DNA from: Arthrobacter sp. B3I9
GTDB lineage: Bacteria; Actinomycetota; Actinomycetes; Actinomycetales; Micrococcaceae
Assembly: GCF_030816935.1 (NCBI RefSeq)
Contig: NZ_JAUSYO010000001.1
Location: 62,001 to 126,000, forward strand
Direction of reading: 5' to 3'
DNA: 64,000 bases
How positions within the stretch are numbered: the first letter of the stretch is position 1; every line of letters starts with the position of its first letter. Of the stretch, positions 1-64,000 are shown piece after piece. The position numbers and the translations under genes were made by a program. Below the pieces are notes generated by a model. The model searched no databases, was not told where the DNA came from, and was given only the letters and a program-made list of their open reading frames with translations.

Positions 1-560
1 GCGAGCGTGGAGATCGGGTCCAGCGCCGAGCAGGGCTCGTCCATCAGGATGACCTGCGGTTCCACGGCAATGGCCCGGGCGATGCAGAGCCGTTGCTGCT
101 GGCCGCCGGACAGGCCCGAGCCGGGCTTGCCCAGCCGGTCCTTGACCTCGTTCCACAGGTTCGCGCCGCGCAGGGAGCGTTCCACCAAGGCATCGGCCTC
201 GCCCTTGGAGATTTTCTGGTTGTTGAGCTTCACTCCTGCCAGCACGTTGTCGCGGATGGACATCGTGGGGAACGGGTTGGGCCGCTGGAAAACCATGCCG
301 ATCTGCGAACGCACCGTCACGGGGTCCACGCCGGGGCCGTAAAGGTCGTCGCCGTCGAGCAGGACTTGGCCTTCGACCCGGGCGCCGGGAATGACCTCGT
401 GCATCCGGTTCAGGGTGCGCAGGAAGGTGGATTTGCCGCAGCCCGACGGGCCGATGAAGGCGGTGACCGACTTGGCTTCGATGTTGATGTTGACGTCTTC
501 GACGGCCAGGAATTTGCTGTAGTAGACGTTCAGGTCTTTGACGTCGATGCGCTTAGACAT
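1..560 (-). CDS. pstB: Phosphate ABC transporter ATP-binding protein PstB (3' end cut by window edge)
   Basis: ATPase subunit that powers high-affinity phosphate uptake by the PstSCAB importer at the cytoplasmic membrane. The N-terminal 186 codons are present. They include Walker A (GPSGCGKS), the Q-loop region (VFQRPNPFP), the ABC signature LSGGQQQR and Walker B followed by DEPCSALDP, all characteristic of PstB. The C-terminal part lies outside the window. The ATG at 558-560 follows pstA by 48 bases, so it is the last visible gene of a pstS-pstC-pstA-pstB operon. Expression is expected to depend on the PHO box upstream of pstS. Identification is firm. Confidence 0.97.
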
Positions 561-608
561 GATGTTCCTTAACTTGCTTGAGGGGAGACGGAGGGCGCCG
601 GCACTGGC

Positions 609-1718
609 CTAGCGGCCGGCCTTGGGGGCGAAAACCCGTGCCACCAGGCGGGCGGCGAGGTTGAGCATCATTACCAGGATGATCAGGACCAGGGCGGCTC
701 CCCAGGCGCGCTGGGAGGACGGATCCGGGTTCGACGGCGAGGTGGGGTTGAGGATCTGCGTGTAGATGAAGGTCGGCAGCGAGGCCATCCAGCCGGAGAA
801 CACATTGGAATTGATGGAGGTGGCGAAGCCGGCGGTGACCAGGATCGGCGCGGTCTCGCCGATCACGCGTGCGATGGCGAGGGTGACGCCGGACGCGATA
901 CCGGAGATCGCCGTCGGGATGACCACCTTGAGGATGGTCCGCCACTTGCGCACGCCCAGGGCGTAGGCAGCTTCCCGGAGCTCGTTCGGGACGATCTTGA
1001 GCATTTCCTCGCTGGAGCGCACCACAACGGGGATCATCAGCACGGACAGCGCGACGGCGGCTACCGCACCGGTCTTGGTGCCGGGACCGACGACGGCGAA
1101 GAAGAATGCCGCCGCAAACAGGCCCGCCACGATCGACGGGATACCGGTCATGACGTCAACGAAGAAGGTGATCGCCCGGGCCAGCGGCCGGTCGTTCCCG
1201 TACTCCACGAGGTAGACGGCCGTCAGCAGGCCCACCGGCACCGAGATGACGGTTGCGAGCAGCGTGATCTGCACGGTGCCCAGCAGGGCATGGTAGATGC
1301 CGCCGACCACCGGGGCGCCGCTCTGGACGCTCTTGTTGTCGAAGGCGCCCGTGACACCGTTCATCGAGGTGGTGAGGAAGCCCGGGTCCATGAGGCCGGG
1401 CAACCCGTTCACCAGCACGGTCCAGATGACGGAAATCAGCGGGAGCAGCGCGACCAAAAAGGCGCCGACCACCAGGCAGGTGGCGAGCTTGTCCTTGGCC
1501 CGGCGGGAGCCCTCCACGACGGCACTCCAGCCGACGAGCCCGGCGGCGAACAGGATGGCCGAGACGATCCCCCAGCCGAAGGCGTTGAAGCCGATCAGGG
1601 CCAGGATGGCAGCGCCAAGGATCAGTGCGATTCCCAGGACGACGTACGGCGCCCACTTCGGCAGCTGGCCTTTGGTGAGGGCCGAGCGTCTCTGGACGGG
1701 GGTCAGGGTGGAGGTCAT
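609..1718 (-). CDS. pstA: Phosphate ABC transporter permease PstA
   Basis: One of two membrane permease subunits of the phosphate importer. The 369-residue protein has an N-terminal hydrophilic stretch, several hydrophobic segments in its first 110 residues and the binding-protein-dependent permease core from about residue 145. That core includes the EAAYALGVRKWRT loop (EAA motif), which contacts PstB. The extra N-terminal membrane segments are usual for actinobacterial PstA. The ATG at 1716-1718 directly abuts the pstC stop codon at 1719-1721, so translation is probably coupled. Identification is firm. Confidence 0.96.
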   Translation of the reverse strand: MTSTLTPVQRRSALTKGQLPKWAPYVVLGIALILGAAILALIGFNAFGWGIVSAILFAAGLVGWSAVVEGSRRAKDKLATCLVVGAFLVALLPLISVIWTVLVNGLPGLMDPGFLTTSMNGVTGAFDNKSVQSGAPVVGGIYHALLGTVQITLLATVISVPVGLLTAVYLVEYGNDRPLARAITFFVDVMTGIPSIVAGLFAAAFFFAVVGPGTKTGAVAAVALSVLMIPVVVRSSEEMLKIVPNELREAAYALGVRKWRTILKVVIPTAISGIASGVTLAIARVIGETAPILVTAGFATSINSNVFSGWMASLPTFIYTQILNPTSPSNPDPSSQRAWGAALVLIILVMMLNLAARLVARVFAPKAGR

Positions 1719-2651
1719 TTAGTTGGCTCCCGAGAATTCTTTGTGCCGGGTGATGATCCAGCGGGCGATCATGTTCACGCCGAGGGTGATGAGGAACAGG
1801 ATCAGGCCGGCGGCGATGAGCGTGCTGACCTGGAGGCCGCTGGCCTCGGGGAAGTTCAGCGCGATTTCGGCGGCGATGGTCTGGTTGCCGGACTGGATCA
1901 GGCTGGCGGTGAGGGCGCCGGAGGACAGCACGAGCGCCACCGCCATGGTTTCGCCGAGCGCCCGGCCCAGCCCCAGCATCACGGCGCTGACAATGCCGGG
2001 CCGGGCGAAGGGCAGCACGGCCATCCGGATCGCTTCCCAGCGGGTGGCACCGAGCGCCAGGGCCGCTTCCTCATGCAGCTTGGGGGTCTGCAGGAAGATC
2101 TCGCGGCTCAGCGAGGTGATGATGGGCAGGACCATGACGGACAGGACGATTCCGGCGGTCAGGATGGTCTTGCCGGTCGCCGACGCCGGGCCCTGGAAGA
2201 TCGGCAGCCAGCCCATGTTCCCTGCCAGCCAGTTGTAGGCCGGCGAGATTTCCTTGGCCAGGAAAGCCGCACCCCAGGCACCGTAGACCACGGAGGGGAT
2301 GGCGGCGAGCAGATCGACCAGGTAGCCGAGGCCGGAGGCAAGACCCCGCGGCGCGAAATGCGAAATGAAAAGTGCGACGCCGATGGCCACCGGGGTGGCG
2401 ATGACGAGGGCGATCACGGCGGCGATCAGCGTGCCGATCACGATCGGCCAGATGTAGGCGAAGAAGCCTTCGCCGCCCTGGATCTTGTCCGGGGACGCCG
2501 TGAGGGCGGGAATTGCCTGGACGACGAGGAACAACGCCACTCCGAAGAGCACAGCCAGGATCAGGCACCCTGCGGCCAGTGTGGCCGCGGAGAAGACTTT
2601 GTCTCCGGTGCGGCCTGCGCCTCGGGACGAGGTCAGGGAGGTGGTGGTCAC
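1719..2651 (-). CDS. pstC: Phosphate ABC transporter permease PstC
   Basis: Second membrane permease of the phosphate importer. I chose the GTG at 2649-2651 because GAAGGA lies about seven bases upstream. A longer frame reaches 2813, but its extension is not hydrophobic and runs into the pstS 3' end. The 310-residue product has about six membrane segments and a permease EAA loop (EEAALALGATRWEAI). It is followed immediately by pstA. The 136 bases to pstS carry no obvious gene. Confidence 0.95.
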   Translation of the reverse strand: MTTTSLTSSRGAGRTGDKVFSAATLAAGCLILAVLFGVALFLVVQAIPALTASPDKIQGGEGFFAYIWPIVIGTLIAAVIALVIATPVAIGVALFISHFAPRGLASGLGYLVDLLAAIPSVVYGAWGAAFLAKEISPAYNWLAGNMGWLPIFQGPASATGKTILTAGIVLSVMVLPIITSLSREIFLQTPKLHEEAALALGATRWEAIRMAVLPFARPGIVSAVMLGLGRALGETMAVALVLSSGALTASLIQSGNQTIAAEIALNFPEASGLQVSTLIAAGLILFLITLGVNMIARWIITRHKEFSGAN

Positions 2652-2787
2652 TTCACGATCCTTCAGATCTTGGGTACTTCGGACAAACACGGCGGTTCCC
2701 CGCCCCGGCCGGCCGTCCAGGACAGCCGAACCGGAGCAGGGAACCTGACATGTGCTGGCGTTCCAGCGCCCGCCAGCGCAGGGAATC

Positions 2788-3906
2788 CTAGGACTTGACC
2801 TTGATGGATTCAATGGACTTCAGGGCCTTTTCCTGCAGCGTCTTGGACAGCGGCGCGGACTTTGCGGCGTCGGCCGCTGCCTGCTGGCCGGCGTCGGAGA
2901 CGACGTAGCTGTCGAAGGACTTCACCAAATCGACGGTTTCCTGCTTGTCGTAGGTGGAGCACAGGACGTGGAAGGAAACCAGCACGATCGGGTAGGCACC
3001 CTCGATGGTGGTGGTGCGGTCCAGCTTGATGGAAAGATCGTTGGCGGCACGGCCTGCAACCGGCTTGGCGGCGTCGACTGCCTTGGCTGCGGCGTCGGCG
3101 GAGATCTTGGTGAAGGTGTTGCCGACCTTGATCTGCGCGATGCCGAGCTTGCCGCTGACAGCGGAGTCGTCCGCGTAGGTGACGGCGCCCGGGGTGTCGG
3201 TCACGGTCTTGACCACGCCGGAGGTTCCCTTGGCGTTCTCGCCCGAGAGGGAAGCCGGCCAGATGCCCGCGGCCTTGTCCGTCCAGACCTCGGGAGCGGC
3301 TGCGGCCAGGTAGTCGGTGAAGTTGGAGGTGGTGCCGGAATCGTCGGAGCGGCTCACCGGGGTGACCTTGAGGTCCGGCAGCTTGGCGTCCGGGTTCAGG
3401 GCGGCGATGGCGGGATCGTTCCAGTTGGCGATCTGGCCGCGGAAGATCTTCGCGACTGTGGCGGCGTCGAGCTTCAATTCCTTGATGTCGGGCAGGTTGA
3501 ACGCCACGGCAATCGGGGAAATGTACACCGGGATGTTGATGGCACCCTCGGGGCCGCACTTGGCCATCGACGTGGCGTACTCATCGTCCTTGAGGTAGGC
3601 ATCGGACCCGGCGAACTGGGCGGAGCCGTCCAGGATGGCCTTGCGCCCCGCACCGGAGCCGTCCGGTGAATACTGCACGGTGGCACCCTGGTTGGCCGAC
3701 GCAAAGTCGGTCTTCCAGACGTCCATGGCCGCACCCTGGGCGGAAGAGCCGATGCCGGTCAGCGTGCCCGTGACCTTCGGGCCCGTCGCCGTCGGGTTGG
3801 CAGCCGGGGCGTTCGTGGCGTTGTCGGAACCACAAGCGGTGAGCGCGAGTGCGCCGGCTGCAATGACAGCGATAGCCGCGTGGCGGCCGAAGCGGAGTGC
3901 CTTCAC
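2788..3906 (-). CDS. pstS: Phosphate-binding lipoprotein PstS
   Basis: Extracytoplasmic phosphate receptor feeding PstC/PstA. The GTG at 3904-3906 is the likely start because GGAAGGGG precedes it and it opens a lipoprotein signal peptide: basic KALRFGR, hydrophobic run, lipobox LTAC followed by GS. The mature part has the PBP-like fold with phosphate-contacting segments (IGSSAQG near the N-terminus, SGTTSNF mid-protein). It is 372 residues, a usual PstS length. It is first in the operon and downstream of a PHO box at 4001-4044, so induction under phosphate limitation is expected. Confidence 0.96.
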   Translation of the reverse strand: MKALRFGRHAAIAVIAAGALALTACGSDNATNAPAANPTATGPKVTGTLTGIGSSAQGAAMDVWKTDFASANQGATVQYSPDGSGAGRKAILDGSAQFAGSDAYLKDDEYATSMAKCGPEGAINIPVYISPIAVAFNLPDIKELKLDAATVAKIFRGQIANWNDPAIAALNPDAKLPDLKVTPVSRSDDSGTTSNFTDYLAAAAPEVWTDKAAGIWPASLSGENAKGTSGVVKTVTDTPGAVTYADDSAVSGKLGIAQIKVGNTFTKISADAAAKAVDAAKPVAGRAANDLSIKLDRTTTIEGAYPIVLVSFHVLCSTYDKQETVDLVKSFDSYVVSDAGQQAAADAAKSAPLSKTLQEKALKSIESIKVKS

Positions 3907-4000
3907 TAGATGTACCCCTTCCAGGGATTTTCTGCGCATGCCGGCCGGAGAGGGCCAGGCAGGGATGCGTACGGTTTGTACCTTTACTGACGGTAGGTGT

Positions 4001-4044
4001 CCCAGATGAAGGGAATTGATGTCCAAGGTGAACGGGCGGTTAAC
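4001..4044 (-). promoter_or_regulatory. PHO box: tandem 11-bp direct repeats upstream of pstS
   Basis: Read on the minus strand this stretch divides into four 11-mers: GTTAACCGCCC, GTTCACCTTGG, ACATCAATTCC and CTTCATCTGGG. Units one, two and four resemble the actinobacterial PhoP direct-repeat unit (G[G/T]TCAYYYR[G/C]G); unit three is degenerate. It lies about 95-138 bases upstream of the pstS start, where PhoP activation would be expected. Assignment rests on the motif known from Streptomyces. Confidence 0.75.
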
Positions 4045-4156
4045 GACGCCGGGACATCGGCTTACATCTGCCGCGTCTCCATTGCGCCGGGCGCGCCTGA
4101 TCCCTAGGGGCCGCGCGCGGCCTTTGCAGTCGGGCCCAGCAAATAGACTGGGTGGC

Positions 4157-5284
4157 ATGGCCTCGTCACCTGGAGTTTCCGCAAGCGCACGGTTCCTGCG
4201 CGGCCGGGTACGCACGGGCTTTGTCCGCAGCCGGAACTCGCTCCTTCCGGCAGTCCAGATGACCGTCTGCGCCGTGGGTGCCTACGCTTTCGCCGAGTAC
4301 GTTCTCGGGCACACCGGCCCGCTGTTCGCGGCCACCTCGTCCCTGATCGCACTCGGCTTTTCCCGCGACCCGAGGCTCCGCCGGGTGGTAGAGGTCGGCC
4401 TCGGCTGCACCCTCGGGATCGTCGTCGGGGACCTGCTGCTGCATTGGCTGGGGGCAGGAATCTGGCAGGCCGCCGTCGTGCTGCTCTTCTCCATCCTGCT
4501 GGCCCGCTTCCTGGACAGCGGCACCATCTTCACCACCCAGCTGGGGCTGCAGTCCCTGCTGGTGGTGCTGCTGCCGGCGCCGGCCGGCGGGCCGTTCACC
4601 CGGAGCATCGACGCCGTCGTGGGTGGCACCATCGCGCTGCTAATGACGATCCTTATACCCAAGGACCCGCGCCGGGAACCCCGCAAAGACGTGAAAAAGC
4701 TCCTGCATGAGCTGGCTGAGGTGCTGCGGGGATGCGCGTCGGCCCTGATCGACAGCGATTCCACCCAGGCCTGGCACGCGTTGATCCGCGGCCGGAACTG
4801 CCAGCCCCTCGTCGATGCGATGCGCCAGTCCCTCCGGGCCTCCGGCGAGGTGGCCACCCTGGCGCCCGCCTACCGGCGGCACCGGGAGGAGCTGGACCTG
4901 ATGGAGCAGTCGCTGGACTTCATCGACCTCGCCCTCCGCAACAGCCGGGTCTTTGCCCGCCGCCTTACCAGCGCCATCAACCATGCGGCGCTCTCGGACG
5001 AGGCCACCCAGAACATCGCAGAGGTCCTGCAGGAAACGGCCGCGGCTATCGATGAGCTCTCCCTCGGACTGGCGGAGGTCCACGACGGCGCCCGCCGCAC
5101 GCATCTGCGGACGGCCCGGGCCGACCTGCGGGAGATCGCCGGCCGCCTGCATCCGCGGTTGCTGGAGGTGCGGCTGCTGGAGGGTGAAACGGTGGTCATG
5201 CTGTTCCGCCCCCTGATGGTGGACCTGCTCGAAGCCGCCGGGGTCGATTCCAAGGAAGCCCGGGACATCCTCCCGCCGCTTTAG
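4157..5284 (+). CDS. FUSC / aromatic acid exporter-family membrane protein
   Basis: Integral membrane protein of the FUSC/ArAE family (DUF939-like), whose characterised relatives export aromatic acids. Roughly residues 25-165 hold about five or six membrane segments, and the C-terminal 190 residues form a helical cytoplasmic domain. The frame extends upstream to 4016, but the ATG at 4157 is preferred: a -10-like TAGACT (4144-4149) lies seven bases before it, the arrangement of a leaderless transcript, and the upstream residues are not conserved-looking. It is divergent from pstS. The substrate cannot be read from the sequence. Confidence 0.8.
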   Translation: MASSPGVSASARFLRGRVRTGFVRSRNSLLPAVQMTVCAVGAYAFAEYVLGHTGPLFAATSSLIALGFSRDPRLRRVVEVGLGCTLGIVVGDLLLHWLGAGIWQAAVVLLFSILLARFLDSGTIFTTQLGLQSLLVVLLPAPAGGPFTRSIDAVVGGTIALLMTILIPKDPRREPRKDVKKLLHELAEVLRGCASALIDSDSTQAWHALIRGRNCQPLVDAMRQSLRASGEVATLAPAYRRHREELDLMEQSLDFIDLALRNSRVFARRLTSAINHAALSDEATQNIAEVLQETAAAIDELSLGLAEVHDGARRTHLRTARADLREIAGRLHPRLLEVRLLEGETVVMLFRPLMVDLLEAAGVDSKEARDILPPL

Positions 5285-5309
5285 GTACGAGTACTGACGC
5301 GCGGTGATG

Positions 5310-5783
5310 TCAGCGCCTCAGGTACTCGCCCTTGATCACGAAGTAGGAGCCGCGGATAACGCCGGCCAGCTTTGATTTCTGGCGGGCGAACTTGAAATGC
5401 GATGCCAGTTCCTCGGGAATCTCCATGCCGTCGGCCAGTTTGAAGCCGACCGCCCGCTTCCCGCCTGCCTCGATGCTGTACATGACGTTGATCGACAGCC
5501 CCGACTCGTAGAACACGTAATCCATCTGCAAACCGTCGACTTCGAAGGCGGTTGCTTCGAGGGGGCGGGAGCCGATGACGATGTCGCGCTCCTCCTTGAG
5601 GATCCGGCTCACCCGCTCGACCACTTCCGGAACCTCCTCCGCGGCGCTGACGGTGAACACATGGCCGTACTTGTTGCGGTAGTAGCGGCCCTCATTGGCG
5701 CGCAAACCGGCGAGCGCCTCGGCCACCGGAGACGACTCCAGGCCGACAGTGGAAACGTTCTCAAAGTCAACGACGTACGGCAT
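5310..5783 (-). CDS. Conserved-looking hypothetical protein, 157 aa
   Basis: I do not recognise this soluble protein. It begins MPYVVDFENVS, has mixed alpha/beta character with a central acidic helix (EEVPEVVERVSRILKEER) and ends in KGEYLRR. There is no signal peptide, membrane segment or known catalytic motif. AGGAGG sits at an ideal distance before the ATG at 5781-5783, so translation is credible. It converges on the FUSC gene; the 25-base gap contains short complementary segments (GAGTAC and GTACTC) that could form a weak shared terminator. Confidence 0.75.
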   Translation of the reverse strand: MPYVVDFENVSTVGLESSPVAEALAGLRANEGRYYRNKYGHVFTVSAAEEVPEVVERVSRILKEERDIVIGSRPLEATAFEVDGLQMDYVFYESGLSINVMYSIEAGGKRAVGFKLADGMEIPEELASHFKFARQKSKLAGVIRGSYFVIKGEYLRR

Positions 5784-5827
5784 GCGGCCTCCTGCTTAGA
5801 TGTGTCGGACCCACAATAACGTGGCTG

Positions 5828-6667
5828 TCAGGCGGGGACGGCTTCCCCGTAGAGCACTGACCGGAGGGGACGGTCCACACGGGCACTCCAGCGCCGGTGG
5901 CGGTGCTCAACTTCGATGGGATGCCGGAAAGCCGCTGTGATGTTTCCGCTGGTGATGATTTCTGCTGCCGGGCCGGCGGCGACGGTCCGGCCGTCAGCGA
6001 TCAGCAGGGCATGGCTGGTGGTTGTCGGCAACTCCTCGAGGTGGTGCGTGACCAGGACGGATGCCATCTGCGGGTGGGTGTGGGTGAGAATGTCGATGGT
6101 TTCCAGCAGCTGTTCGCGCGCGGCGACGTCCAAACCGGTGCACGGTTCATCCAGCAACAGCAGTCTGGGAGAGGAAATGAGTGCGCGGGCGATCAGGGCC
6201 CGTCCCCGCTCCCCTTGGGATAGCGTCGGCCAGCGGGAGGCGGCCTTGCCGGCGAGGCCGAGCTCTTCGAGCAGGTCATCGGCGCGGGCGAGCTCAGCGG
6301 GGGTGGGCTCCCATCTGGCCGGCAGCTCGTTGCTGCCCGTGAGCCCGGTGAGTACGACTTGGCGAATGGTCAGCGCGGAGAGGATCTGGTGCCGCGGATT
6401 GACGTGCCCGATGGAGCGCCGCAAGGCCTGCAGTTCCACGCGGCCCAGGAGTTCGCCCAGGACCCGCACGCTGCCGGAGCTGGGATGGGTGGCGGCTCCG
6501 CAGAGTCCCATCAGAGTGCTTTTCCCCGCCCCGTTCGCGCCCAGCAGGGCCCAGTGCTCTCCCTCCCGGACGCACAGCGACACCCCGCTGATGATCTCCC
6601 GGTCTCCGCGGCGGAACGTCACATCCTCCAACTCCAGAACCGGCTCCCGGTTCGGCTGATGATTCAT
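5828..6667 (-). CDS. ABC transporter ATP-binding protein, stand-alone
   Basis: Cytoplasmic ABC ATPase of 279 residues. Walker A is GANGAGKST near residue 42, the signature is LSQGE, Walker B is LLLLDEP and the switch histidine lies in VTHH. A C-terminal stretch of about 45 residues (HRHRRWSARVDRPLRS) follows the nucleotide-binding domain. No permease or binding protein lies beside it, so the transported substrate is unknown. The LSQGE rather than LSGGQ signature resembles the ModF/YlmA-type stand-alone ATPases, and a non-transport role is possible. Confidence 0.88.
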   Translation of the reverse strand: MNHQPNREPVLELEDVTFRRGDREIISGVSLCVREGEHWALLGANGAGKSTLMGLCGAATHPSSGSVRVLGELLGRVELQALRRSIGHVNPRHQILSALTIRQVVLTGLTGSNELPARWEPTPAELARADDLLEELGLAGKAASRWPTLSQGERGRALIARALISSPRLLLLDEPCTGLDVAAREQLLETIDILTHTHPQMASVLVTHHLEELPTTTSHALLIADGRTVAAGPAAEIITSGNITAAFRHPIEVEHRHRRWSARVDRPLRSVLYGEAVPA

Positions 6668-6768
6668 TCCAAAGGCTCCTCAAGGATCTACGCTCGGCAA
6701 GACAGTCCCGGCCCCTATGCTATCGGGCCGGTACTCGGGTCAGTCCCGCCCGGCCGGCCGCCGCATTC

Positions 6769-7578
6769 TCAGTGGGCCGTGTAGCCGCCGTCGACGGGCA
6801 AGGACACTCCCGTGAGGTATGCGGCCTCATCGGACGCGAGGTAGGCAACGGCGGACGCAACGTCATCCGGGACGGCGAGCCGGCGTAGGGGTATCTTTGA
6901 GACGACGTCGGCCTCTTCGGCGGCAGGGTCCTCCTGACCGGCCAGCCACTCGTCATAAAGCGGGGTCTTGGTCATTCCAGGAGCAACCGCGTTGACCCTG
7001 ATGTTCAGCGGGGCCAGCTCAACGGCCGCCGCCCGGGTCATCGCCAGCATGGCACCTTTGCTGGCGCTGTAAATCCCCATGGTCGGCACCCCGATGGAAG
7101 CCAAACGCGACGTTATGTTGATTATGGCGCCGCCCCGGATCCGCATGTTCGCAGCGGCGGCTTGAAGCATCCGGATAGCGGCGAAAGTGTTTATTTCAAA
7201 GGTTGCCCGGATCTCGTCATCGGTCACGGTCAGAAGGTCGCCGGTGTGGTCAACCGCAGCATTGTTGACGAGGACGTCCACCCTGCCATAACGGCTGATC
7301 GTTGCCCCGATGATTTCTTCGGCGGCCCCGGCCTCCGCAATATCTGCCGGGAAAAAGCAGCAGCTTTCACCGAGCTCATCGGCTATCTGTCCGCCTCGGG
7401 TGACCGACCTGCCGGTGATGAGCACGCGAGCGCCTTCGCGTGCGAGTTTCCGGGCGATCTGTTCACCGATTCCGGAGGTGGCGCCCGTGACTACGGCTAC
7501 CTTATCCGTCAATCGCCCTCCGCCTTGCTGGTCATGCTGAAATGCCGAACCTCCCTGCCGCGGTGTTGTCCCCGTCAT
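6769..7578 (-). CDS. Short-chain dehydrogenase/reductase (SDR)
   Basis: Classical SDR of 269 residues, predicted to oxidise or reduce an alcohol/ketone with NAD(P)(H). Visible motifs are the Rossmann TGATSGIGE (about 31-39), NNAA, a conserved serine in NITSR and the catalytic YSASK. The C-terminal PVDGGYTAH is typical. GGAGG lies six bases before the ATG at 7576-7578. It is the distal gene of the minus-strand arm of the catabolic island, after the broken aldehyde dehydrogenase, so an alcohol-to-aldehyde-to-acid step may once have fed the pathway. The substrate is unknown. Confidence 0.88.
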   Translation of the reverse strand: MTGTTPRQGGSAFQHDQQGGGRLTDKVAVVTGATSGIGEQIARKLAREGARVLITGRSVTRGGQIADELGESCCFFPADIAEAGAAEEIIGATISRYGRVDVLVNNAAVDHTGDLLTVTDDEIRATFEINTFAAIRMLQAAAANMRIRGGAIINITSRLASIGVPTMGIYSASKGAMLAMTRAAAVELAPLNIRVNAVAPGMTKTPLYDEWLAGQEDPAAEEADVVSKIPLRRLAVPDDVASAVAYLASDEAAYLTGVSLPVDGGYTAH

Positions 7579-7636
7579 TCTTTACCTCCGTCACGTTGTC
7601 CGTTCTAAGTGTCCCGCCTGCCTGGCCCGGCACGTA

Positions 7637-8822
7637 CTAGGCAGTAGCGCGTCGCGCCACGTTGTAGAAGCGAATGTTCTCGTATTCTTCGAGGCCTTCC
7701 GCGCTTCCCTCACGGCCAAGGCCGGACTGCTTGACGCCGCCGAACGGCGCGGCAGCGTTTGAAGGCACCCCCTGATTTATGCCTACTATTCCGGTCGGAA
7801 GGCGATCGGCCACATTCAGCGCCCGATCGAGGTTCTCGGTGCACATAGCCGGCGAGGCCAAATTCCGACGAATTGGCCCGGACGACTACTTCGGCCTCGG
7901 AGCTGAACCTCTGGATCGCTGCAATAGGCCCGAATATTTCGGCTCTGGCGACGTCTGAATCTTCCGTCACCCGGTCCATCACGGTGGGGGCAAAGAAGTT
8001 GCCGATCGAGTCGTACCTTTGGCCGCCCGTCAGAAGCTCGGCCCCCCAGGTCCACGGCATTCCCGGTGAACGCTTGCATTTGGCACACGACCCGGTCGTC
8101 GATCAGGGCCCCAATCCGGTCTGCCTTCCAAGCCCGCTCCCTACGGGAATCTGCGTAAAGCGTTCGGCGAGAGCGGAGGCGAAATCGTCCGCGATGCCGT
8201 TCTGGACGTAGATGCGGTTGGCACCTATGCAGGACTGCCCGCCGTTGCGGAGTTTTGCGGCAAAGGTTCCATCCACCGCCCGCTGAAGGTCGGCGTCATC
8301 GAAGACTATGAGCGGGGCGTTGCCGCCGAGCTCCATCGAGGTACGGAGCACGTTCCTGGCGGCAAGCTTTAGGAGCTGGCGGCCAACGGGCGTTGACCCG
8401 GTGAATGACACCTTGCGGACCCTTGGATCTGTCAGGACCGCTTCACTGAAGGCCGCAGAATCTGATGTCGTGATCACCTGGATCAGGTCTTCCGGCACCC
8501 CGGCCTCAACGGCAAGCTGTACGGCCAGATGAGTGGTGAGGGGCGTAAGCGTCGCAGGCTTGATCACGACAGGGCATCCGGCTGCCAGTGCTGGTGCAAT
8601 TTTCCGTGTTGCCATGGCCAGAGGGAAGTTCCACGGAGTGATCAGCACCGCGAGGCCCACAGGTGACCGGCGCGTCAGAAGGCTGGCGCCTCCGTCCGGT
8701 GGTTCACGAAAGCTGCCGACAGGGCGCACGGCCTCTTCCGCATACCAGCGAACAAAGTCCGCGCCGTATTTGACCTCGCCGCGGGCCTCGGACAGAGGCC
8801 TACCCATTTCACGCGGAATCAG
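7637..8822 (-). pseudogene. Aldehyde dehydrogenase remnant (succinate-semialdehyde dehydrogenase-like), truncated and frameshifted
   Basis: NAD(P)-dependent aldehyde dehydrogenase homology is split over several frames. The N-terminal ~90 residues usual in a ~480-residue ALDH are absent: recognisable sequence starts at [13 protein letters not shown] near 8815. The Asn-containing TPWNFP, the SFTGSTPVG loop, ELGGNAP with its glutamate, and GGQSCIGANR with the catalytic cysteine are all present. Three indels follow. A base is missing in the GGGGCCC run near 8107, one base is extra in the G run at 8042-8047 (restoring the frame), and there is a third shift near 7855, after which the normal C-terminus (FGGVKQSGLGREG) resumes. 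The truncation is unlikely to be a sequencing artefact; the homopolymer indels could be. Confidence 0.85.
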
Positions 8823-8895
8823 GTGATGACAAACTGAGCCTCAGAAGTTCGGGTTCGGGCGCTGGTCGTAGACAGCTTCAAGGGCTGTCTGTGGG

Positions 8896-9624
8896 CTAGT
8901 CGGAGACCTTCGGATCGCCCTCCGACACCCGTGAGCCTCCGCTCGATTCCGTGGCGGCCGCAACGCGCCTGTCGAAGTGATCGGCGAGGAGCTCTCCGGC
9001 GTGAATGATGTGTTTGCACATTGCTGCGCGGGTTGCCTCCGCGTCTTTGGTGCGGATTCCTTGGAGGAGTTCGGTGTGATCGTCGACGGTGGCTGACGGC
9101 CACCCTTCAATTGCGGAGTAGAACCGCCTGGGAACGTACCGGGTGACGAGTTCCAGCGCCCAGGTTATTTTGCGCGACTCCGCCATGAGGTTGATTTCGC
9201 GGTGGAAGGCGTGATTTTTTTCTTCCAGCAGGTCATGGTTGTTCCGCGAGGCGGCCGCGATGAGCTCGTGGTGGAGCGCCTCCAGTTCGGCGATGTCCTC
9301 GTCAGTGGCGTTTGCGGCCGCGCGGGCAGCCAACTCCCCGCCGATCAGCGCCTGGACCTGGAACAAATCGCGGATGTCCTGGCCAGTCAGGGGCGCTACT
9401 TGGAAACCGCGGCGGGGAATGAGTTCCAGAAAGCCCTCGACCCGAAGCGCCTGCAGGGCTTCGCGGGCAGGCGTGGTGGAAATTCTCAGCGCTTCGCCGA
9501 CCGTTTCCGGCCGGACGGAGGCTCCGGGCTGTAGCTCACCGGACATGATGAGTCCTCGGATGTACGAGGAGGCTTCGTCGCTGAGCTGGGGGCGGACGCG
9601 GAGCCGCGGGCTGCGGGTGCTCAT
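8896..9624 (-). CDS. GntR-family (FadR/FCD type) transcriptional regulator
   Basis: Likely local regulator of the catabolic island. The 242-residue protein has an N-terminal winged helix (about 12-78, including VGEALRISTTPAREALQAL) and an FCD ligand-binding domain with candidate metal-binding histidines in HAFHREI, VDDHTELL and HIIHAG. An upstream in-frame ATG at 9675 exists, but GGAAGAG precedes the ATG at 9622-9624 well. An AT-rich TAATATATT box at 9640-9653 lies just upstream of the start, consistent with autoregulation. FCD regulators usually sense small organic acids. Confidence 0.9.
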   Translation of the reverse strand: MSTRSPRLRVRPQLSDEASSYIRGLIMSGELQPGASVRPETVGEALRISTTPAREALQALRVEGFLELIPRRGFQVAPLTGQDIRDLFQVQALIGGELAARAAANATDEDIAELEALHHELIAAASRNNHDLLEEKNHAFHREINLMAESRKITWALELVTRYVPRRFYSAIEGWPSATVDDHTELLQGIRTKDAEATRAAMCKHIIHAGELLADHFDRRVAAATESSGGSRVSEGDPKVSD

Positions 9625-9639
9625 GATGACGGTCTCTTC

Positions 9640-9653
9640 CCTAATATATTTTG
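9640..9653. promoter_or_regulatory. AT-rich operator-like box upstream of the GntR gene
   Basis: CCTAATATATTTT stands out in GC-rich surroundings 16-29 bases upstream of the GntR start codon. Its first eleven bases are identical to 12463-12473 in the divergent promoter region of the island. The position over the presumed transcript start suggests autorepression. Binding is inferred. Confidence 0.5.
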
Positions 9654-9725
9654 CTCTCTCTCCAAGATACGGCATCTGCTCGAGGGCAGGCGGTGGCGCC
9701 TTGGTGGACTGTGCCTTTCCTTTGA

Positions 9726-10874
9726 TCAGACGAGGTGTGTCACGCCAAGTTCAGTCAGTATGCTGGCGGTGTGCTGCCCGAGCTCGGGTACGGGATCCAT
9801 GCGGACTGTTGTTTCTCGGGAGGTCACGGGCGGAATGAGGGTGCGTAGCGGTCCGACGGGCGAGTCGACGTCCCGCCATCTGTTGCGGCCGGATAGCTGC
9901 GGGTGGGACGCAAATTCGTGCATGCCGCGCAGTTGGGCGTTGGCAATGCTTGCCCCGTCGAGCCGGGCCAGGATTTCCTCGGCTGGCAGGGAACTCAGCG
10001 CGTCATTGATCGCCTGATGCAGCGAAGGACGGTTCTCAACCCTCAGCGCATTTCCGGCAAAACGCCTGTCTTGGGCAAGCTCGGGCTGGCGCAACACGTC
10101 GGAGCAGAAGATGGCCCACTCGCGCTCGTTTTGGATTCCGAAGAAGACGGTCCCGTCTGCTGCCGGGAACGGGCCGTAAGGCGCTATGGTTGCATGCTCC
10201 GCGCCGCTTCGGGGCTGTTGGGCACCGCCGTATTCGGCGTAAAAATAGGGTTGCCCCATCCACTCCCCCAGTGCCTCCAGCATGGATACTTCCAGCACGT
10301 CTCCTCTGCCGGTGCTTGTCCGCTGCAGTAGAGAGGTCAGAATGCCGGAATAGGCATACATGCCGGCGCAGATGTCCGCGATGGATACTCCTACCTTGGC
10401 CGGAGACTCTTCGGTTCCGGTGACGCTGAGCAGGCCCGCTTCGCATTGGACCAATAGATCGTATGCCTTTTTATGCTCATAGGGGCCGCCCCGGCCATAG
10501 CCTGAGATGGACGTGTGAATGAGTCGCGGGTTCATCTGCAGCACCTCGTCTGCTCCCAGGCCCATCCGCTCTACCGCTCCCGGGGCCAGGTTTTGGACGA
10601 ACACATCCGCGGTGGAGAGCAGTTTTTTCAGAACAGCCATGCCTTCTTCAGATTTCAGATCCAGGACGAGGCTTTCTTTGCTGCGGTTCAGCCAGACAAA
10701 ATAGCTGGCCATGCCGTGCACCTTCGTGTCATAGCCGCGCGCGAAGTCGCCGGTGTCCCGCTCGATTTTGATGACGCGCGCACCCAGGTCCGCGAGTTGG
10801 CGTGTGGCGAATGGCGCGGCCACAGCCTGCTCAAGTGAAACAACCGTTATTCCAGCGAGGGGTAAACGTCCCAT
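9726..10874 (-). CDS. Family III (CaiB/BaiF) CoA-transferase, itaconate/C5-dicarboxylate CoA-transferase candidate
   Basis: Moves CoA from a donor such as succinyl-CoA to a carboxylic acid. The 382-residue length, N-terminal PLAGITVVSLEQAVAAPFAT, GARVIKIER and the aspartate of VSIADICAG (about D167, the nucleophile in this family) identify it. Its start overlaps the CitE-like stop by one base (TAATG), and the upstream genes are CitE-like and MaoC-like. That matches the Ict-Ich-Ccl itaconate set, so itaconate, mesaconate or methylsuccinate is the expected acid. The gene order supports this; substrate choice cannot be read from residues. Confidence 0.88.
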   Translation of the reverse strand: MGRLPLAGITVVSLEQAVAAPFATRQLADLGARVIKIERDTGDFARGYDTKVHGMASYFVWLNRSKESLVLDLKSEEGMAVLKKLLSTADVFVQNLAPGAVERMGLGADEVLQMNPRLIHTSISGYGRGGPYEHKKAYDLLVQCEAGLLSVTGTEESPAKVGVSIADICAGMYAYSGILTSLLQRTSTGRGDVLEVSMLEALGEWMGQPYFYAEYGGAQQPRSGAEHATIAPYGPFPAADGTVFFGIQNEREWAIFCSDVLRQPELAQDRRFAGNALRVENRPSLHQAINDALSSLPAEEILARLDGASIANAQLRGMHEFASHPQLSGRNRWRDVDSPVGPLRTLIPPVTSRETTVRMDPVPELGQHTASILTELGVTHLV

Positions 10875-11755
10875 TACAGCTCCAGACCTGCTCGTGTAAG
10901 AATTTTTTTCGCCCGTTCGATGACAGGCCTGTCAACCATTTGTCCTGCGATCTGCGCAGCGGCGCCCTCTGTGCCGACCACGGACTCAGCCCACCTGATC
11001 TCGGCTTCTCCCGGCATGAATGCCTCGGCGACCGGCGCCAACTGGGCCGGATGGATGCACAGTTTTCCGCCAAAGCCGAAGTTGCGCGCAGTCCGTGCGG
11101 ACTCCGTGACCATCGCGACGTCCTTGATCTCCACGGAAGGTGAATCCAGGGGCGCCGCTACTCCGGCAGCTCGGGACACCAAGACAAGCTGGGCCCGTGC
11201 GTGATCCAGAAAACGGTCGCCGCCATCGGCATCGATGTCCAATGCGAAGTCAATCGCCCCGAACGCAAGACGGGTCACTGCGTCAATGGAGGCAATATCG
11301 AGGGCGTGGACCACGCCGAGCGCTGATTCTATGAGCGGAACGAAGGCCAACTCGTTGGGCAACGTCCGGGCCAGTGCTTGCAGCAGGGCCACGTCTTCGG
11401 CTTTCGGAACCACAACACCCAGCAGGCCATGGCCGGGCAGGGCGGTGAGGCTGAGCAGGGCGTCGATCTCTTCGTCGTGAGTGGCGGACCCGGCCGGATT
11501 CGTCCGGACCAGCGCGCGGACTGCGGGGGCCCCGTGGTCCCCGTTCGGAGTCACGGCCGCCACCGCCGCGGCCAGCGCTTTGGACTTCGAGTCTTCTGCG
11601 ACGGCATCTTCCAGATCGATAATGACGACGTCCGCGCCTGATGCTGCCGCCTTTGAGAACCGTTCCGGCCGGTTTCCGGGGACAAACAATGCCGTCACTG
11701 CTGACGCCGTTGTCAGTGCACCGTTGAGTCCGGCCACACTTGCGGGCCCGATCAC
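10874..11755 (-). CDS. HpcH/HpaI aldolase, CitE-like lyase ((S)-citramalyl-CoA lyase candidate)
   Basis: CitE-like TIM-barrel lyase of 293 residues, expected to cleave a beta-hydroxyacyl-CoA such as citramalyl-CoA to acetyl-CoA and pyruvate with Mg2+. Signature segments are LFVPGNRPERF, IDLEDAV (about 46-52), VPLIESALGV with the metal-binding glutamate, FGAIDFALD and GGKLCIHPAQ. The GTG start at 11753-11755 overlaps the MaoC stop (GTGA), and its own stop overlaps the CoA-transferase start, so the three genes form a tightly coupled unit. Malyl-CoA or another 3-hydroxyacyl-CoA remains an alternative substrate. Confidence 0.88.
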   Translation of the reverse strand: MIGPASVAGLNGALTTASAVTALFVPGNRPERFSKAAASGADVVIIDLEDAVAEDSKSKALAAAVAAVTPNGDHGAPAVRALVRTNPAGSATHDEEIDALLSLTALPGHGLLGVVVPKAEDVALLQALARTLPNELAFVPLIESALGVVHALDIASIDAVTRLAFGAIDFALDIDADGGDRFLDHARAQLVLVSRAAGVAAPLDSPSVEIKDVAMVTESARTARNFGFGGKLCIHPAQLAPVAEAFMPGEAEIRWAESVVGTEGAAAQIAGQMVDRPVIERAKKILTRAGLEL

Positions 11756-12351
11756 TGGAACGGTTCTGCGGAAGGAAGGCTGGACTCGTCCGGGCGGGCG
11801 GACTCGACGCCGGGCAGGTGGCCGTGGCGGTACACCATGAAGGTACGGCGATAGCTGATCACGATCGTGCCGTCCTGGTTGAAGCCTTCGGTAGCGACTG
11901 TCACCAGCCCAAGGCTGGGGCGGGACTTTGATTCGCGCACGGCGAGAACCTTTGAACGCGAATAGATCGTGTCGCCTTCATAGACGGGGTTCGGCATCCG
12001 GACCTCGTCCCAGCCCATGTTCGCGAAGACGTTCATGGACAGGTCGATCGTCGACTGGCCGGTGACCAGCGCCAGCGTAAAGGTCGAATTAACCAGTGGC
12101 AGACCGAATTCGGTGCCCTTGGCAAAGTTGCTGTCCACGTGGGTCTTGGCCACGTTCTGTGTCATCAGCGTGAAGGTCTGGTTATCGGCCTGAGTGACGG
12201 TCTTTCCGAACGGGTGGTAATAGATGTCCCCCACCGAAAAATCCTCGAATAGTCTCCCTGTCCAACCCGGGACCACGCGCGTAGCCGGGCCGGCCCCGCG
12301 GAACCCCTCCCCTTGAACTGCACGGTCTATGATCGGTTTCTCCGCGGACAT
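11752..12351 (-). CDS. MaoC-like hotdog hydratase (itaconyl-CoA/mesaconyl-CoA hydratase candidate)
   Basis: Hotdog-fold enoyl-CoA hydratase of 199 residues. GRLFEDFSVGD near residue 32 begins the domain, and TQADNQTFTLMTQNVAKTHVD carries the Asp...His hydratase signature. LVNSTFTLALVTGQS is the conserved central helix and NPVYEGDTIYSRS the usual beta-strand motif. An AGGAG lies just before the ATG at 12349-12351. It is first in the minus-strand unit, behind a near-consensus promoter (12408-12436). In Ich-type enzymes the family adds water to itaconyl-CoA; that role is inferred from neighbours. Confidence 0.85.
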   Translation of the reverse strand: MSAEKPIIDRAVQGEGFRGAGPATRVVPGWTGRLFEDFSVGDIYYHPFGKTVTQADNQTFTLMTQNVAKTHVDSNFAKGTEFGLPLVNSTFTLALVTGQSTIDLSMNVFANMGWDEVRMPNPVYEGDTIYSRSKVLAVRESKSRPSLGLVTVATEGFNQDGTIVISYRRTFMVYRHGHLPGVESARPDESSLPSAEPFQ

Positions 12352-12385
12352 CAGGACTCCTATGTCTGTTACATGCTCTGCCAGA

Positions 12386-12401
12386 AAAAATATTTTATAT
12401 T
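12386..12401. promoter_or_regulatory. AT-rich operator-like box (type B) downstream of the MaoC promoter
   Basis: The 16-mer AAAAATATTTTATATT recurs exactly at 17748-17763. Its core at 12389-12401 is a 5-bp inverted repeat with a 3-base spacer (AATAT-TTT-ATATT as read on the plus strand). It lies just downstream of the -10 of the minus-strand promoter, a position from which a bound repressor would block initiation. The GntR regulator of the island is the best candidate; LacI is an alternative. Confidence 0.55.
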
Positions 12402-12407
12402 GTCAGC

Positions 12408-12436
12408 AGAATAGGTCTCTCCGGCCAAGCTGTCAA
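12408..12436 (-). promoter_or_regulatory. Sigma-70-type promoter for the MaoC-CitE-CoA-transferase unit
   Basis: Minus strand: TTGACA (12436-12431), a 17-base spacer and TATTCT (12413-12408). This is close to the consensus, and the type B box lies immediately downstream over the transcript start. Confidence 0.75.
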
Positions 12437-12453
12437 CGCCCGTCGAGAAACGC

Positions 12454-12482
12454 TTGAAGGCACCTAATATATTATGTATTGT
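12454..12482 (+). promoter_or_regulatory. Promoter of the acyl-CoA dehydrogenase unit with palindrome in the spacer
   Basis: Plus strand: TTGAAG (12454-12459), a 17-base spacer and TATTGT (12477-12482), about 45 bases before the acyl-CoA dehydrogenase ATG. The spacer contains the perfect 10-bp palindrome TAATATATTA (12465-12474), shared in part with the box before the GntR gene. A repressor there would exclude RNA polymerase. Confidence 0.6.
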
Positions 12483-12526
12483 CATGGTATCGCTAATAGC
12501 CAAGACGACCCGCCTCAGGAGTAAAG

Positions 12527-13690
12527 ATGCCCACTCATGATCCACGCCTTGCAGCACTCCGCGAGCAGACGCGCCGTCTGTGCGCTGCCTTCCCGGACGA
12601 GTACTGGCGCGAGACAGACCGGAACCGCCGGTACCCGCAGGAGTTCGTTGACACCCTGACGGAATCCGGTCTCCTCGGCGCCCTCATCCCCACCGAGTTC
12701 GGCGGACTCGGTCTTGGCCTGACCGAGGCCAGCGTCATCATGGAGGAAATCAACAAATCCGGCGGCCACTCGGCTGCCTGCCACGCGCAGATGTACACCA
12801 TGGGCGCTCTGCTTCGCCACGGCAACGAGACCCAGAAACGGGCCTACCTGCCACAGATCGCGGCCGGCAAACTACGGCTGCAGGCCTTCTCGATCACTGA
12901 AGACAAAGCCGGGTCGGACACCACCAGTATCGAGACCGCAGCCGTGCGCGACGGTGACGACTTCATCATCACCGGCCACAAGAGCTGGACCAGCCGGATT
13001 GAGGAATCCGACCTGGCCTTCGTGTTGGCCCGCACCTCTGTGAAAAGCGCAAATAAGACCGAGGGCATCACCCTATTCCTGGTGGACCTGCGCCAGGTCC
13101 GCGCGGAACAGCCCGACACGCTCAAGGTGACCAAGGTCCGCACCATGTTCAACTACGCCACCAACCAAGTGCACTATCAGGGAATGCGGGTGCCGGCCTC
13201 GGCCGTCATCGGCGAGGTGGGTCAAGGCTTCCGCTACGTCATTGACGGATGGAACGCCGAACGCATCCTGCTCGCGTCCGAAGCCATCGGCGACGGTTAC
13301 TGGTTCACCCAGCGGGCCACGGACTACGCCAACAGCCGTGAAGTGTTCGGCCGGAAGATCGGCGCCAACCAGGGCGTACAGTTTCCCATCACCGATGCCT
13401 ACATGAGAGTACGGGCGGCGGACTTGATGCGGTACGAGGCGGCCCGGCTCTTCGACGCCCATGAGCCCTGCGGAGCGGAAGCCAACATGGTCAAGCATCT
13501 GGCATCCGAGGCAAGCTGGGCAGCCGCCAACGCCTGCCTGGATACCCACGGAGGGTACGGTTTTGTCGACGAATATGATGTTGAGCGTAAATTCCGGGAA
13601 ACCCGCATGTTCCAGGTGGCCCCGGTCAACAACAACCTGATCAAGAGTTTCATCGCCACAAAGGTCCTTGGACTGCCCCGGTCATACTGA
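12527..13690 (+). CDS. Acyl-CoA dehydrogenase family protein
   Basis: FAD enzyme expected to introduce an alpha,beta double bond into a short acyl-CoA. The 387-residue protein has the N-terminal helical domain, the FAD-contacting FSITEDKAGSDTTSIET segment, FIITGHKSWTSR, and the C-terminal domain with GVQFPITDAY and LDTHGGYGF. AGGAG precedes the ATG by six bases. It is divergent from the MaoC-CitE-CoA-transferase unit across a shared regulatory region. The Pseudomonas itaconate locus contains a similar dehydrogenase; here it could oxidise methylsuccinyl-CoA to a C5-enoyl-CoA. Substrate is inferred. Confidence 0.88.
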   Translation: MPTHDPRLAALREQTRRLCAAFPDEYWRETDRNRRYPQEFVDTLTESGLLGALIPTEFGGLGLGLTEASVIMEEINKSGGHSAACHAQMYTMGALLRHGNETQKRAYLPQIAAGKLRLQAFSITEDKAGSDTTSIETAAVRDGDDFIITGHKSWTSRIEESDLAFVLARTSVKSANKTEGITLFLVDLRQVRAEQPDTLKVTKVRTMFNYATNQVHYQGMRVPASAVIGEVGQGFRYVIDGWNAERILLASEAIGDGYWFTQRATDYANSREVFGRKIGANQGVQFPITDAYMRVRAADLMRYEAARLFDAHEPCGAEANMVKHLASEASWAAANACLDTHGGYGFVDEYDVERKFRETRMFQVAPVNNNLIKSFIATKVLGLPRSY

Positions 13691-13794
13691 GCTTTGCCTG
13701 TCGGGCACTCCCTGCGGGGGATCCCCGAGAGGGTCTTCCGGTACCCGGCCGCAACCGGAACGCGGAAGGCAGACGCCGACGAAAGGACATGAGC

Positions 13795-14112
13795 ATGTGT
13801 TCAGGCTGCGGGACCCCGCCGTCCAATATTGACTGGTACAGCGCAGGGGTGCCGGATTCCCCTGGCGGCCGGATCCAGGCCAGAACGCGGCTGGCCCGGG
13901 CCGCGAATGCCGTTCTGACCGGGTCCGGGCTGAGTGTCACTTTCTACCAAGGTGCCTCAAGCCTGTCGATGCGGAACACGGGCGGGGCCACCGAGCCGGT
14001 GTACACCTTGCCTGACATCTGGACTGCTGCCGGCAAGCTCTCCGATATTGACTTGGATCCGCTGGCTCCGCGCTTCACCGGCCGGCCTACTGTGAGCCCG
14101 GCCGATGATTGA
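13795..14112 (+). CDS. Small CxxC protein next to a COG0523 GTPase
   Basis: Unrecognised 105-residue protein beginning MCSGCG, a CxxC that could bind metal or be redox-active. It is otherwise hydrophilic, with a DIDLDPLAPRFTGRP tail. GAAAGGA fits the ATG at 13795 better than the in-frame ATG at 13789. The stop codon overlaps the start of the COG0523 GTPase by eight bases, so the two are translationally coupled and probably functionally linked, perhaps in metal delivery. It follows the acyl-CoA dehydrogenase by about 100 bases and is likely on the same transcript. Confidence 0.6.
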   Translation: MCSGCGTPPSNIDWYSAGVPDSPGGRIQARTRLARAANAVLTGSGLSVTFYQGASSLSMRNTGGATEPVYTLPDIWTAAGKLSDIDLDPLAPRFTGRPTVSPADD

Positions 14113-15127
14113 TGTGACGGTCGTCGGCGGCTTCCTCGGCGCAGGCAAAACGACGTGGCTTTCCAGAATTCTCGAGGGCGGCGCCTCCGTGCACGCCGCG
14201 GGCTCCGTGGCTGTAGTCGTCAACGACTATGCTTCCGTTGGAATCGATGACTGGCTTCTTGATTCGGCCTCCGGCGAGGCAGGCGGGATGAGCGCCAGGC
14301 TGGTGGCCGGCGGCTGTGTGTGTTGTGACAGGAAAGAGGAGCTCGTCTCCTGCCTGATCTCGCTCGTGGGGTCAGCGCACAGAACCGGGCAGTCCGATGG
14401 CGCCGGGCTCAGCCACATTTATATCGAGACGTCCGGGGTGGCGGATCCCCGCTCCATCGTCGAGGTCATTACGGAGCACCCGGTGCTTCAGGCGAATCTG
14501 GTGCTCAAGGAACTGGTCGTCGTTGTGGACGGCGCCAATGGCAGAAGCCAATTGCGCCACCAGGAGTTGGCCCGGGCCCAGGTCAGCTGCGCGGACCGCC
14601 TTGTATTCTCCAAGCTGGATCTCGCCGCGGAGGACACCGTTTCTTCCCTCGTGGCCCTCGTCACGCGGCTCAACCCCACCGCGTGCCTCAGCGGCGCCGT
14701 TGACGGCCGCGAATCACCCCTCACGCCCGGCCGGGTCGCTCTGGCCCTGGAAGCCCTCCCGGTGGAGGGCGAACGGCAGTGGGAACGGGAGAATCTGAAC
14801 CCCGAGGCTTGGACGGTCCAGCTGTCCGCCCAGGTGTGTTGGGCGGAGTATGCTCTGTGGCTTGATGCGGTCACCCGAACCCATCCAGAGCATGTGCTCA
14901 GGAGCAAAGGAATCATCCGCACGCCTAACGGGCCGATCGTGCTTCAGTCCGTGGGCCGGGTCATCGCCCAGCCGCGGCCCGTGCCCCCATCCGAGCGCCC
15001 GCGCGGATTCAGATCCGACGTCGATGGTTTTCATAACCCAGGGGTTGGATCAGGATCTGCTTGCCCGGTCCCTATACACCTTCGTTCCCAGCGCGTTCGA
15101 GGACCGGGCTCCGCAGGCGGGCGCTAA
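14105..15127 (+). CDS. COG0523 (CobW/G3E) GTPase, probable metallochaperone, apparent frameshift near the 3' end
   Basis: G3E-family P-loop GTPase. Visible are Walker A GGFLGAGKTT (about 8-17), the metal-binding CxCC in GGCVCC, ETSGVADP (switch/Walker B region) and the base-recognition SKLDL. The CobW C-terminal domain follows. From about 14980-15015 the coding signal moves one frame over: the +1 frame encodes MVFITQGLDQDLLARSL and reaches a stop at 15129-15131, exactly how CobW_C domains end, whereas the original frame becomes nonsense and stops at 15127. A CCCCC run at 14983-14987 is a candidate site. The family inserts Zn, Co or similar metals into enzymes; the imidase-like hydrolase of the island is a possible client. 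It converges on and overlaps the PrpD gene by four bases. Confidence 0.8.
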   Translation: MIDVTVVGGFLGAGKTTWLSRILEGGASVHAAGSVAVVVNDYASVGIDDWLLDSASGEAGGMSARLVAGGCVCCDRKEELVSCLISLVGSAHRTGQSDGAGLSHIYIETSGVADPRSIVEVITEHPVLQANLVLKELVVVVDGANGRSQLRHQELARAQVSCADRLVFSKLDLAAEDTVSSLVALVTRLNPTACLSGAVDGRESPLTPGRVALALEALPVEGERQWERENLNPEAWTVQLSAQVCWAEYALWLDAVTRTHPEHVLRSKGIIRTPNGPIVLQSVGRVIAQPRPVPPSERPRGFRSDVDGFHNPGVGSGSACPVPIHLRSQRVRGPGSAGGR

Positions 15128-16494
15128 CTGACGGCCGTAACCTCCGGGCGTCTGGCTGCCTGGAGGTCCATGGACCGCGTGGCTGCGGCGAGCTGGGCGG
15201 CGCGTTCGACTCCCAGCAGTCCGGCGATTTTTTCTTCGATGTCCTGCCAGCCGGGCCGGTCTCCTGCGGAGCCCCGGAACGCAGCCTCGGACCGGGAGAT
15301 AACGTCCCCGCCCTTGAGGCGGACGTGGACTTCGGCCTGCCAGGAGGCCGGGAAGGCGGCTTCAAGGGCCTCGCTGGTGTAGCAGCGGACTTTTTCCATC
15401 CATGGGAGCAGCTCGGCGGCAATGTGCGGTGCGTGGGCGAATTGGTCCACTGTTGCCTTGCCGGTGGTCAATGCCAGGGCGGCTCCGAACGGCATGTTGA
15501 ACTGGGCATCAACCGTTGAGCTGACCTCAAGCTTCCGTTCAGCAGGTTCCGAGACAAGCGCCGCGCCGGCCTTGATCACGCCCACATCGATGGACTGGAT
15601 GTCCTGGACCGTCAGGTCAGGGAAGTCGCTGTGGATGCCACGCAACAGGTCGATGTTGCCATGCATGTACCGGCAACACGGGTAAAACTTGATGCTCGTT
15701 TGCAATGCGCCTCGACCGAAGGTGAGCGCGAGTTCGCGTCCAGGTTGCTTGCCTTGGCCGTACTGGACCAGGAAGCCGTCGCGGCCCTCCAATGACCGTT
15801 CCGGTCCCCTGAAACCGGCGGCGGCCAATCGTGCGGCCCGGATTCCTGTGGACGCGGCCTGACCGGCATTGAGTCGCTTTGTCCAGGATCCGTCGGACAG
15901 AAACTCCAGACTTCCTGAGGCCATGTTCGCCGCCAGGCCCAGCGCGTGCCTCGTCTCCTCCACGCCCAGGCCGAGCATGCGAGCCACGGCCGCGGCCGAG
16001 CCGAGAACACCGGCGACTCCAGTCGGATGGAACCCTCTGCCGTAGCTTTCGCGCGCGCCGAGCAACACACCAACGGAACACATCACGTCATAGCCGACAA
16101 TGGCGGCCGCGACGAGATCTTCCGCCGGCAGTTCACGTTCGTCAGCCACCGCCAAAAGCGCCGGAAATATCACCACAGCCGGATGCAGCGACGCCTCTTC
16201 GAAGGTGTCATCGAGTTCGAGCCCGTGGGCCAGAATTCCATTGACCAGAGCCGCGTCCTCAGGAGAGGTCCAGCTGTCGGTGCCGAGGAGGGCAGCGCTG
16301 TGCTGCGGCGATCGTTGGTTGGACGCGGTAACCGCAGCCCGCGCGGCGCCAGCGGAGTCAAGGCGCGCCCCACCGAGACTGACACCCAGAAAGTCGAACA
16401 GGAGCAGCCGCATCCAGTCGTTGAGCTCAGGCGTCGCGTTGTGATTGTCAGTGACGTGTTCGGCCAGTGTCTGCGCGAGTGTCTTGTAAGTCAT
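15124..16494 (-). CDS. MmgE/PrpD family protein (dehydratase/isomerase/decarboxylase superfamily)
   Basis: Member of the family containing 2-methylcitrate dehydratase PrpD and cis-aconitate decarboxylase. The ATG at 16492-16494 is preceded by AAAGGG; an 18-residue upstream extension is rejected. The 456 residues show the helical MmgE/PrpD domain with LLLFDFLGVSLGG, GILAHGLELDDTFEEASLHP (active-site region), GRGFHPTGVAG, and the mid-protein YPCCRYMHG. A homologue accompanies the itaconate genes in Pseudomonas. Possible roles are formation or isomerisation of an unsaturated C5/C6 acid. It is probably co-directional with, and downstream of, the LacI gene. Confidence 0.85.
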   Translation of the reverse strand: MTYKTLAQTLAEHVTDNHNATPELNDWMRLLLFDFLGVSLGGARLDSAGAARAAVTASNQRSPQHSAALLGTDSWTSPEDAALVNGILAHGLELDDTFEEASLHPAVVIFPALLAVADERELPAEDLVAAAIVGYDVMCSVGVLLGARESYGRGFHPTGVAGVLGSAAAVARMLGLGVEETRHALGLAANMASGSLEFLSDGSWTKRLNAGQAASTGIRAARLAAAGFRGPERSLEGRDGFLVQYGQGKQPGRELALTFGRGALQTSIKFYPCCRYMHGNIDLLRGIHSDFPDLTVQDIQSIDVGVIKAGAALVSEPAERKLEVSSTVDAQFNMPFGAALALTTGKATVDQFAHAPHIAAELLPWMEKVRCYTSEALEAAFPASWQAEVHVRLKGGDVISRSEAAFRGSAGDRPGWQDIEEKIAGLLGVERAAQLAAATRSMDLQAARRPEVTAVS

Positions 16495-16565
16495 GAATAT
16501 CCCTTTCTTGGAAGTGCCCGAGGAGAACTTCGTTGTCCGCAATGGCACTGAATAGTTGTCCGCGC

Positions 16566-17570
16566 CTAGGGCACAGTGGAGGCCCGCGCCACCAGGTGCG
16601 GTGTGAGGAGTAGGGATTCCGCTTCGCCACCCGCCATCAGGTCGAAGAGCAGAGTCATCGCTTCCTGGCCCATCTGAAACATGGGTGAACTGACTGAGGT
16701 CAGCGGAACCGGAAGGTAGGAGGACAATGGCACATCGTTATAGCCCACTACCGCGACATCGCGGCCAGGGACTTTGCCAAACTCACGGACAGCCCCCATC
16801 GCCCCGATGGCCGCGAAATCATTGATGGCGAATATCGCCGTCAGGTCCGGGTTGCCGGCCAAGAGAGCGGAGCCGGCCTCATAGCCGCCCACAGCGTCCG
16901 TCCCGGAATTGATGATCCTGCCCTCATCAAGGCCCATGCCCGCGGACCGGAACTGCGATACGAAGCCGTGTGTGCGCTCGGCACACGTACTCACATAGCT
17001 CGGACCTGCAATGATTCCCACATTCTCATGTCCCAGCTCCAGGAGATGAGATGCCGCCAGTCGACCCCCCAGAACGTCGTCGGTCGTTACTGACGGATGC
17101 CCCCGCAGCCGTCTATTCACGAGGACGTAGGGGACTCCACGCTTGCTCAGAATTCCAACCAGTTCGTCGCCGTCCAGTCGTGCATCGCCCAGAACCACAC
17201 CCTCCACGCGCCGGAGCAGAAGATCGTTGAGCTTCTCCCGCCGCCGCAGCGGGTCATCGTTGGTGTTGGACACGAAAGTGTTGTAACCACGTTCAGTAGC
17301 CCGGGAGTCGATTCCTTCGTAGATAGTGGCCAGAACATAGTCGGATACCCGGGGAACCAGCACGCCGAGCACACCGCTTCGCCCTGTGCGCAACGCCGCT
17401 GCCGCCGGGTCGGGTTCATAGCCCATCTCGTCAGCGAGGAGCCGTATCCGGTCTACGGTCTCTGCCCCAATTCTTGGGTCGGAAGACAGGGCACGCGACG
17501 CGGTGGAGACGTGAACGCCGGCCCGCTTGGCCACGTCCGTCAGGGTGACGACTCTTGAAACTCGCGGCAT
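16566..17570 (-). CDS. LacI-family transcriptional regulator
   Basis: DNA-binding regulator of 334 residues. The N-terminal helix-turn-helix is VTLTDVAKRAGVHVSTASRA (about 8-27), followed by the hinge (DEMGYEPDPAAAALRTGRSG) and a periplasmic-binding-protein-like sensor domain ending SVSSPMFQMGQEA. AGGGAG precedes the ATG at 17568-17570. It is divergent from the imidase-amidase-permease unit and upstream of the PrpD gene, so it probably controls one or both. A GTGA-N6-TCAC repeat between the divergent starts (17777-17790) could be its operator. Confidence 0.92.
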   Translation of the reverse strand: MPRVSRVVTLTDVAKRAGVHVSTASRALSSDPRIGAETVDRIRLLADEMGYEPDPAAAALRTGRSGVLGVLVPRVSDYVLATIYEGIDSRATERGYNTFVSNTNDDPLRRREKLNDLLLRRVEGVVLGDARLDGDELVGILSKRGVPYVLVNRRLRGHPSVTTDDVLGGRLAASHLLELGHENVGIIAGPSYVSTCAERTHGFVSQFRSAGMGLDEGRIINSGTDAVGGYEAGSALLAGNPDLTAIFAINDFAAIGAMGAVREFGKVPGRDVAVVGYNDVPLSSYLPVPLTSVSSPMFQMGQEAMTLLFDLMAGGEAESLLLTPHLVARASTVP

Positions 17571-17747
17571 ATGACTCCCTCAGCTACGCAGGTGTGGGTC
17601 ACGGAACGATGGGAGAACCGGCGCTCCAGGACCGGAGCGCCGGCACTGCTCACCCGATGCAAAGGATTTCGCAGGCGCCAATACATTATTTCATGCAAGA
17701 GCGCCGTTACGCCAGTGTAGTCGTTTTGTTACCAGCACATTTCACAC

Positions 17748-17763
17748 AAAAATATTTTATATT
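17748..17763. promoter_or_regulatory. AT-rich operator-like box (type B), exact copy of 12386-12401
   Basis: AAAAATATTTTATATT is identical over 16 bases to the box in the MaoC promoter region 5.4 kb away. Here it lies immediately upstream of the -35 of the imidase promoter. In GC-rich DNA this repetition is unlikely by chance and suggests one regulator, probably the GntR protein, acts on both transcription units. An UP-element role is the alternative. Confidence 0.55.
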
Positions 17764-17769
17764 CATCCC

Positions 17770-17799
17770 TTGACGCGTGAGACTTTTCACACCTACGCT
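17770..17799 (+). promoter_or_regulatory. Promoter of the imidase-amidase-permease unit with inverted repeat in the spacer
   Basis: TTGACG (17770-17775), an 18-base spacer and TACGCT (17794-17799), about 110 bases before the imidase-like ATG. The spacer contains GTGA-N6-TCAC (17777-17790), an inverted repeat suited to a dimeric repressor such as the adjacent LacI protein. The remainder of the 339-base LacI/imidase intergenic region contains no credible gene. Confidence 0.65.
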
Positions 17800-17909
17800 C
17801 AGTGCAAACGGATGCGCAATCCGGTCCTCGCTCGCATGACGGTGTCCACTCCGGCTCCGTCCAAGCGGCGTCGACGCTCTTCCGAAATCACTCACCAAAG
17901 GAGAAACCC

Positions 17910-18827
17910 ATGGCAAAGGACATCAAGGTCTGCATCGGCGTGGACATCGACGCAGTGGCCGGCTGGATCGGCTCTTACGGCGGGGCGGACTCCCCTGCAG
18001 ATATCCAAAGGGGGATGTTCGCGGGCGAAGTAGGCGTGCCGCGGCTGCTGAAGCTCTTCAAGAAATTCGGCATCCAGACAACCTTCTTCTCCCCCGGCCA
18101 CTCAATCGAGACGTTTCCTCACCGGATCGAACAGATCGTCGAGGCCGGCCACGAACTCGGCGCCCACGGCTACACGCACGAAAACCCGATTGCCATGACG
18201 CCGGAACAAGAAGAAGACGTCCTGAACAAGTCCATCGAGCTGATCGAGAAGTTTTCGGGACAACGGCCCCGCGGATACATCGCCCCCTGGTGCGAACTGT
18301 CGCCCGTGACCACGGATCTCCTCCTCAAAAACGGGTTCAAATACGACCACAGCCAGGCGTTCCACGACTTCCAGCCGTTCTACGCACGCACCGGAGACAC
18401 CTGGACGAACATCGACCTGTCCAAGCCCGCTGAACACTGGATGAAGCCACTGGTCCGAGGAAACGAAATCGACCTCGTCGAAATCAACTTCAACTGGTAC
18501 ATCGATGACCTGCCCCCGATGATGTTCATCAAGGCGAGCCCGAACAGCCACGGCTTCGTAAACCCCCGGGACATCGAGCAGATGTGGCAGGACCAGTTCG
18601 ACTGGGTGTACCGCGAGCACGACGACTACGCGATCTTCCCGATCACTATCCACCCGGATGTCTCCGGCCGCCCGCAGGTCCTGCTGATGCTCGAACGCCT
18701 CCTCGAGTACATCTCCGGCCATGACGGCGTCTCGTTCGAAACCTTCGAAACCGTCGCAGCGGACTTCAGGAAGCGTTTCCCGTTCGACTCCAACAGCCGC
18801 TACCCGTTCGACCGCGACCTTCCCTAA
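17910..18827 (+). CDS. Polysaccharide deacetylase (NodB)-fold hydrolase, imidase-like
   Basis: Metal-dependent C-N hydrolase of 305 residues. A longer frame starts at 17802, but AAAGGAG fits the ATG at 17910. The NodB metal site is visible as VDID (D12/D14) and HGYTH (H86/H90). [10 protein letters not shown] and the [21 protein letters not shown] and DQFDWVYRE segments distinguish this subgroup from chitin deacetylases. It has no signal peptide, so the substrate is a small intracellular molecule. From family knowledge the closest characterised type is the imidase of Pseudomonas putida YZ-26, which opens cyclic imides; PuuE-type allantoinase is an alternative. It is first in a unit with an amidase and a permease. 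Confidence 0.78.
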
Positions 18828-18897
18828 CGTCCGTTTAGGAGGCAGCCCCCGTCCGGAGCCGGGCACCGTCCCTCCGCTGAACTCAGCAAAGTGCCCA

Positions 18898-18941
18898 GGG
18901 AACGTGGTCAGCAGCGCTTGCGGCTTGCTGGCCACGTTCCC
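18898..18941 (+). terminator. Strong hairpin between imidase-like and asparaginase genes
   Basis: GGGAACGTGGTCAGCA pairs with TGCTGGCCACGTTCCC across a 12-base loop, giving about 16 bp with one G-T pair, then CTTTC. It sits within the 156-base gap. It may end or attenuate the first transcript, lowering expression of the amidase and permease relative to the imidase. Confidence 0.75.
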
Positions 18942-18983
18942 CTTTCAAACACGTCGTTTTTTGCCAGCTAAGGACTCACCACA

Positions 18984-19994
18984 GTGTCGAATCAAGTTCC
19001 CCGCGTCGCCGTTATCACGTTGGGCGGGACCATCGCTTCAGTCCCGGACTCCAAAGGAAACGACGCCGTCCCCAAGATGACGGCCGAGGCGTTATTCGAC
19101 GCGGTGCCCCAGGCCAGGAAACTGGCGACCCTGACGTCCCACAGCTTTCGCCAGTACCCATCCGGAGATCTGTCCCTGGAAGACATCCTGGAACTCGCCG
19201 GTCTCATCGAGGATATGGCTCAGGACCAGGACACCGATGGCGTGGTCATCACCCAAGGCACGGACACCCTGGAGGAAACCTCGTTCCTTCTGGATCTGCT
19301 CCTGACGACAGACCTTCCCGTCGTCTTCACCGGCGCTATGCGCAATCCCGGACTCCCGGGGGCCGACGGACCGGCGAATCTGCTGGGTGCTGTGCAGGTT
19401 GCCACCAACCACCAGTCCCGGGGGCTAGGGCCTGTGGTGGTTTTCAACGATGAAATTCACCTGCCCCGATTTGTGCGGAAAATGCACAGCGCCAGCACCG
19501 CGGCCTTCAGCTCCCCGAACGCCGGACCGATCGGCTGGATCAACGAAGGCCGGGTCAGGGTCCCCCTCAGGCCCGCGGCAAGAACACGACCAGTGCCGCG
19601 GGAACTGGTTGCTTCCTCGCGACTGCCCCGGGTTGCCCTGCTGAAACTCGGCTTGGATGTCGAAGATTCGCTAATTCGACTGGTGTTGCAGGACGGCTTC
19701 GATGGACTCGTCATTGAGACATTCGGTGGCGGCCACGTACCCCGCCAACTGATGACCTCTCTGGCCAAGGCTGCCGACGAGCTCCCGGTCGTGTTCGCCT
19801 CCCGCACGGGGGCCGGGGAACTCTACGAATCAACCTACGGATTTCCGGGATCAGAACGAGACCTCCTTAGTCAAGGGCTGCTGAGTTCCGGAATATTAGA
19901 CGGACTGAAATCACGCCTGCTGCTCACCATGCTCCTGGCCGCCGGAGCGACCCGAGACGAAATCACCCAACGATTTCAGCAGTACCTGTCCTAG
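18984..19994 (+). CDS. Asparaginase family protein (candidate half-amidase)
   Basis: Bacterial type I/II asparaginase-fold amidohydrolase of 336 residues, cytoplasmic because there is no signal peptide. The first catalytic threonine lies in ITLGGTIAS (T16) and the second in VVITQGTDTLEET (T93, D94). VFTGAMRNPGLPGADGP and VIETFGGGHVP are conserved core segments. The start is GTG at 18984, with AAGGA nine bases upstream. Asparagine hydrolysis is the default function. In this context, beside an imidase-like ring opener, hydrolysis of a succinamate-type half-amide to a dicarboxylate and ammonia is a reasonable alternative. Confidence 0.85.
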   Translation: MSNQVPRVAVITLGGTIASVPDSKGNDAVPKMTAEALFDAVPQARKLATLTSHSFRQYPSGDLSLEDILELAGLIEDMAQDQDTDGVVITQGTDTLEETSFLLDLLLTTDLPVVFTGAMRNPGLPGADGPANLLGAVQVATNHQSRGLGPVVVFNDEIHLPRFVRKMHSASTAAFSSPNAGPIGWINEGRVRVPLRPAARTRPVPRELVASSRLPRVALLKLGLDVEDSLIRLVLQDGFDGLVIETFGGGHVPRQLMTSLAKAADELPVVFASRTGAGELYESTYGFPGSERDLLSQGLLSSGILDGLKSRLLLTMLLAAGATRDEITQRFQQYLS

Positions 19995-20077
19995 AAATTC
20001 GGAACGCATTGAAGAGCACTTCCAGACGCCGCGGACAGAGTCCGTACGGCCCCATCCATAACAAGGGAATCGAGATT

Positions 20078-21445
20078 ATGACCGTTTCACAACCTACGAC
20101 GTGGGAAGCACCCGTGGTGACCCCCCGCGACGTCAAGATCGCCACCTGGATCTGCTTCTTCGCCTGGACCTTCGCAGTCTATGACTTCGTCTTGTTCGGT
20201 AATCTTCTGCCCGTGATTGCCGCCGAATTCGGCTGGGATGCAAGCACTGCCACAGGCCTCAACACCTGGGTAACCGTCGGTACCGCCCTAGTCGCATTCG
20301 GGGTCGGCCCCATCGTCGACAAAATTGGCCGCCGCAAAGGCATCATCGTTGCCGTGATGGGAGCAGCGATCGCATCACTGCTCACGGTTGCCGTCGGATG
20401 GCTCCTCGGAGTTGTCGCCGGCCTCGGCTTCATATTGCTGATCATCGTCCGCTCCGTCGCCGGCCTGGGCTACGCGGAACAGTCCATTAACGCCACGTAC
20501 CTGGGCGAAATGTTCGCCCATGCGTACTCGGACCCGGCAAAGGCCCGTCGGCGCGGCTTCACCTACTCGCTTGTCCAGTCGGGATGGCCCATCGGCTCTG
20601 TCCTCGCCGCCGCCTCCATTGCCATCATCCTTCCGATCGGTGGATGGGAATGGGCCTTCGTCATCGCTGCGTTCCCCGCCATCTTCATTTTCATTGCGGG
20701 CCGGTACCTGAAAGAGAGCCCCCAGTTCACTGCTCGCCACAAGGCCGAGCGCCTCCTGCGCGAAGGAAAGACCACCGAGGCACATGCTCTCGCCGACAGC
20801 GTGGGAGTCGATCTCACCGATGCAGCGACACCTCTTGCAGCAGCTTTCAAGGGTGAATCCCTCCGATCCACCCTGGTTATCGGATTCTCATTTCTCCTGA
20901 GCTGGTTAGGCGTCCTTGCCTTCGTCATTCTGGGCACGTCCGTACTCACAGCGGCCAGCGGCAAGGGGATCACGTTCGACAATGCCCTGGGCATCCTCAT
21001 CGTCTCCAACCTCACCGCATTCCTCGGATACCTCGCCTTCGGGTGGTTGGGGGATCGCCTCGGACGGCGCAACGCCATCTCCATCGGATGGATTCTTTCC
21101 GGCCTTTCCTTCGGCGGCATGCTGCTAGCCCCCAACGGAAACTTTCCCCTCATCATCACCCTTTACAGTGCCGGACTGATCTTCCTGCTTGGGCCCTTCG
21201 CGGCGTTGCTGTTTTTCAACAGCGAAAGCTTCCCTGTCCACACCCGAGCCACCGGCGGCTCAATCATTAACGCAGCAGGCCAACTCGGAGCGATCATCGG
21301 CGGTGTACTGATCACTGCATCCCTGGCAGCGGGCATGTCCTGGACAGCTGCCTCATTCTGGTGGGGCGTTCTTCCGATCTTCGTTGCGGGAATCCTCATC
21401 CTGGCCGCCCGGAACGTGGACCCGCGCAAGGCACGCACGGACTAA
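20078..21445 (+). CDS. MFS transporter (metabolite:H+ symporter type)
   Basis: Twelve-helix major facilitator of 455 residues. The ATG at 20078 is preceded by AAGGGA; a 23-residue upstream extension is not needed. The first helix (WICFFAWTFAVYDFVLFGNLLP), the loop 2-3 signature GPIVDKIGRRKG and its repeat GWLGDRLGRRNA are clear, as is a central hydrophilic loop (HKAERLLREGKTTEAHAL). This subgroup carries organic acids such as sialate, shikimate or dicarboxylates. As the last gene of the imidase-amidase unit it probably imports the pathway substrate. A hairpin follows at 21505-21553. Confidence 0.88.
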   Translation: MTVSQPTTWEAPVVTPRDVKIATWICFFAWTFAVYDFVLFGNLLPVIAAEFGWDASTATGLNTWVTVGTALVAFGVGPIVDKIGRRKGIIVAVMGAAIASLLTVAVGWLLGVVAGLGFILLIIVRSVAGLGYAEQSINATYLGEMFAHAYSDPAKARRRGFTYSLVQSGWPIGSVLAAASIAIILPIGGWEWAFVIAAFPAIFIFIAGRYLKESPQFTARHKAERLLREGKTTEAHALADSVGVDLTDAATPLAAAFKGESLRSTLVIGFSFLLSWLGVLAFVILGTSVLTAASGKGITFDNALGILIVSNLTAFLGYLAFGWLGDRLGRRNAISIGWILSGLSFGGMLLAPNGNFPLIITLYSAGLIFLLGPFAALLFFNSESFPVHTRATGGSIINAAGQLGAIIGGVLITASLAAGMSWTAASFWWGVLPIFVAGILILAARNVDPRKARTD

Positions 21446-21504
21446 TAGCCAAGCCGGCCAGACCCAGCAACAACGTGAAGAAAACGCCGCAAGGACGGAC
21501 GCAG

Positions 21505-21553
21505 CAGCGGCGGTGACTCCCCCTGCATTCGGGCAAAGGAGTCGCCGCCGCTG
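21505..21553 (+). terminator. Long hairpin downstream of the MFS gene
   Basis: CAGCGGCGGTGACTCC pairs with GGAGTCGCCGCCGCTG (16 bp, one G-T pair) around a 17-base loop; flanking ACGCA and TGCGT can extend it. There is no T-tract. It lies 60 bases after the permease stop and probably ends the island transcript. Confidence 0.6.
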
Positions 21554-21782
21554 GATGCGTACTGTCCGAGTACAAGCTTTCGCCAACACTGACCCGGACG
21601 GCCCGGCTCCGGACCATCTGATCATCAAGGCGGGGCCACTCCCAGGCTTGCAGGTATTCGGCGCCGCGGCACGGTAAGGGTCGATTGCCTCAGGGTCTGG
21701 AAGGAGCTCCGGCCTGCCACGCAAGCGTTACACAAGCCCTGTTATCCGCGTATGGAGTGTGGGATTCTCGTGTGATCCAGGC

Positions 21783-21803
21783 GCCCCCATCTTCGGGGCT
21801 TTT
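21783..21803 (+). terminator. Possible intrinsic terminator in the island/radA gap
   Basis: GCCCC, a loop, GGGGC and TTTT form a short rho-independent-like element, in a 515-base gap (21446-21960) with no convincing gene. It could insulate radA from upstream transcription. The stem is only five base pairs. Confidence 0.4.
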
Positions 21804-21960
21804 GGCCTGATCATGAGGTGATGACAGCAGTAGCAGGAGCCCTTGGCGGGCTGAGGGCGCACCAGGACTCCAACAGGCTGCCCGAAGCCGAACTGGTCGC
21901 TTGCCCCGCCGCCGTTGCACGTACCGCTTCAATGTCGCGGGCCGCGGCTAGGGTGGAACG

Positions 21961-23334
21961 ATGGCTACCAAGACTTCCCGGACTTCCAAGGCGCCGGGCT
22001 ACAAATGCGCGGAGTGCGGCTGGACCACAGCGAAATGGGTGGGCCGCTGCGGCGAGTGCCAGGCCTGGGGCACCGTGGAGGAGACCGGCGCCGCCGTGGC
22101 CCGGACGACGGCGGCCACCATTGTCCTGGAGCCGGCCCGCAAAATCGCCGAAATTGACGCGACCACCGCCGCCTTCCTGCCCACCGGCGTCGACGAACTT
22201 GACCGCGTGCTGGGCGGCGGGCTGGTCCCCGGCGCCGTCATCCTGCTGGCCGGTGAGCCCGGCGTGGGCAAATCCACGCTCCTGCTTGATGTGGCGGCCA
22301 AATTTGCACGGACCGCCCAGGACGTCCTCTACATCACGGGCGAGGAGTCCGCGGCGCAGGTGAAGCTCCGGGCCGACCGGATCGACGCCGTCGCCGAGTC
22401 CCTCTACCTTTCTGCGGAAACGGACCTCGGCCAGGCCCTCGGCCAGGTGGAAAAGCTCGAACCGCGCCTGCTCGTGGTGGACTCCGTCCAGACGCTCAGC
22501 AGCGCCGACGTCGAGGGCAGCGCCGGCGGCGTCTCGCAGGTGCGCGAGGTGACCGCCTCCCTCATCGCCGCGGCAAAGCGCCGCAACATGACCACCCTGC
22601 TGGTGGGCCACGTGACCAAGGACGGCTCCATCGCCGGTCCGCGGCTTCTCGAGCACCTCGTGGACGTCGTCTGCCAGTTCGAGGGCGAACGGCACTCCCG
22701 GCTGCGGCTCCTCCGGGCCGTCAAGAACCGGTACGGGCCCACCGACGACGTCGGCTGCTTTGACCTGAACGAGGACGGGATCGTGGGCCTGGCCGATCCC
22801 AGCGGGCTGTTTGTCTCCCGGACGAAGGAACCTGTCTCGGGCACCTGCATCACCGTGACCTTGGAGGGGCGGCGCCCGCTGCTGGCCGAGGTGCAGGCCC
22901 TGCTGGCCGAGAGCGCCAGTTCGCAGCCCCGCCGGGCAACGAGCGGCCTCGACAGCTCCCGGGTTGCGATGCTGCTCGCCGTGCTCCAGCAACGCGCCGG
23001 CTGCTTGCTGGGCAAGGATGATTCCTACGTCGCAACGGTGGGCGGCGTGAAGCTCAGCGAGCCGGCTACAGACCTTTCCGTCGCCCTCGCCGTGGCCTCC
23101 GCGAAGGCCAAGAAGCCGCTGCCGGAGCGGCTCATCGCGTTCGGCGAGGTTGGCCTGGCCGGCGAGGTCCGTCCCGTGCCTGGCATCAACCAGCGTATCC
23201 AGGAGGCCCACCGGCTGGGGTTCACGCACGCCGTGGTTCCCGCGAGTCCGAACGGCCCGGGCCCGGTCCCGGCGGGGTTCTCGGTGCGGGAAGTCGGGCA
23301 CCTTGCCGAAGCCCTGAGCCTGCTGATCAGCTGA
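21961..23334 (+). CDS. radA: DNA repair protein RadA (Sms)
   Basis: RecA-like ATPase that promotes branch migration during recombinational repair. The 457-residue protein has the N-terminal zinc finger (C16, C19, C30, C33), Walker A GEPGVGKST (about 98-106), the RadA-specific KNRYGPTDDVG and a C-terminal Lon-like domain (SEPATDLSVALAVASA). A TAGGGT hexamer (21949-21954) six bases before the ATG suggests a leaderless transcript. In many actinobacteria radA is next to disA; here they are 11 kb apart. Identification is firm. Confidence 0.97.
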   Translation: MATKTSRTSKAPGYKCAECGWTTAKWVGRCGECQAWGTVEETGAAVARTTAATIVLEPARKIAEIDATTAAFLPTGVDELDRVLGGGLVPGAVILLAGEPGVGKSTLLLDVAAKFARTAQDVLYITGEESAAQVKLRADRIDAVAESLYLSAETDLGQALGQVEKLEPRLLVVDSVQTLSSADVEGSAGGVSQVREVTASLIAAAKRRNMTTLLVGHVTKDGSIAGPRLLEHLVDVVCQFEGERHSRLRLLRAVKNRYGPTDDVGCFDLNEDGIVGLADPSGLFVSRTKEPVSGTCITVTLEGRRPLLAEVQALLAESASSQPRRATSGLDSSRVAMLLAVLQQRAGCLLGKDDSYVATVGGVKLSEPATDLSVALAVASAKAKKPLPERLIAFGEVGLAGEVRPVPGINQRIQEAHRLGFTHAVVPASPNGPGPVPAGFSVREVGHLAEALSLLIS

Positions 23335-23347
23335 CAGTTGGGGTGCT

Positions 23348-23399
23348 GCCGGAGCGGCCGGGGAGGGTGTTCACTGGTGTTCACAAGGACCGCTCCGGC
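23348..23399 (+). terminator. Hairpin after radA enclosing a GTGTTCAC direct repeat
   Basis: GCCGGAGCGG pairs with CCGCTCCGGC (10 bp) around a 32-base loop, 14 bases after the radA stop. The loop contains two GTGTTCAC copies at a 10-base period (23368-23385). A TAGGCT hexamer for the next gene begins four bases after the stem, so this may be a regulatory structure as much as a terminator. Confidence 0.5.
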
Positions 23400-23438
23400 C
23401 TCTAGGCTTGGACCACCAGCGAACTGAAGGAGAGGCTC

Positions 23439-23735
23439 ATGTCTGCCCCAGGTGAAGAGCAGGATCCCGTCGTCGGCGATGTCATCGTCCCCCAGGAGGA
23501 CGCGTTGCCGGGCCCGTCCCAGACGGGGCACGGGAAGATGCCTGAAAATATCGACGACGACGACTTCGAGAGGGCGGCCGAGCAGGAACGGGTGGCTGCA
23601 GGGCTGTCGGACTATGCGCCCAGTGACGTTCCTCCCGCTACCGACCCCTTACCGCCGGAAGCGTCCGAAGCAGCGGATCTCGCCCAGCGGGGACTGCTCG
23701 AGGGCGGAGCGGAAGGCGGGGCGGAAGAGGTGTAG
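23439..23735 (+). CDS. Small acidic hypothetical protein, 98 aa
   Basis: Hydrophilic, strongly acidic protein (ENIDDDDFERAAEQER; C-terminus rich in Glu, Ala and Gly) with no membrane segment, signal or known motif; probably largely disordered. AAGGAG lies seven bases before the ATG. A TAGGCT -10 at 23403-23408 implies its own promoter with a short leader. It converges on the baeRF gene. Function unknown. Confidence 0.7.
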   Translation: MSAPGEEQDPVVGDVIVPQEDALPGPSQTGHGKMPENIDDDDFERAAEQERVAAGLSDYAPSDVPPATDPLPPEASEAADLAQRGLLEGGAEGGAEEV

Positions 23736-23777
23736 TTCCGCTCCCGCCCCTCAGCCGCCCTTGGCCGCTATTGGCCG

Positions 23778-24926
23778 CTATTCGGAGGGTGCGGCCGGAC
23801 CAGTCGGCCAGCGAAGCAGTGCAGCGATGTCCACGCCTTCCGGCAATGCGGGTCCCGGCACCAGCAAGATCTGAGCGTCGGTCAGGGCCGCTGCCCTCAG
23901 CAGCGCCGCGGGCGCAGGAATTTTGCCGAGGATTTCCGCGCCGAGGGATTCTTCCTCTGCAGTGGCGATCCACGGCTCGGCACTTAGCGCGAGGACCCGG
24001 CGTTCGGCCAATGCCCTGTCGTTGAAGATCAGCACGTCAACCTGGGCCTGTTGCAAGGCGTGGATGACGGCTCCCACTCCGGTCGCGGATTCCGGATTTG
24101 CCTGGCCTTCCTGCACCGCCAACCGGTCCAAAACCTCTGCCTGGTCGGCTGCCCACTGCTCAGCCACTTTTTCCTCAACCTGAGCGTTGAAGGCGTCAGG
24201 GTCCGAACCGGGTGCGTGGGTGTGCGAGTCCACCACGGTAAGAACTGCGCGGCTTGCCTCCGCCAGCTGGTCCTGGACCAGCACGCGTGCCCGCATGTCA
24301 CCGGCGAGGACCAGCAGCCTCGCGCCGCTGTCGCGTATGGTCCGGTCGATCTCGCCCGCCACCTGGTCAGCGTTGCGCCGCCAAACCTCCTCGGTATGGT
24401 GCTGCCACCGCAGGTGCGCCCAGCCTCCGCCCGGGACCTTGTTCAGGTTCTCGCTGGACCCTTGGATTTCCTGGCTTTGTTCGGGCTCCCGCTGCCCGGC
24501 GCGGTGCAGCCGGATCTCGCCTTCATCCCGGCTCACTTCTGCCACAACGTAGGGAAAGTCCTCCGGACGGTGCTTTAGCAGCGGCAGCAGGTCCGGAACG
24601 GGGTCAACCGAAATTCGCTCCGGGACGACAAGGGGCCCGGGCAGCAGTTCGTTGATTTGCACCGTTCCCTGCCGCACTAAGACGAACCGGCTCACCGGGG
24701 AGGGTTCGCCGACGGCCGGCTGGACGGCCGCTTCGATGGCATCCAGGTCCGCTTCGTCGGCTCCCTGCGCGGCCAGCGCGGCCCGGACGTTTCCGGGCTG
24801 CACATCCGCCGCTTCCAGTGAATCGACGGTGCCGGCGCTGGCATCCACGTATGCCAAGCACCAGGGCCCCGGCTGCCGGTACAGCTCCGCATATTGTGTC
24901 AGTCGGTCAGCCACCGGAGTTGCCAC
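23778..24926 (-). CDS. baeRF (bacterial eRF1-like) domain protein, Rv2629-like
   Basis: Protein of 382 residues resembling the Rv2629 group of bacterial archaeo-eukaryotic release-factor homologues, which share eRF1/Pelota-like domains and are suspected of acting in ribosome rescue or translation under stress. An N-terminal region of about 150 residues is followed by a domain with REPEQSQEIQGSSENLNKVPGGGWAHLRWQHHTEEVWRRN and a C-terminal L7Ae-like region (VDVLIFNDRALAERRVLALS). The GTG start at 24924-24926 overlaps the upstream small gene by 20 bases. Family assignment is from remembered resemblance. Confidence 0.7.
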   Translation of the reverse strand: MATPVADRLTQYAELYRQPGPWCLAYVDASAGTVDSLEAADVQPGNVRAALAAQGADEADLDAIEAAVQPAVGEPSPVSRFVLVRQGTVQINELLPGPLVVPERISVDPVPDLLPLLKHRPEDFPYVVAEVSRDEGEIRLHRAGQREPEQSQEIQGSSENLNKVPGGGWAHLRWQHHTEEVWRRNADQVAGEIDRTIRDSGARLLVLAGDMRARVLVQDQLAEASRAVLTVVDSHTHAPGSDPDAFNAQVEEKVAEQWAADQAEVLDRLAVQEGQANPESATGVGAVIHALQQAQVDVLIFNDRALAERRVLALSAEPWIATAEEESLGAEILGKIPAPAALLRAAALTDAQILLVPGPALPEGVDIAALLRWPTGPAAPSE

Positions 24927-25143
24927 CCCGCTCGGGAGGTTCCTCGTCCTCGCGGCTGTCCGGCTTGGCTACGGGATCCAGGGCTGCCTGCACGTCGTCC
25001 GGGTCCGTGTCATCGGGAAATGGCTCGGTCTCACGGAACTCTTCGGTGTGGGCAGGTTGATTGCCCCGGACCATACCTTGCGTCTCGTGCTTCATCTGGT
25101 CATCCAGGTCCTGGCCGTGGGTCGTATTGCCTCGCTCAGCCAT
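24907..25143 (-). CDS. Small acidic hypothetical protein coupled to baeRF
   Basis: A 78-residue hydrophilic protein (MAERGNTTHGQDLDDQ) rich in Asp, Glu and Pro, probably disordered. AAGGAG fits the ATG at 25141-25143; an extension to 25182 is rejected. Its 3' end overlaps the baeRF start by 20 bases, which implies translational coupling. The function is not recognisable, but the linkage suggests an accessory to the baeRF protein or a shared stress regulon. Confidence 0.7.
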   Translation of the reverse strand: MAERGNTTHGQDLDDQMKHETQGMVRGNQPAHTEEFRETEPFPDDTDPDDVQAALDPVAKPDSREDEEPPERGGNSGG

Positions 25144-25271
25144 GGTGATCTCCTTCCCACGCGGTTTGCACCACGTGCTCAATCAATCGGTAGCTCACCC
25201 TAGCACCGGGCCCACCCGCTGTTGAAGGGTAATTTCATTCCTCCACGGCCGGCCCTCTACAGCCCGCCAAC

Positions 25272-25288
25272 GCCCGCCGGGGGCGGGC
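25272..25288 (-). terminator. Short GC-rich hairpin
   Basis: GCCCGCC-GGG-GGCGGGC forms a 7-bp stem with a tight three-base loop between the DUF8129-like gene and the small acidic gene. No T-tract. It may separate the two transcripts. Confidence 0.35.
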
Positions 25289-25355
25289 CCGGGAAAGCAC
25301 TGGGCCAAGAAAAAGCGCTGCCGGAAGGACCACGGACCCGGAACGAACCGGCGCC

Positions 25356-25694
25356 TTAGCGTGGCTGCGCGGGATTTGTGGGGTCGCCGTGCGAGGGCGG
25401 ATTGATCGGCGGACCGGAGGTCGCGGGCGTCACAGGGGAACCTTGCTGGGTCTGGCTGGCCTCCGGCGTGCTCGGGGCGGTTGACCCGCTTGGTTCGGCA
25501 CCGTTCTGCAGGGCCGTCAACCGGTTTTCGAGGATCTGGACCACCGGCAGCCTGTTTCCGTGGGCACGCTCGTAGGCGAGCACCTGGCCAAGCTGCCCTT
25601 CATCCAGTCCGTGGATCCTGGTGGGAAGCGTCCCTATGGGGAGGTGGTCGTAATCGGGCAAGGGAAGTTCATCGTGCTGAGGTACGTCATTCAC
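25356..25694 (-). CDS. DUF8129-like hypothetical protein, 112 aa
   Basis: Small soluble protein with a conserved-looking core of about 60 residues (DYDHLPIGTLPTRIHGLD, then LAYERAHGNRLPVVQILENR) and a low-complexity Pro/Ser/Thr/Gly tail. I take the GTG at 25692-25694, with AGGAGG upstream, over a frame extending to 25748. The core resembles a domain widespread in actinobacteria and provisionally labelled DUF8129, sometimes tied to lipid-droplet proteins. It stands alone between two hairpins; role unknown. Confidence 0.65.
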   Translation of the reverse strand: MNDVPQHDELPLPDYDHLPIGTLPTRIHGLDEGQLGQVLAYERAHGNRLPVVQILENRLTALQNGAEPSGSTAPSTPEASQTQQGSPVTPATSGPPINPPSHGDPTNPAQPR

Positions 25695-25840
25695 GCCTAT
25701 CAATCCTCCTGGTCTGGGACGAATCGCCAGCCGCCAGTAGCGGACCATCAGCAGCGGGCGCTGCTGTCAAAACTAGCAGTGAGTGCCGTGCAATGTAAGG
25801 CGTCCGCACCCCGCCGGAACCGCGGGCCGGCAGACAAGCT

Positions 25841-25903
25841 GAAGGGGCGCCTGCCGCAGGAACTTCCCCGAAAGCCGGAGTTCACACGGGCAGGCGCCCC
25901 TTC
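25841..25903. terminator. 15-bp perfect hairpin downstream of the desaturase
   Basis: GAAGGGGCGCCTGCC pairs perfectly with GGCAGGCGCCCCTTC around a 33-base loop. It lies 52 bases past the desaturase stop on the minus strand and probably ends the reductase-desaturase transcript. Confidence 0.7.
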
Positions 25904-25954
25904 AGTTCTTCTTATTCGCCCGCGCCGATGTCCTCGCGCGCGGTCCTCCGGCCG

Positions 25955-27154
25955 CTAGGCCTTTGTGCCCGGCAGGGCCAGCTTGAAGACCTTGGCCCAG
26001 GTGGAACCGACCTGCTTCAGCAGCGGTCCGGTGGTGTACGGCAATCCGTAACGCTGGCAGATCTCCCGCACCTTCGGCGCCACCTCGCCGTAGCGGTTGG
26101 ACGGCAGGTCCGGGAAGAGGTGGTGCTCGATCTGGTGGGAAAGGTTGCCGCTCATCAGGTGCATGAACTTTGACCCGGAGATGTTGGCCGACCCGATCAT
26201 CTGCCGGACGTACCAGTCGCCGCGGGTCTCGCCTTCGACCATCTCTTCGGTGAACGTATCGGTGCCGTCGGGGAAGTGCCCGCAGAAGATGATCGCGTGC
26301 GCCCAGACATTGCGGATCGCATTCGCGGCCAGCGTGCCATACAGGGCCTGCTTGCCGGAGCCGGTCAGCATGGCAACCGCCGGTGTGGCGGCGTAGTCTT
26401 TGGTGAACTGCTTCAGGGCCTTGAGCCCGAGCGCCTTGAGGTCCCGGCTCATGGCCTCCTTGCTCTTCTTGCCCTCCTGGTACTCAGGCAATTCGAGATC
26501 GTAGAGTGCGATCCCCCATTCGAAGACCGGCGCCAGGAGAGCGTTGTACAGCGGATTGCCCAGGTTGAAGGGCTTCCATTCCTGTGACGGGTCCATGCGC
26601 AGCAGGTTGTACCCGATGTCATTGTCCTTGCCCACGACGTTTGTCCAGCGGTGGTGCAAATCGTTGTGGGTGTGCTGCCACGACCGCGTCGGGGTGACGA
26701 AGTCCCAGTCCCAGGTGGTGGAGTGGATGTCCGGGTCCCGCATCCAGTCCCACTGGCCGTGGAGGATGTTGTGGCCCAGTTCCATGTTTTCCAGGATCTT
26801 CGCGACGCTGAGCATCGCAGTGCCGGCGGCCCAGGCTGCTTTGTGCTTGCTCACCAGGAGCGTGGCGCGGCCGGTGATCTCTAGCCCGCGCTGGACCTTG
26901 ATCACCCGGCGGATGTACGCCGCATCCGTGGCGCCGCGCTTGGCGAGGACCTCGTCGCGGATGGCGTCAAGTTCGCGGCCCAGCTCGGCCACCTGCTCAT
27001 CGGAGAGGTGCGCCGCCGCCTCAGGACGAACCAGCGGGCTGCCGGTTTCGGCGAGGGCGCCGGGCCGCTTCTTCGCTGGGGTCACCTTGGCCGTGGCGGC
27101 CTCACCTGTGGCGGCGTCCGCGGAAACGTCCGGTTTGTCGGAAACTATCGTCAT
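25955..27154 (-). CDS. Membrane fatty acyl-CoA desaturase, DesA3-like
   Basis: Di-iron membrane desaturase of 399 residues that would insert a double bond (probably delta-9) into acyl-CoA. The three histidine boxes are HNILH (H128/H132), HTHNDLHH (ending H167/H168) and HQIEHH (H340/H344/H345). The N-terminal ~50 residues are Ala-rich and hydrophilic. Its stop is far from other genes, but its start lies 13 bases after the stop of an NAD(P)H-[2Fe-2S] reductase. This is the same pairing as mycobacterial DesA3 with Rv3230c, which supplies its electrons. Function by family and context is secure; regiospecificity is not. Confidence 0.9.
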   Translation of the reverse strand: MTIVSDKPDVSADAATGEAATAKVTPAKKRPGALAETGSPLVRPEAAAHLSDEQVAELGRELDAIRDEVLAKRGATDAAYIRRVIKVQRGLEITGRATLLVSKHKAAWAAGTAMLSVAKILENMELGHNILHGQWDWMRDPDIHSTTWDWDFVTPTRSWQHTHNDLHHRWTNVVGKDNDIGYNLLRMDPSQEWKPFNLGNPLYNALLAPVFEWGIALYDLELPEYQEGKKSKEAMSRDLKALGLKALKQFTKDYAATPAVAMLTGSGKQALYGTLAANAIRNVWAHAIIFCGHFPDGTDTFTEEMVEGETRGDWYVRQMIGSANISGSKFMHLMSGNLSHQIEHHLFPDLPSNRYGEVAPKVREICQRYGLPYTTGPLLKQVGSTWAKVFKLALPGTKA

Positions 27155-27167
27155 GCGGTGGTACTCC

Positions 27168-28247
27168 TTAGAGGTCGAGGTTTACGGGTCCGGCGGCCGC
27201 CGAAACACACGTCTGGATCAGTTGGCCGGGCTCGCCGTGGACTTCGCCCGTGCGCAGGTCGCGGACCTGGCCGGCCCGGAGGGGAATAAGGCAGCTGTGG
27301 CAGATGCCCATCCGGCAGCCGCTGGGCATCAGCACGCCAGCATCCTCGCCGACGTCGAGCAGGGGCGTGTCGCCGTCCGCCTCGACCTCGCGGTCGGAGG
27401 CCTCGAAGGTGACGAGCCCGCCGTCGTGCCCTTCACCGCCGGCGAGCTTGGTGGTGAACCGCTCGATCGTGAGGCCTGCGGTATCTGGCACTTCCGCTGA
27501 GGACCCTGAAGTCTCGGCCCCCCACAGCGCTTCGGCGTCGTCAAGGAAGCTCTCCGGGCCGCAGGCGTAAGCTGCCCGCTGGCGCCAGTCGGGGCAGAGC
27601 CGCTCAATCTCATCGGCGGAGGTGAAGTCCAGCCGGCCGCGCTCCCCCGTGAACCAGTGGATGACGCGGAAGTTGGGGAACTGGTCCGCCAGTTCGGCGA
27701 GTTCCTCGCGGAAGATCGCGTCCGCCGGAGTCCGGGCGGTGTGGATGAGCACGACGTCGGAGTCGGGCCGGTGCGGAACGAGCGTGCGGATCATCGACAT
27801 GACCGGCGTGATTCCGCTGCCGGCGGTGAGCATGAGCAGCGGACGCGGGTGTTCCGGCAGGACGAAGTCGCCCTGCGGGGGTGCCAGGAAGAGCACGTCG
27901 CCCGGTTTGGTGCTGCGCACGAGGGTCCCCGAGACGGCGCCCATGTCGGTGACGGTGATGGCCGGGTCCTGGCCGGCCGGGGCGCTGAGCGAGTACGACC
28001 GCCAGTGGCGGACGCCGTCGAGTTCGACGCCAATGCGGGCCCACTGGCCGGCAAGGTGTGCTTGCCAGCCGCGGCCGGGACGGAAGAAGATGGTGGCGGA
28101 ATCGGCCGTTTCTGGAACCACCCGGGTGACGACCCCGCGCAACTGGCGAGCAGAGTACACGGGGTTGAAAAGCGCCAGAATGTCTTCTGGAGCTAGCGGG
28201 GTGGTCAGTAGAGATGCGGCGCGCGCCAGCTTACGGAGCCGGATCAT
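27168..28247 (-). CDS. Ferredoxin reductase with C-terminal [2Fe-2S] domain, desaturase electron donor (Rv3230c-like)
   Basis: Flavoprotein reductase that passes electrons from NAD(P)H to the adjacent desaturase. The 359 residues contain an FAD-binding barrel (RSYSLSAP, about 83-90), an NAD(P) domain (TAGSGITPVMSM and YACGPESF) and a plant-type ferredoxin domain with C311, C316, C319 and C347. TAAGAT (28254-28259) lies six bases before the ATG, implying a leaderless start, although AGGAA also abuts it. It is divergent from a PucR-type regulator. Confidence 0.9.
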   Translation of the reverse strand: MIRLRKLARAASLLTTPLAPEDILALFNPVYSARQLRGVVTRVVPETADSATIFFRPGRGWQAHLAGQWARIGVELDGVRHWRSYSLSAPAGQDPAITVTDMGAVSGTLVRSTKPGDVLFLAPPQGDFVLPEHPRPLLMLTAGSGITPVMSMIRTLVPHRPDSDVVLIHTARTPADAIFREELAELADQFPNFRVIHWFTGERGRLDFTSADEIERLCPDWRQRAAYACGPESFLDDAEALWGAETSGSSAEVPDTAGLTIERFTTKLAGGEGHDGGLVTFEASDREVEADGDTPLLDVGEDAGVLMPSGCRMGICHSCLIPLRAGQVRDLRTGEVHGEPGQLIQTCVSAAAGPVNLDL

Positions 28248-28346
28248 TTCCTAATCTTATGTCAGTTTGCGTCATAGTTCTTCACCCAAGGCATACGATC
28301 GAGTTGAGGAAACTGTCTGTCCGAAACAACTTTATGGAAATGTCCC

Positions 28347-29549
28347 ATGAATGCAACTCCAGCCGCGCACGCCGCTGCCCCCAGTTACGACCCTCCCTGG
28401 CTGGCGCTGCCGCGGGAAGTGAGCGACATGCTCCGCCCCAGGATGCCGGGCATCGTCGAGGCCATCATCGATGCCGTGCCGCAGCTGGTGCCTGACTACG
28501 CCCGGCCCATTGAGGGCCGCTTCGGCCGCGGCCTCCGGCGCGGGGTCGCCGCCGCACTGGACCGCTTCCTGCAGTTGCCCGGGACGCGGCTGCCGGCACT
28601 GTCGGAGGAGAGCCGCCAGCTGGTGGCGGGTCTGGGAAGCGGCGAGTTCCGGCAGGGGCGGAGCATGGACGCGCTGCTGAGCGCCTACCGCATGGGCGCC
28701 CGGGTGACATTCCGCGAGATGTCCCGGGTGTCGGTCGAGCATCATCTGGGGCAGAGCGTCGTGGTGGACCTGGGCGAATCGATTCTTGCCTACATCGACG
28801 AGCTGTCGGCGGTCAGCGCCGAGGCCTACGCCTTTGAGCAGTCCGAGCGCGCCGGCGCGGTGGACCGACGCCGCACTGAACTGCTGGACCTTTTGCTGCT
28901 GGGGCAGGCGGATGAGGCGGCCCTCCGCCAGAAGGCGGCCCTGGCGGACTGGTCACTGCCGGCGTGGATGGTGGTGGTGACGCTGCCGCTGGACCGGGCG
29001 GCCGGGCTGCGGCTGCGGCTGGGCGCGGGAACCCTCGTGATTGAACGTGAGACCGACGCCGTGGCTCTGGTTCCGGTGCAGAAGTCCAACACGGTGCGGG
29101 CGGGCCTCGAAAAGGCGCTGCAGGGCCGGAGCGCCTCCGTGGGCCCCGCCGGCGGGTGGGAGAAGGTGCCCGACTCGCTGCGGCTCGCCGTGCTCGCCGC
29201 ATCGGTGCTGGAGCCGCGGGACGGGCCGGAAGACCTGCCGATCTGGGCCGACGACCATCTGGCGCAGGTGATTCTCGGCGCCGAGCCGTCCGCCATCACG
29301 GAGCTGGCCAACCGCCGCCTGGCGCCGTTGGAGGGTCTGCGCCCCGCGCAGCGCGAGCGGCTCGCTGAGACCCTGCTCTCGTGGCTGCGCCACTGGGGCC
29401 AGCGTGCCCCGGTGGCGGCCGAACTCGGCATCCATCCGCAGACCGTGGGCTACCGGGCAGCGCAGTTGCGGGAGCTGTTCGGTGACACCCTGGAAGACCC
29501 GCGGGCGCGGTTCGAGCTGGAGCTGGCTCTGCTCGCCGGACGGCGCTAA
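28347..29549 (+). CDS. PucR-family helix-turn-helix regulator
   Basis: Transcription factor of 400 residues. The N-terminal ~170 residues are helical (ALLSAYRMGARVTFREMSRV), a weak central domain follows, and the C-terminal PucR HTH is clear (LLSWLRHWGQRAPVAAELGIHPQTVGYRAAQLRELFG). Its position, divergent from the reductase-desaturase pair with a 99-base intergenic region, suggests it controls that pair, possibly in response to membrane state or acyl-CoA. The ligand is unknown. Confidence 0.85.
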   Translation: MNATPAAHAAAPSYDPPWLALPREVSDMLRPRMPGIVEAIIDAVPQLVPDYARPIEGRFGRGLRRGVAAALDRFLQLPGTRLPALSEESRQLVAGLGSGEFRQGRSMDALLSAYRMGARVTFREMSRVSVEHHLGQSVVVDLGESILAYIDELSAVSAEAYAFEQSERAGAVDRRRTELLDLLLLGQADEAALRQKAALADWSLPAWMVVVTLPLDRAAGLRLRLGAGTLVIERETDAVALVPVQKSNTVRAGLEKALQGRSASVGPAGGWEKVPDSLRLAVLAASVLEPRDGPEDLPIWADDHLAQVILGAEPSAITELANRRLAPLEGLRPAQRERLAETLLSWLRHWGQRAPVAAELGIHPQTVGYRAAQLRELFGDTLEDPRARFELELALLAGRR

Positions 29550-29653
29550 GCGGGGCGGCCCGCCGCCGGCACAGCCGCCGTCGAACGCGGCCGTCTGCCG
29601 CCGGGGACCGCCGCGGCGAACCGGCGGGCACAGCCGTCGTCGGACTTCGACTC

Positions 29654-31123
29654 CTAGCGGGCGATGGCTTCCCGGCTCTGCAGCCGCATCTCGAGGTCGT
29701 TCATCACGATTGCGGCAAGGTCTTCCAGCATCCGCGTGTCCTCGTCGGTGAACTCCCGCGGCTGCCGGTCCAGGATGCAGAACGTGCCGAGGTTGTAGCC
29801 GTCCGGGGTGCGCAGCGGCACGCCGGCGTAAAACTGCAGCCCGAATTCTCCTGCCACGAGCGGGTTGGCGAGGCTCCGGGGGTCAACGGTGGCATCCCGG
29901 ATGACCCAGGTGTCGTCCTGGAGGATCGCCGAGGCACAGAGTCCCGGGTCGCGGCCGATTTCGGTGACGTCGGTACCGTGGTGGGCCTTGAACCAAATCC
30001 GGTCGTGGTCCACCACGCTGACGATCGCCACCGGCACGGAGAACAGGCGGGCTGCCAGGCCGGCGATCCGGTTGAAAGCCCCGTCCTCGGGAGTGTCCAG
30101 GATCCGGTACCGTTCCACCGCCCGCATGCGACCTTCCTCGTCTGCCTCGGACGGCGTCTTGTCGAGGCGGTGCCGGCCTGTCCCCTTGATCACCTCCTGC
30201 CGCAGCGCCAAGGACACCTCCCGGGCGGCCGGGCGGCTAGAGGGATCGCGGGCGAGCATTGAGGAGAGAAGAGCCACCCAGATCGGAGCCAGTTCCTCCG
30301 GGATGTGCGGATCCTCCAGCAGCCGGGCCACGGCGGACTGGATCGGAGCGCCCGGGTAGGCCATCTTTCCGGTGAGCCCCTCGAGCAGCACCAGGCCGAG
30401 TGAGTAGATGTCACTGGCAGTGCCGGCGGGCTCGCCTGCGGCCTGCTCCGGGCTGAGGTATGCCGGCGTTCCCGACGTTCCGCCGTCGTCGGTGTGGTTC
30501 TCCCCCTGAAGGACCGCGACGCCGAAGTCGCTGAGTTTCGCCCGGGGACGCCGGTCATCGTTGCTGTAGTCCACCAGCAGGATGTTTGCCGGTTTGATGT
30601 CCCGGTGCACGATGCCGTGGTGGTGCATGTACGAGATTCCGTCGGCCAGGTCGTGACCGATCAGCGCCATATGCGCCGCCGAGAGGGGCCCCTGGGCGGC
30701 GCGGTGGCGCAGGTCCGGCCCGCGGACCAGTTCCATGACGAGGTAGGTGAGTTGTGCATCCGGGTCAGCGAGGTCGGCCCCGGCGTCGAACAGGGTCACG
30801 AGGGCGTGGTGGCTCAACCCGGCGAGGAGGCGCACTTCCTGCTCCTGATGGCGTGAGCGCTCAAAGTCATCGGCACCGTTGCGGAAGACTTTAATGGCGA
30901 CCTTGCGCTGCAGGAACTCGTCATGGGCCCGGTAGACGGTGGATTGGCTTCCGCGCCCGATAAGTTCTTCAACCCGGTAGCGGCCGCTCAGCAGGAACCC
31001 GGGCTCCATGGTGCGTGTGGGAGTGACCGGCCTGGTTGCTGCCGGCGGTGAAATCGTGTCAGTCAAAGAGTGTTCGGTGTCCCTCAGTGCGGGGCCGCCC
31101 ACAACGTCGGGCGGATCAGTCAA
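29654..31123 (-). CDS. Soluble Ser/Thr protein kinase with C-terminal GAF domain
   Basis: Hanks-type kinase of up to 489 residues. The kinase domain starts near residue 48 (YRVEELIGRGSQSTVY), with VAIK lysine K78, catalytic HRDIKPAN (D175), SDFG, and activation-loop GTPAYLSPEQ. There is no membrane segment. From about residue 335 a GAF-type sensor follows (ERYRILDTPEDGAFNRIAGLAARLF, GLCASAIL, FYAGVPLRTPDGYNLGTFCILD), similar to GAF modules fused to signalling proteins. The frame's first codon is TTG at 31121-31123; the ATG at 31007-31009 (residue 39) is an alternative, and neither has a good ribosome site. The GAF would sense a small ligand or redox cue and tune the kinase. Confidence 0.88.
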   Translation of the reverse strand: MTDPPDVVGGPALRDTEHSLTDTISPPAATRPVTPTRTMEPGFLLSGRYRVEELIGRGSQSTVYRAHDEFLQRKVAIKVFRNGADDFERSRHQEQEVRLLAGLSHHALVTLFDAGADLADPDAQLTYLVMELVRGPDLRHRAAQGPLSAAHMALIGHDLADGISYMHHHGIVHRDIKPANILLVDYSNDDRRPRAKLSDFGVAVLQGENHTDDGGTSGTPAYLSPEQAAGEPAGTASDIYSLGLVLLEGLTGKMAYPGAPIQSAVARLLEDPHIPEELAPIWVALLSSMLARDPSSRPAAREVSLALRQEVIKGTGRHRLDKTPSEADEEGRMRAVERYRILDTPEDGAFNRIAGLAARLFSVPVAIVSVVDHDRIWFKAHHGTDVTEIGRDPGLCASAILQDDTWVIRDATVDPRSLANPLVAGEFGLQFYAGVPLRTPDGYNLGTFCILDRQPREFTDEDTRMLEDLAAIVMNDLEMRLQSREAIAR

Positions 31124-31160
31124 CTACCGGCAGGCTCGCCGGCGCCCGCATCATTAGCAA

Positions 31161-31177
31161 GGTTACTTATGGTAACC
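31161..31177. promoter_or_regulatory. Inverted repeat upstream of the kinase-GAF gene
   Basis: GGTTAC-TTATG-GTAACC is a perfect 6-bp inverted repeat with a 5-base spacer in the 120-base gap between the kinase and prfC. Size and symmetry suit a dimeric regulator, and the site is about 40 bases upstream of the kinase frame. No matching copy was noticed elsewhere in the window. Confidence 0.45.
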
Positions 31178-31243
31178 CGGATGCCGGGTTCAGGAAGCCC
31201 TGCAGCACATTTTCCTGAACGTTCCCCGAAACCCCGGCCGACG

Positions 31244-32857
31244 CTATTTCGCAGGGTTGTGGGTGCCGATCGGCAACAGGGTCAGGTCCGGATGGTTCTT
31301 CTCGATCCTGCGCAGCGCCCACACGTCGTTGAACAGGGCCAGGTACTCGCCGTCGGACCGCAGCAGGACCTCGGCCCCGGGCACATTGGCCAGCGCCGGC
31401 ATGGCATCCGCCGTCGAGATCCGGGCCAGTGAATACGGCAGCCGCTCCAGGCGCATCGGCGCGCTGAAGTCGTGCGCCATCCGGTCCTCGACCACTTCGA
31501 ACTGCATGGGTCCGACGGCGGCCAGCACCGGCGCCTGGTCCCCACGGACGTCCGAGCGAAGGACCTGGATGACGCCTTCGTGCTCCAGCTGCTCGATGCC
31601 GCGGCGGAACTGCTTGAAGCGGCTGGGGTCCTTGGACCGCGCTACCTGGAAGTGCTCCGGGGCGAACAGGGGGATGGCCGGGAACTCAACCGGCTCATCC
31701 AAGTAAAGGCTGTCACCGACCCGCAGCGAGGAGGCGTTCACCAGGCCCACGACGTCGCCGGGGAAGGCCTCGTCGATGACCTCGCGTTCGCGGCCGAAGA
31801 CCTGCTGGGCGTATTTGGTGGCGAAGGACTTCCCGGTCCGCGCCTGGGTCACCACCATGCCGCGTTCAAAGATGCCGGAGCAGATCCGGATGAAGGCAAC
31901 GTGGTCGCGGTGCGCCTTGTTCATGCCGGCCTGGACCTTGAAGACGAAGCCGGAGAACGGAGCGTCGACCGGCCGGGCCGTGCCGTCGACGTCGGGCCGG
32001 GGCGCTGCGGGCGGCGCGAAGTCCACGAGCGCGTCGAGGATTTCCTTCACGCCGAAGTTCAGCGCGGCGGAGCTGAACAGGATGGGCGTCCCCTTGCCGG
32101 CGTGGAACGCCTCGACGTCGAACTCGAGGTTCGATTCGATCACGAGGCCCGCCTCGTCCAGCGCGTTGGACCAGTCCTCGCCCTGGCTGGCCGCTGCCTC
32201 TTCCGGGGTGAAGTACTCGGTGAGGGCGATGTTCGCGCCGGCGTTGTTGCGCTTGAACTGGGCAAAGCGGTCATTGCGAAGGTCCCAGACCCCGCGGAAG
32301 TCACCGGAGATGCCCACGGCCCAGGTCAGCGGCATCGGCTGGAGCCCGGTGCGTTCGGTGATCTCGTCCATGAGCGCGAGCGCGTCCAGGCCGGGCCGGT
32401 CCCACTTGTTGATCACGGTGATGATGGGGAGGTTGCGCTGCTTGCAGACCTCGAAGAGCTTCATGGTCTGGGTTTCCAGGCCCTTTGCCGCGTCGACCAG
32501 CATTACGGCACAGTCCACCGCCGCCAGGACCCGGTAGGTGTCTTCGGAGAAGTCGGCGTGGCCGGGCGTGTCCAGCAGGTTGATCACGGTGTCCCGGTAG
32601 GCGAACTGCAGGGCCGCGGAGCTGATCGAAATGCCGCGGTCCTTCTCCATCTGCATCCAGTCCGAGACCGTCTCCTTGCGGTTGGCCTTGCCGCTGGACG
32701 CTCCGGCCGTGCCGATCACCTTGGCGTGCAGCGCGAGCGCCTCGGTCAGGGTCGACTTTCCCGCGTCGGGGTGCGAGATGACCGCAAATGTCCGACGCCG
32801 GGCCGCCTGCTTGTGAATCTCCTGGACTCGGGCGGGGCTGAGGACGTCTTGTGACAC
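31244..32857 (-). CDS. prfC: Peptide chain release factor 3
   Basis: Translational GTPase that recycles RF1/RF2 from the ribosome after termination. The 537-residue protein shows the G1 loop SHPDAGKST, the G3 motif DTPGHADFSEDTYR and G4 NKWDRPG, followed by the RF3-specific C-terminal domains (SKDPSRFKQFRRGIEQLEHEG). The GTG at 32855-32857 is the start. Transcription diverges from disA across a 335-base gap (32858-33192) in which I see no gene, only a weak inverted repeat (CCAGTT...AACTGG, 32925-32951). Confidence 0.96.
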   Translation of the reverse strand: MSQDVLSPARVQEIHKQAARRRTFAVISHPDAGKSTLTEALALHAKVIGTAGASSGKANRKETVSDWMQMEKDRGISISSAALQFAYRDTVINLLDTPGHADFSEDTYRVLAAVDCAVMLVDAAKGLETQTMKLFEVCKQRNLPIITVINKWDRPGLDALALMDEITERTGLQPMPLTWAVGISGDFRGVWDLRNDRFAQFKRNNAGANIALTEYFTPEEAAASQGEDWSNALDEAGLVIESNLEFDVEAFHAGKGTPILFSSAALNFGVKEILDALVDFAPPAAPRPDVDGTARPVDAPFSGFVFKVQAGMNKAHRDHVAFIRICSGIFERGMVVTQARTGKSFATKYAQQVFGREREVIDEAFPGDVVGLVNASSLRVGDSLYLDEPVEFPAIPLFAPEHFQVARSKDPSRFKQFRRGIEQLEHEGVIQVLRSDVRGDQAPVLAAVGPMQFEVVEDRMAHDFSAPMRLERLPYSLARISTADAMPALANVPGAEVLLRSDGEYLALFNDVWALRRIEKNHPDLTLLPIGTHNPAK

Positions 32858-33192
32858 GGGGCTACTTTCGCTGCGGCGTTGGATGAGGGGAATCGCGCGG
32901 AGAGCCCGCGGTCCACCATGGCTTCCAGTTTATCGCAGGCCGCATAACTGGCACGAAGCAGGTTCCCGGGGCCACCAAAGTGCGCTGCCGGGCAGCGGCC
33001 GGAGGGACCGTTCCCGCGGCCTGCGTGACAGCTTCAAATGGGCCACTTTAAGGCTTGCCTGTGCGGTTGCAGTAGCCCGTTACCTCTATCATGGTGAGAG
33101 CGGGAAACCGAGTACTTTTTTGATCCTGCCGGGAAACTCTGGAACCGGCGTACCTGCGGGCACCAAGCCTGCAACCTTGAAGGGAAAAATCC

Positions 33193-34269
33193 ATGGCTCG
33201 GAGCCCTGAAGATTCACTCAAGGCGACTCTGGGCAGGGTGGCACCGGGCACGGCCCTCCGCGACGGCCTGGAACGCATCCTCCGTGGACGGACCGGCGCA
33301 CTGATCGTGCTTGGCATCGACCGCACCATCGAATCCATCTGTTCCGGCGGCTTCGAGATCGGCATCGACTTTTCCCCGACGCGGCTCAGGGAACTGGCCA
33401 AAATGGACGGCGCCATCATTTGCGACAAGGACGCCGGCAACATCCTGCGGGCCGCCGTGCAGCTGGTGCCGGATTCCAGCATCGAAACCCAGGAGTCGGG
33501 CACCCGCCACCGCACCGCCGAACGCGTGGCCATCCAGACCGGCGTTCCGGTGATCTCGGTGAGCCAGTCCATGCAGATCATCGCGCTCTACGTCAACGGA
33601 CTGCGGCACGTCCTGGAGGGCTCGGAGAAGGTTTTGGCCCGCGCCAACCAGGCCCTGGCGACCCTGGAACGGTACCGGTCGCGGCTGGACCAGGTGACCA
33701 GCTCGCTCTCCGCGCTCGAAATCGAGGCCATGGTGACGGTCCGCGACGTCGCCGTCACCCTCCAGCGCCAGGAGATGGTGCGCCGCATTTCCGAGGAAAT
33801 CTCGCAGTACGTGCTGGAACTGGGCGAGGACGGCCGCCTGCTGTCGTTGCAGCTCGACGAACTGACAGTGGGCCGCGGCCCGGGCAGCGACGTCATCATC
33901 CGCGACTACTCCCGCCCCGACAGCTCCCCGGAAGACATCGACAATGCCGTCAAGGCACTGGTCAGCCTCGGCCCGCAGGAACTGATCGACCTGAGCAAGA
34001 TCGCTGGCATCGTGGGTTTCGCCGGCGGGGAGGCCAACCTCGATGCGGTGGTCCAGCCGCGCGGCTACCGTTTGCTGTCCGGGCTCAAGGCGGTGCCCAA
34101 AGCCGTAGCGGACCGGCTGGTGGACCACTTCGGCGGGCTGCAGTTCCTCATGGCCGCCACAATCGATGACCTCATGACCGTGGACGGCATCGGCGACCAG
34201 CGCGCCCGCACCGTCCGTGAAGGTCTGAGCCGGATGGCTGAGGCAAGCCTGCTGGACCGGTTCCTCTAA
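33193..34269 (+). CDS. disA: DNA integrity scanning protein DisA (diadenylate cyclase)
   Basis: Makes the second messenger c-di-AMP from two ATP and binds branched DNA. The DAC domain carries the catalytic DGA (72-74) and RHR (105-107, in GTRHRTAER). A helical spine follows, and the C-terminal helix-hairpin-helix DNA-binding region contains LMTVDGIGDQRARTVREGL. The length of 358 residues is usual. GAAGGGA lies eight bases before the ATG. It sits alone between prfC and a convergent membrane-anchored protein, ended by a strong palindrome at 34281. Confidence 0.97.
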   Translation: MARSPEDSLKATLGRVAPGTALRDGLERILRGRTGALIVLGIDRTIESICSGGFEIGIDFSPTRLRELAKMDGAIICDKDAGNILRAAVQLVPDSSIETQESGTRHRTAERVAIQTGVPVISVSQSMQIIALYVNGLRHVLEGSEKVLARANQALATLERYRSRLDQVTSSLSALEIEAMVTVRDVAVTLQRQEMVRRISEEISQYVLELGEDGRLLSLQLDELTVGRGPGSDVIIRDYSRPDSSPEDIDNAVKALVSLGPQELIDLSKIAGIVGFAGGEANLDAVVQPRGYRLLSGLKAVPKAVADRLVDHFGGLQFLMAATIDDLMTVDGIGDQRARTVREGLSRMAEASLLDRFL

Positions 34270-34280
34270 ATCCCAACTGC

Positions 34281-34328
34281 TGCTCCGTAAGCGCCGTTAT
34301 GGGGCCCCAAAACGGCGCTTACGGAGCA
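34281..34328. terminator. 48-base near-perfect palindrome between convergent genes
   Basis: TGCTCCGTAAGCGCCGTT pairs perfectly with AACGGCGCTTACGGAGCA (18 bp), and the loop contains self-complementary TGGGGCCCCA. It lies 12 bases after disA and 32 bases from the convergent gene at 34360, so it can terminate both. The length and perfection are more than a terminator needs, so it may also be a dispersed REP-type element. Confidence 0.75.
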
Positions 34329-34359
34329 ACAGATGGGGATTAGGGCCACAGATGGGGGG

Positions 34360-35085
34360 TTACTTGAGCTGGAAGACGGCCTTGGGGCTCGTCTTGTTCG
34401 CCAGCCGCGCCGTGAAGACGTAGTACGCGCCGCCCGCTCCCGGCTTGGCCTCTACGGAATCGCAACCCTGGACGGTGCGGTTGCGCTGCCACGGGAAGTT
34501 GGCCGTCTCGCTCTTGCCCGGCGCGATGGTCTTCATCAAATCCGTGTTGTCCGCCTGGCAATCCTGGGACGAAAAGATCCGGTCCGAGCCGCTTGTGATC
34601 AGGAACTCCATCTGCGAAGTCCCGATGTTGACCTCGCACGGGACCTTGTTGTTGTTCGTCACTTTGAGGGTGAGCAGGGGTTTCTCGCCGGCACCGTAGC
34701 TTGGCTTGTCGGTGGAGGCCGAGACAGCGATGAGGTTCTGCTGGCAGCCGCTGCCTTCGGACGTGCTTGCTGAAGGCGTAGCCGAGGAAGCGTCGGACGG
34801 GGCCGCGGACTGGTTGGGGCCGGGCGTCTGGCCTTCTGCATGCGTGGCGGCCGGGTCCTGAGCAGACCCTCCGCCGCCGTTGATGATGCTGGCCACGGCA
34901 ATGAAGCCGCCCACGACGACGACGATGACCACCAGAAGGGCGGCGCCGACCACCAGCCGGCGCCGGCGGAAGACCGGACTGACGGGTTTCCGTACGGGCC
35001 TCCTGGCGGGGCCGCGCGCTGGCTGTCCGCTGCCGGAACCCTTCGGCCGTGAACCGTTCGTGCCTGAGTTGCCTTGCCTGCCCAT
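34360..35085 (-). CDS. Membrane-anchored extracytoplasmic hypothetical protein, 241 aa
   Basis: Unrecognised protein with a basic cytoplasmic N-terminus (about 1-45), one membrane helix (RLVVGAALLVVIVVVVGGFIAV, given in part), a Ser/Thr/Ala/Pro-rich linker and an extracytoplasmic domain of about 120 residues. That domain contains three cysteines and alternating hydrophobic strands, suggesting an immunoglobulin-like beta sandwich. A TAGCCT hexamer (35097-35092) ends six bases before the ATG and overlaps the -10 of mutY on the other strand. Function unknown. Confidence 0.8.
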   Translation of the reverse strand: MGRQGNSGTNGSRPKGSGSGQPARGPARRPVRKPVSPVFRRRRLVVGAALLVVIVVVVGGFIAVASIINGGGGSAQDPAATHAEGQTPGPNQSAAPSDASSATPSASTSEGSGCQQNLIAVSASTDKPSYGAGEKPLLTLKVTNNNKVPCEVNIGTSQMEFLITSGSDRIFSSQDCQADNTDLMKTIAPGKSETANFPWQRNRTVQGCDSVEAKPGAGGAYYVFTARLANKTSPKAVFQLK

Positions 35086-35090
35086 CCTTC

Positions 35091-35097
35091 TAGGCTA
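35091..35097. promoter_or_regulatory. Overlapping divergent -10 elements (mutY and membrane-anchored protein)
   Basis: TAGGCT on the plus strand (35091-35096) and TAGCCT on the minus strand (35097-35092) occupy the same seven bases. The two starts are at 35114 and 35085. One symmetrical element could therefore drive both genes. Inferred from hexamer match and spacing. Confidence 0.5.
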
Positions 35098-35113
35098 GAG
35101 AACCGGGCAGACG

Positions 35114-36163
35114 ATGGAGAACCACCACGCCGCTGACCGGATCATCGCTGGCATCTATTACGCTGATTGGATCGAAACCCTGACCTGCTCCCCCGCCCTC
35201 CCGCTGGCCGCACCCCCGGAAAGCCAACGGTTGCCGCTGGCAAGCCTGCACGCTGCCCTGGATGACTGGTTCAGCTCGCACGCCCGCGAGCTGCCCTGGC
35301 GGGACCCCGGCTGCTCGCCCTGGGGCGTGCTGGTCAGCGAGATCATGCTCCAGCAGACACCGGTGGTGCGGGTGCTGCCCGTCTGGGAGGAGTGGCTGCG
35401 GCGCTGGCCCCAGCCTGCTGACCTGGCCAGGGAGCCTGCGGGCGAGGCCGTCCGCGCCTGGGGCCGGCTGGGCTATCCGCGCCGTGCGCTGCGCCTGCAT
35501 GCGGCCGCCGCGGCGATCGAGGACAGCCACGACGGGATGGTCCCGGCCACGTATGCGGAACTGTTGGGGCTCCCCGGCGTGGGAAGCTACACAGCCGCGG
35601 CCGTCGCCGCGTTCGCCTACGGGCGCCGGGAAACGGTGGTGGACACGAACATCCGCCGCGTCCATGCACGGCTGTTTGATGGCGTGGCCCTGCCGGCCCA
35701 GGCGCTGACCGCCGCGGAGATGCGGCTGGCGGCCGAGGTACTGCCGGAGGACGTCGGGGCCTCCGTGCGCTGGAATGCCTCCGTCATGGAACTCGGCGCC
35801 CTGCTGTGCACCGCGCGGGCTCCGAAGTGCGGGCAGTGCCCGGTGCGCGATTCCTGCGCCTGGCTGGCCGCCGGCGAGCCGCCGCCCACCTATAAGCCGA
35901 AAGGACAGTCATGGCATGGGACCGACCGCCAGGTCCGCGGCGCCGTGCTGGCCGTCCTTCGGGTCGCCGACGCCCCGGTGCCGCCCGAACTGCTGCAGCG
36001 CGCCCCGGCGGACCTCGGCTTCGAGCCGGATGGGATTGCCATTCCGCTCGCCGCCCTGCATCGGCTCAACCCCGGTCCCGAGCAGCTTGAACGTGCGCTC
36101 GACGGCCTCCTGGTCGACGGTCTCGCGGAACTGCACCTTGGCGGTCTCCGGCTCCCGGCCTGA
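35114..36163 (+). CDS. mutY: A/G-specific adenine DNA glycosylase MutY
   Basis: Removes adenine mispaired with 8-oxoguanine or G. The 349-residue protein has the catalytic glutamate in SEIMLQQTPV, the helix-hairpin-helix LPGVGSYTAAAV, the catalytic aspartate in VVDTNIRRVHAR and the iron-sulfur cluster loop C-x6-C-x2-C-x5-C (LCTARAPKCGQCPVRDSC). The first ~40 residues precede the conserved domain, so a later start is possible. The C-terminal NUDIX-like 8-oxoG recognition domain of long MutY proteins seems reduced. Mycobacterial-type synteny supports it. Confidence 0.93.
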   Translation: MENHHAADRIIAGIYYADWIETLTCSPALPLAAPPESQRLPLASLHAALDDWFSSHARELPWRDPGCSPWGVLVSEIMLQQTPVVRVLPVWEEWLRRWPQPADLAREPAGEAVRAWGRLGYPRRALRLHAAAAAIEDSHDGMVPATYAELLGLPGVGSYTAAAVAAFAYGRRETVVDTNIRRVHARLFDGVALPAQALTAAEMRLAAEVLPEDVGASVRWNASVMELGALLCTARAPKCGQCPVRDSCAWLAAGEPPPTYKPKGQSWHGTDRQVRGAVLAVLRVADAPVPPELLQRAPADLGFEPDGIAIPLAALHRLNPGPEQLERALDGLLVDGLAELHLGGLRLPA

Positions 36164-36233
36164 GCCCCGGCAGCGCCGGCGCAGAAGACCCGGATGCCCT
36201 AGCTGTACCCGCCTCCCGGATCTACCCTGAAGC

Positions 36234-36356
36234 ATGCGCATGTTTGCGCGGGTACTCCCCCTGGCTATTGCAGCGCTGCCTGCAGCCGATGCGGCGTCCT
36301 CCGGCAGGAACGTATCGGCATGCCCGTGCCCGTCGGAGCGGGAACGTACACGATGA
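36234..36356 (+). CDS. Possible 40-aa leader peptide overlapping the next gene (ATGA)
   Basis: A short frame begins MRMFARVLPLAIAALPA, which is signal-peptide-like, and ends in a TGA that overlaps the ATG at 36353 as ATGA. A TACCCT hexamer lies five bases before its first ATG. It may be a coupled leader for the downstream membrane protein. Too short for firm assignment. Confidence 0.3.
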   Translation: MRMFARVLPLAIAALPAADAASSGRNVSACPCPSERERTR

Positions 36357-37096
36357 ACTCGCAGAACATCCGCCACTGGATCCTCGCAGGCCTGTGGGCC
36401 TTGCCGGTATCGGGCCTGATCACCGCCTGGGCAACGCTCGAACCGCAGCCGGACCAGAACCGGAATCCCGACGCTTGGGCGCATTTTGTCAGCTCGGATT
36501 CGTACCAGGTCACCCACCTGTTCGGCAGCACCGGAGGCACGGTCCTTGCCATCTTCGGTCTCTTCGCCCTCGGCTGCCGGCTGGCCAACAGCCGGGTGGG
36601 GCGCCTGGCCCTGGCATCGATGGTGATTGCCGTGGCGGGGACGTCCCTGCTGTTGGTTCCGGCAGCGATCTCCACGTTCGCCACCCCGGCGGTGGGAAGG
36701 GCATTCCTTGAGGGCAACGAAGAGGCCATGAGGCTTGAGTTCCCCGCAGCGATGACGGTTACCTTCCTGCTGGGCCTGTTGCTGGCATTCCTGGGCAACG
36801 TGCTGCTGGGCGTCGCCGTCTGGCAGTCGCATGTGCTGCCGCGCTGGGCCGGAGCAGTCTGGGTGGCGGGCGCGGTGCTTTTCTACGTCCTGGGCGTGGT
36901 GCTGGGACAGGCCACGACCGGCAGCAGCCTGCCCACGCAGACCGCCGGGGCGCTGCTGGCGGCGGTTGCAGGCGGCTGGATCGCATGGACCACAACAAGG
37001 CAGGGCCAAGAAGCCCCGGACCTCGCCACGGCGCCTATTGGCCCCGGCGGGCGGGAACCGGGGCAGGGACCTGCGCAGGAACCCGGGCAGGTCTAG
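36353..37096 (+). CDS. Hypothetical multi-pass membrane protein
   Basis: A 247-residue membrane protein with about six hydrophobic segments (for example ILAGLWALPVSGLI, TVLAIFGLFALGC, VTFLLGLLLAFLGNVLLGVA in part) and a hydrophilic Gly/Pro/Gln tail. The ATG at 36353 opens directly onto the first helix, with GGGA about nine bases upstream; an in-frame ATG at 36320 is possible. It converges on dhaM with three bases between the stops. I do not recognise the family, though it resembles DUF4386-like actinobacterial proteins. Confidence 0.7.
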   Translation: MNSQNIRHWILAGLWALPVSGLITAWATLEPQPDQNRNPDAWAHFVSSDSYQVTHLFGSTGGTVLAIFGLFALGCRLANSRVGRLALASMVIAVAGTSLLLVPAAISTFATPAVGRAFLEGNEEAMRLEFPAAMTVTFLLGLLLAFLGNVLLGVAVWQSHVLPRWAGAVWVAGAVLFYVLGVVLGQATTGSSLPTQTAGALLAAVAGGWIAWTTTRQGQEAPDLATAPIGPGGREPGQGPAQEPGQV

Positions 37097-37099
37097 TGG

Positions 37100-37771
37100 C
37101 TAAGGCTCCCCGAAGCCGCACTTGATCAGACCGCCGAGGTAGTCGACGGCCTTGGCGGCGTCCGGGCCGCTCGCTTCAACGCGAAGCACCGTCCCCCGCA
37201 CCGCCCCGAGCATCATCAGCTCGGTCATCGACGCGCCGTCGGCCCCGTTGACGGTCACCTCTGCGTCCATACCGGACAGGGCGCCCGCGATCTTGGCCGC
37301 CGGACGGGCATGCATTCCCGCCTGGTTCACCACTTCGAACTCCCCGGCGGCCTCCGGCGGCTGGTGGTGTTCGTGCAGGTGCTCAGGAGCGGCCGGGGGC
37401 CGGTAGACAGCCTCCGCCGCTTCCTTGACCGTAGCGGCATTGCCCCCGACCTGCGCCGCCACGGCCGCCGCGACCAGCCCCTCGACCAGCGGCGCATCGG
37501 CAAGCAGCACGGACCCGGGGTCAGCTGCGAATTCCACGGCAGATTCCGCTGTCATCACCGCCGAGCCGAGATCGGTGAGGACCACCACCCCGTCGCCGCC
37601 GGCCGCCTGTTCCAGCGCCGCCATCACCCGTTCCATGCTCGTGCCGATCCGGCCGTCGTCAGTGCCCCCTGCGGGGATGATTCGAACGTCGGGCGCCATC
37701 TGGGCGGCAAGTTCGACGGCGCCGTCGGCGATCTTCTCGCTGTGGGAGACGACGACAAGCCCGACCGTCAC
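37100..37771 (-). CDS. dhaM: Dihydroxyacetone kinase phosphoryl donor subunit DhaM with HPr domain
   Basis: PTS-linked protein that passes phosphate from PEP (through Enzyme I) to DhaL-bound ADP. The N-terminal EIIA-mannose-like domain has VVVSHS with the phospho-acceptor H10. After a His/Pro linker (about 125-142) comes an HPr domain with NQAGMHARPAA (H154). No Enzyme I domain is fused, so general PTS Enzyme I is needed in trans. The GTG start at 37769-37771 overlaps the dhaL stop (GTGA). Length 223 residues. Confidence 0.92.
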   Translation of the reverse strand: MTVGLVVVSHSEKIADGAVELAAQMAPDVRIIPAGGTDDGRIGTSMERVMAALEQAAGGDGVVVLTDLGSAVMTAESAVEFAADPGSVLLADAPLVEGLVAAAVAAQVGGNAATVKEAAEAVYRPPAAPEHLHEHHQPPEAAGEFEVVNQAGMHARPAAKIAGALSGMDAEVTVNGADGASMTELMMLGAVRGTVLRVEASGPDAAKAVDYLGGLIKCGFGEP

Positions 37772-38394
37772 GCGGAGGCCCCGGCGGCGGCACGCAGGAT
37801 CAGGGCGGTGGACACGGCCCCAGGGTCGCGGTGGCCTATGCTGCGTTCGCCCAGATAGCTTGCGCGCCCCTTGCGGGCCTGCATGGGGTCCGTGGATACG
37901 GCTCCTGCCTCCGCTGCTTCCGCCGCGGCGGTCAGTACTTTGCGGACATCGCCGTCGGACGCAGCGGCTGCGGCCGCCTCAATGGCCGGCGTCCAGGCGT
38001 CCACCATCGTCTTGTCCCCGGGCTCCGCCTTGCCGCGGGCCACGATGCCGTCCCGGGCGGCCTGCAGGGCCGTCACCAGGGTGCTGGCGTCAATCTCTGC
38101 CTCGTCGCCCAGCGCCGTGGCGGCCCGCAGGAATGCAGTGCCGTAGAGCGGGCCGGCGGCTCCACCGACCTTGGAGATCAGCGTCATGGCCGTCAGCTTC
38201 AAGGCTGCCCCCGGTGTTTCCGGCGGCGTCTCGGCGAGTTTTGCGGTGACCGCCTTGAACCCGCGGTCCATGTTCTCGCCGTGGTCCGAGTCGCCGATCG
38301 GGCGGTCCAGTTCGATCAGTTCCTCGCGGTGGTCAGCCATCGCCTGCGCGGACAGGGCCAGCCACTCGAGGGTCCATTGAAGGTCGAGGCCCAC
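37768..38394 (-). CDS. dhaL: Dihydroxyacetone kinase ADP-binding subunit DhaL
   Basis: ATP/ADP-binding subunit that phosphorylates dihydroxyacetone held by DhaK. The Mg-ADP site is visible as GDSDHGENMDRG near residue 33 (the usual form is GDGDHG, so one Gly is Ser here), followed by SKVGGAAGPLYGTAF. GTG at 38392-38394 gives 208 residues, the normal length, and starts two bases after the dhaK stop; a longer upstream frame overlaps dhaK and is rejected. Confidence 0.93.
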   Translation of the reverse strand: MGLDLQWTLEWLALSAQAMADHREELIELDRPIGDSDHGENMDRGFKAVTAKLAETPPETPGAALKLTAMTLISKVGGAAGPLYGTAFLRAATALGDEAEIDASTLVTALQAARDGIVARGKAEPGDKTMVDAWTPAIEAAAAAASDGDVRKVLTAAAEAAEAGAVSTDPMQARKGRASYLGERSIGHRDPGAVSTALILRAAAGASA

Positions 38395-38396
38395 GT

Positions 38397-39398
38397 TCAG
38401 GCACCCCAGCGGAGGGCGGGGGTGTGGACGGGCGCGTCCCAAAGGCTGGTCAGCTCGTCGTCGAGCCGCAGCACGGTGACCGAGCAGCCCTGCATCTCCA
38501 GGGAGGTGATGTAGTTGCCCACCAGCGAGCGCGCCACGGTGACTCCCTTCTCGGCCAGCAGTTGCGCCGCCCGGCGGTAGACGATGTACAGCTCGCTTTG
38601 CGGGGTGCCGCCCATGCCGTTTACGAACAGGAGCACGTTCTCCCCGGAGGCAAGGCCGAGGTCGCTGACGACGGGCTCCAGCAGCCGGTCCGTGATGCCG
38701 TCGGCGTTTTCCATCGGAATGCGGTGCCGGCCCGGCTCGCCATGGATGCCGATGCCGATTTCAATCTCGTTTTCCTCGAGGACGAAGCTGGGTGTTCCGG
38801 CGTGCGGGACGGTGCAGGCCGTCAGCGCGACGCCCATGCTGCGGACGTTCTGGTTGACCCGGTCACCAATGGCGGCGACCGCGTCGAGGTTGTCGCCCCG
38901 TTCGGCGGCCGCGCCGGCGATCTTCTCCACCAGCACGGTTCCCCCCACGCCCCTCCGGCCCGCCGTGTACAGCGAGTCCTGCACGGCAACGTCGTCATTG
39001 ACAAGCACGGTCAGGACCTCCACTCCCTCGGCCTGGGCAAGTTCGGCTGCCGTTTCGAAGTTGAGGACGTCCCCGGTGTAGTTCTTCACGATATGGACGA
39101 CGCCGGCACCCGAGTTGACGGCAAGCGTTGCAGGAAGGATCTGGTCCGGAGTGGGCGAGGTGAATACGGCACCCGGCACGGCGGCGTCGAGCATCCCCTT
39201 CCCCACGTAACCGCCGTGCAGCGGTTCGTGGCCGCTGCCGCCGCCAGAGACCAGCCCCACCTTTCCGGCCACGGGCGCGTCCTTGCGCACAATGTACTTC
39301 GGGTCCGCAAAGACAGTCACCAGGTCGGCGTGGGCGAGCCCGAACCCTTCCACTGACTCGTCAACCACGGCGCGGGGATCATTGATGAGCTTCTTCAT
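38397..39398 (-). CDS. dhaK: Dihydroxyacetone kinase substrate-binding subunit DhaK
   Basis: Binds dihydroxyacetone covalently through a histidine, for phosphorylation by DhaL-ATP. The 333-residue protein has [16 protein letters not shown] (about 51-66), [11 protein letters not shown] and the hemiaminal-forming histidine in [10 protein letters not shown] (H219). It is first of dhaK-dhaL-dhaM. No DhaS/DhaR-type activator is nearby; a 12-bp palindrome at 39522-39533 upstream may be a control site. The product, dihydroxyacetone phosphate, feeds glycolysis. Confidence 0.96.
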
Positions 39399-39521
39399 GG
39401 CTGTGCTCCCTGGATGGTGTCCTGGCTGCTTGCCTAGACCCTACTACCGGGGGCCAGTCCGCGAAAGACTCCGCCTGGGAGGGGCCCAAGCGGCCCCGAC
39501 GGCGCTCCCGGCCTGCTGTTT

Positions 39522-39533
39522 AGGACGCGTCCT
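39522..39533. promoter_or_regulatory. 12-bp palindrome upstream of dhaKLM
   Basis: AGGACGCGTCCT is a perfect palindrome about 125 bases before the dhaK start and 20 bases past the end of the upstream ANTAR gene. It could be an operator; chance is possible in GC-rich DNA. Confidence 0.3.
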
Positions 39534-39553
39534 GACCGGCCGTTACCTGGCCG

Positions 39554-40180
39554 TTAATCGTCGAAGTGGGTCGCAGTTTGCTTGGCGCCGGCTAACCGCC
39601 GGACGACTTCCTCGGCGACCGCACGAACTTTCAAGTTGCGGCTGTTGGAGGCGCGGAGGATGAATTGATACGCCTGTTCCTGGCTGCAGCGGTTTTGCGT
39701 CATGATCATGCCGCACGCGAGATCGATTGCTTCCTCGGTGAACACCCCGGCTACCGGGGCGAAAAAGTTCAAGGACGCAGACGCCGATTCACCTGCGTCA
39801 ACAGGGACTCCCAGAACGCTGCGGTAGCCCGTCGAGGCGAGAGCCGCGGAGTACCGGGGCCAGCGCATGTCGTGGCCGACGTCGGCCAGCAGCACAGTTT
39901 CAAAGGTGCGGAGAGCCTCCATGCACGGCCCCTCGCCCAAGTCCTGTTCGATGTGGTCGAGGATCACGGCTTCATCGCTACTACCGGCGACCGTGGTTAT
40001 CCGTTTGCGCCGCCGCAGTGTGACAGCGCAGGCAATGGGTGCACCGGCAGTCCGGCTCAGGGATGTAGCAGCATGTCTTGCCATACCGTCCAGGAAGCCC
40101 TTGATGTCGGGGCTGCCTTCAATGAGCTGATGGAGCCGTTGAAAGTCCTCGTTCTGCACGTCCGCGCCCACACCATCCAT
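39554..40180 (-). CDS. GAF and ANTAR domain RNA-binding regulator (first of two)
   Basis: Soluble regulator of 208 residues. An N-terminal GAF sensor (about 15-145; DLGEGPCMEALRTFETVLLADV, GYRSVLGVPVDAGES) is joined to a C-terminal ANTAR domain (ACGMIMTQNRCSQEQAYQFILRASNSRNLKV). ANTAR proteins bind paired hairpins in mRNA leaders and prevent termination. The position normally written GMLM is GMIM here. It is downstream of, and on the same strand as, a second GAF-ANTAR gene. Confidence 0.9.
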   Translation of the reverse strand: MDGVGADVQNEDFQRLHQLIEGSPDIKGFLDGMARHAATSLSRTAGAPIACAVTLRRRKRITTVAGSSDEAVILDHIEQDLGEGPCMEALRTFETVLLADVGHDMRWPRYSAALASTGYRSVLGVPVDAGESASASLNFFAPVAGVFTEEAIDLACGMIMTQNRCSQEQAYQFILRASNSRNLKVRAVAEEVVRRLAGAKQTATHFDD

Positions 40181-40228
40181 GCTAGGAGCTTGGAGACGGG
40201 AACAACAAGGAACGCAGCAAACAGGCTG

Positions 40229-40528
40229 TTACTCCGCGCCCGCTTCGCCCTCCTCGGCCTCGAGGAAGATGGCCCGGCTGTAGGTGGCACGCCGCCCATC
40301 GGCGCCGAGGCCGTCGAGGGACTCATTGAGCGCGTGCGCCAGCAGATCGCGTTCGATGGGAGGAAGGCTCAGGGCACCATAGACGTAGGCCTGGACTTCC
40401 ATCAGGCCGGATTTACCGCCGATACTGAAATAAGCAATCCAGACCTTTTCCAGATCCAGGTCCGTTGCTGCCTCGAATGCTAGCCGGAAACCCTGACGCT
40501 GCTCATCCTCGTCCCCAGGGACGGCCAT
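40229..40528 (-). CDS. Hypothetical protein between two GAF-ANTAR genes, 99 aa
   Basis: Small acidic protein (MAVPGDEDEQRQGFRL; core TDLDLEKVWIAYFSIGGKSG; C-terminus EAEEGEAGAE). No membrane segment or known motif. It starts 13 bases after the stop of the upstream ANTAR gene with a GGGGG-rich leader, so the three genes look like one operon. It may be a partner or modulator of the ANTAR regulators. Not recognised. Confidence 0.75.
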   Translation of the reverse strand: MAVPGDEDEQRQGFRLAFEAATDLDLEKVWIAYFSIGGKSGLMEVQAYVYGALSLPPIERDLLAHALNESLDGLGADGRRATYSRAIFLEAEEGEAGAE

Positions 40529-40541
40529 CGTTCACCCCCGG

Positions 40542-41264
40542 TCAAGTACCAAGTCCTTGCGTGGTCTGGATGATCTCGTCTGCCACTTCCCGCAGCGTCC
40601 GGGCCTCTTTCAAGGCTCTGGTCATCAGGTGCAGCATCGCGTCGTGACTCCCTATACCGCGGTTGGCCATGACGATCCCCTTGGCGGTGCTGATGATATC
40701 GCGCTGGGTCAGGGTGGACTTGAGCTGTTCGCTCAGCATCCGGCCCCGTTCGCGGGCTTGGACGTTGACAAGGAAGATCGAGGCCTGTGCCGCGAACAAT
40801 TCCAGCAGCCGGATGAGCCGATGCGACGCCGCCTTCGGTTCTTTCCAGTAGATCTTGATGGCTCCGAAAGCCAGATCGCCCGAAAGAAGAGGAACACTGA
40901 TGCAGGAGCGTAAGCCCAGATCGTCTGCTGCCATCCCCCACTCCGGCCAGCGGAGGTCCGTGCGCACATCCGAAATGTCCACCGGGTATCCGGAGGCCCA
41001 CGCACTCAGGCAGGGGCCCTGCCCAAGATCGTATTGAAGGTTGTCGGCCTGCGCCACAATATCGCTCGTGGAAGCCGCACTGCTTCGGTTGCCGGTGGAG
41101 TCCATAAGGGATACGCCCGCTCCCGCGGCGTCATCCACGGCCAGGACTGCGGCCTCGGTGATGAGCGTCAGGGCGTTGGCGACCGTCTCCTCGGTCAGGA
41201 GCACGTTGGATAACCGCGCGAACACGATGGCCAGCTCGTCGGCCAGCGGCAATTCGGTGTCCAT
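40542..41264 (-). CDS. GAF and ANTAR domain RNA-binding regulator (second)
   Basis: Protein of 240 residues with an N-terminal GAF domain (AGVSLMDSTGN, YDLGQGPCLSAWASGYPVDI, SCISVPLLSGDLAFGAIKIY) and a C-terminal ANTAR domain (LTQRDIISTAKGIVMANRGIGSHDAMLHL, given in part). TTGGAG precedes the ATG at 41262-41264 by seven bases. It shares architecture with the gene at 39554-40180 but has diverged a lot, so the two probably sense different signals. Confidence 0.92.
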   Translation of the reverse strand: MDTELPLADELAIVFARLSNVLLTEETVANALTLITEAAVLAVDDAAGAGVSLMDSTGNRSSAASTSDIVAQADNLQYDLGQGPCLSAWASGYPVDISDVRTDLRWPEWGMAADDLGLRSCISVPLLSGDLAFGAIKIYWKEPKAASHRLIRLLELFAAQASIFLVNVQARERGRMLSEQLKSTLTQRDIISTAKGIVMANRGIGSHDAMLHLMTRALKEARTLREVADEIIQTTQGLGT

Positions 41265-41403
41265 GATCGCTCCAATCCCGGCATTCTGGCCCTTGACGAA
41301 CCAACTGCTTCTTGCTTCATCTCACCACACATGGCCTCTGCGTTCCACCCTTTGGCGGGTGGCTACGGCATGTTCGGGAGGGGACGCAGCAGCGGGCCTC
41401 CGG

Positions 41404-41649
41404 TCAGGACGCGGCGTCCGCCCGGGCAGAGAAATCGGGCCAGGCGTCGCCGCCGAGCCAGGAGAACGGCGGCGCGATGATGCGCCCCTGAGTCGTGCCT
41501 GCACTGCCGGTCTCGGCAGCACCGTGGAGACCAGGACCAGCGCCGCTTTCCGGTGCCCTCTCTGTCGCGAGTGCCGCGGCCGGCGCGGCCGCGGGTGCCA
41601 TGTGCAGTGCAGAGAATTCGGACAAGGTCGCCTGATTGAGCAAGTTCAT
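41404..41649 (-). CDS. Doubtful small hypothetical protein, 81 aa
   Basis: An Ala/Gly-rich frame beginning MNLLNQATLSEFSALHMAPA, with no known motif. GGAGG is only one base from the ATG, too close for good initiation. It lies upstream of the GAF-ANTAR operon in otherwise empty sequence (41265-41779). Kept because codon use in the first 25 residues looks protein-like; it may be spurious. Confidence 0.3.
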   Translation of the reverse strand: MNLLNQATLSEFSALHMAPAAAPAAALATERAPESGAGPGLHGAAETGSAGTTQGRIIAPPFSWLGGDAWPDFSARADAAS

Positions 41650-41779
41650 GCCTCCGGAGAGCTGAGCGGCCCACCCCCTGGGCCGGAGTCAGTTTATCCA
41701 TCAACTTTATCGATGGGAAGAGGCGCGCGTGCCGGATCTCGCCGCGCCTGCACCTGCCGGGGAGTGCCCCGGAGGTGGC

Positions 41780-42286
41780 CTAAAGGGTCTTGATCATCCG
41801 AGTGTTGCCCAGGGTGTTGGGCTTCACGCGGGCCAGATCCAGGAATTCGGCCACGCCCTCGTCGTGCGAGCGCAGCAGTTCCGAATAGACCACGGGGTCG
41901 ACGGCGGTCTGGTCGGCCATGACTTCGAAGCCGTGCTTCTTGAAGAAGTCCACTTCAAAGGTCAGGCAAAAGACCCGGGAAACCCCGAGCGCCCGGGCGT
42001 CGTCCAGCAGGCGCTCGACGAGGGTGTGCCCCACGCCCTTGCCCCGCCAGGAATCCGAGGCGGCCAGTGTGCGGACCTCCGCCAGGTCCTCCCACATCAC
42101 ATGCAGCGCCCCACACCCGATCACCTGGCCGCGGGCTTCGGCAATCCGGAACTCCTGAAGGCTTTCGTAGTAGGCCACGGTCTCTTTGGCCATGAGGATC
42201 CGCTGATCGGCCAGCGGAGCCACGAGCGCTTTGATGGCAGGGACATCGCTGGTGCGGGCAGGGCGGATGCGGATCGTCTCAGTCAC
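41780..42286 (-). CDS. argA: Short amino-acid N-acetyltransferase (ArgA/Rv2747-type GNAT)
   Basis: GNAT-fold enzyme of 168 residues, expected to acetylate glutamate as the first step of arginine synthesis. RIRPARTSDVPAIKALV starts the domain, the acetyl-CoA loop is DSWRGKGVGHTLVERLL, and the C-terminal FEVDFFKKHGFEV matches the short actinobacterial NAGS type, which lacks the amino-acid kinase domain of classical ArgA. A TAGGAT hexamer (42298-42293) ends six bases before the GTG start, so the mRNA is probably leaderless. A function on another amino acid is possible. Confidence 0.8.
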   Translation of the reverse strand: MTETIRIRPARTSDVPAIKALVAPLADQRILMAKETVAYYESLQEFRIAEARGQVIGCGALHVMWEDLAEVRTLAASDSWRGKGVGHTLVERLLDDARALGVSRVFCLTFEVDFFKKHGFEVMADQTAVDPVVYSELLRSHDEGVAEFLDLARVKPNTLGNTRMIKTL

Positions 42287-42325
42287 AGGCCAATCCTACG
42301 GCGCGGCCCGGTTCCGCCCCGGCCT

Positions 42326-42395
42326 CACCCAACTGACTGGCACCAGTTGTCGCTATGGGCGCTCAAAGCGGCCACTGCTGCGAGTCAGTTGGGTG
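42326..42395. repeat. 70-base imperfect hairpin, possible REP-type element
   Basis: Outer arms CACCCAACTGACT and AGTCAGTTGGGTG pair perfectly (13 bp). The inner arms continue pairing with three mismatches to a 12-base loop, giving about 29 bp in all. It lies in the 181-base gap between clpC and argA and could terminate clpC, but the long, rounded structure suggests a mobile or dispersed intergenic repeat. Confidence 0.6.
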
Positions 42396-42467
42396 GGCGT
42401 CGGCAACGCAAAGGCCCCGCCGCCCCCTTGCGGGAACAGCGGGGCCAGTGTGCTTGGCCGCGGGCGC

Positions 42468-44960
42468 TTAGACGCTCGGGGCGATCTCCGGGATGCGCGG
42501 CTTGGCGTTGCCGGCGAAGGTGAACTTCGCGTCGTCGCCTTCGCCGTCCACATCCACCACCACGATGTCGCCGGCGTGCAGCTCGCCGAAGAGAATCTTC
42601 TCGGAGAGCTGGTCCTCGATCTCGCGCTGGATGGTCCGGCGCAGCGGCCGGGCACCCATGGCGGGATCGTAGCCGCGGGTTGCCAGGAGCACCTTGGCCG
42701 CGGCCGTGAGCTCGATGCCCATGTCCTTGTCCTTGAGGCGCTTCTCCAGCCGGGCAACGAACATGTCCACGATCTCGATGATCTCGTCCTGGGTCAGCTG
42801 CGGGAAGACCACAACATCGTCAACACGGTTCAGGAACTCGGGGCGGAAGTGCTGCTTGAGCTCCTCCGTGACGCGGGCGCGCATCCGGTTGTAGCCGGTC
42901 TGCGTGTCCGTGCCCGACTGGAAGCCGGTGGCGACGCTCTTGGAGATGTCCCGGGTGCCGAGGTTCGTGGTCATGATGATCACGGTGTTCTTGAAGTCCA
43001 CCACCCGGCCCTGGGAGTCGGTCAGGCGGCCGTCTTCCAGGATCTGCAGCAGCGAGTTGAAGAGGTCGGCGTGCGCCTTCTCCACCTCGTCGAACAGGAC
43101 CACGGAGAACGGACGACGCCGGACCTTCTCGGTCAGCTGGCCGCCCTCCTCGTAGCCCACGTAGCCCGGAGGGGCACCGAAGAGACGCGAGACGGTGTGC
43201 TTCTCCGAGTACTCGGACATGTCCAGCGTGATGAGGGCATCCTCTTCACCGAAGAGGAACTCGGCGAGGGCCTTGGCGAGTTCGGTCTTGCCGACGCCGG
43301 TGGGGCCGGCGAAGATGAACGAACCGCCCGGACGCTTCGGGTCCTTGAGGCCTGCACGGGTGCGGCGGATCGCCTGGGACAGAGACCTGATGGCCTCGTT
43401 CTGGCCGACGACGCGCTTGTGCAGCTCGTCTTCCATCTTCAGCAGGCGCGAGGACTCTTCCTCGGTCAGCTTGAAGACCGGGATGCCGGTGGAGTTCGCC
43501 AGCACCTCGGCGATGAGGTCCTCATCGACTTCGGAGATGTCGTCCATGCCGCCGGTCTTCCACTGGCGCTCCTTCTCGGCGCGCTCGGCAATGAGCTTCT
43601 GCTCCTTGTCGCGCAGCGAGGCGGCGCCTTCGAAGTCCTGCGCGTCAATCGCGGATTCCTTCTCCAGCTTCATGGCGGCAATACGCTCGTCCATCACCTT
43701 GAGCTCCGGCGGGGCAGTCATCCGGCGGATGCGCAGCCGGGCACCGGCCTCATCGATCAGGTCGATCGCCTTGTCCGGCAGGAACCGGTCCGAGATGTAG
43801 CGCTCGGACAGGCTCGCCGCCGAGGCGAGGGCGCCGTCGGTGATGGTGACGCGGTGGTGTGCCTCGTACCGGTCGCGCAGGCCTTTGAGGATCTCGATCG
43901 CGTGAGCGACGGAGGGCTCCTTGACCTGGATCGGCTGGAAACGGCGCTCCAGCGCGGCATCCTTCTCGATGTGCTTGCGGTACTCGTCCAGGGTGGTGGC
44001 ACCGATGGTCTGCAGCTCGCCGCGGGCCAGCATCGGCTTCAGGATCGACGCCGCATCGATGGCACCTTCGGCTGCACCGGCGCCCACAAGCGTGTGGATC
44101 TCGTCGATGAAGAGGATGATGTCGCCGCGGGTGCGGATCTCCTTGAGGACCTTCTTCAGGCGCTCTTCGAAGTCACCGCGGTAACGGGAGCCGGCCACGA
44201 GGGACCCGAGGTCCAGCGTGTACAGCTGCTTGTCCTTGATGGTCTCCGGCACGTCGCCGCGGACAATCGCCTGCGCAAGGCCTTCGACGACGGCGGTCTT
44301 GCCGACACCGGGCTCGCCGATCAGCACCGGGTTGTTCTTGGTGCGGCGCGAAAGGACCTGCATGACGCGTTCCATCTCGGACTCGCGCCCGATGACGGGG
44401 TCAAGCTTGTTCTCCCGCGCGGCCTGCGTGAGGTTGCGGCCGAACTGGTCCAGGACGACGGAACCGGCAGGGGTGCCCTCAGCCTGGCCGGGGCCGACCC
44501 CGGCTCCGCTGGATTCCTTGCCCTGGTAGCCCGACAGCAGCTGGATGACCTGCTGGCGGACCCGGTTCAGGTCAGCACCGAGCTTGACGAGCACCTGGGC
44601 GGCCACACCTTCACCCTCGCGGATGAGACCGAGCAGGATGTGCTCGGTGCCGATGTAGTTATGTCCCAGCTGCAGGGCCTCGCGCAGCGAGAGCTCCAGC
44701 ACCTTCTTGGCCCGGGGCGTGAAGGGGATATGCCCGGACGGGGCCTGCTGGCCCTGGCCGATGATCTCCTGCACCTGCTCGCGGACTCCGTCGAGCGAAA
44801 TGCTCAAGGACTCGAGGGCTTTGGCGGCCACACCTTCACCCTCATGGATCAGACCCAAGAGGATGTGTTCGGTACCAATGTAATTGTGGTTCAGCATGCG
44901 TGCCTCTTCTTGGGCAAGCACAACTACGCGACGGGCACGGTCCGTAAATCGCTCAAACAT
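42468..44960 (-). CDS. clpC: ATP-dependent Clp protease ATPase subunit ClpC
   Basis: AAA+ unfoldase that feeds ClpP. The 830-residue protein has two N-terminal Clp repeats ([13 protein letters not shown] occurs near 25 and 100), D1 with Walker A GEPGVGKT (about 215-222), a UVR-like middle domain ([22 protein letters not shown] region) and D2 with GPTGVGKTE. The C-terminal D2-small domain is complete. AGGAG is nine bases before the ATG at 44958-44960. It is adjacent to lsr2, as in mycobacteria. The 340-base upstream gap (44961-45300) holds no gene. Confidence 0.97.
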
Positions 44961-45300
44961 TTCGCCACACTCCTAGCTACGACGTACTTTGATGCTACGT
45001 GGCCGGGTTCGAGATTTGGGGCTTGTTCGCCACAGGGGAAACCGGGGCACTTCCGCGGCGCCGGTCGGGCACCGCCAACCGGAGCCCGCTAGGGGCCTCT
45101 GGGAGGGAGGACGGCGGGCCTGGGACTGCTTCCCGCGGGGTCGCCGCCGCAGCCCGACGTCGCCCGTCGTCGTCGCCGGACCCGTCGTCGCGCGACCCGC
45201 CGGCCCAGACCGCCTTCAGCCCAACCGCCGGCACTCCGCCCGAAAACGACAGTGCCCCCGCCGCAAAAGGCAAGGGCACGCCGACTTTCAAACGTTCGGC
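44961..45300. other. Gene-free interval between lsr2 and clpC
   Basis: I see no credible gene. A weak hairpin (GTGCCC...GGGCAC, 45252-45279) after lsr2 on the minus strand may be its terminator. The clpC promoter must lie in the part near 44961-45060; no ClgR-type palindrome was found with confidence. Confidence 0.5.
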
Positions 45301-45627
45301 TTAGGAATTTGCCTTTTGGTACGCTTCCTGAATTTCAGCCTGGATGCGGCCGCGGCTGTTTACCGCATAACCGTTGTCGCGGGCCCACTGACGGATCTGC
45401 GCAGAGTCCTGATTGCGGCCGGCGGATACCCGACTTCGTGTGGCGCGGCCACCGGAAATCTTCCGCGCGTGCTGAACAAAGCGCTCAACCGCAGAGCGCA
45501 GTTCTGCCGCATTACGCGATGACAGGTCGATTTCATAGCTGACGCCGTCGAGCCCGAAGCGGACGGTTTCGTCCGCGGATCCCCCGTCCAGGTCGTCAAC
45601 GAGGATGATCTTTACTTTCTGTGCCAT
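45301..45627 (-). CDS. lsr2: Nucleoid-associated protein Lsr2
   Basis: Small H-NS-like protein that bridges DNA and silences AT-rich, often foreign, genes. The 108 residues show the N-terminal dimerisation domain (VKIILVDDLDGGSADETVRF), a linker, and the C-terminal DNA-binding domain with the AT-hook-like RGR (92-94) in NSRGRIQ. AAAGAGGG fits the ATG at 45625-45627. Upstream are 16-base tandem repeats at 45692-45755. The AT-rich boxes of the catabolic island are the kind of DNA Lsr2 prefers. Confidence 0.97.
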   Translation of the reverse strand: MAQKVKIILVDDLDGGSADETVRFGLDGVSYEIDLSSRNAAELRSAVERFVQHARKISGGRATRSRVSAGRNQDSAQIRQWARDNGYAVNSRGRIQAEIQEAYQKANS

Positions 45628-45691
45628 AAAGACCCTCTTTCCGAAAGGACGAGCTTCCAAAAACGGCTAGCTGGCGAAAGGGCTAGGTTTG

Positions 45692-45755
45692 CTAACAACT
45701 AGGTCCACTAACAGCCACGTTTACTAACAGACAGATTCACTACCAGTTGGGCTTG
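45692..45755. repeat. Degenerate 16-bp tandem repeats upstream of lsr2
   Basis: CTAACA recurs exactly at 45692, 45708 and 45724, with a fourth, altered copy (CTACCA) at 45740. The period is a strict 16 bases and the second halves share a NRNGTYYA-like pattern. The array sits 65-128 bases before the lsr2 ATG and is AT-rich for this genome. A binding array for autoregulation by Lsr2 or another factor is the simplest reading. Confidence 0.7.
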
Positions 45756-45765
45756 CAAAAGCAGG

Positions 45766-45780
45766 ACTTATGCAATAAGT
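45766..45780. promoter_or_regulatory. Inverted repeat next to the lsr2 tandem array
   Basis: ACTTAT-GCA-ATAAGT is a perfect 6-bp inverted repeat with a 3-base spacer, ten bases beyond the tandem array. It may bind a dimeric regulator of lsr2. Confidence 0.45.
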
Positions 45781-45815
45781 ATCCTCCGCCTTGCGGCGGC
45801 GCGTCAAAGCGGAAA

Positions 45816-45836
45816 GGGATTTCTAAAGGAAATCCC
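45816..45836 (-). terminator. Intrinsic terminator after the lysS-linked small membrane protein
   Basis: On the minus strand GGGATTTC-CTTTA-GAAATCCC forms an 8-bp perfect stem followed by TTTCC. It is 18 bases after the stop at 45854 and ends the lysS transcript. Confidence 0.75.
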
Positions 45837-45853
45837 AAGAAAGCCAATAAGGC

Positions 45854-46045
45854 CTATTTAACGGGTCCGGGCGAATGGCCGGTCCCGGGACCGGAATCAC
45901 CCGCGCGGGCCTTATTGTCGGCTTCGGCCTGGGCGCGCGCCTCCGCCTGGCGCTCTGATTTGTCTGCGTTGAAGATCGACTTCATGGCAAACCAGAAAAG
46001 CAGGCCGACGACGACCGATGGCAGCAATACGGCGATGTATTCCAT
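45854..46045 (-). CDS. Small single-span membrane protein, 63 aa
   Basis: N-terminal membrane helix (EYIAVLLPSVVVGLLFWFA) followed by a basic/acidic hydrophilic tail (KSERQAEARAQAEADNKAR). AAGGAC lies eight bases before the ATG at 46043-46045, and the start is two bases after the lysS stop, so it is co-translated with lysS. Such proteins are common beside lysS in this family of bacteria, but the function is unknown. Confidence 0.8.
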   Translation of the reverse strand: MEYIAVLLPSVVVGLLFWFAMKSIFNADKSERQAEARAQAEADNKARAGDSGPGTGHSPGPVK

Positions 46046-46047
46046 TG

Positions 46048-47580
46048 TCAGTGTCCTTCGGGCTTCAGCAGCGGGAACAGGATGGTCTCGCGGATGCCGG
46101 CGCCGGTGAACAGCATCACCAGACGGTCGATGCCGAGGCCGATTCCGCCCATCGGCGGTGCGCCATACTCCAGCGCGCGCAGGAAGTCCTCGTCCAGCTG
46201 CATGGCTTCCACGTCGCCGGCGGCGGAACGGCGCGACTGTTCGGTGAGGCGTTCGCGCTGGATGACGGGGTCGATCAGTTCGGAGAAGGCAGTGCCGCGC
46301 TCCATGCCGCCGATGATGAGGTCCCAGGCTTCGATGAGGCGGCCGTCTTCGCGGTGCGGGCGCGCCAGCGGCTGCGCGGACGGCGGGTAGTCATAGACGA
46401 AGGTGGGATTCATCAGGGTCGGCTCCACGATCTCGCCGAACAGCTCCACCACGAGCTTCTCCGGCTCCCAGTTCGCGTCCACCTTGACCTCGTGCTTGGC
46501 GGCGAGGGCCAGCAGTTCGGCGGCCGGGGTGTCGGGGGTGATTTCCTGGCCCACGGCGGCTGAAAGCCCCGGGTACACGGCAAGCCAGGCCCAGTCGCCG
46601 TCGAGGTTGATCTCGCCCGCTTCGGTCTGCAGCACCCGGCCCACTCCGGCGGCGTCGGCGGCGTCGAGGATGATTTCCTTGATGCGGTCCGCCATCACGA
46701 ACTGGTCGGCCCAGGCCTCATAGCTTTCGAGCGTGGTGAATTCGGGGCTGTGGGTGGAGTCCACGCCCTCGTTGCGGAACACGCGGCCCATGTCGTACAC
46801 GCGGTCGATGCCGCCGACGACGGTGCGCTTCAGGTAGAGCTCGGTGGCGATTCGCAGGGTCATCTTCTGGTCGAAGGCGTTCATGTGTGTCTCGAACGGG
46901 CGGGCGGTGGCGCCGCCGTGGACCAGCTGCAGCATCGGGGTTTCCACCTCGACGTATCCCTGGCGGTGCAGGGTTTCCCGGATGGAGCGGGTGATCGCGG
47001 CGCGCGTGTAGACCATCTCACGGGCCTCGTCGCGGACGATCAGGTCCACGTAGCGCTGGCGGACGCGGGTTTCCTCGTTGAGTTCCGCGTGCAGCACCGG
47101 CAGCGGGCGCAGCGCCTTCGACGCCATGGACCAGGAATCGGCCATGACGGAGAGCTCACCGCGGCGGGAAGAGATGACCTCGCCCTTGATGAAGACGTGG
47201 TCGCCGAGGTCCACGAGGGCCTTCCAGTCCGCGAGCGCCTCCTCGCCGATGTTGGCCAGGCTCAGCATGACCTGCAGCCGGACGGCCTTGCCGTCGGCGC
47301 CGCCTTCCTGCAGCGTGGCGAAGCAGAGTTTGCCGGTGTTCCGGATGAAGACGATCCGGCCGGTCACGCCGACGATGTCGCCGGTGGTTTCGTCCGCTTC
47401 CAGGTGGGCGTACTTTTCGCGGATTTCCGTCAGCGAATGCGTGCGCCCGACCCCCACCGGGTACGCCTCCATACCGCGTTCGATCAGCTTGGCGCGCTTC
47501 TCCATCCGGATGCGCGTCTGCTCGCTGGCGTCGTGGGACTCGGCGGCGGTGTTCGGGGCAGGGGTGTTTTGGGAAGTCAC
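46048..47580 (-). CDS. lysS: Lysyl-tRNA synthetase, class II
   Basis: Charges tRNA-Lys. The OB-fold anticodon domain (VTGRIVFIRNTGKLCFATLQ) and class II motifs 1-3 are present (FVEVETP-like YVEVETPMLQ; YDMGRVFRNEG; GLGIDRLVM). I choose the GTG at 47578-47580: a TAAACT hexamer (47594-47589) lies eight bases upstream, giving a leaderless mRNA, and the 33 upstream in-frame residues overlap the divergent promoter. Length 510 residues. There is no MprF-like membrane domain, so this is not the LysX fusion. Confidence 0.95.
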   Translation of the reverse strand: MTSQNTPAPNTAAESHDASEQTRIRMEKRAKLIERGMEAYPVGVGRTHSLTEIREKYAHLEADETTGDIVGVTGRIVFIRNTGKLCFATLQEGGADGKAVRLQVMLSLANIGEEALADWKALVDLGDHVFIKGEVISSRRGELSVMADSWSMASKALRPLPVLHAELNEETRVRQRYVDLIVRDEAREMVYTRAAITRSIRETLHRQGYVEVETPMLQLVHGGATARPFETHMNAFDQKMTLRIATELYLKRTVVGGIDRVYDMGRVFRNEGVDSTHSPEFTTLESYEAWADQFVMADRIKEIILDAADAAGVGRVLQTEAGEINLDGDWAWLAVYPGLSAAVGQEITPDTPAAELLALAAKHEVKVDANWEPEKLVVELFGEIVEPTLMNPTFVYDYPPSAQPLARPHREDGRLIEAWDLIIGGMERGTAFSELIDPVIQRERLTEQSRRSAAGDVEAMQLDEDFLRALEYGAPPMGGIGLGIDRLVMLFTGAGIRETILFPLLKPEGH

Positions 47581-47669
47581 AATCCCCAAGTTTACCGGGG
47601 TTTCCTCCACCCGGGGTCCCCGTGGATTGGTACCGGCTTGAGGCGGGGGGCGCGAATAGACTCGGGGCT

Positions 47670-48620
47670 GTGGAGACATCGAGAATCGGGACGGACGACG
47701 GCGAAGGGCACCTTGAGCTGCACAGCTTCCGCCCGGCGAGCGCCGCGCGCGTGCCGGCTACCGCTGGTACGGCCGTCCGGGCGGCTGCCGGAACCCCGGT
47801 GAAGCCGCTGGCCGGCGTCGTTCTCGTCCACGGGACCCTGATCACCGACGGCCTCTACCGGCCTTTCGCCCGGAAGCTCTGCCAGCTGCTGGGGGTGCCG
47901 GTGCACTGCTATAACCGGCGCGGGAGGGCCGGGTCCTCCCCCCAGCCACCCAGTTACTCGGCCGCGACGGAAGTCGCTGACCTGACGGCCGTGCTCCGGG
48001 AGACCGGCTCCAGCGACGTGGTGGCACACAGCTACGGCGGTTTTGTGGCCCTTCAGACTGCCCGGATGGCGCCCATCCGGCGGATGGTCACCTACGACGC
48101 CGCCGTGTCGCTCTCCGGGAACCTGGCCAAGCGCTGGCGTCCCGAGCTGGAACGTTCGCTGGCGGCCGGTGAGCTGGACGCCACCTGGGCCCACCTCGTG
48201 CAGGGCCTGGAGACCGCCGGGCCGGTATCCAGGCTGCCGCTCGGAGCCCTCCGAATGCTGAGCATCCTCTCGGCCCGCACCGTCCTTGGGGCCGAGATGC
48301 GCGAGCTGCTGCCCACCGCGGTGGCGGAGATGCGGGCGGTGCTGGACGCCGACGCGGAACTGCAGGACTTCGCGGCGGTGACCACCCCCACCCTGATGCT
48401 CAGCGGCGGCTGGAGCCCGGCGTATTTCGCCGAAACGGGCCGGCTGCTCGCGGCCGCCGTCCCCGCAATCGAGTTCGCTGTGGTGCCCGGCCAGCTGCAC
48501 GAGGGACCGCTCCGGCCCGGGAACCGGCTGGCCCTGACTGCCGCGAGGTTCCTGCTGGGCGGCAGCGGGAGCATCCCGCCGACCGCGGCAAGGCGCCGCC
48601 GGCTGAGAATGGGACGCTGA
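47670..48620 (+). CDS. Alpha/beta hydrolase, first of a paralogous pair
   Basis: Hydrolase of 316 residues. The oxyanion strand VVLVHGT (HG), the NRRGRAGSSPQ segment and the nucleophile elbow AHSYGG are visible; the C-terminal VVPGQLHEGP holds the catalytic-histidine candidate. GTG at 47670 follows TAGACT (47657-47662) by seven bases, implying a leaderless transcript divergent from lysS. It shares the same distinctive segments with the hydrolase at 49365-50198, so the two are paralogues flanking tk. The substrate is unknown. Confidence 0.85.
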   Translation: METSRIGTDDGEGHLELHSFRPASAARVPATAGTAVRAAAGTPVKPLAGVVLVHGTLITDGLYRPFARKLCQLLGVPVHCYNRRGRAGSSPQPPSYSAATEVADLTAVLRETGSSDVVAHSYGGFVALQTARMAPIRRMVTYDAAVSLSGNLAKRWRPELERSLAAGELDATWAHLVQGLETAGPVSRLPLGALRMLSILSARTVLGAEMRELLPTAVAEMRAVLDADAELQDFAAVTTPTLMLSGGWSPAYFAETGRLLAAAVPAIEFAVVPGQLHEGPLRPGNRLALTAARFLLGGSGSIPPTAARRRRLRMGR

Positions 48621-48667
48621 AGGACCGGACCTTAGAATCGGGGGGCGACCCTTTTGAAAGGACCCCC

Positions 48668-49294
48668 TTGGCCAAGCTCTACTTCCGCTACGGCGCCATG
48701 AACTCCGGCAAGTCCACGGGCCTGCTCCAAGCCGCGTTCAACTATGAGGAGCGGGGGCAGCGGGTGCTGCTCGCCAAACCCGACGTCGATACCAAGGGCG
48801 ACGCCGACGTCGTCTCCCGCCTGGGCATGACCCGCTCGGTGGACTTCCTGATTCCGGCGGGCGCGTCCGTCCGGGAGCTGTTCACCGCCCAGGCGCAAGG
48901 GGACGATCCCGACGCCCTGCTGGAGCATGTCGACACCAAGCCGGTGGCCTGCCTCCTGGTGGACGAGGCGCAGTTCCTTGAAGCGGACCAGGTGGACGAC
49001 CTTTTCCGCATTGCCGTCCTGGACCAGGTCCCGGTGCTTGCATACGGCATCCGCACCGATTTCCGGACCCGGGCATTCCCGGGCTCCCTCCGGCTCCTGG
49101 AGATCGCGCACACCCTCGAGGAACTCAAGACCATCTGCCGCTGCGGCCGCAAAGCCATCTTCAACACCCGCCGCATCGGCAGCCAGGTGGTGTTCGACGG
49201 GGACCAGGTCGCCATCGACGGCCAGGACGTCTGGTACGAGTCGCTGTGCGGGGCCTGCTACCTGGAGGTCTCCGGCGGACAGCTGGGCAGCTGA
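48668..49294 (+). CDS. tk: Thymidine kinase (type II)
   Basis: Phosphorylates thymidine in the salvage route to dTMP. The 208-residue protein has Walker A GAMNSGKST (9-17), the Walker B-type LLVDEAQFL, the lasso region TDFRTRAFPGS and zinc cysteines in CRCG and the C-terminal CGAC. The start codon is TTG at 48668, with AAAGGA six bases upstream. It sits between two paralogous alpha/beta hydrolases. Confidence 0.96.
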   Translation: MAKLYFRYGAMNSGKSTGLLQAAFNYEERGQRVLLAKPDVDTKGDADVVSRLGMTRSVDFLIPAGASVRELFTAQAQGDDPDALLEHVDTKPVACLLVDEAQFLEADQVDDLFRIAVLDQVPVLAYGIRTDFRTRAFPGSLRLLEIAHTLEELKTICRCGRKAIFNTRRIGSQVVFDGDQVAIDGQDVWYESLCGACYLEVSGGQLGS

Positions 49295-49364
49295 GCAGCC
49301 CCAGCCGGCCCCGGCGCCCGGGCGCTACTACACCGTAAGCTTCAGCCTCGGCTAGGCTCGGAGC

Positions 49365-50198
49365 ATGACCCGCGAGAACATCAGAACCCCCGACGGCGGA
49401 ACGATCGAGCTTTTCAGCACGGGTGCGGAGCTGGCTTCGGCGGGTTCCGGCGTCGTCGTCGTGCCGGCGTCCATGGTGACTGCCGCTGACTACTCGCGCT
49501 TCGCGCAAAAGCTCAGCGCCTCACTGGGCCGGCCGGTCCACACCTTCAACCGGCGCGGCCGCGGCTCCTCCTCCCCGCAGCCGGAGGACTACACCCTGGA
49601 CGTGGACATCCGGGACCTGGACGCGGTCATGAAACACACCTCGAGCACCGATGTCTTCGGCCACAGCTTCGGAGGGGCCGTCGCGCTGCACGCTGCCCGA
49701 AGCCTGCCGGTGGAGCGCCTCGCCGTGTTCGACCCCGCCGTTTCCGTCAACCACAGCGTCACGGCGGACTGGACCCCGGAGTATGAGCGGGCGACGGCCG
49801 CGGGCGACGACGACCGTGCCCTGGCCGTCCTGCTCAGGGGCCTCGAGACCGGCAGCGCCCTGTCCCGGATGCCGCTGTCCATGCTGACCCTGGCCAACAA
49901 ACTCTCCGCCGGCACCCCGATCGGCAAGCAGATGCGCGAGCTCATGCAAACCGGCGTCCGCGAGATTAAGGCGATCATCGCCGCAGACATGCCTGCCGAG
50001 CCGTTCCTCGAACTCCCCCTCGAGACGCTGATCATCGTGGGCGAGAGGAGCCCGGCGTACTTCGGCGTTGCGTGCGCCCAGATCCACGACGTCCTCTCCG
50101 GCTCGAGCTACACCATCCTGCCCGGCATGGGCCACGACGGCGTCAACAAGGCACCGGACAAGCTGATCACGGAACTGAGCGAGTTCTTCGCGGGCTAG
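49365..50198 (+). CDS. Alpha/beta hydrolase, second of a paralogous pair
   Basis: Hydrolase of 277 residues. NRRGRGSSSPQ parallels the first copy; the nucleophile elbow is FGHSFGG and the C-terminal ILPGMGHDGV supplies the likely catalytic histidine. The oxyanion HG of the first copy is replaced by VVPASM, a notable change that may alter catalysis. TAGGCT (49353-49358) lies six bases before the ATG, implying a leaderless mRNA. It converges on the MFS exporter 11 bases later. Confidence 0.85.
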   Translation: MTRENIRTPDGGTIELFSTGAELASAGSGVVVVPASMVTAADYSRFAQKLSASLGRPVHTFNRRGRGSSSPQPEDYTLDVDIRDLDAVMKHTSSTDVFGHSFGGAVALHAARSLPVERLAVFDPAVSVNHSVTADWTPEYERATAAGDDDRALAVLLRGLETGSALSRMPLSMLTLANKLSAGTPIGKQMRELMQTGVREIKAIIAADMPAEPFLELPLETLIIVGERSPAYFGVACAQIHDVLSGSSYTILPGMGHDGVNKAPDKLITELSEFFAG

Positions 50199-50209
50199 TG
50201 CACCGCCGG

Positions 50210-51709
50210 CTAGTGGACTTGGGCCGGGTGCTCCGCTGCGGCGGTCTTGCGCATCAGGGCGGACAGTACGACGGCGGCCACGGCAATCGCCGCCGCTGTC
50301 AGGAACGCGGCGTGCATGCCTGCGACCATGCCCGAGCTGGCGGCGACCACCGCGTAGATGGACACCAGCAGAGCCGTGCCGGCAGCACCGGCGACCTGCT
50401 GTAGCGTGCTCATGATGGCCGAACCGTGCGAGTAGAGGTGCGGGGGCAGCGGGTTCAGTCCGGTGGTGAACGCAGGGGTGAAGAGCAGCGCCAGCCCCAG
50501 GCCCAGGCCCACATGCAGTGCCACGATCCAGGCCACCGGCGTACTCGCGTCCAGCAGGGCGAACTGGAACAGGGACAGCACCAGCAAAACCGATCCTGCC
50601 AGGGTCAGCGGCAGCGGTCCCACCTTGTCGAAGGCGCGGCCGATGAACGGGCCCAGCAGGCCCATGGCCAGTCCGCCGGGAAGCAGCACCAGGCCCGTCT
50701 CGAGTGACTTCAGTCCGCGGACTTCCTGCAGGTACAGCGGCAACAGGATCACGGCGCCGAACAGGGCGATCATGGCGACGACCAGCAGCAGGACCGAGAC
50801 GGTGAACATGCGGAAGTTGAAGGCGCGCAGGTCCAGCAGGGGCGCCGAGGACTTCTGCAGGCGCAGCTGGCGGAAGACGAAGGCCACCATGGCTGCCGCT
50901 CCCACAACCAACGCGACCACGGCCGGCGAGCCGGGCCCGCCCTGGCCTCCGCCGATCTGGCTGAGGCCGTAGACCAGGCCACCGAAGGCCGGAACAGTCA
51001 GGACTACGGACAGGGCGTCCAGCCGGCTCTTCTCCGTTTCCCCGACGTTGGTCAGGTACCGGGCACCGATGGCGAGGGCCGCCAACGCAATCGGCAGCAC
51101 GAACACGAACATGAAGCGCCAGGAAAAGTGCTCGAGGATGGCGCCGGAGACCGTGGGGCCCATTGCCGGTGCCACCGAGATGGCGATGCTGACGTTGCCC
51201 ATCACGGCACCGCGGCGGGCGATCGGGACCAGGGTGAGGATCGTGGTCATCAGCAGCGGCAGCATGATGGCGGTGCCCCCGGCCTGGACAATCCGGGCGA
51301 GGAGCAGGATCTCAAAGCCCGGGGCCAGGGCCGCGAGCAGCGTTCCGCCGGCGAAGAGGCCCATGGCCAGCAGGAAGACGGCCCTGGTGGACAGCCGCTG
51401 CAGGATGAACCCCGTGGTGGGAATGACCACGGCCATGGTGAGCATGAAGCCGGTGGAGAGCCACTGTACGGTGGGCGCGTCCACGCGCAGGTCCACCATC
51501 AGCCGCTGCAGCGCCACGTTCATGATGGTCTCGTTGAGGATGACGACGAACGTAGCCACCAGCAGCGTGACAATGATGGTCACTGATTCACGGGACATCT
51601 TGTCGGCGGGCCTGCCCGCTGCGGGCGCCGCCGGGGAGGCGCCCGCGGCCGGTATCTGGGCGGCCGGGGCCGGTTCCCGGGAGGTTTTGGAGGAGACGTT
51701 TGATGGCAT
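50210..51709 (-). CDS. DHA2-family (14-helix) MFS drug exporter
   Basis: Proton-driven multidrug efflux protein of 499 residues. The N-terminal tail is Ala/Pro-rich, followed by the DHA2 start (TLLVATFVVILNETIMNVAL; motif D1-like), the motif C-type GPTVSGAILEHFSWRFMF, and about 14 hydrophobic segments. AAGGGA precedes the ATG at 51707-51709. An inverted repeat at 51776-51801 upstream may be an operator, but no regulator gene is adjacent. The substrate is unknown. Confidence 0.88.
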   Translation of the reverse strand: MPSNVSSKTSREPAPAAQIPAAGASPAAPAAGRPADKMSRESVTIIVTLLVATFVVILNETIMNVALQRLMVDLRVDAPTVQWLSTGFMLTMAVVIPTTGFILQRLSTRAVFLLAMGLFAGGTLLAALAPGFEILLLARIVQAGGTAIMLPLLMTTILTLVPIARRGAVMGNVSIAISVAPAMGPTVSGAILEHFSWRFMFVFVLPIALAALAIGARYLTNVGETEKSRLDALSVVLTVPAFGGLVYGLSQIGGGQGGPGSPAVVALVVGAAAMVAFVFRQLRLQKSSAPLLDLRAFNFRMFTVSVLLLVVAMIALFGAVILLPLYLQEVRGLKSLETGLVLLPGGLAMGLLGPFIGRAFDKVGPLPLTLAGSVLLVLSLFQFALLDASTPVAWIVALHVGLGLGLALLFTPAFTTGLNPLPPHLYSHGSAIMSTLQQVAGAAGTALLVSIYAVVAASSGMVAGMHAAFLTAAAIAVAAVVLSALMRKTAAAEHPAQVH

Positions 51710-51775
51710 GGGGTTCCCTTAGGAAGATGTGATGGGTCCGGCGGGCGCTGCCGATGCTGCTGTTGCCAACCGGCG

Positions 51776-51801
51776 ATTCCGCGAAGTAATTCCCGCGGAA
51801 T
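51776..51801. promoter_or_regulatory. Inverted repeat between the MFS exporter and panC
   Basis: ATTCCGCG-N10-CGCGGAAT is a perfect 8-bp inverted repeat, 67 bases upstream of the exporter ATG and 23 bases after panC. It could be an operator for the exporter or the panC terminator; no T-tract follows on the panC side. Confidence 0.45.
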
Positions 51802-51823
51802 AAAACTTTCTCGTTCCGGCGGC

Positions 51824-52723
51824 TCAGGAATCCAGCAGGACGTTGTCTATCAGGCGCACGGCGCCCACTTTTGCGGCGATTAAGGCCAGCGCCTGGCCCC
51901 GGAAAGGCGTGTACTTGCAGTTCTCCGCCAGCGGTTCGAGGGTGAGCGGATCCACGACCTCGAAGTAGTCCAGCTGCACGAGCGGCTGCGACTCCACCAG
52001 CGCCTGGGCGGATTCAAGGTCCAGCGGCTCGCGGGCGTTGGCCTGGTCCTCGATCAGCCGCAGCGCCCGGGACAGCACCAGCGCGGCGTCGCGCTCCTGC
52101 TCTGAGAGGAAGCGGTTGCGGCTGGAGAGGGCGAGCCCGTCGGCGGACCTCACGATCGGAACCGGGACGATTTCCACCGGGAAGTTCAGGTCCGCCACCA
52201 TGCGCCGGACCAGGACCAGTTGCTGGGCGTCCTTCTGGCCGAAGTACGCCCGGTAGGCGGGCAGCACTCCGCCCCGGCCCGCGCCGGGCATCCCGTAGTG
52301 CAGCAGCTTGGCCACCACGGTGAGGGCGCCGTCGAAGTGTCCGGGACGGGAGGCACCCTCCCATTTCCCGGCGAGCGGCCCGGCCGTGACCCGCACCATC
52401 GGCTCCCCGTCGGGGTAGACCTCGCCGACCTCCGGAGCGAAGACGAGGTCCACGCCTTCAGCCTCGAGGAGGGCCAGATCGGCGTCCAGGGTCCGGGGGT
52501 ACCTGTCCAGGTCCACCGCCTCGCCGAACTGCAGCGGGTTGACGAAGATGCTCACCACCACCACGTCGTTCTGCGCGACGGCGGTGCGCGCCAGCTGGGC
52601 ATGTCCCGCGTGCAGGGCCCCCATGGTGGGGACGAGGCCCTGCGAGCTGCCCTTCTTGAGCGCCAGCAGCCGGGCGCTTTCAGTCCGGAGCTGCGCGGAT
52701 GTGGTCACCAGTTGGATCGCCAA
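51824..52723 (-). CDS. panC: Pantothenate synthetase
   Basis: Joins pantoate and beta-alanine with ATP to make pantothenate. The 299-residue protein has the HIGH-like MGALHAGH (34-41), [32 protein letters not shown] and the KMSKS-equivalent [12 protein letters not shown] at 52721-52723 is the start, with AAAGGA six bases upstream. It is the last gene of the ftsH-fol-panC block; panD is not visible here. Confidence 0.96.
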
Positions 52724-52749
52724 GTCGAATCCTTTAATAAGAGTGCGTG

Positions 52750-53658
52750 TTAAGAGTGCGGGCCGTTCGTATCCGGGCCCTCGAGGGCCCGGCCGATGCC
52801 GTTGACCTGGTCCGGTTTCAGCATGCCCCGGTTCCCGGCCCGCCGGGCCGTTGCCCGGGCCATGGCGAGGTATGCCTCCAGAATATCGCCGCGGGAACCG
52901 GTGTCCTGCTCCCGGAGGGCCTCGGCGTGGGCCGCGACGGTGCCCACGTCACCGCGCGCCACCGGACCGGTCAGGGCGGATTCGCCCGAGGCCAGCGCGT
53001 TTTCCAGCGTCGCGCGCAGGAGCGGGCCCAGCATGCGTTCCGGAGCCTCGACGCCGACTTCGCCGAGAAGCTGCGAGGCCTGCGCCACAAGGGTGACCAG
53101 ATGGTTGGACCCATGCGCGAGGGCCGCGTGGTAAAGCGTGCGGTCGGCTTCGGCAATGACGACCGGTTCGGCGCCCATCTCCACGACGAGGGCCTGCGCA
53201 ATGGGGAGCATGGCGGTGTCCGCGGTGACCCCGAAGCTGCAGTCCAGCAACCTCGTGAGGTCCAAGCTCATGCCGGTGAAGGTCATCGCGGGGTGGAGCG
53301 CCAGCGGCACGGCCCCGGCGGTCCGGATGGGGTGCAGGATGCCGACGCCGAAGCGGCCCGAGGTGTGTGCAACGAGCTGCCCGGGCTGCCAGGCGCCGAG
53401 TTTCGCGAGCCCCTCCACCAGCGGGCCGAGCGCGTCGTCGGGAACCGCCAACAGGACCAGTTCGGCGCGCTCGACGATGTCCTGGATCTCCAGCACCGGG
53501 ACGCCGGGCAGCAGGGTCTCCGCGCGTTCCCGGCTGGCGTCGGAGACCGCGGACACGCCGATGACCGCGTGCTCCGCGCCGCGCAGCGCGGCACCCAGGA
53601 CGGCGCCGACCTTGCCGGCACCAATGATTCCGACGCCGAGGCGTCCTGGCTTAGCCAT
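52750..53658 (-). CDS. Rossmann/DUF2520 protein upstream of panC (Rv3603c-like; ketopantoate reductase candidate)
   Basis: Reductase-like protein of 302 residues. The N-terminal Rossmann fold has [14 protein letters not shown], and [16 protein letters not shown] is the usual second NAD(P) segment. The C-terminal DUF2520 helical domain contains HPAMTFTG and [17 protein letters not shown] lies nine bases before the ATG at 53656-53658; longer frames overlap the next gene. The same neighbour precedes panC in M. tuberculosis. Fold and position suggest ketopantoate reduction (a PanE/PanG role), which is inference. Confidence 0.85.
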
Positions 53659-55255
53659 GCTGGGGGCCTTCCTTCCGGACGGGTTTTTCGATGACCGGTT
53701 CTTCAATGACTGGTTCGTCGCTGGATGTGGTGTCTGCGGGATGCGGCAGGAGCGGTGCCACCTGCTCCAGCCAGTGCTCGCTGGTCTGGTTCTTGCGTGC
53801 GGCACGGGCACGGGCCGCTTGCGCGTCAAGCAGCACCTTGCCTTCCGGGAGCCCGGCCTGGATCACTTTCGGGGAGACGGGGCCGGCCGTGGTGTGCAGG
53901 ACAAGGTCCACGACGCCGAACCGCCGGGACAGCGGACCCCGCTGCAGGGCCATGGACTGCGTGCGCTGGTGCGGAACCATGACGAACTGCCGCCACCACC
54001 GTCCCGACCGGATCAGCAGCGCCGTGTCGGTGGCGGTGAAGCCGTTGCGCCGCCAACCCAGCGGGGCCAGCAGCCGCGCGCGGCGCGGAGTGGTGATAAA
54101 GCCGCCGTCGTCCGCTGTCCCCGGCGCACCGCCGGCACCGGAGGCGTCGGCCAGTCCATGCAGACCGGCGATAAAGACGCGGACCGGATCCGGGGTCCCG
54201 GGGTCCGGCAGGACCAGGGAGAGCATCTTCATCACATCATCGAGAGTGCCGACCGGCATGAGGGTGGTCCGGGACGAGCTTCCGCCGTCGGCCGGTGCCG
54301 CACCGTAACCGGCGACGTTGACCTGGATCCGGTACCAGCCGAAAACCCGCCAGAGCGGAGGCTGGCTCACCTTCATGGCCTGGATCCGGCCCGGCGGCAG
54401 GGTCTGCGCCTGGGTGTCCAGCAGGCCATACCGCAGCCGGATGCCGTCCGGGGAGATGGCGGCAGTGAAGTTGTAACCCTTGCTGAACGAGCTCCAGTAC
54501 GCGGCGGCCAAGCCCAGCCCGGCCGGGATCAGGTAGAGGTAGAAGCTGTGGTTCTCTGTCACGGCCGAGAGCGCCACCGATGCCGCGGCGCCGAGCACGA
54601 TTGCGACGCTTTGCTCGCTCAGCAGCAGCGAACCGACCAGGCGGGGCGGAGGTACAGTCAGCACCGTGTACTCGGGAGCCTCGGCCGGGGCGGTCCCGGG
54701 GTGCGCCGGATCGGGCACCGCTCCGGCGGCGCGCGCCAGGATGGTTGCCCTGAGCTGGCGTGCCTCGTCGATCCGCAGATACGCCAGCCGCACCGCTGAC
54801 TCGCCGGCGTCGGCCACCTCGAACTTCAGTTCTGCCAGGCCGAAAATCCGCGCCAGCAGCGGCTGCACGATGTCGATCGCCTGGACCCGGTCAAGCCTCG
54901 CCTGGCGCTGCTGTTTGACGAGGAAGCCAGTGTTGACCCGCACATAGCCTTCGGCGACCTGGTAGCGGGTGAAGTACCAGCCCAGGATGTAGCCCGCCAC
55001 CGTCAGGAGCAGGATGGCTGCGCCACCGAGCAGCAGCCAGGGTGCCCGGCCGGCGACCCGTTCATCGATCAGGGGACCACCCTGGAGCACCCGTTCGAAG
55101 GTGTCCCGGCCGACGAAGAACCCGATGGCGGCCAGCGCCACCCAGCCGCGCACGAAGGGCGAGGCGGGGTGCACGCGCTGCCAGCCGGTTTCGGTGCCTG
55201 CCGGCGCAGGACCGGGGGCCGCCGCGGGGGCCGCGCTGGTACTGTCCGGTTTCAC
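53651..55255 (-). CDS. Membrane protein with bacterial PH (YdbT/bPH2) domains
   Basis: Protein of 534 residues with two membrane-helix pairs (FVRGWVALAAIGFFVG and LLLGGAAILLLTVAGYILG; later SVAIVLGAAASVALS and FYLYLIPAGLGLAAAYW) and three repeated bPH2 segments (VNTGFLVKQQRQARLDRVQAI; YGLLDTQAQTLPPGRIQAM; IRSGRWWRQFVMVPHQRTQS). Such YdbT-type proteins usually pair with a small YdbS-type PH protein, here the gene immediately upstream. GTG at 53653-based frame start 55253-55255 is chosen (GGAAG upstream). The 3' end overlaps the DUF2520 gene by eight bases. Confidence 0.85.
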   Translation of the reverse strand: MKPDSTSAAPAAAPGPAPAGTETGWQRVHPASPFVRGWVALAAIGFFVGRDTFERVLQGGPLIDERVAGRAPWLLLGGAAILLLTVAGYILGWYFTRYQVAEGYVRVNTGFLVKQQRQARLDRVQAIDIVQPLLARIFGLAELKFEVADAGESAVRLAYLRIDEARQLRATILARAAGAVPDPAHPGTAPAEAPEYTVLTVPPPRLVGSLLLSEQSVAIVLGAAASVALSAVTENHSFYLYLIPAGLGLAAAYWSSFSKGYNFTAAISPDGIRLRYGLLDTQAQTLPPGRIQAMKVSQPPLWRVFGWYRIQVNVAGYGAAPADGGSSSRTTLMPVGTLDDVMKMLSLVLPDPGTPDPVRVFIAGLHGLADASGAGGAPGTADDGGFITTPRRARLLAPLGWRRNGFTATDTALLIRSGRWWRQFVMVPHQRTQSMALQRGPLSRRFGVVDLVLHTTAGPVSPKVIQAGLPEGKVLLDAQAARARAARKNQTSEHWLEQVAPLLPHPADTTSSDEPVIEEPVIEKPVRKEGPQHG

Positions 55256-55265
55256 GGAGCTTCCG

Positions 55266-55778
55266 TCACAGCCCGGCCAGCCGGGCTTCACCGCGCGCGG
55301 ACAGCTGCTCACGGAGCCGTGCGCCCTCCGCGGCCGGGAGGCCGGGAATCTCGGCACTGGTTCCCCCAGAGGCGGTGTGCAGTCTTACGGTGCAGAGGCC
55401 GAGCCCGCGTTCCACCGGACCGGCGCCGATGTCCACGTACTGCATGCGCCCGTAAGGGACCACGAGGAGGCGCTGGAAGAAGATCCCGCGCCGGATCAGC
55501 AAGTCATCCTCGCGTTCGGCATAGCCGATCGCCCGGACCTGCCGCGGAATGAGCAGCAGCCGCCAGAGCGCCAGAAGGCCCGCCACCGCCGGCACGGCGG
55601 CGGCGAGCCACAGCGGGTAGCCCTGCCACCAGCCGCTGAGGACCAGGACCAGCGGCATTGAGAGGGCAGCCAGCACGAGCAGGTTTCCGAGGGCCCAGCC
55701 CGCGATCCGCACCGTGATGTAGCGCGGCGATACCGGGAGCCAGATGATGCCGGGAGGGTCAATCGCCTCGGTAGGCAT
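55266..55778 (-). CDS. Small membrane protein with bacterial PH domain (YdbS-like)
   Basis: Protein of 170 residues with two hydrophobic helices (WALGNLLVLAALSMPLVLVL and LWLAAAVPAVAGLLALW) and a C-terminal bPH2 domain (IRRGIFFQRLLVVPYGRMQYVDI). AGGG precedes the ATG at 55776-55778. It overlaps the DUF3180 gene by 20 bases and stops ten bases before the larger PH protein, so the two PH proteins are probably a complex. The function is not known. Confidence 0.85.
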   Translation of the reverse strand: MPTEAIDPPGIIWLPVSPRYITVRIAGWALGNLLVLAALSMPLVLVLSGWWQGYPLWLAAAVPAVAGLLALWRLLLIPRQVRAIGYAEREDDLLIRRGIFFQRLLVVPYGRMQYVDIGAGPVERGLGLCTVRLHTASGGTSAEIPGLPAAEGARLREQLSARGEARLAGL

Positions 55779-56283
55779 ATTCACCCTCCGCCTTGGGCCT
55801 GCCGCGCTTCCCCTGCACTCCCTGTCCGCCGTCGGCGTCACCGTCCTCCGGCGGAATGCGGCAGAAGCGCTCCACCACCAGGCCCACCACCACCATGATC
55901 AGGCCGCCGCCGGCCATTGCCAGGGCCTGCCAGGTCAGGTCCTCGGTGCTGCGGACGTTCCAGAGCCGCAGCTGGTCCAGGAAGATCCCGGCGTGCCAGC
56001 CCAGCAGGACGCTTCCGGTGTACGCGCAGGCCTGGGCGAGGACCAGGGTCCAGGCGGCCAGGATCGGGTTGATCATCTTCTTTTTCTTGCCGTTGCGCCA
56101 GCGCAGCACGCGGATGCCCAGCATGAGGGTCAGGACCACGATCACGCCCATGGTCACGAGCCCCGTCAGCGGCAGCACCGGGGTGGAGAGACCGTAACGG
56201 GCGGTCAGCAAGGTGGCGAGATAGCCCGCGAGGGCCACGCCCACGCCGATGACGAGGAGGAGCCAGGGGTTGATCGGCTTCAT
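55759..56283 (-). CDS. DUF3180 membrane protein
   Basis: Protein of 174 residues with four membrane segments (WLLLVIGVGVALAGYLATLL; LTGLVTMGVIVVLTLMLG; ILAAWTLVLAQACAYTG; ALAMAGGGLIMVVVGLVV) and a charged C-terminal tail. It corresponds to Rv3605c, which also follows folK in M. tuberculosis. Its ATG overlaps the folK stop (ATGA). Function unknown. Confidence 0.88.
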   Translation of the reverse strand: MKPINPWLLLVIGVGVALAGYLATLLTARYGLSTPVLPLTGLVTMGVIVVLTLMLGIRVLRWRNGKKKKMINPILAAWTLVLAQACAYTGSVLLGWHAGIFLDQLRLWNVRSTEDLTWQALAMAGGGLIMVVVGLVVERFCRIPPEDGDADGGQGVQGKRGRPKAEGEYAYRGD

Positions 56284-56819
56284 GGCCGTTCCACCGTTCC
56301 GGCGGCATCATGGACGTCCTGGAAACCGTCGAAGGGGGTCAGGCCTGCGAAGTCCGGTGCCTTGAGCGCCAGCTCGCCCACGCGTTCGCCGTTCAGTTCG
56401 GCGGCGCTGTCGATCAGGGACCACGGGTACAGCACGAACGCCCGCTCGGCCGCCCGCGGGTGGGGCAGGGTCAGTTCCGGGTCGGAGCTGACCAGGTCAC
56501 CGTAGGTGATGATGTCCGCGTCCAGCGTGCGGGGGCCCCAGCGGACCTCCCGCACCCGCAGGTGCTTCTGCTCGACCGCCTGGCAGTGCCGCAGCAGGTC
56601 CAGCGGCGGCAACGTGGTTTCGACCGAGATCACCATGTTGAGGAAGTCCGGCTGGCCTGGCGGACCGCCCACCGGCTTCGTCTGGAAGAGCGGCGAGATG
56701 GCCAGGAGCCGGACCTCCGGCGGGTCGACCAGATCGGCGACGGCGGCCGAGAGGGTGTCGTTACGCTCTCCAAGGTTGCTTCCAAGCGCAATCACGGCAC
56801 GGGTGAACAGCTCGTTCAT
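56280..56819 (-). CDS. folK: 2-amino-4-hydroxy-6-hydroxymethyldihydropteridine pyrophosphokinase
   Basis: Transfers pyrophosphate from ATP to the pterin precursor in folate synthesis. The 179 residues show ALGSNLGERNDTL, SPLFQTKPVGGPPGQPDFLN and the HPPK signature VRWGPRTLDADIITYG. Its ATG overlaps the folB stop (ATGA), and its stop overlaps DUF3180. Confidence 0.96.
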   Translation of the reverse strand: MNELFTRAVIALGSNLGERNDTLSAAVADLVDPPEVRLLAISPLFQTKPVGGPPGQPDFLNMVISVETTLPPLDLLRHCQAVEQKHLRVREVRWGPRTLDADIITYGDLVSSDPELTLPHPRAAERAFVLYPWSLIDSAAELNGERVGELALKAPDFAGLTPFDGFQDVHDAAGTVERP

Positions 56820-57175
56820 GTCCGCTCCCTGCGCACGCTGACCGAGACGTCGCCGAAGTCGACCGCGATGGGGGCCTTGGGCTTGTGCACGGTGATGTCC
56901 ACGGCGGCGACATCGAACCGGCGCAGCACATCGTCGGCGATCCGCACGGCCAGGGCCTCGATCAGGTTCAGCGGATCCCCCGTGATCCAGCCGCGGATGC
57001 AGTCCGCCACCTCGCCGTAGTGGGCGGTGTCGAGGACGTCGTCAGTAGCGGCCGCCTTGCTGAAATCCAGGTGCAGCACCGCGTCCACCACAAACGGCTG
57101 GCCGTCGCGGCGCTCGAAATCAAACACACCGTGATGGCCGACGGCGGTGACGCCGGTCAGCGTGATCTGGTCCAT
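56816..57175 (-). CDS. folB: Dihydroneopterin aldolase
   Basis: Converts dihydroneopterin to hydroxymethyldihydropterin and glycolaldehyde. The 119-residue protein has GVTAVGHHGVFDFERRDGQPFVVD with the usual GxxxxGVFxxE-type core, the conserved ALAVRIADDVLRRF, and KPKAPI near the C-terminus. It lies 14 bases after folP and overlaps folK. Confidence 0.95.
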   Translation of the reverse strand: MDQITLTGVTAVGHHGVFDFERRDGQPFVVDAVLHLDFSKAAATDDVLDTAHYGEVADCIRGWITGDPLNLIEALAVRIADDVLRRFDVAAVDITVHKPKAPIAVDFGDVSVSVRRERT

Positions 57176-57189
57176 GGTCGCCGGCCGGA

Positions 57190-58113
57190 TCAGTTGTTGC
57201 CGGGCCGGGCCGGCGCCATGCGCGCCGCGACCTTGACGGCGTCGAGGCTGGGGCCGACGTCGTGCACGCGCACCGCCCAGGCGCCGCGGAAGGCGCTGAT
57301 GGCAGTCACTGCCGCGGTGGCGGCATCACGTTCGGCCGGCGGTGCGGCCTTGCCGGCAACCGTCAGCAGGCTGCCGAGGAAACGTTTGCGGGAGGCGGCT
57401 ACGAGCACCCGGTGACCCAAGCCGTGCAGGACCTCCAGGTTCCGCAGCAGTTCCCAGTTCTGCTCTTCATTCTTCGCGAAACCCAGGCCCGGGTCCACGA
57501 TGATCTGCTCCGGGACGGCACCGGCCGCGTACAGCCTGTCGCGAACGCCGGCCAGTTCGGCTGCCACCTCTTCAGCCACATTGCCGTAGTCGGCCAGGGA
57601 GTCCATGGTGCTGGCGTCGCCGCGGCGGTGGGTCAGGATGTAAGGGGCTTTGCTGCGGGCCACGAGCTCGGCCATCTCCGGTTCCATGGTCAGCCCTGAA
57701 ACGTCGTTGATGATCGCGGCGCCGGCGTCGAGCGCCGCGGCCGCGGTGGCCGTGTGCGTTGTGTCGATGCTGACCAGGGCGCCGGCCTTGACCAGGGCCG
57801 CGATGACCGGCAGCACGCGCCGGAGTTCCTCTTCGACGCTGACTTCGTCTGCGCCGGGCCGCGTGGACTCTCCCCCGACGTCGATGATGTCCGCGCCGCC
57901 GTAGAACATCCGCAAGCCGGCGGCGATGGCGGTGTCCGTTGAGGCGTGCTGCCCGCCGTCGCTGAACGAATCGGGCGTGACATTCAGGATTCCCATCACA
58001 AGCGTGCGGTCCGTCGGCAGGTCCTTGAAGGCCGCCGCCGGACGCGCTTTGCGCAGCACAGGCAGGGGCGAGGTTGCCGGGCCGGTGCCTGGGGATGCGG
58101 CTAGGGAATCCAT
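57190..58113 (-). CDS. folP: Dihydropteroate synthase
   Basis: Joins p-aminobenzoate to the pterin; the target of sulfonamides. The 307-residue protein has VMGILNVTPDSFSDGG, GADIIDVGGESTRPGA, the INDVSG strand, IIVDPGLGFAKNEEQNWELL and the C-terminal RVHDVG. GGAAGG lies about 11 bases before the ATG at 58111-58113. It follows folE by nine bases. Confidence 0.96.
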   Translation of the reverse strand: MDSLAASPGTGPATSPLPVLRKARPAAAFKDLPTDRTLVMGILNVTPDSFSDGGQHASTDTAIAAGLRMFYGGADIIDVGGESTRPGADEVSVEEELRRVLPVIAALVKAGALVSIDTTHTATAAAALDAGAAIINDVSGLTMEPEMAELVARSKAPYILTHRRGDASTMDSLADYGNVAEEVAAELAGVRDRLYAAGAVPEQIIVDPGLGFAKNEEQNWELLRNLEVLHGLGHRVLVAASRKRFLGSLLTVAGKAAPPAERDAATAAVTAISAFRGAWAVRVHDVGPSLDAVKVAARMAPARPGNN

Positions 58114-58122
58114 AGTCTGTAC

Positions 58123-58770
58123 TTACCTTCCGATGATGAGGCTCATGGCCTCGGCACGGGTAGCCGGGTCATGCAGCTGCCCGCGCACCGCGCTGGTGAC
58201 GGTCTTGGCGCCGGGCTTGCGGATGCCCCGCATCGACATGCAGAGGTGTTCGCATTCGACGACGACGATCGCGCCGCGCGGCTTGAGGTGGGTGACGAGC
58301 GCTTCGACGATCTGCGTGGTCAGCCGCTCCTGCACCTGCGGGCGGCGGGCGTACATGTCCACCAGCCGGGCCAGCTTGCTCAGGCCGGTGACCCTACCGT
58401 CGTGGGACGGGATGTAGCCAACGTGGGCCACGCCGTGGAACGGCACCAGGTGGTGCTCGCAGGTCGAGTAGAACGGGATGTCCTTGACCAGGACCAGTTC
58501 CTCGTGGTCCAGCTCGAAGGTGGTGGCGAGGATTTCGGCAGGGTCGTGGTGCAGCCCCGCGAACATTTCGTTGTAGGCCTTGGCCACCCGCTTCGGGGTG
58601 TCCAGGAGGCCGCTGCGGTCAGGGTCCTCGCCGATGGCCAGCAGGATCTCCCGCACGGCCGCCTCGATCCGTGGGCGGTCCACCTTGGTGCCGGCGTGTT
58701 TGTCGGATGCCTCCGCCGCCGAAGCGGCGGAGGCGGGTTCGTCGTCGTCGTCTTTAAAGAATGAAGTCAC
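58123..58770 (-). CDS. folE: GTP cyclohydrolase I
   Basis: First enzyme of folate synthesis, forming dihydroneopterin triphosphate from GTP. The 215-residue protein has an acidic N-terminal tail, zinc ligands in [11 protein letters not shown] and in CEHLCM, and [23 protein letters not shown]. Its GTG start (58768-58770) is six bases after a TAGGCT hexamer (58782-58777) that overlaps the ftsH stop codon, so folE may have its own leaderless promoter besides read-through from ftsH. Confidence 0.96.
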
Positions 58771-58779
58771 AGAAGAAGC

Positions 58780-60849
58780 CTAGCCGGGACGGCCGTCCGG
58801 TCCGAGATCCATTCCCGGACCCTGGAAAGGCTCCTGCCCGCTGGGAACACCCTGGGCGTGCGGCGGCAGGGCGTCCAGCGGTTCCTCGAGCCGGGCCTCC
58901 GTGGCCTCCTCCTGGGCTTCACGCTCGGCCTTTTCGCGGCGGGACTCCACCGGGCCGGCCTCCAGGACGGGGCGGGTCTCCTTGGAGAGCCAGACCTCAC
59001 GGAAGTCGCGTTTGCGGATATTGCTGAAGACCTGGGCGATTTCGGCCTGGTTCAGCGTTTCGCGTTCAAGCAGCTCCAGCGCGAGCTCATCGAGCACGTC
59101 CCGGTTTTCGGTGAGGATGGCGTAGGCCTCGTCATGCGCCCCGTCGATCAGGCGGCGGACTTCCTCGTCGACGATGTAGGCGATCTGGTCGGAGTAGTTG
59201 CGCTCGTGTCCGGCGTCGCGGCCCAGGAAGGGCTCGCCGCCGCCCTGGCCGAGGCGCACGGAGCCGACGCGTTCGCTCATGCCGAACTCGGTGACCATCT
59301 TGCGGGCGATGCCGGTGGCCTTTTCGATGTCGTTGGAGGCGCCGGTGGACGGATCGTGGAAGACGAGTTCTTCCGCCACGCGGCCGCCCATGGCGTAGGC
59401 CATCTGGTCGAGGAGTTCGTTGCGGGTTACGGAGTACTTGTCGTTCTCCGGCACCACCATCGTGTACCCGAGGGCGCGGCCGCGGGGCAGGATGGTGATC
59501 TTGGTGACCGGCGCGGAGTTGCGCAGGGCCGCTGCGACCAGGGCGTGGCCGCCCTCGTGGTAGGCGGTGACCTTGCGTTCGTGTTCCTTCATGACCCGGC
59601 TGCGCTTCTGCGGTCCGGCCATGACCCGGTCGATGGCTTCGTCCAGCGCGCGGTCGTCAATCAGGTTCGCGTTGGAGCGGGCGGTCAGCAGGGCGGCCTC
59701 GTTAAGCACGTTGGCCAGGTCGGCGCCGGTGTAACCCGGCGTCTTCTTGGCGACGGCCTTCAGGTCGACGCCGGAAGCCATCGGCTTGCCCTTCGCGTGG
59801 ACCTTCAGGATCTGCTCGCGGCCGATCAGGTCGGGCGCCTCGACGCCGATCTGGCGGTCGAAGCGGCCCGGGCGGAGCAGGGCGGGGTCCAGCACGTCGG
59901 GGCGGTTGGTGGCGGCGATCAGGATGACGTTGGTCTTGACGTCGAAGCCGTCCATCTCAACCAGCAGCTGGTTGAGGGTCTGCTCGCGTTCGTCGTTGCC
60001 GCCGCCGATGCCGGCACCGCGGTGGCGGCCGACGGCGTCGATCTCGTCCACGAAGATGATGGCGGGCGCGTTGGACTTGGCCTGTTCGAACAGGTCGCGG
60101 ACACGGGAGGCGCCCACGCCGACGAACATTTCGACGAAGTCCGAGCCGGAGATGGAGAAGAACGGCACGCCGGCCTCACCGGCGACGGCGCGGGCCAGCA
60201 GGGTCTTGCCGGTCCCGGGCGGACCGTAGAGGAGCACGCCCTTGGGGATTTTGGCGCCGACGGCCTGGAACTTGGCCGGCTCGGCGAGGAATTCTTTGAT
60301 TTCTTCGAGCTCTTCGACTGCTTCGTCGGATCCGGCCACGTCGGTGAAGGTGACTTGGGGCATGTCCTTATTAACCAGTTTGGCCTTGGACTTGCCGAAC
60401 TGCATCACCTTGGATCCGCCGCCCTGCATGCGCGAAAGCAGGAACCAGAACAGCACGCCGAGCAGCAGGACCGGGATCAGGAGGGAGAAGAGCCCGGAGA
60501 ACCAGTTGTTTTCGAGCGGCTGGTCGGTGAAGCCGCTCGGTGGCTGGGCATCCGTGACCGCCTTGACGACGTCGTCGGCGCGGGCGTTGACGTAGTAGAA
60601 CTGGACGTTCTTACCCTTGTCCTGGCCGTCGATCTGCAGGTTGTCCTTCAGGACCAGGTCCACACGGTTTTCCGCGTCAAAAATCTTCGCCTGTTCGATC
60701 TTGCCGCCGTCGTTCAGCAGCGCCAGACCCCTGTCCGTGTCGATCCGGGCGGAGCCGCCGGGGGCCAGGGTGGCAAAGGCCAGCAGGAGCATGCCGATAA
60801 CAACGACAATCCAGATGCCGGGGCCCTTGAAGAAACTCTTAGCTTTCAT
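58780..60849 (-). CDS. ftsH: ATP-dependent zinc metalloprotease FtsH
   Basis: Membrane AAA+ protease for quality control. The 689-residue protein has an N-terminal membrane helix (about 11-29), an extracytoplasmic domain, a second helix (about 118-138), Walker A GPPGTGKT (209-216), Walker B IIFVDEID, the second region of homology [17 protein letters not shown] and zinc motif HEGGH (431-435). The C-terminal ~80 residues are charged and Pro/Glu-rich. The 207-base gap to hpt holds only GC-rich inverted sequence. Confidence 0.97.
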
Positions 60850-61056
60850 CTGTTCGGGGCTTGCCCCGTCCCTCCTGGTAGTGCTGCACGGGCGACCGAT
60901 CTGCGCGCGTGTGGTCCTGCGTCAGCTTCTAGCTATACACCGTCCCCGTTGCTCACGCACGATGCACACCAAAAGTTCCCTGTGGGCGTAGCGGCGCCGC
61001 CCTGCGGCCTTGGCGCGGCAGGGCCAAGCGCGCGCCTTGCGGGCGCGGGCGCCGTC

Positions 61057-61608
61057 CTACTCGTAGACGTGGGGCGCGAGCGTTCCGACGAAGTCGAGGT
61101 TGCGGTACTTCTCGGCGTAGTCCAGGCCGTAGCCGACCACGAATTCGTTGGGGATGTCGTAGCCGACGTACTTGACGTCGATCTTGACCTTGGCTGCCGT
61201 GGGCTTGCGGAAGGCGGTGCAGATTTCCACCGAGGCCGTGCCGCGTGATTCGAGGTTGGTCTTGAGCCAGGACAGCGTGAGGCCCGAGTCGATGATGTCC
61301 TCGACGATCAACACGTCTTTGCCCATCAGGTCGGTGTCGAGGTCCTTGAGGATGCGGACGACGCCGGAGGACTGGGTCCCGGACCCGTAGGAGGAGACGG
61401 CCATCCAGTCCATCGACACGTGGCTGTGCAGGGCGCGGGCCAGGTCAGCCATGACCATGACGGCACCCTTGAGCACGCCGACGATCAGCAGGTCGCGGCC
61501 TTCGTAGTCCTTGTCGATCTGGGCAGCGAGTTCGGTGATCCGTGACTGGATCTGCTCCTTGGAGTACAGAACGTGCTTGAGGTCTGCCTGGACGTCGGTT
61601 GAATCCAC
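61057..61608 (-). CDS. hpt: Hypoxanthine phosphoribosyltransferase
   Basis: Salvages hypoxanthine/guanine to IMP/GMP with PRPP. The 183-residue protein has LLIVGVLKGAVMVMADLAR, the PRPP loop VLIVEDIIDSGLTLSWL and the C-terminal VVGYGLDYAEKYRNLDFVG. AGGAG is six bases before the GTG at 61606-61608; an in-frame TTG at 61611 is too close to it. It lies 29 bases after tilS in the same transcript. Confidence 0.95.
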   Translation of the reverse strand: MDSTDVQADLKHVLYSKEQIQSRITELAAQIDKDYEGRDLLIVGVLKGAVMVMADLARALHSHVSMDWMAVSSYGSGTQSSGVVRILKDLDTDLMGKDVLIVEDIIDSGLTLSWLKTNLESRGTASVEICTAFRKPTAAKVKIDVKYVGYDIPNEFVVGYGLDYAEKYRNLDFVGTLAPHVYE

Positions 61609-61637
61609 CAATAACTCCTGTGTAGATGCGGGGGCAA

Positions 61638-62771
61638 CTATGTTTGGGGCCGTTTTTGAGGCCGGAATACAAGCTTCCCACAGCGGGCGCCCTCGCGGGG
61701 AACATCGGCAGGAGCGGACCCGCCCTCGGCCAGCAGCTCGGCGAGGGACAGGCGGTAGACGTTCACGCCGCCCGGCAGCTGCACCGGACCGGCCGATCCT
61801 TGGCGGCGCAGCAGTGCTTCCGCGGCCAGCAACCGTTGGTAACTCGGCTGCTGGCCTCCGACGGCGGCGGCCGCCTTGGCGATCACCCGGAACCTCACGG
61901 CCGGGGCCAGCCCACGCAGGGACGTCTCCGGGAGGCTGATTTCGTCTCCGGACTGCTGCCGCAGACGGCCAAAGGCGTCCTCCGCCACTGCCTCGAGGTA
62001 GTCGGCATCGAGCTGCAGGATGGCCGCGGTCCGGGCGAGTGATTCCGCGACGCCCGGTCCCAGCTTCTCCTCCAGCATCGGCAGCACCTCAACCCGGGTC
62101 CGCGATCTGGCAAAGGCGGGGTCGGCGTTGCTTGGATCGTGCCACGGTTCCAGGCCCTCGACGTCGCAGATCTCCAGGGTGTCGGCGCGCCGGAGCCCCA
62201 GAAACGGCCGGAACAGGCGCCCGCGGTCGGGCCGCATCCCCGCCAGGGACCGGGTGCCGGAGCCGCGTGCAAGTCCCAGCAGGACCTGCTCGGCCTGGTC
62301 GTCAAGGGTGTGGCCGAGGAGGATAACGCCGGCATCGAGCTCATCGGCCGCCGCTTCGAGCGCGGCGTGCCGGGCCTCCCGGGCGGCCGCTTCGGGGCCC
62401 ATGCCGGTGGCCGCGACGTCGACCGTCCTGATCAGGACCGGCGCGATTCCCAGCTGGCCCAGGGTGGCCGCAGTTTTCTCGGCGATCTCTGCCGAGCCGT
62501 GCTGCAGCTGGTGGTCGACGACGACAGCGCCCACCGAGACGGGGTGCCCGTCGACATGCCCCCGGCGGGCGAAGTACGCGGCGACGGCGGCCAGGGCCAG
62601 TGAGTCCGGTCCGCCGCTGCAGGCAACCAGAACACGTTCGGGGTAGCCTGCGCCGGCCAGGGCGTCCTGCAGCATTTTCCGCGCGGTGCCGACCACCGGC
62701 ACCAGGCGCCCGGGCCGGCGTCGTCCGGTTGATGCCGTTCCCGTCGGGACCGCTCCCGTTGGTGCCGCCAC
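61638..62771 (-). CDS. tilS: tRNA(Ile)-lysidine synthetase
   Basis: Converts C34 of the AUA-reading tRNA-Ile to lysidine. The PP-loop SGGPDS lies at about 52-57, VVVDHQLQHGS and LLGHTLDDQAEQVL follow, and a C-terminal substrate-binding region is present. A much longer frame (to 63344) is an overlap with the metalloprotease; GTG at 62769-62771, two bases after that gene's stop, gives 377 residues, but a start nearer the conserved MLQDALAG is also possible. Gene order with hpt is conserved. Confidence 0.92.
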   Translation of the reverse strand: MAAPTGAVPTGTASTGRRRPGRLVPVVGTARKMLQDALAGAGYPERVLVACSGGPDSLALAAVAAYFARRGHVDGHPVSVGAVVVDHQLQHGSAEIAEKTAATLGQLGIAPVLIRTVDVAATGMGPEAAAREARHAALEAAADELDAGVILLGHTLDDQAEQVLLGLARGSGTRSLAGMRPDRGRLFRPFLGLRRADTLEICDVEGLEPWHDPSNADPAFARSRTRVEVLPMLEEKLGPGVAESLARTAAILQLDADYLEAVAEDAFGRLRQQSGDEISLPETSLRGLAPAVRFRVIAKAAAAVGGQQPSYQRLLAAEALLRRQGSAGPVQLPGGVNVYRLSLAELLAEGGSAPADVPREGARCGKLVFRPQKRPQT

Positions 62772-62773
62772 GT

Positions 62774-63901
62774 CTACTGGAGCCCCATCCGTTCGAGCCA
62801 CAGCTTCGAATCGTGGATTTCCGGCTCCGTGGGCAGCTGCTCCGCGGAATCCCAGACCCTGTTGAAGCCTTCCATCCCGGCCACGGCCACGACTTCCCGG
62901 ACAAACTTCGCGCCGTCGCTGTATTGGCGCATCTTCGCGTCCAGGCCGAGGAGGTTGCGGATGAACTTCTCGATCACGCCCCGGTCCTTGTCCCGGGCGT
63001 TGAAGCGTTGCCGGATCGTCTTGACGGACGGCACGATGCTGGCGTCGACGGCGTCCATCACCACGTTCGCGTGGCCCTCCAGCAGGCTCATCAGCGCAGT
63101 CAGCCGGGAGAGCGCGGCCTTTTCCTCCGGGTTCTGCAGCAGGTCCAGAATGGCCCCGCGGCTGGGGCCGGTGCCGGCTGTAGAGCGGTCCCGCAGCGAC
63201 TTCGCCGCAGCGGTGGCACGCTCCATCAGGGAATCGACGTTGCCGAGCAGTTGGCCGCTGAGGTTTTCTATTTCGGCCAGCATGTGGTGGCGCAGCCAGG
63301 GCGCCGCCGCGAACTGCACCCGGTGGGTTTGCTCGTGCAGGCACACCCAGAGCCGGAAGTCCTGCGGCTCGACGTTCAGTTCACGTTCCACCGAGATGAT
63401 GTTCGGTGCCACGAGCAGGAGCCGCCCGGCAGGAGGGGCGGAGGAGTTCTCGGCGAGGGCGGAGAACGGATCGTACTGGCCGAGGACCTTGCTGGAGAGG
63501 AACGCCAGGATGGCCCCGAGCTGGCTGCCGGTGATGGCGCCGCTGACGGCGATCGCTCCGGGGTTCATTGAGCCGTGCCGGCCCTCGAGCAGTTTTTCCA
63601 TGGCCGGTTCGAGCATGACGGCGAAACTCTGCGTGTTGGCCTTGGCCCAGGAGGCCCGGTCCACCACGAGGACGGAGGAGTCCCGCAGATCCCGGGCCGC
63701 TTCAAGGCCGGTGATGTCGTGGACGTGCGGCACCGAAATGTCCGCCGCCAGGCGCAGGCTCTCTACCGCGGCACCGATTTCGGCCGACCCCAGCGTGGGG
63801 CCTGGGGGCGTCAGCCGTGCCGCGGTGGAAGCGGCAAGCTCCCAGTTGATCAGGGCTTGGGCAGACATCTCGCTCGCAGAGGACTCCATAAGGTCCATCA
63901 C
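62774..63901 (-). CDS. DUF2342 zinc-dependent metalloprotease family protein (Rv3626c-like)
   Basis: Protein of 375 residues with HEQTH (189-193), a classical HExxH zinc motif, in VCLHEQTHRVQF. Further conserved segments are LLLVAPNIISVERELNV and LLEGHANVVMDAVD, where a third ligand may lie. No signal peptide. The family has been labelled coenzyme-F420-associated, but its role is unproved. The first codon is GTG at 63899-63901 or ATG at 63896-63898. It precedes tilS, as Rv3626c does in M. tuberculosis, and the two overlap functionally only by operon. Confidence 0.88.
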   Translation of the reverse strand: MMDLMESSASEMSAQALINWELAASTAARLTPPGPTLGSAEIGAAVESLRLAADISVPHVHDITGLEAARDLRDSSVLVVDRASWAKANTQSFAVMLEPAMEKLLEGRHGSMNPGAIAVSGAITGSQLGAILAFLSSKVLGQYDPFSALAENSSAPPAGRLLLVAPNIISVERELNVEPQDFRLWVCLHEQTHRVQFAAAPWLRHHMLAEIENLSGQLLGNVDSLMERATAAAKSLRDRSTAGTGPSRGAILDLLQNPEEKAALSRLTALMSLLEGHANVVMDAVDASIVPSVKTIRQRFNARDKDRGVIEKFIRNLLGLDAKMRQYSDGAKFVREVVAVAGMEGFNRVWDSAEQLPTEPEIHDSKLWLERMGLQ

Positions 63902-64000
63902 ATCACAGGCGCCTGACTGTCCGCCTTAAATTCGTCGGGCGGCGAACGGACAAGGAACTACTAGACGCTTCCAAACACCGAGTGGGCAGGGAACCATCGA
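63902..64000. other. Window-edge interval, no gene assigned
   Basis: On the minus strand a frame ends in tandem TAG codons near 63957-63962 after residues reading RWFPAHSVFGSV, which could be the last residues of an upstream gene. Synteny with M. tuberculosis would place dacB (a D-alanyl-D-alanine carboxypeptidase) there, but too little is visible to call it. Confidence 0.25.

What the first reader, a model, noticed from the sequence alone, without database searches (positions are those of the whole stretch)
6769..21445. Catabolic island joining an imidase/amidase front end to the itaconate CoA route
Seen: family III CoA-transferase, CitE-like lyase and MaoC hydratase with overlapping genes, plus acyl-CoA dehydrogenase and MmgE/PrpD. 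This is the gene set of the Pseudomonas itaconate locus (Ict, Ich, Ccl). Unlike that locus it also carries an imidase-like NodB-fold hydrolase, an asparaginase-fold amidase and an MFS permease on a third transcript, with shared operator-like boxes. A coherent route can be drawn: cyclic imide (for example 2-methylsuccinimide or a methylmaleimide-type ring fragment) to half-amide to C5 dicarboxylate to acyl-CoA to enoyl-CoA to citramalyl-CoA to acetyl-CoA plus pyruvate. Each enzyme class has a place. I know of no described pathway with this combination.
Basis: partly seen in the sequence, partly recalled or inferred. Interest (0 to 1): 0.78.

Follow-up and report, generated by a model that had tools for sequence, protein, structure and literature searches.

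The report
Imide-breakdown genes wired into methylsuccinate pathway
A soil-type bacterium appears to have merged two separately travelling gene sets, one that opens nitrogen rings called cyclic imides and one that burns branched five-carbon acids, under shared control boxes, which predicts a breakdown route that still has to be tested at the bench.

Summary
The genes are as described. Module B (CoA-transferase, CitE-like lyase, MaoC, acyl-CoA dehydrogenase, MmgE/PrpD) has the five gene classes of the published itaconate/methylsuccinate cluster. Module A (NodB-fold imidase-family enzyme, asparaginase-fold amidase, MFS, LacI) also includes a CobW-type GTPase and a small MCxxCG protein. Elsewhere they occur apart: none of 7 other B loci carries A, and none of 80 NodB loci has CoA-transferase, MaoC, CitE or PrpD within 4 kb. 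Here they interleave in a ~16.6 kb island. The best evidence for coupling is regulatory: a matrix trained on 7 foreign B promoters finds five sites of score 11 or more in 64 kb, two in MaoC|ACAD, one before GntR, two in LacI|NodB between LacI-type operators. Closest module-A relatives lack them. A 16-mer is shared by both divergent promoters; its 15-base core (up to 2 mismatches) occurs twice in the genome. Caveats: the LacI|NodB sites are weaker than every training box, and one may be an UP element. The substrate, for example 2-methylsuccinimide, is inferred. NCBIfam cut-offs for the itaconate enzymes are not met. The combined arrangement was seen in one genome.

The parts
5310..21930 (.). 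genomic island between the FUSC-like gene (4016-5284) and radA (21961-23334); GC 62.4% against 66.6% and 67.5% in the flanks
6769..7578 (-). SDR-family oxidoreductase, role open
7710..8807 (-). broken aldehyde dehydrogenase (pieces in two frames; N- and C-terminal profile parts missing)
8896..9675 (-). GntR/FCD regulator, 67-74% identical in the 7 other module B loci
9640..9655 (+). predicted GntR box (score 17.5), just upstream of the internal ATG that is the likely GntR start
9726..10874 (-). family III CoA-transferase (Ict-like role)
10874..11755 (-). CitE-like lyase (citramalyl-CoA-lyase-like role)
11752..12351 (-). MaoC hydratase, nearest to mesaconyl/itaconyl-CoA hydratase models (Ich-like role)
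12386..12401 (+). predicted box AAAAATATTTTATATT (score 14.2), identical to the copy at 17748
12463..12478 (+). predicted GntR box (score 26.2), between the apparent -35 and -10 of ACAD (read by eye)
12527..13690 (+). acyl-CoA dehydrogenase; usual catalytic Glu absent, Glu kept in the NAERI motif (isovaleryl-CoA-dehydrogenase-like position, recalled)
13795..14112 (+). small MCxxCG protein (orf107 family), no Pfam or NCBIfam match
14105..15127 (+). CobW/COG0523-type GTPase; last ~35 residues do not align with relatives
15124..16548 (-). MmgE/PrpD protein (methylsuccinate-isomerase-like role); 17 bp after LacI on the same strand
16566..17570 (-). LacI-family regulator of module A
17658..17673 (+). 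LacI-type operator-like site; similar sites in 3 of 4 A-clade relatives
17677..17692 (+). predicted GntR box (score 13.6)
17748..17763 (+). predicted GntR box (score 14.2) or UP element; ends 6 bases before the TTGACG -35 at 17770
17803..17818 (+). LacI-type operator-like site; similar sites in 3 of 4 A-clade relatives
17907..18827 (+). NodB-fold hydrolase of the cyclic-imidase/HpPgdA family
18984..19994 (+). asparaginase-fold amidase (half-amidase role inferred)
20009..21445 (+). MFS permease, nearest to the aromatic acid/H+ symport subfamily (cut-off not met)

Best explanation
A horizontally acquired island in which an imide-opening module (A) has been brought under the GntR regulator of a branched C5-dicarboxylate module (B), giving one nested regulon. 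Inferred route: the MFS permease imports a 2-substituted succinimide-type ring (2-methylsuccinimide is the simplest fit). The NodB-fold enzyme, possibly supplied with metal by CobW and the MCxxCG protein, opens the ring to a half-amide. The asparaginase-fold enzyme removes ammonia to give a 2-alkylsuccinate. PrpD interconverts its enantiomers, the CoA-transferase activates it, the dehydrogenase makes the mesaconyl-C4-CoA-type enoyl-CoA, MaoC hydrates it to citramalyl-CoA, and the CitE-like lyase releases acetyl-CoA and pyruvate. Shown by sequence: gene classes, interleaving, island borders, box distribution. Inferred: operator function, co-transcription, every enzyme activity, the substrate.
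For: Module B recurs as a unit with the same gene types and ACAD|MaoC divergence: 6 loci in 5 of the 294 other family genomes plus one locus from another family (L156). In each of the 7, two AATATATT sites (at most 1 mismatch) 88-100 bp apart lie in MaoC|ACAD; leave-one-out scoring recovers both in 6 of 7 and one in L137. A matrix from those 14 sites, window excluded, gives 5 sites of score 11 or more in the window, overlaps collapsed: 12463, 9640, 12386, 17748, 17677. Background: 2 sites of 13.6 or more in 999,778 bases of 51 GC-matched loci, and one site of 11 or more (12.3) in 91,302 bases of the own genome outside the island. The 16-mer is found twice in the window; its 15-base core with up to 2 mismatches twice in the whole genome. 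Four A-clade relatives (L005, L006, L007, L155) show no box of 11.5 or more in the promoter region of their module A; three of them have LacI-type operator-like sites there. PrpD is 17 bp behind LacI, and orf107-CobW lies behind ACAD. In L136 a box (19.8) lies before a same-strand run of five genes that ends in PrpD. The five classes equal the methylsuccinate cluster of PMC12290011. L156 and Thermus L147 add fumarase genes of the class I type (class recalled from the family names); that paper's Fig. 6 legend names class I fumarase as catalysing the mesaconate hydratase reaction. PrpD keeps His108, Glu111, His122, His174, Lys224, Lys287 with nearly the spacing reported for PA0881. The NodB protein belongs with PDB 3qbu, which PMC9304392 relates to cyclic imidases.
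Against: NCBIfam cut-offs are not met for RipB/Ich (176 of 340 bits), RipC/Ccl (159 of 375) and mesaconate CoA-transferase (185 of 700). The combined A+B arrangement was seen in this genome only. The 17748 box fits the UP-element consensus (recalled) and sits right before a -35 element. The boxes at 12386, 17748 and 17677 (14.2, 14.2, 13.6) score below all 14 training boxes (15.9-30.1) and within the range of the best site in 40 random 64-kb sequences (mean 10.1, largest 16.7); box spacing (77 and 71 bp) differs from 88-100 bp. The training sites were picked after looking at the sequences, and two of the 7 loci are from one genome. L007 has a hit of 18.5 between Asn and MFS, and the A' locus L144 has one of 11.8 between LacI and Asn. 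The pattern YAATATATTHTGTA with 2 mismatches gives 4 hits in the genome and its reversed control also 4. A lone A module needs no B: 79 of 295 family genomes, own included, have a NodB match at E<=1e-100. The ALDH is broken and the CobW C-terminus is aberrant. No expression or enzyme data.
Confidence: 0.46

Rival explanations
1. Two independent catabolic modules share one island. Module A feeds an ordinary acid (succinate, glutarate, malate) from a simple imide into central metabolism; module B degrades free methylsuccinate/itaconate. The shared 16-mer is an UP element or chance AT-rich promoter sequence.
For: A and B each occur alone elsewhere. The AAAAATATTTT core matches the UP-element consensus (recalled) and lies directly upstream of the -35 at 17770. 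The LacI|NodB sites are weaker than every training box.
Against: The second box at 17677 is not at an UP-element position; the 15-base core with up to 2 mismatches occurs only twice in 4.12 Mb; A and B genes alternate along the same strands; no site elsewhere in the window scores 11 or more.
Confidence: 0.29
2. Coupled regulon, but for a different substituent: a larger 2-substituted succinimide, maleimide or glutarimide (for example tetrapyrrole-derived maleimides), with acetyl-CoA plus another 2-oxo acid as products.
For: Module B enzymes are diverged from the characterised ones. PMC12290011 notes that the MmgE/PrpD site could take larger C3-modified substrates (passage seen). Relative L005 has an FMN oxidoreductase-family gene right after NodB-Asn-MFS, which could reduce a maleimide.
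Against: No direct evidence for any substituent; fumarase genes at two other B loci point to C5 acids.
Confidence: 0.17
3. The NodB-fold protein is a cell-envelope polysaccharide deacetylase, as its automatic annotation says, unrelated to imides.
For: Pfam Polysacc_deac_1; PDB 3qbu is named a peptidoglycan deacetylase.
Against: In the 29 other family loci fetched with NodB (L095-L123, about 3.9 kb each) an asparaginase relative lies beside it in 29 and the permease relative in 25. PMC9304392 describes 3qbu as of unknown specificity and related to cyclic imidases, and its own close homologue HxnM as an imide hydrolase (passages seen).
Confidence: 0.05

Closest known systems
Itaconate/methylsuccinate cluster of Pseudomonas/Cupriavidus (ich, mcd, mmgE, ict, ccl; PA0878-PA0883)
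   Same: Same five enzyme classes; a coherent CoA-dependent route to acetyl-CoA plus pyruvate (PMC12290011, PMC9875883).
   Different: NCBIfam equivalog cut-offs not met. The proteobacterial comparison cluster L149 (Azospirillum, itself uncharacterised) has an acyl-CoA dehydrogenase only 32% identical with the usual catalytic Glu. Here the regulator is GntR/FCD and an imide module is attached.
Cyclic imide hydrolase family (P. putida YZ-26 imidase, A. nidulans HxnM, H. pylori HP0310)
   Same: Same NodB-fold subfamily as HP0310; imidase followed by an amidase, as HxnM-HxnN in fungal nicotinate breakdown (PMC9304392, passages).
   Different: The amidase here is asparaginase-fold; the predicted product enters a CoA route rather than 2-hydroxyglutarate; CobW and MCxxCG genes lie in the cluster.
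LacI | Asn-NodB-MFS-SDR-SDR operon of Micrococcaceae (module A', also elsewhere in this genome, L142)
   Same: Same enzyme trio (L142: NodB 67%, Asn 33%, MFS 41%) and a LacI regulator.
   Different: A' has two SDRs and no CobW match in L142-L144. Of these three, L142 and L143 have no box of 11.5 or more; L144 has one of 11.8 between LacI and Asn.
COG0523/CobW metallochaperones
   Same: G3E GTPase with an invariant GCxCC motif.
   Different: Paired with an MCxxCG protein and an imidase-family enzyme; that client does not appear in the passages found in PMC2770081.

Membership tests
Itaconate/methylsuccinate degradation cluster | all five gene classes (ict, ich, ccl, mcd, mmgE) within one locus | tested here: met
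Itaconate/methylsuccinate degradation cluster | hydratase above the NCBIfam RipB/Ich cut-off | tested here: not met
   175.7 of 340 bits, (the search in 14 control genomes matched 6, none over the cut-off)
Itaconate/methylsuccinate degradation cluster | lyase above the NCBIfam RipC/Ccl cut-off | tested here: not met
   158.9 of 375 bits
Itaconate/methylsuccinate degradation cluster | MmgE/PrpD residues that hold a 1,4-dicarboxylate (PA0881 His88, Glu91, His102, His152, Lys202, Lys266) | tested here: met
   His108, Glu111, His122, His174, Lys224, Lys287. Shared by the whole MmgE/PrpD family, so not isomerase-specific; Tyr169 lies 5 before His174, whereas PA0881 has Tyr148 4 before His152
Itaconate/methylsuccinate degradation cluster | enzyme activity on methylsuccinate/itaconate and their CoA esters | not testable with these tools
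   needs assays
Cyclic imide hydrolase (NodB fold) | close sequence relation to HP0310 (3qbu), the published structural neighbour of imidases | tested here: met
   E 2.8e-136 over 291 residues; the link to imidases is from PMC9304392 passages
Cyclic imide hydrolase (NodB fold) | imide hydrolysis | not testable with these tools
   needs assay
Half-amidase (asparaginase fold) | substrate pocket without alpha-amino recognition | tested here: inconclusive
   alignments do not settle the residues
Shared GntR regulon | sites resembling the boxes of foreign B loci present at both divergent promoter regions of the island | tested here: met
   the LacI|NodB sites are weaker than all training boxes
Shared GntR regulon | GntR binds these sites | not testable with these tools
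   needs EMSA or footprint
COG0523 metallochaperone | G3E GTPase fold with GCxCC motif | tested here: met
   Pfam cobW 121 bits; invariant Gly70, Cys71, Cys73, Cys74
Frataxin/CyaY-like fold (MCxxCG protein) | fold match | tested here: inconclusive

The most novel reading that the evidence does not exclude
A previously undescribed catabolic regulon converts 2-alkyl cyclic imides to acetyl-CoA plus a 2-oxo acid, and arose by regulatory capture: operators of a branched-dicarboxylate GntR regulator appeared in the promoter of a transferable imidase module, between its own LacI operators. Its imidase is matured by a CobW GTPase with an unrecognised MCxxCG partner that accompanies this NodB family in several phyla (MCxxCG protein in 71 of 80 loci, CobW within 4 kb in 61 of 80).
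Probability: 0.3. Interest if true: 0.75.

Novelty: new variant of a known kind. Interest (0 to 1): 0.52.

Why it matters
No described route from branched cyclic imides into central metabolism turned up in the listings of the searches made. The discussion of PMC12290011 calls the origin of methylsuccinate unclear until recently; imides would be another source. The locus gives a directly testable case of two mobile catabolic modules fused by operator gain. The widespread NodB-MCxxCG-CobW association offers a client hypothesis for a COG0523 subgroup.

Tried and rejected

Rejected. Conserved A+B linkage: not found. Membership in the RipB/RipC equivalogs: cut-offs not met. PrpD as an original part of module A: relative L005 has CobW directly next to LacI without PrpD. 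Box duplication by copying a longer promoter piece: flanks outside the shared stretch differ.

Dropped or partial rows. Of the 8 other family genomes matching CitE at E<=1e-50, 3 (G036, G215, G243; 42-47% identity) show no B genes around CitE and were not counted as B. The matrix used 14 boxes, the best two per locus by the AATATATT core with at most 1 mismatch within a fixed stretch; L139 and L140 come from one genome, so they are not independent. Leave-one-out also found sites outside the B promoters: L136 at 12438 (19.8), L139 at 6939 (11.9), L140 at 11991 (12.3). The real-DNA background used 51 of 77 loci (L008-L084), those with GC 60-70%. One search kept 80 of 154 encoding loci. The order samples (396) overlap the family sample (295); the PrpD of G255 (L136, 59%) is not in the order list, so that sample misses genomes.

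Full report
WHAT IS THERE. The window is G000:C1:62001-126000 of a 4.12 Mb genome. The aldehyde dehydrogenase at 7710-8807 is broken. The last ~35 residues of CobW do not align with relatives, consistent with a late frameshift.

ISLAND. In 7 of 11 other same-genus loci the FUSC-like gene (window 4016-5284) lies directly beside radA (window 21961-23334) (12 loci were fetched in a search of 41 genomes, one of them the window's own; the flanks read were 1.5 kb). Here about 16.6 kb separate them. GC of 5310-21930 is 62.4%, against 66.6% and 67.5% in the flanks.

TWO MODULES THAT TRAVEL APART. Module B: in the family search 9 of 295 genomes, own included, match CitE at E<=1e-50. Around CitE, 5 of the 8 others carry ACAD diverging from MaoC-CitE-CoAT-GntR, in 6 loci. 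A PrpD search in 396 order genomes gave one other hit at E<=1e-90, G505, whose locus L156 has all five classes (with CitE on the ACAD side), a second CoA-transferase and a fumarase. Named plasmids show similar company: Rhodococcus rhodochrous GD02 has CitE-PrpD-CoAT-MaoC-ACAD, Thermus thermophilus has CitE, GntR, fumarase, ACAD, CoAT, MaoC. None of the 7 other B loci carries a match to NodB, Asn, MFS, CobW or LacI of the window in the stretch read (14-19.5 kb). Module A: NodB of 78% identity or more was seen in three named genomes (L005, L006, L007) and in G458 among 396 order genomes, although 37 of the 120 proteins listed reach it, mostly without a named organism. A more distant A' operon (Asn-NodB-MFS) is common: 79 of 295 family genomes, own included, have a NodB match at E<=1e-100, and this genome has its own copy (L142). 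In 80 NodB loci no CoA-transferase, MaoC, CitE or PrpD lies within 4 kb of NodB; one has an acyl-CoA dehydrogenase.

INTERLEAVING. In relative L005 the order is orf107-CobW, then LacI (opposite strand), then NodB-Asn-MFS. In the window PrpD sits between CobW and LacI, 17 bp behind LacI on its strand, and orf107-CobW follows ACAD. Both the ACAD and LacI transcripts thus seem to carry genes of both modules; co-transcription was not tested.

SHARED BOXES. The 16-mer AAAAATATTTTATATT occurs exactly twice in the window with up to 3 mismatches allowed, 0 expected from shuffles: in MaoC|ACAD and in LacI|NodB. Its 15-base core with up to 2 mismatches occurs twice in the genome. Each of the 7 foreign B loci has two AATATATT sites (at most 1 mismatch) 88-100 bp apart in MaoC|ACAD; leave-one-out scoring at 11 or more recovers both in 6 of 7 loci and one in L137. 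A matrix from those 14 boxes, window excluded, scores 26.2 at 12463, 17.5 at 9640 (before GntR), 14.2 at 12386 and 17748, 13.6 at 17677; no other place in 64 kb reaches 11. The last three lie below all 14 training boxes (15.9-30.1). In 40 random 64-kb sequences the mean best score was 10.1 and the largest 16.7, so they are not decisive by score alone; their weight comes from position. In 999,778 real bases of 51 GC-matched loci only 2 sites reach 13.6. A second pattern, YAATATATTHTGTA with 2 mismatches, hits the genome four times: window positions 12465 (exact), 9642, the overlapping reverse match at 12461, and one place elsewhere; its reversed control also gives 4 hits, so by count it shows no enrichment. 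The four A-clade relatives have no site of 11.5 or more in the promoter region of module A; L007 has an 18.5 hit between Asn and MFS. In A' loci, L142 and L143 have none and L144 has one of 11.8 between LacI and Asn. LacI-type operator-like sites at 17658 and 17803 have counterparts in L005, L006 and L155, not in L007. In L136 a box of 19.8 lies before a same-strand run of five genes that ends in ALDH and PrpD. Caveat: the 17748 copy also fits the UP-element consensus (recalled) and ends 6 bases before a -35 element.

ENZYMES. The five B classes equal the cluster shown to degrade methylsuccinate (PMC12290011: abstract, passages, sections 12, 13 and 14 part 1 read; PMC9875883: passages seen). 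That paper places its methylsuccinate isomerase almost only in Pseudomonadota (96.2%), so the actinobacterial PrpD here may well be a different lineage. NCBIfam cut-offs for the named itaconate enzymes are not met, so I do not file them as RipB or RipC. PrpD keeps the six dicarboxylate-binding residues. The acyl-CoA dehydrogenase lacks the usual catalytic Glu and keeps a Glu in a motif that I recall as the isovaleryl-CoA dehydrogenase position; 10 of 11 homologues compared share this, L149 does not. Methylsuccinyl-C4-CoA is the carboxy analogue of isovaleryl-CoA (own knowledge), so the position is consistent, not proof. NodB matches PDB 3qbu at E 2.8e-136; PMC9304392 (passages seen) reports that 3qbu is of unknown specificity and related to cyclic imidases, and proposes that its homologue HxnM opens a cyclic imide.

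ACCESSORY PAIR. A motif scan found one MCxxCG protein in each of 71 of 80 NodB loci, mostly right behind NodB, and CobW matches lie within 4 kb in 61 of 80. The four proteins scanned have no Pfam match above its cut-off, and the three scanned against NCBIfam have none; the model (pLDDT 80.1) has no convincing PDB match. A role in metal delivery to the imidase is inference; no CobW match was seen in the A' loci L142-L144.

VERDICT. A functional coupling of an imide front end with a methylsuccinate-type route is the best reading (0.46), the specific substrate is open, and the arrangement is known from one genome.

Noticed in passing
L005-L084 (71 loci listed); window 13795-14112: A small MCxxCG protein family without Pfam or NCBIfam model accompanies this NodB family and a CobW GTPase in several phyla.
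   Followed up: partly
L005:13589-14701: An FMN oxidoreductase-family gene (PF00724) directly follows NodB-Asn-MFS in the closest module-A relative; it could reduce a maleimide ring.
   Followed up: no
L142 (G000:C1:247000-266000): A second Asn-NodB-MFS operon with LacI and two SDRs exists in the same genome.
   Followed up: partly
window 7710-8807: Broken aldehyde dehydrogenase inside the island.
   Followed up: partly
window 15020-15127: The C-terminal ~35 residues of CobW do not align with relatives, next to the place where PrpD sits in addition to the L005 order.
   Followed up: partly
L126 and L131 (Rubrobacter indicoceani plasmid NZ_CP031116.1): NodB-MCxxCG-CobW with asparaginase, and MaoC-PrpD-ACAD, lie on the same 170-kb plasmid, about 48 kb apart.
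   Followed up: no
L130 (Klebsiella pneumoniae plasmid NZ_CP147633.1): An amidase-NodB-MFS-SDR-SDR-MCxxCG-CobW run of genes sits on a plasmid, so the imide module also occurs in enterobacteria.
   Followed up: no
G000:C1:3141774-3142262 (L125, L146): The genome has a second RipB-like MaoC gene (146.6 bits) with a CitE relative beside it, outside the window.
   Followed up: no
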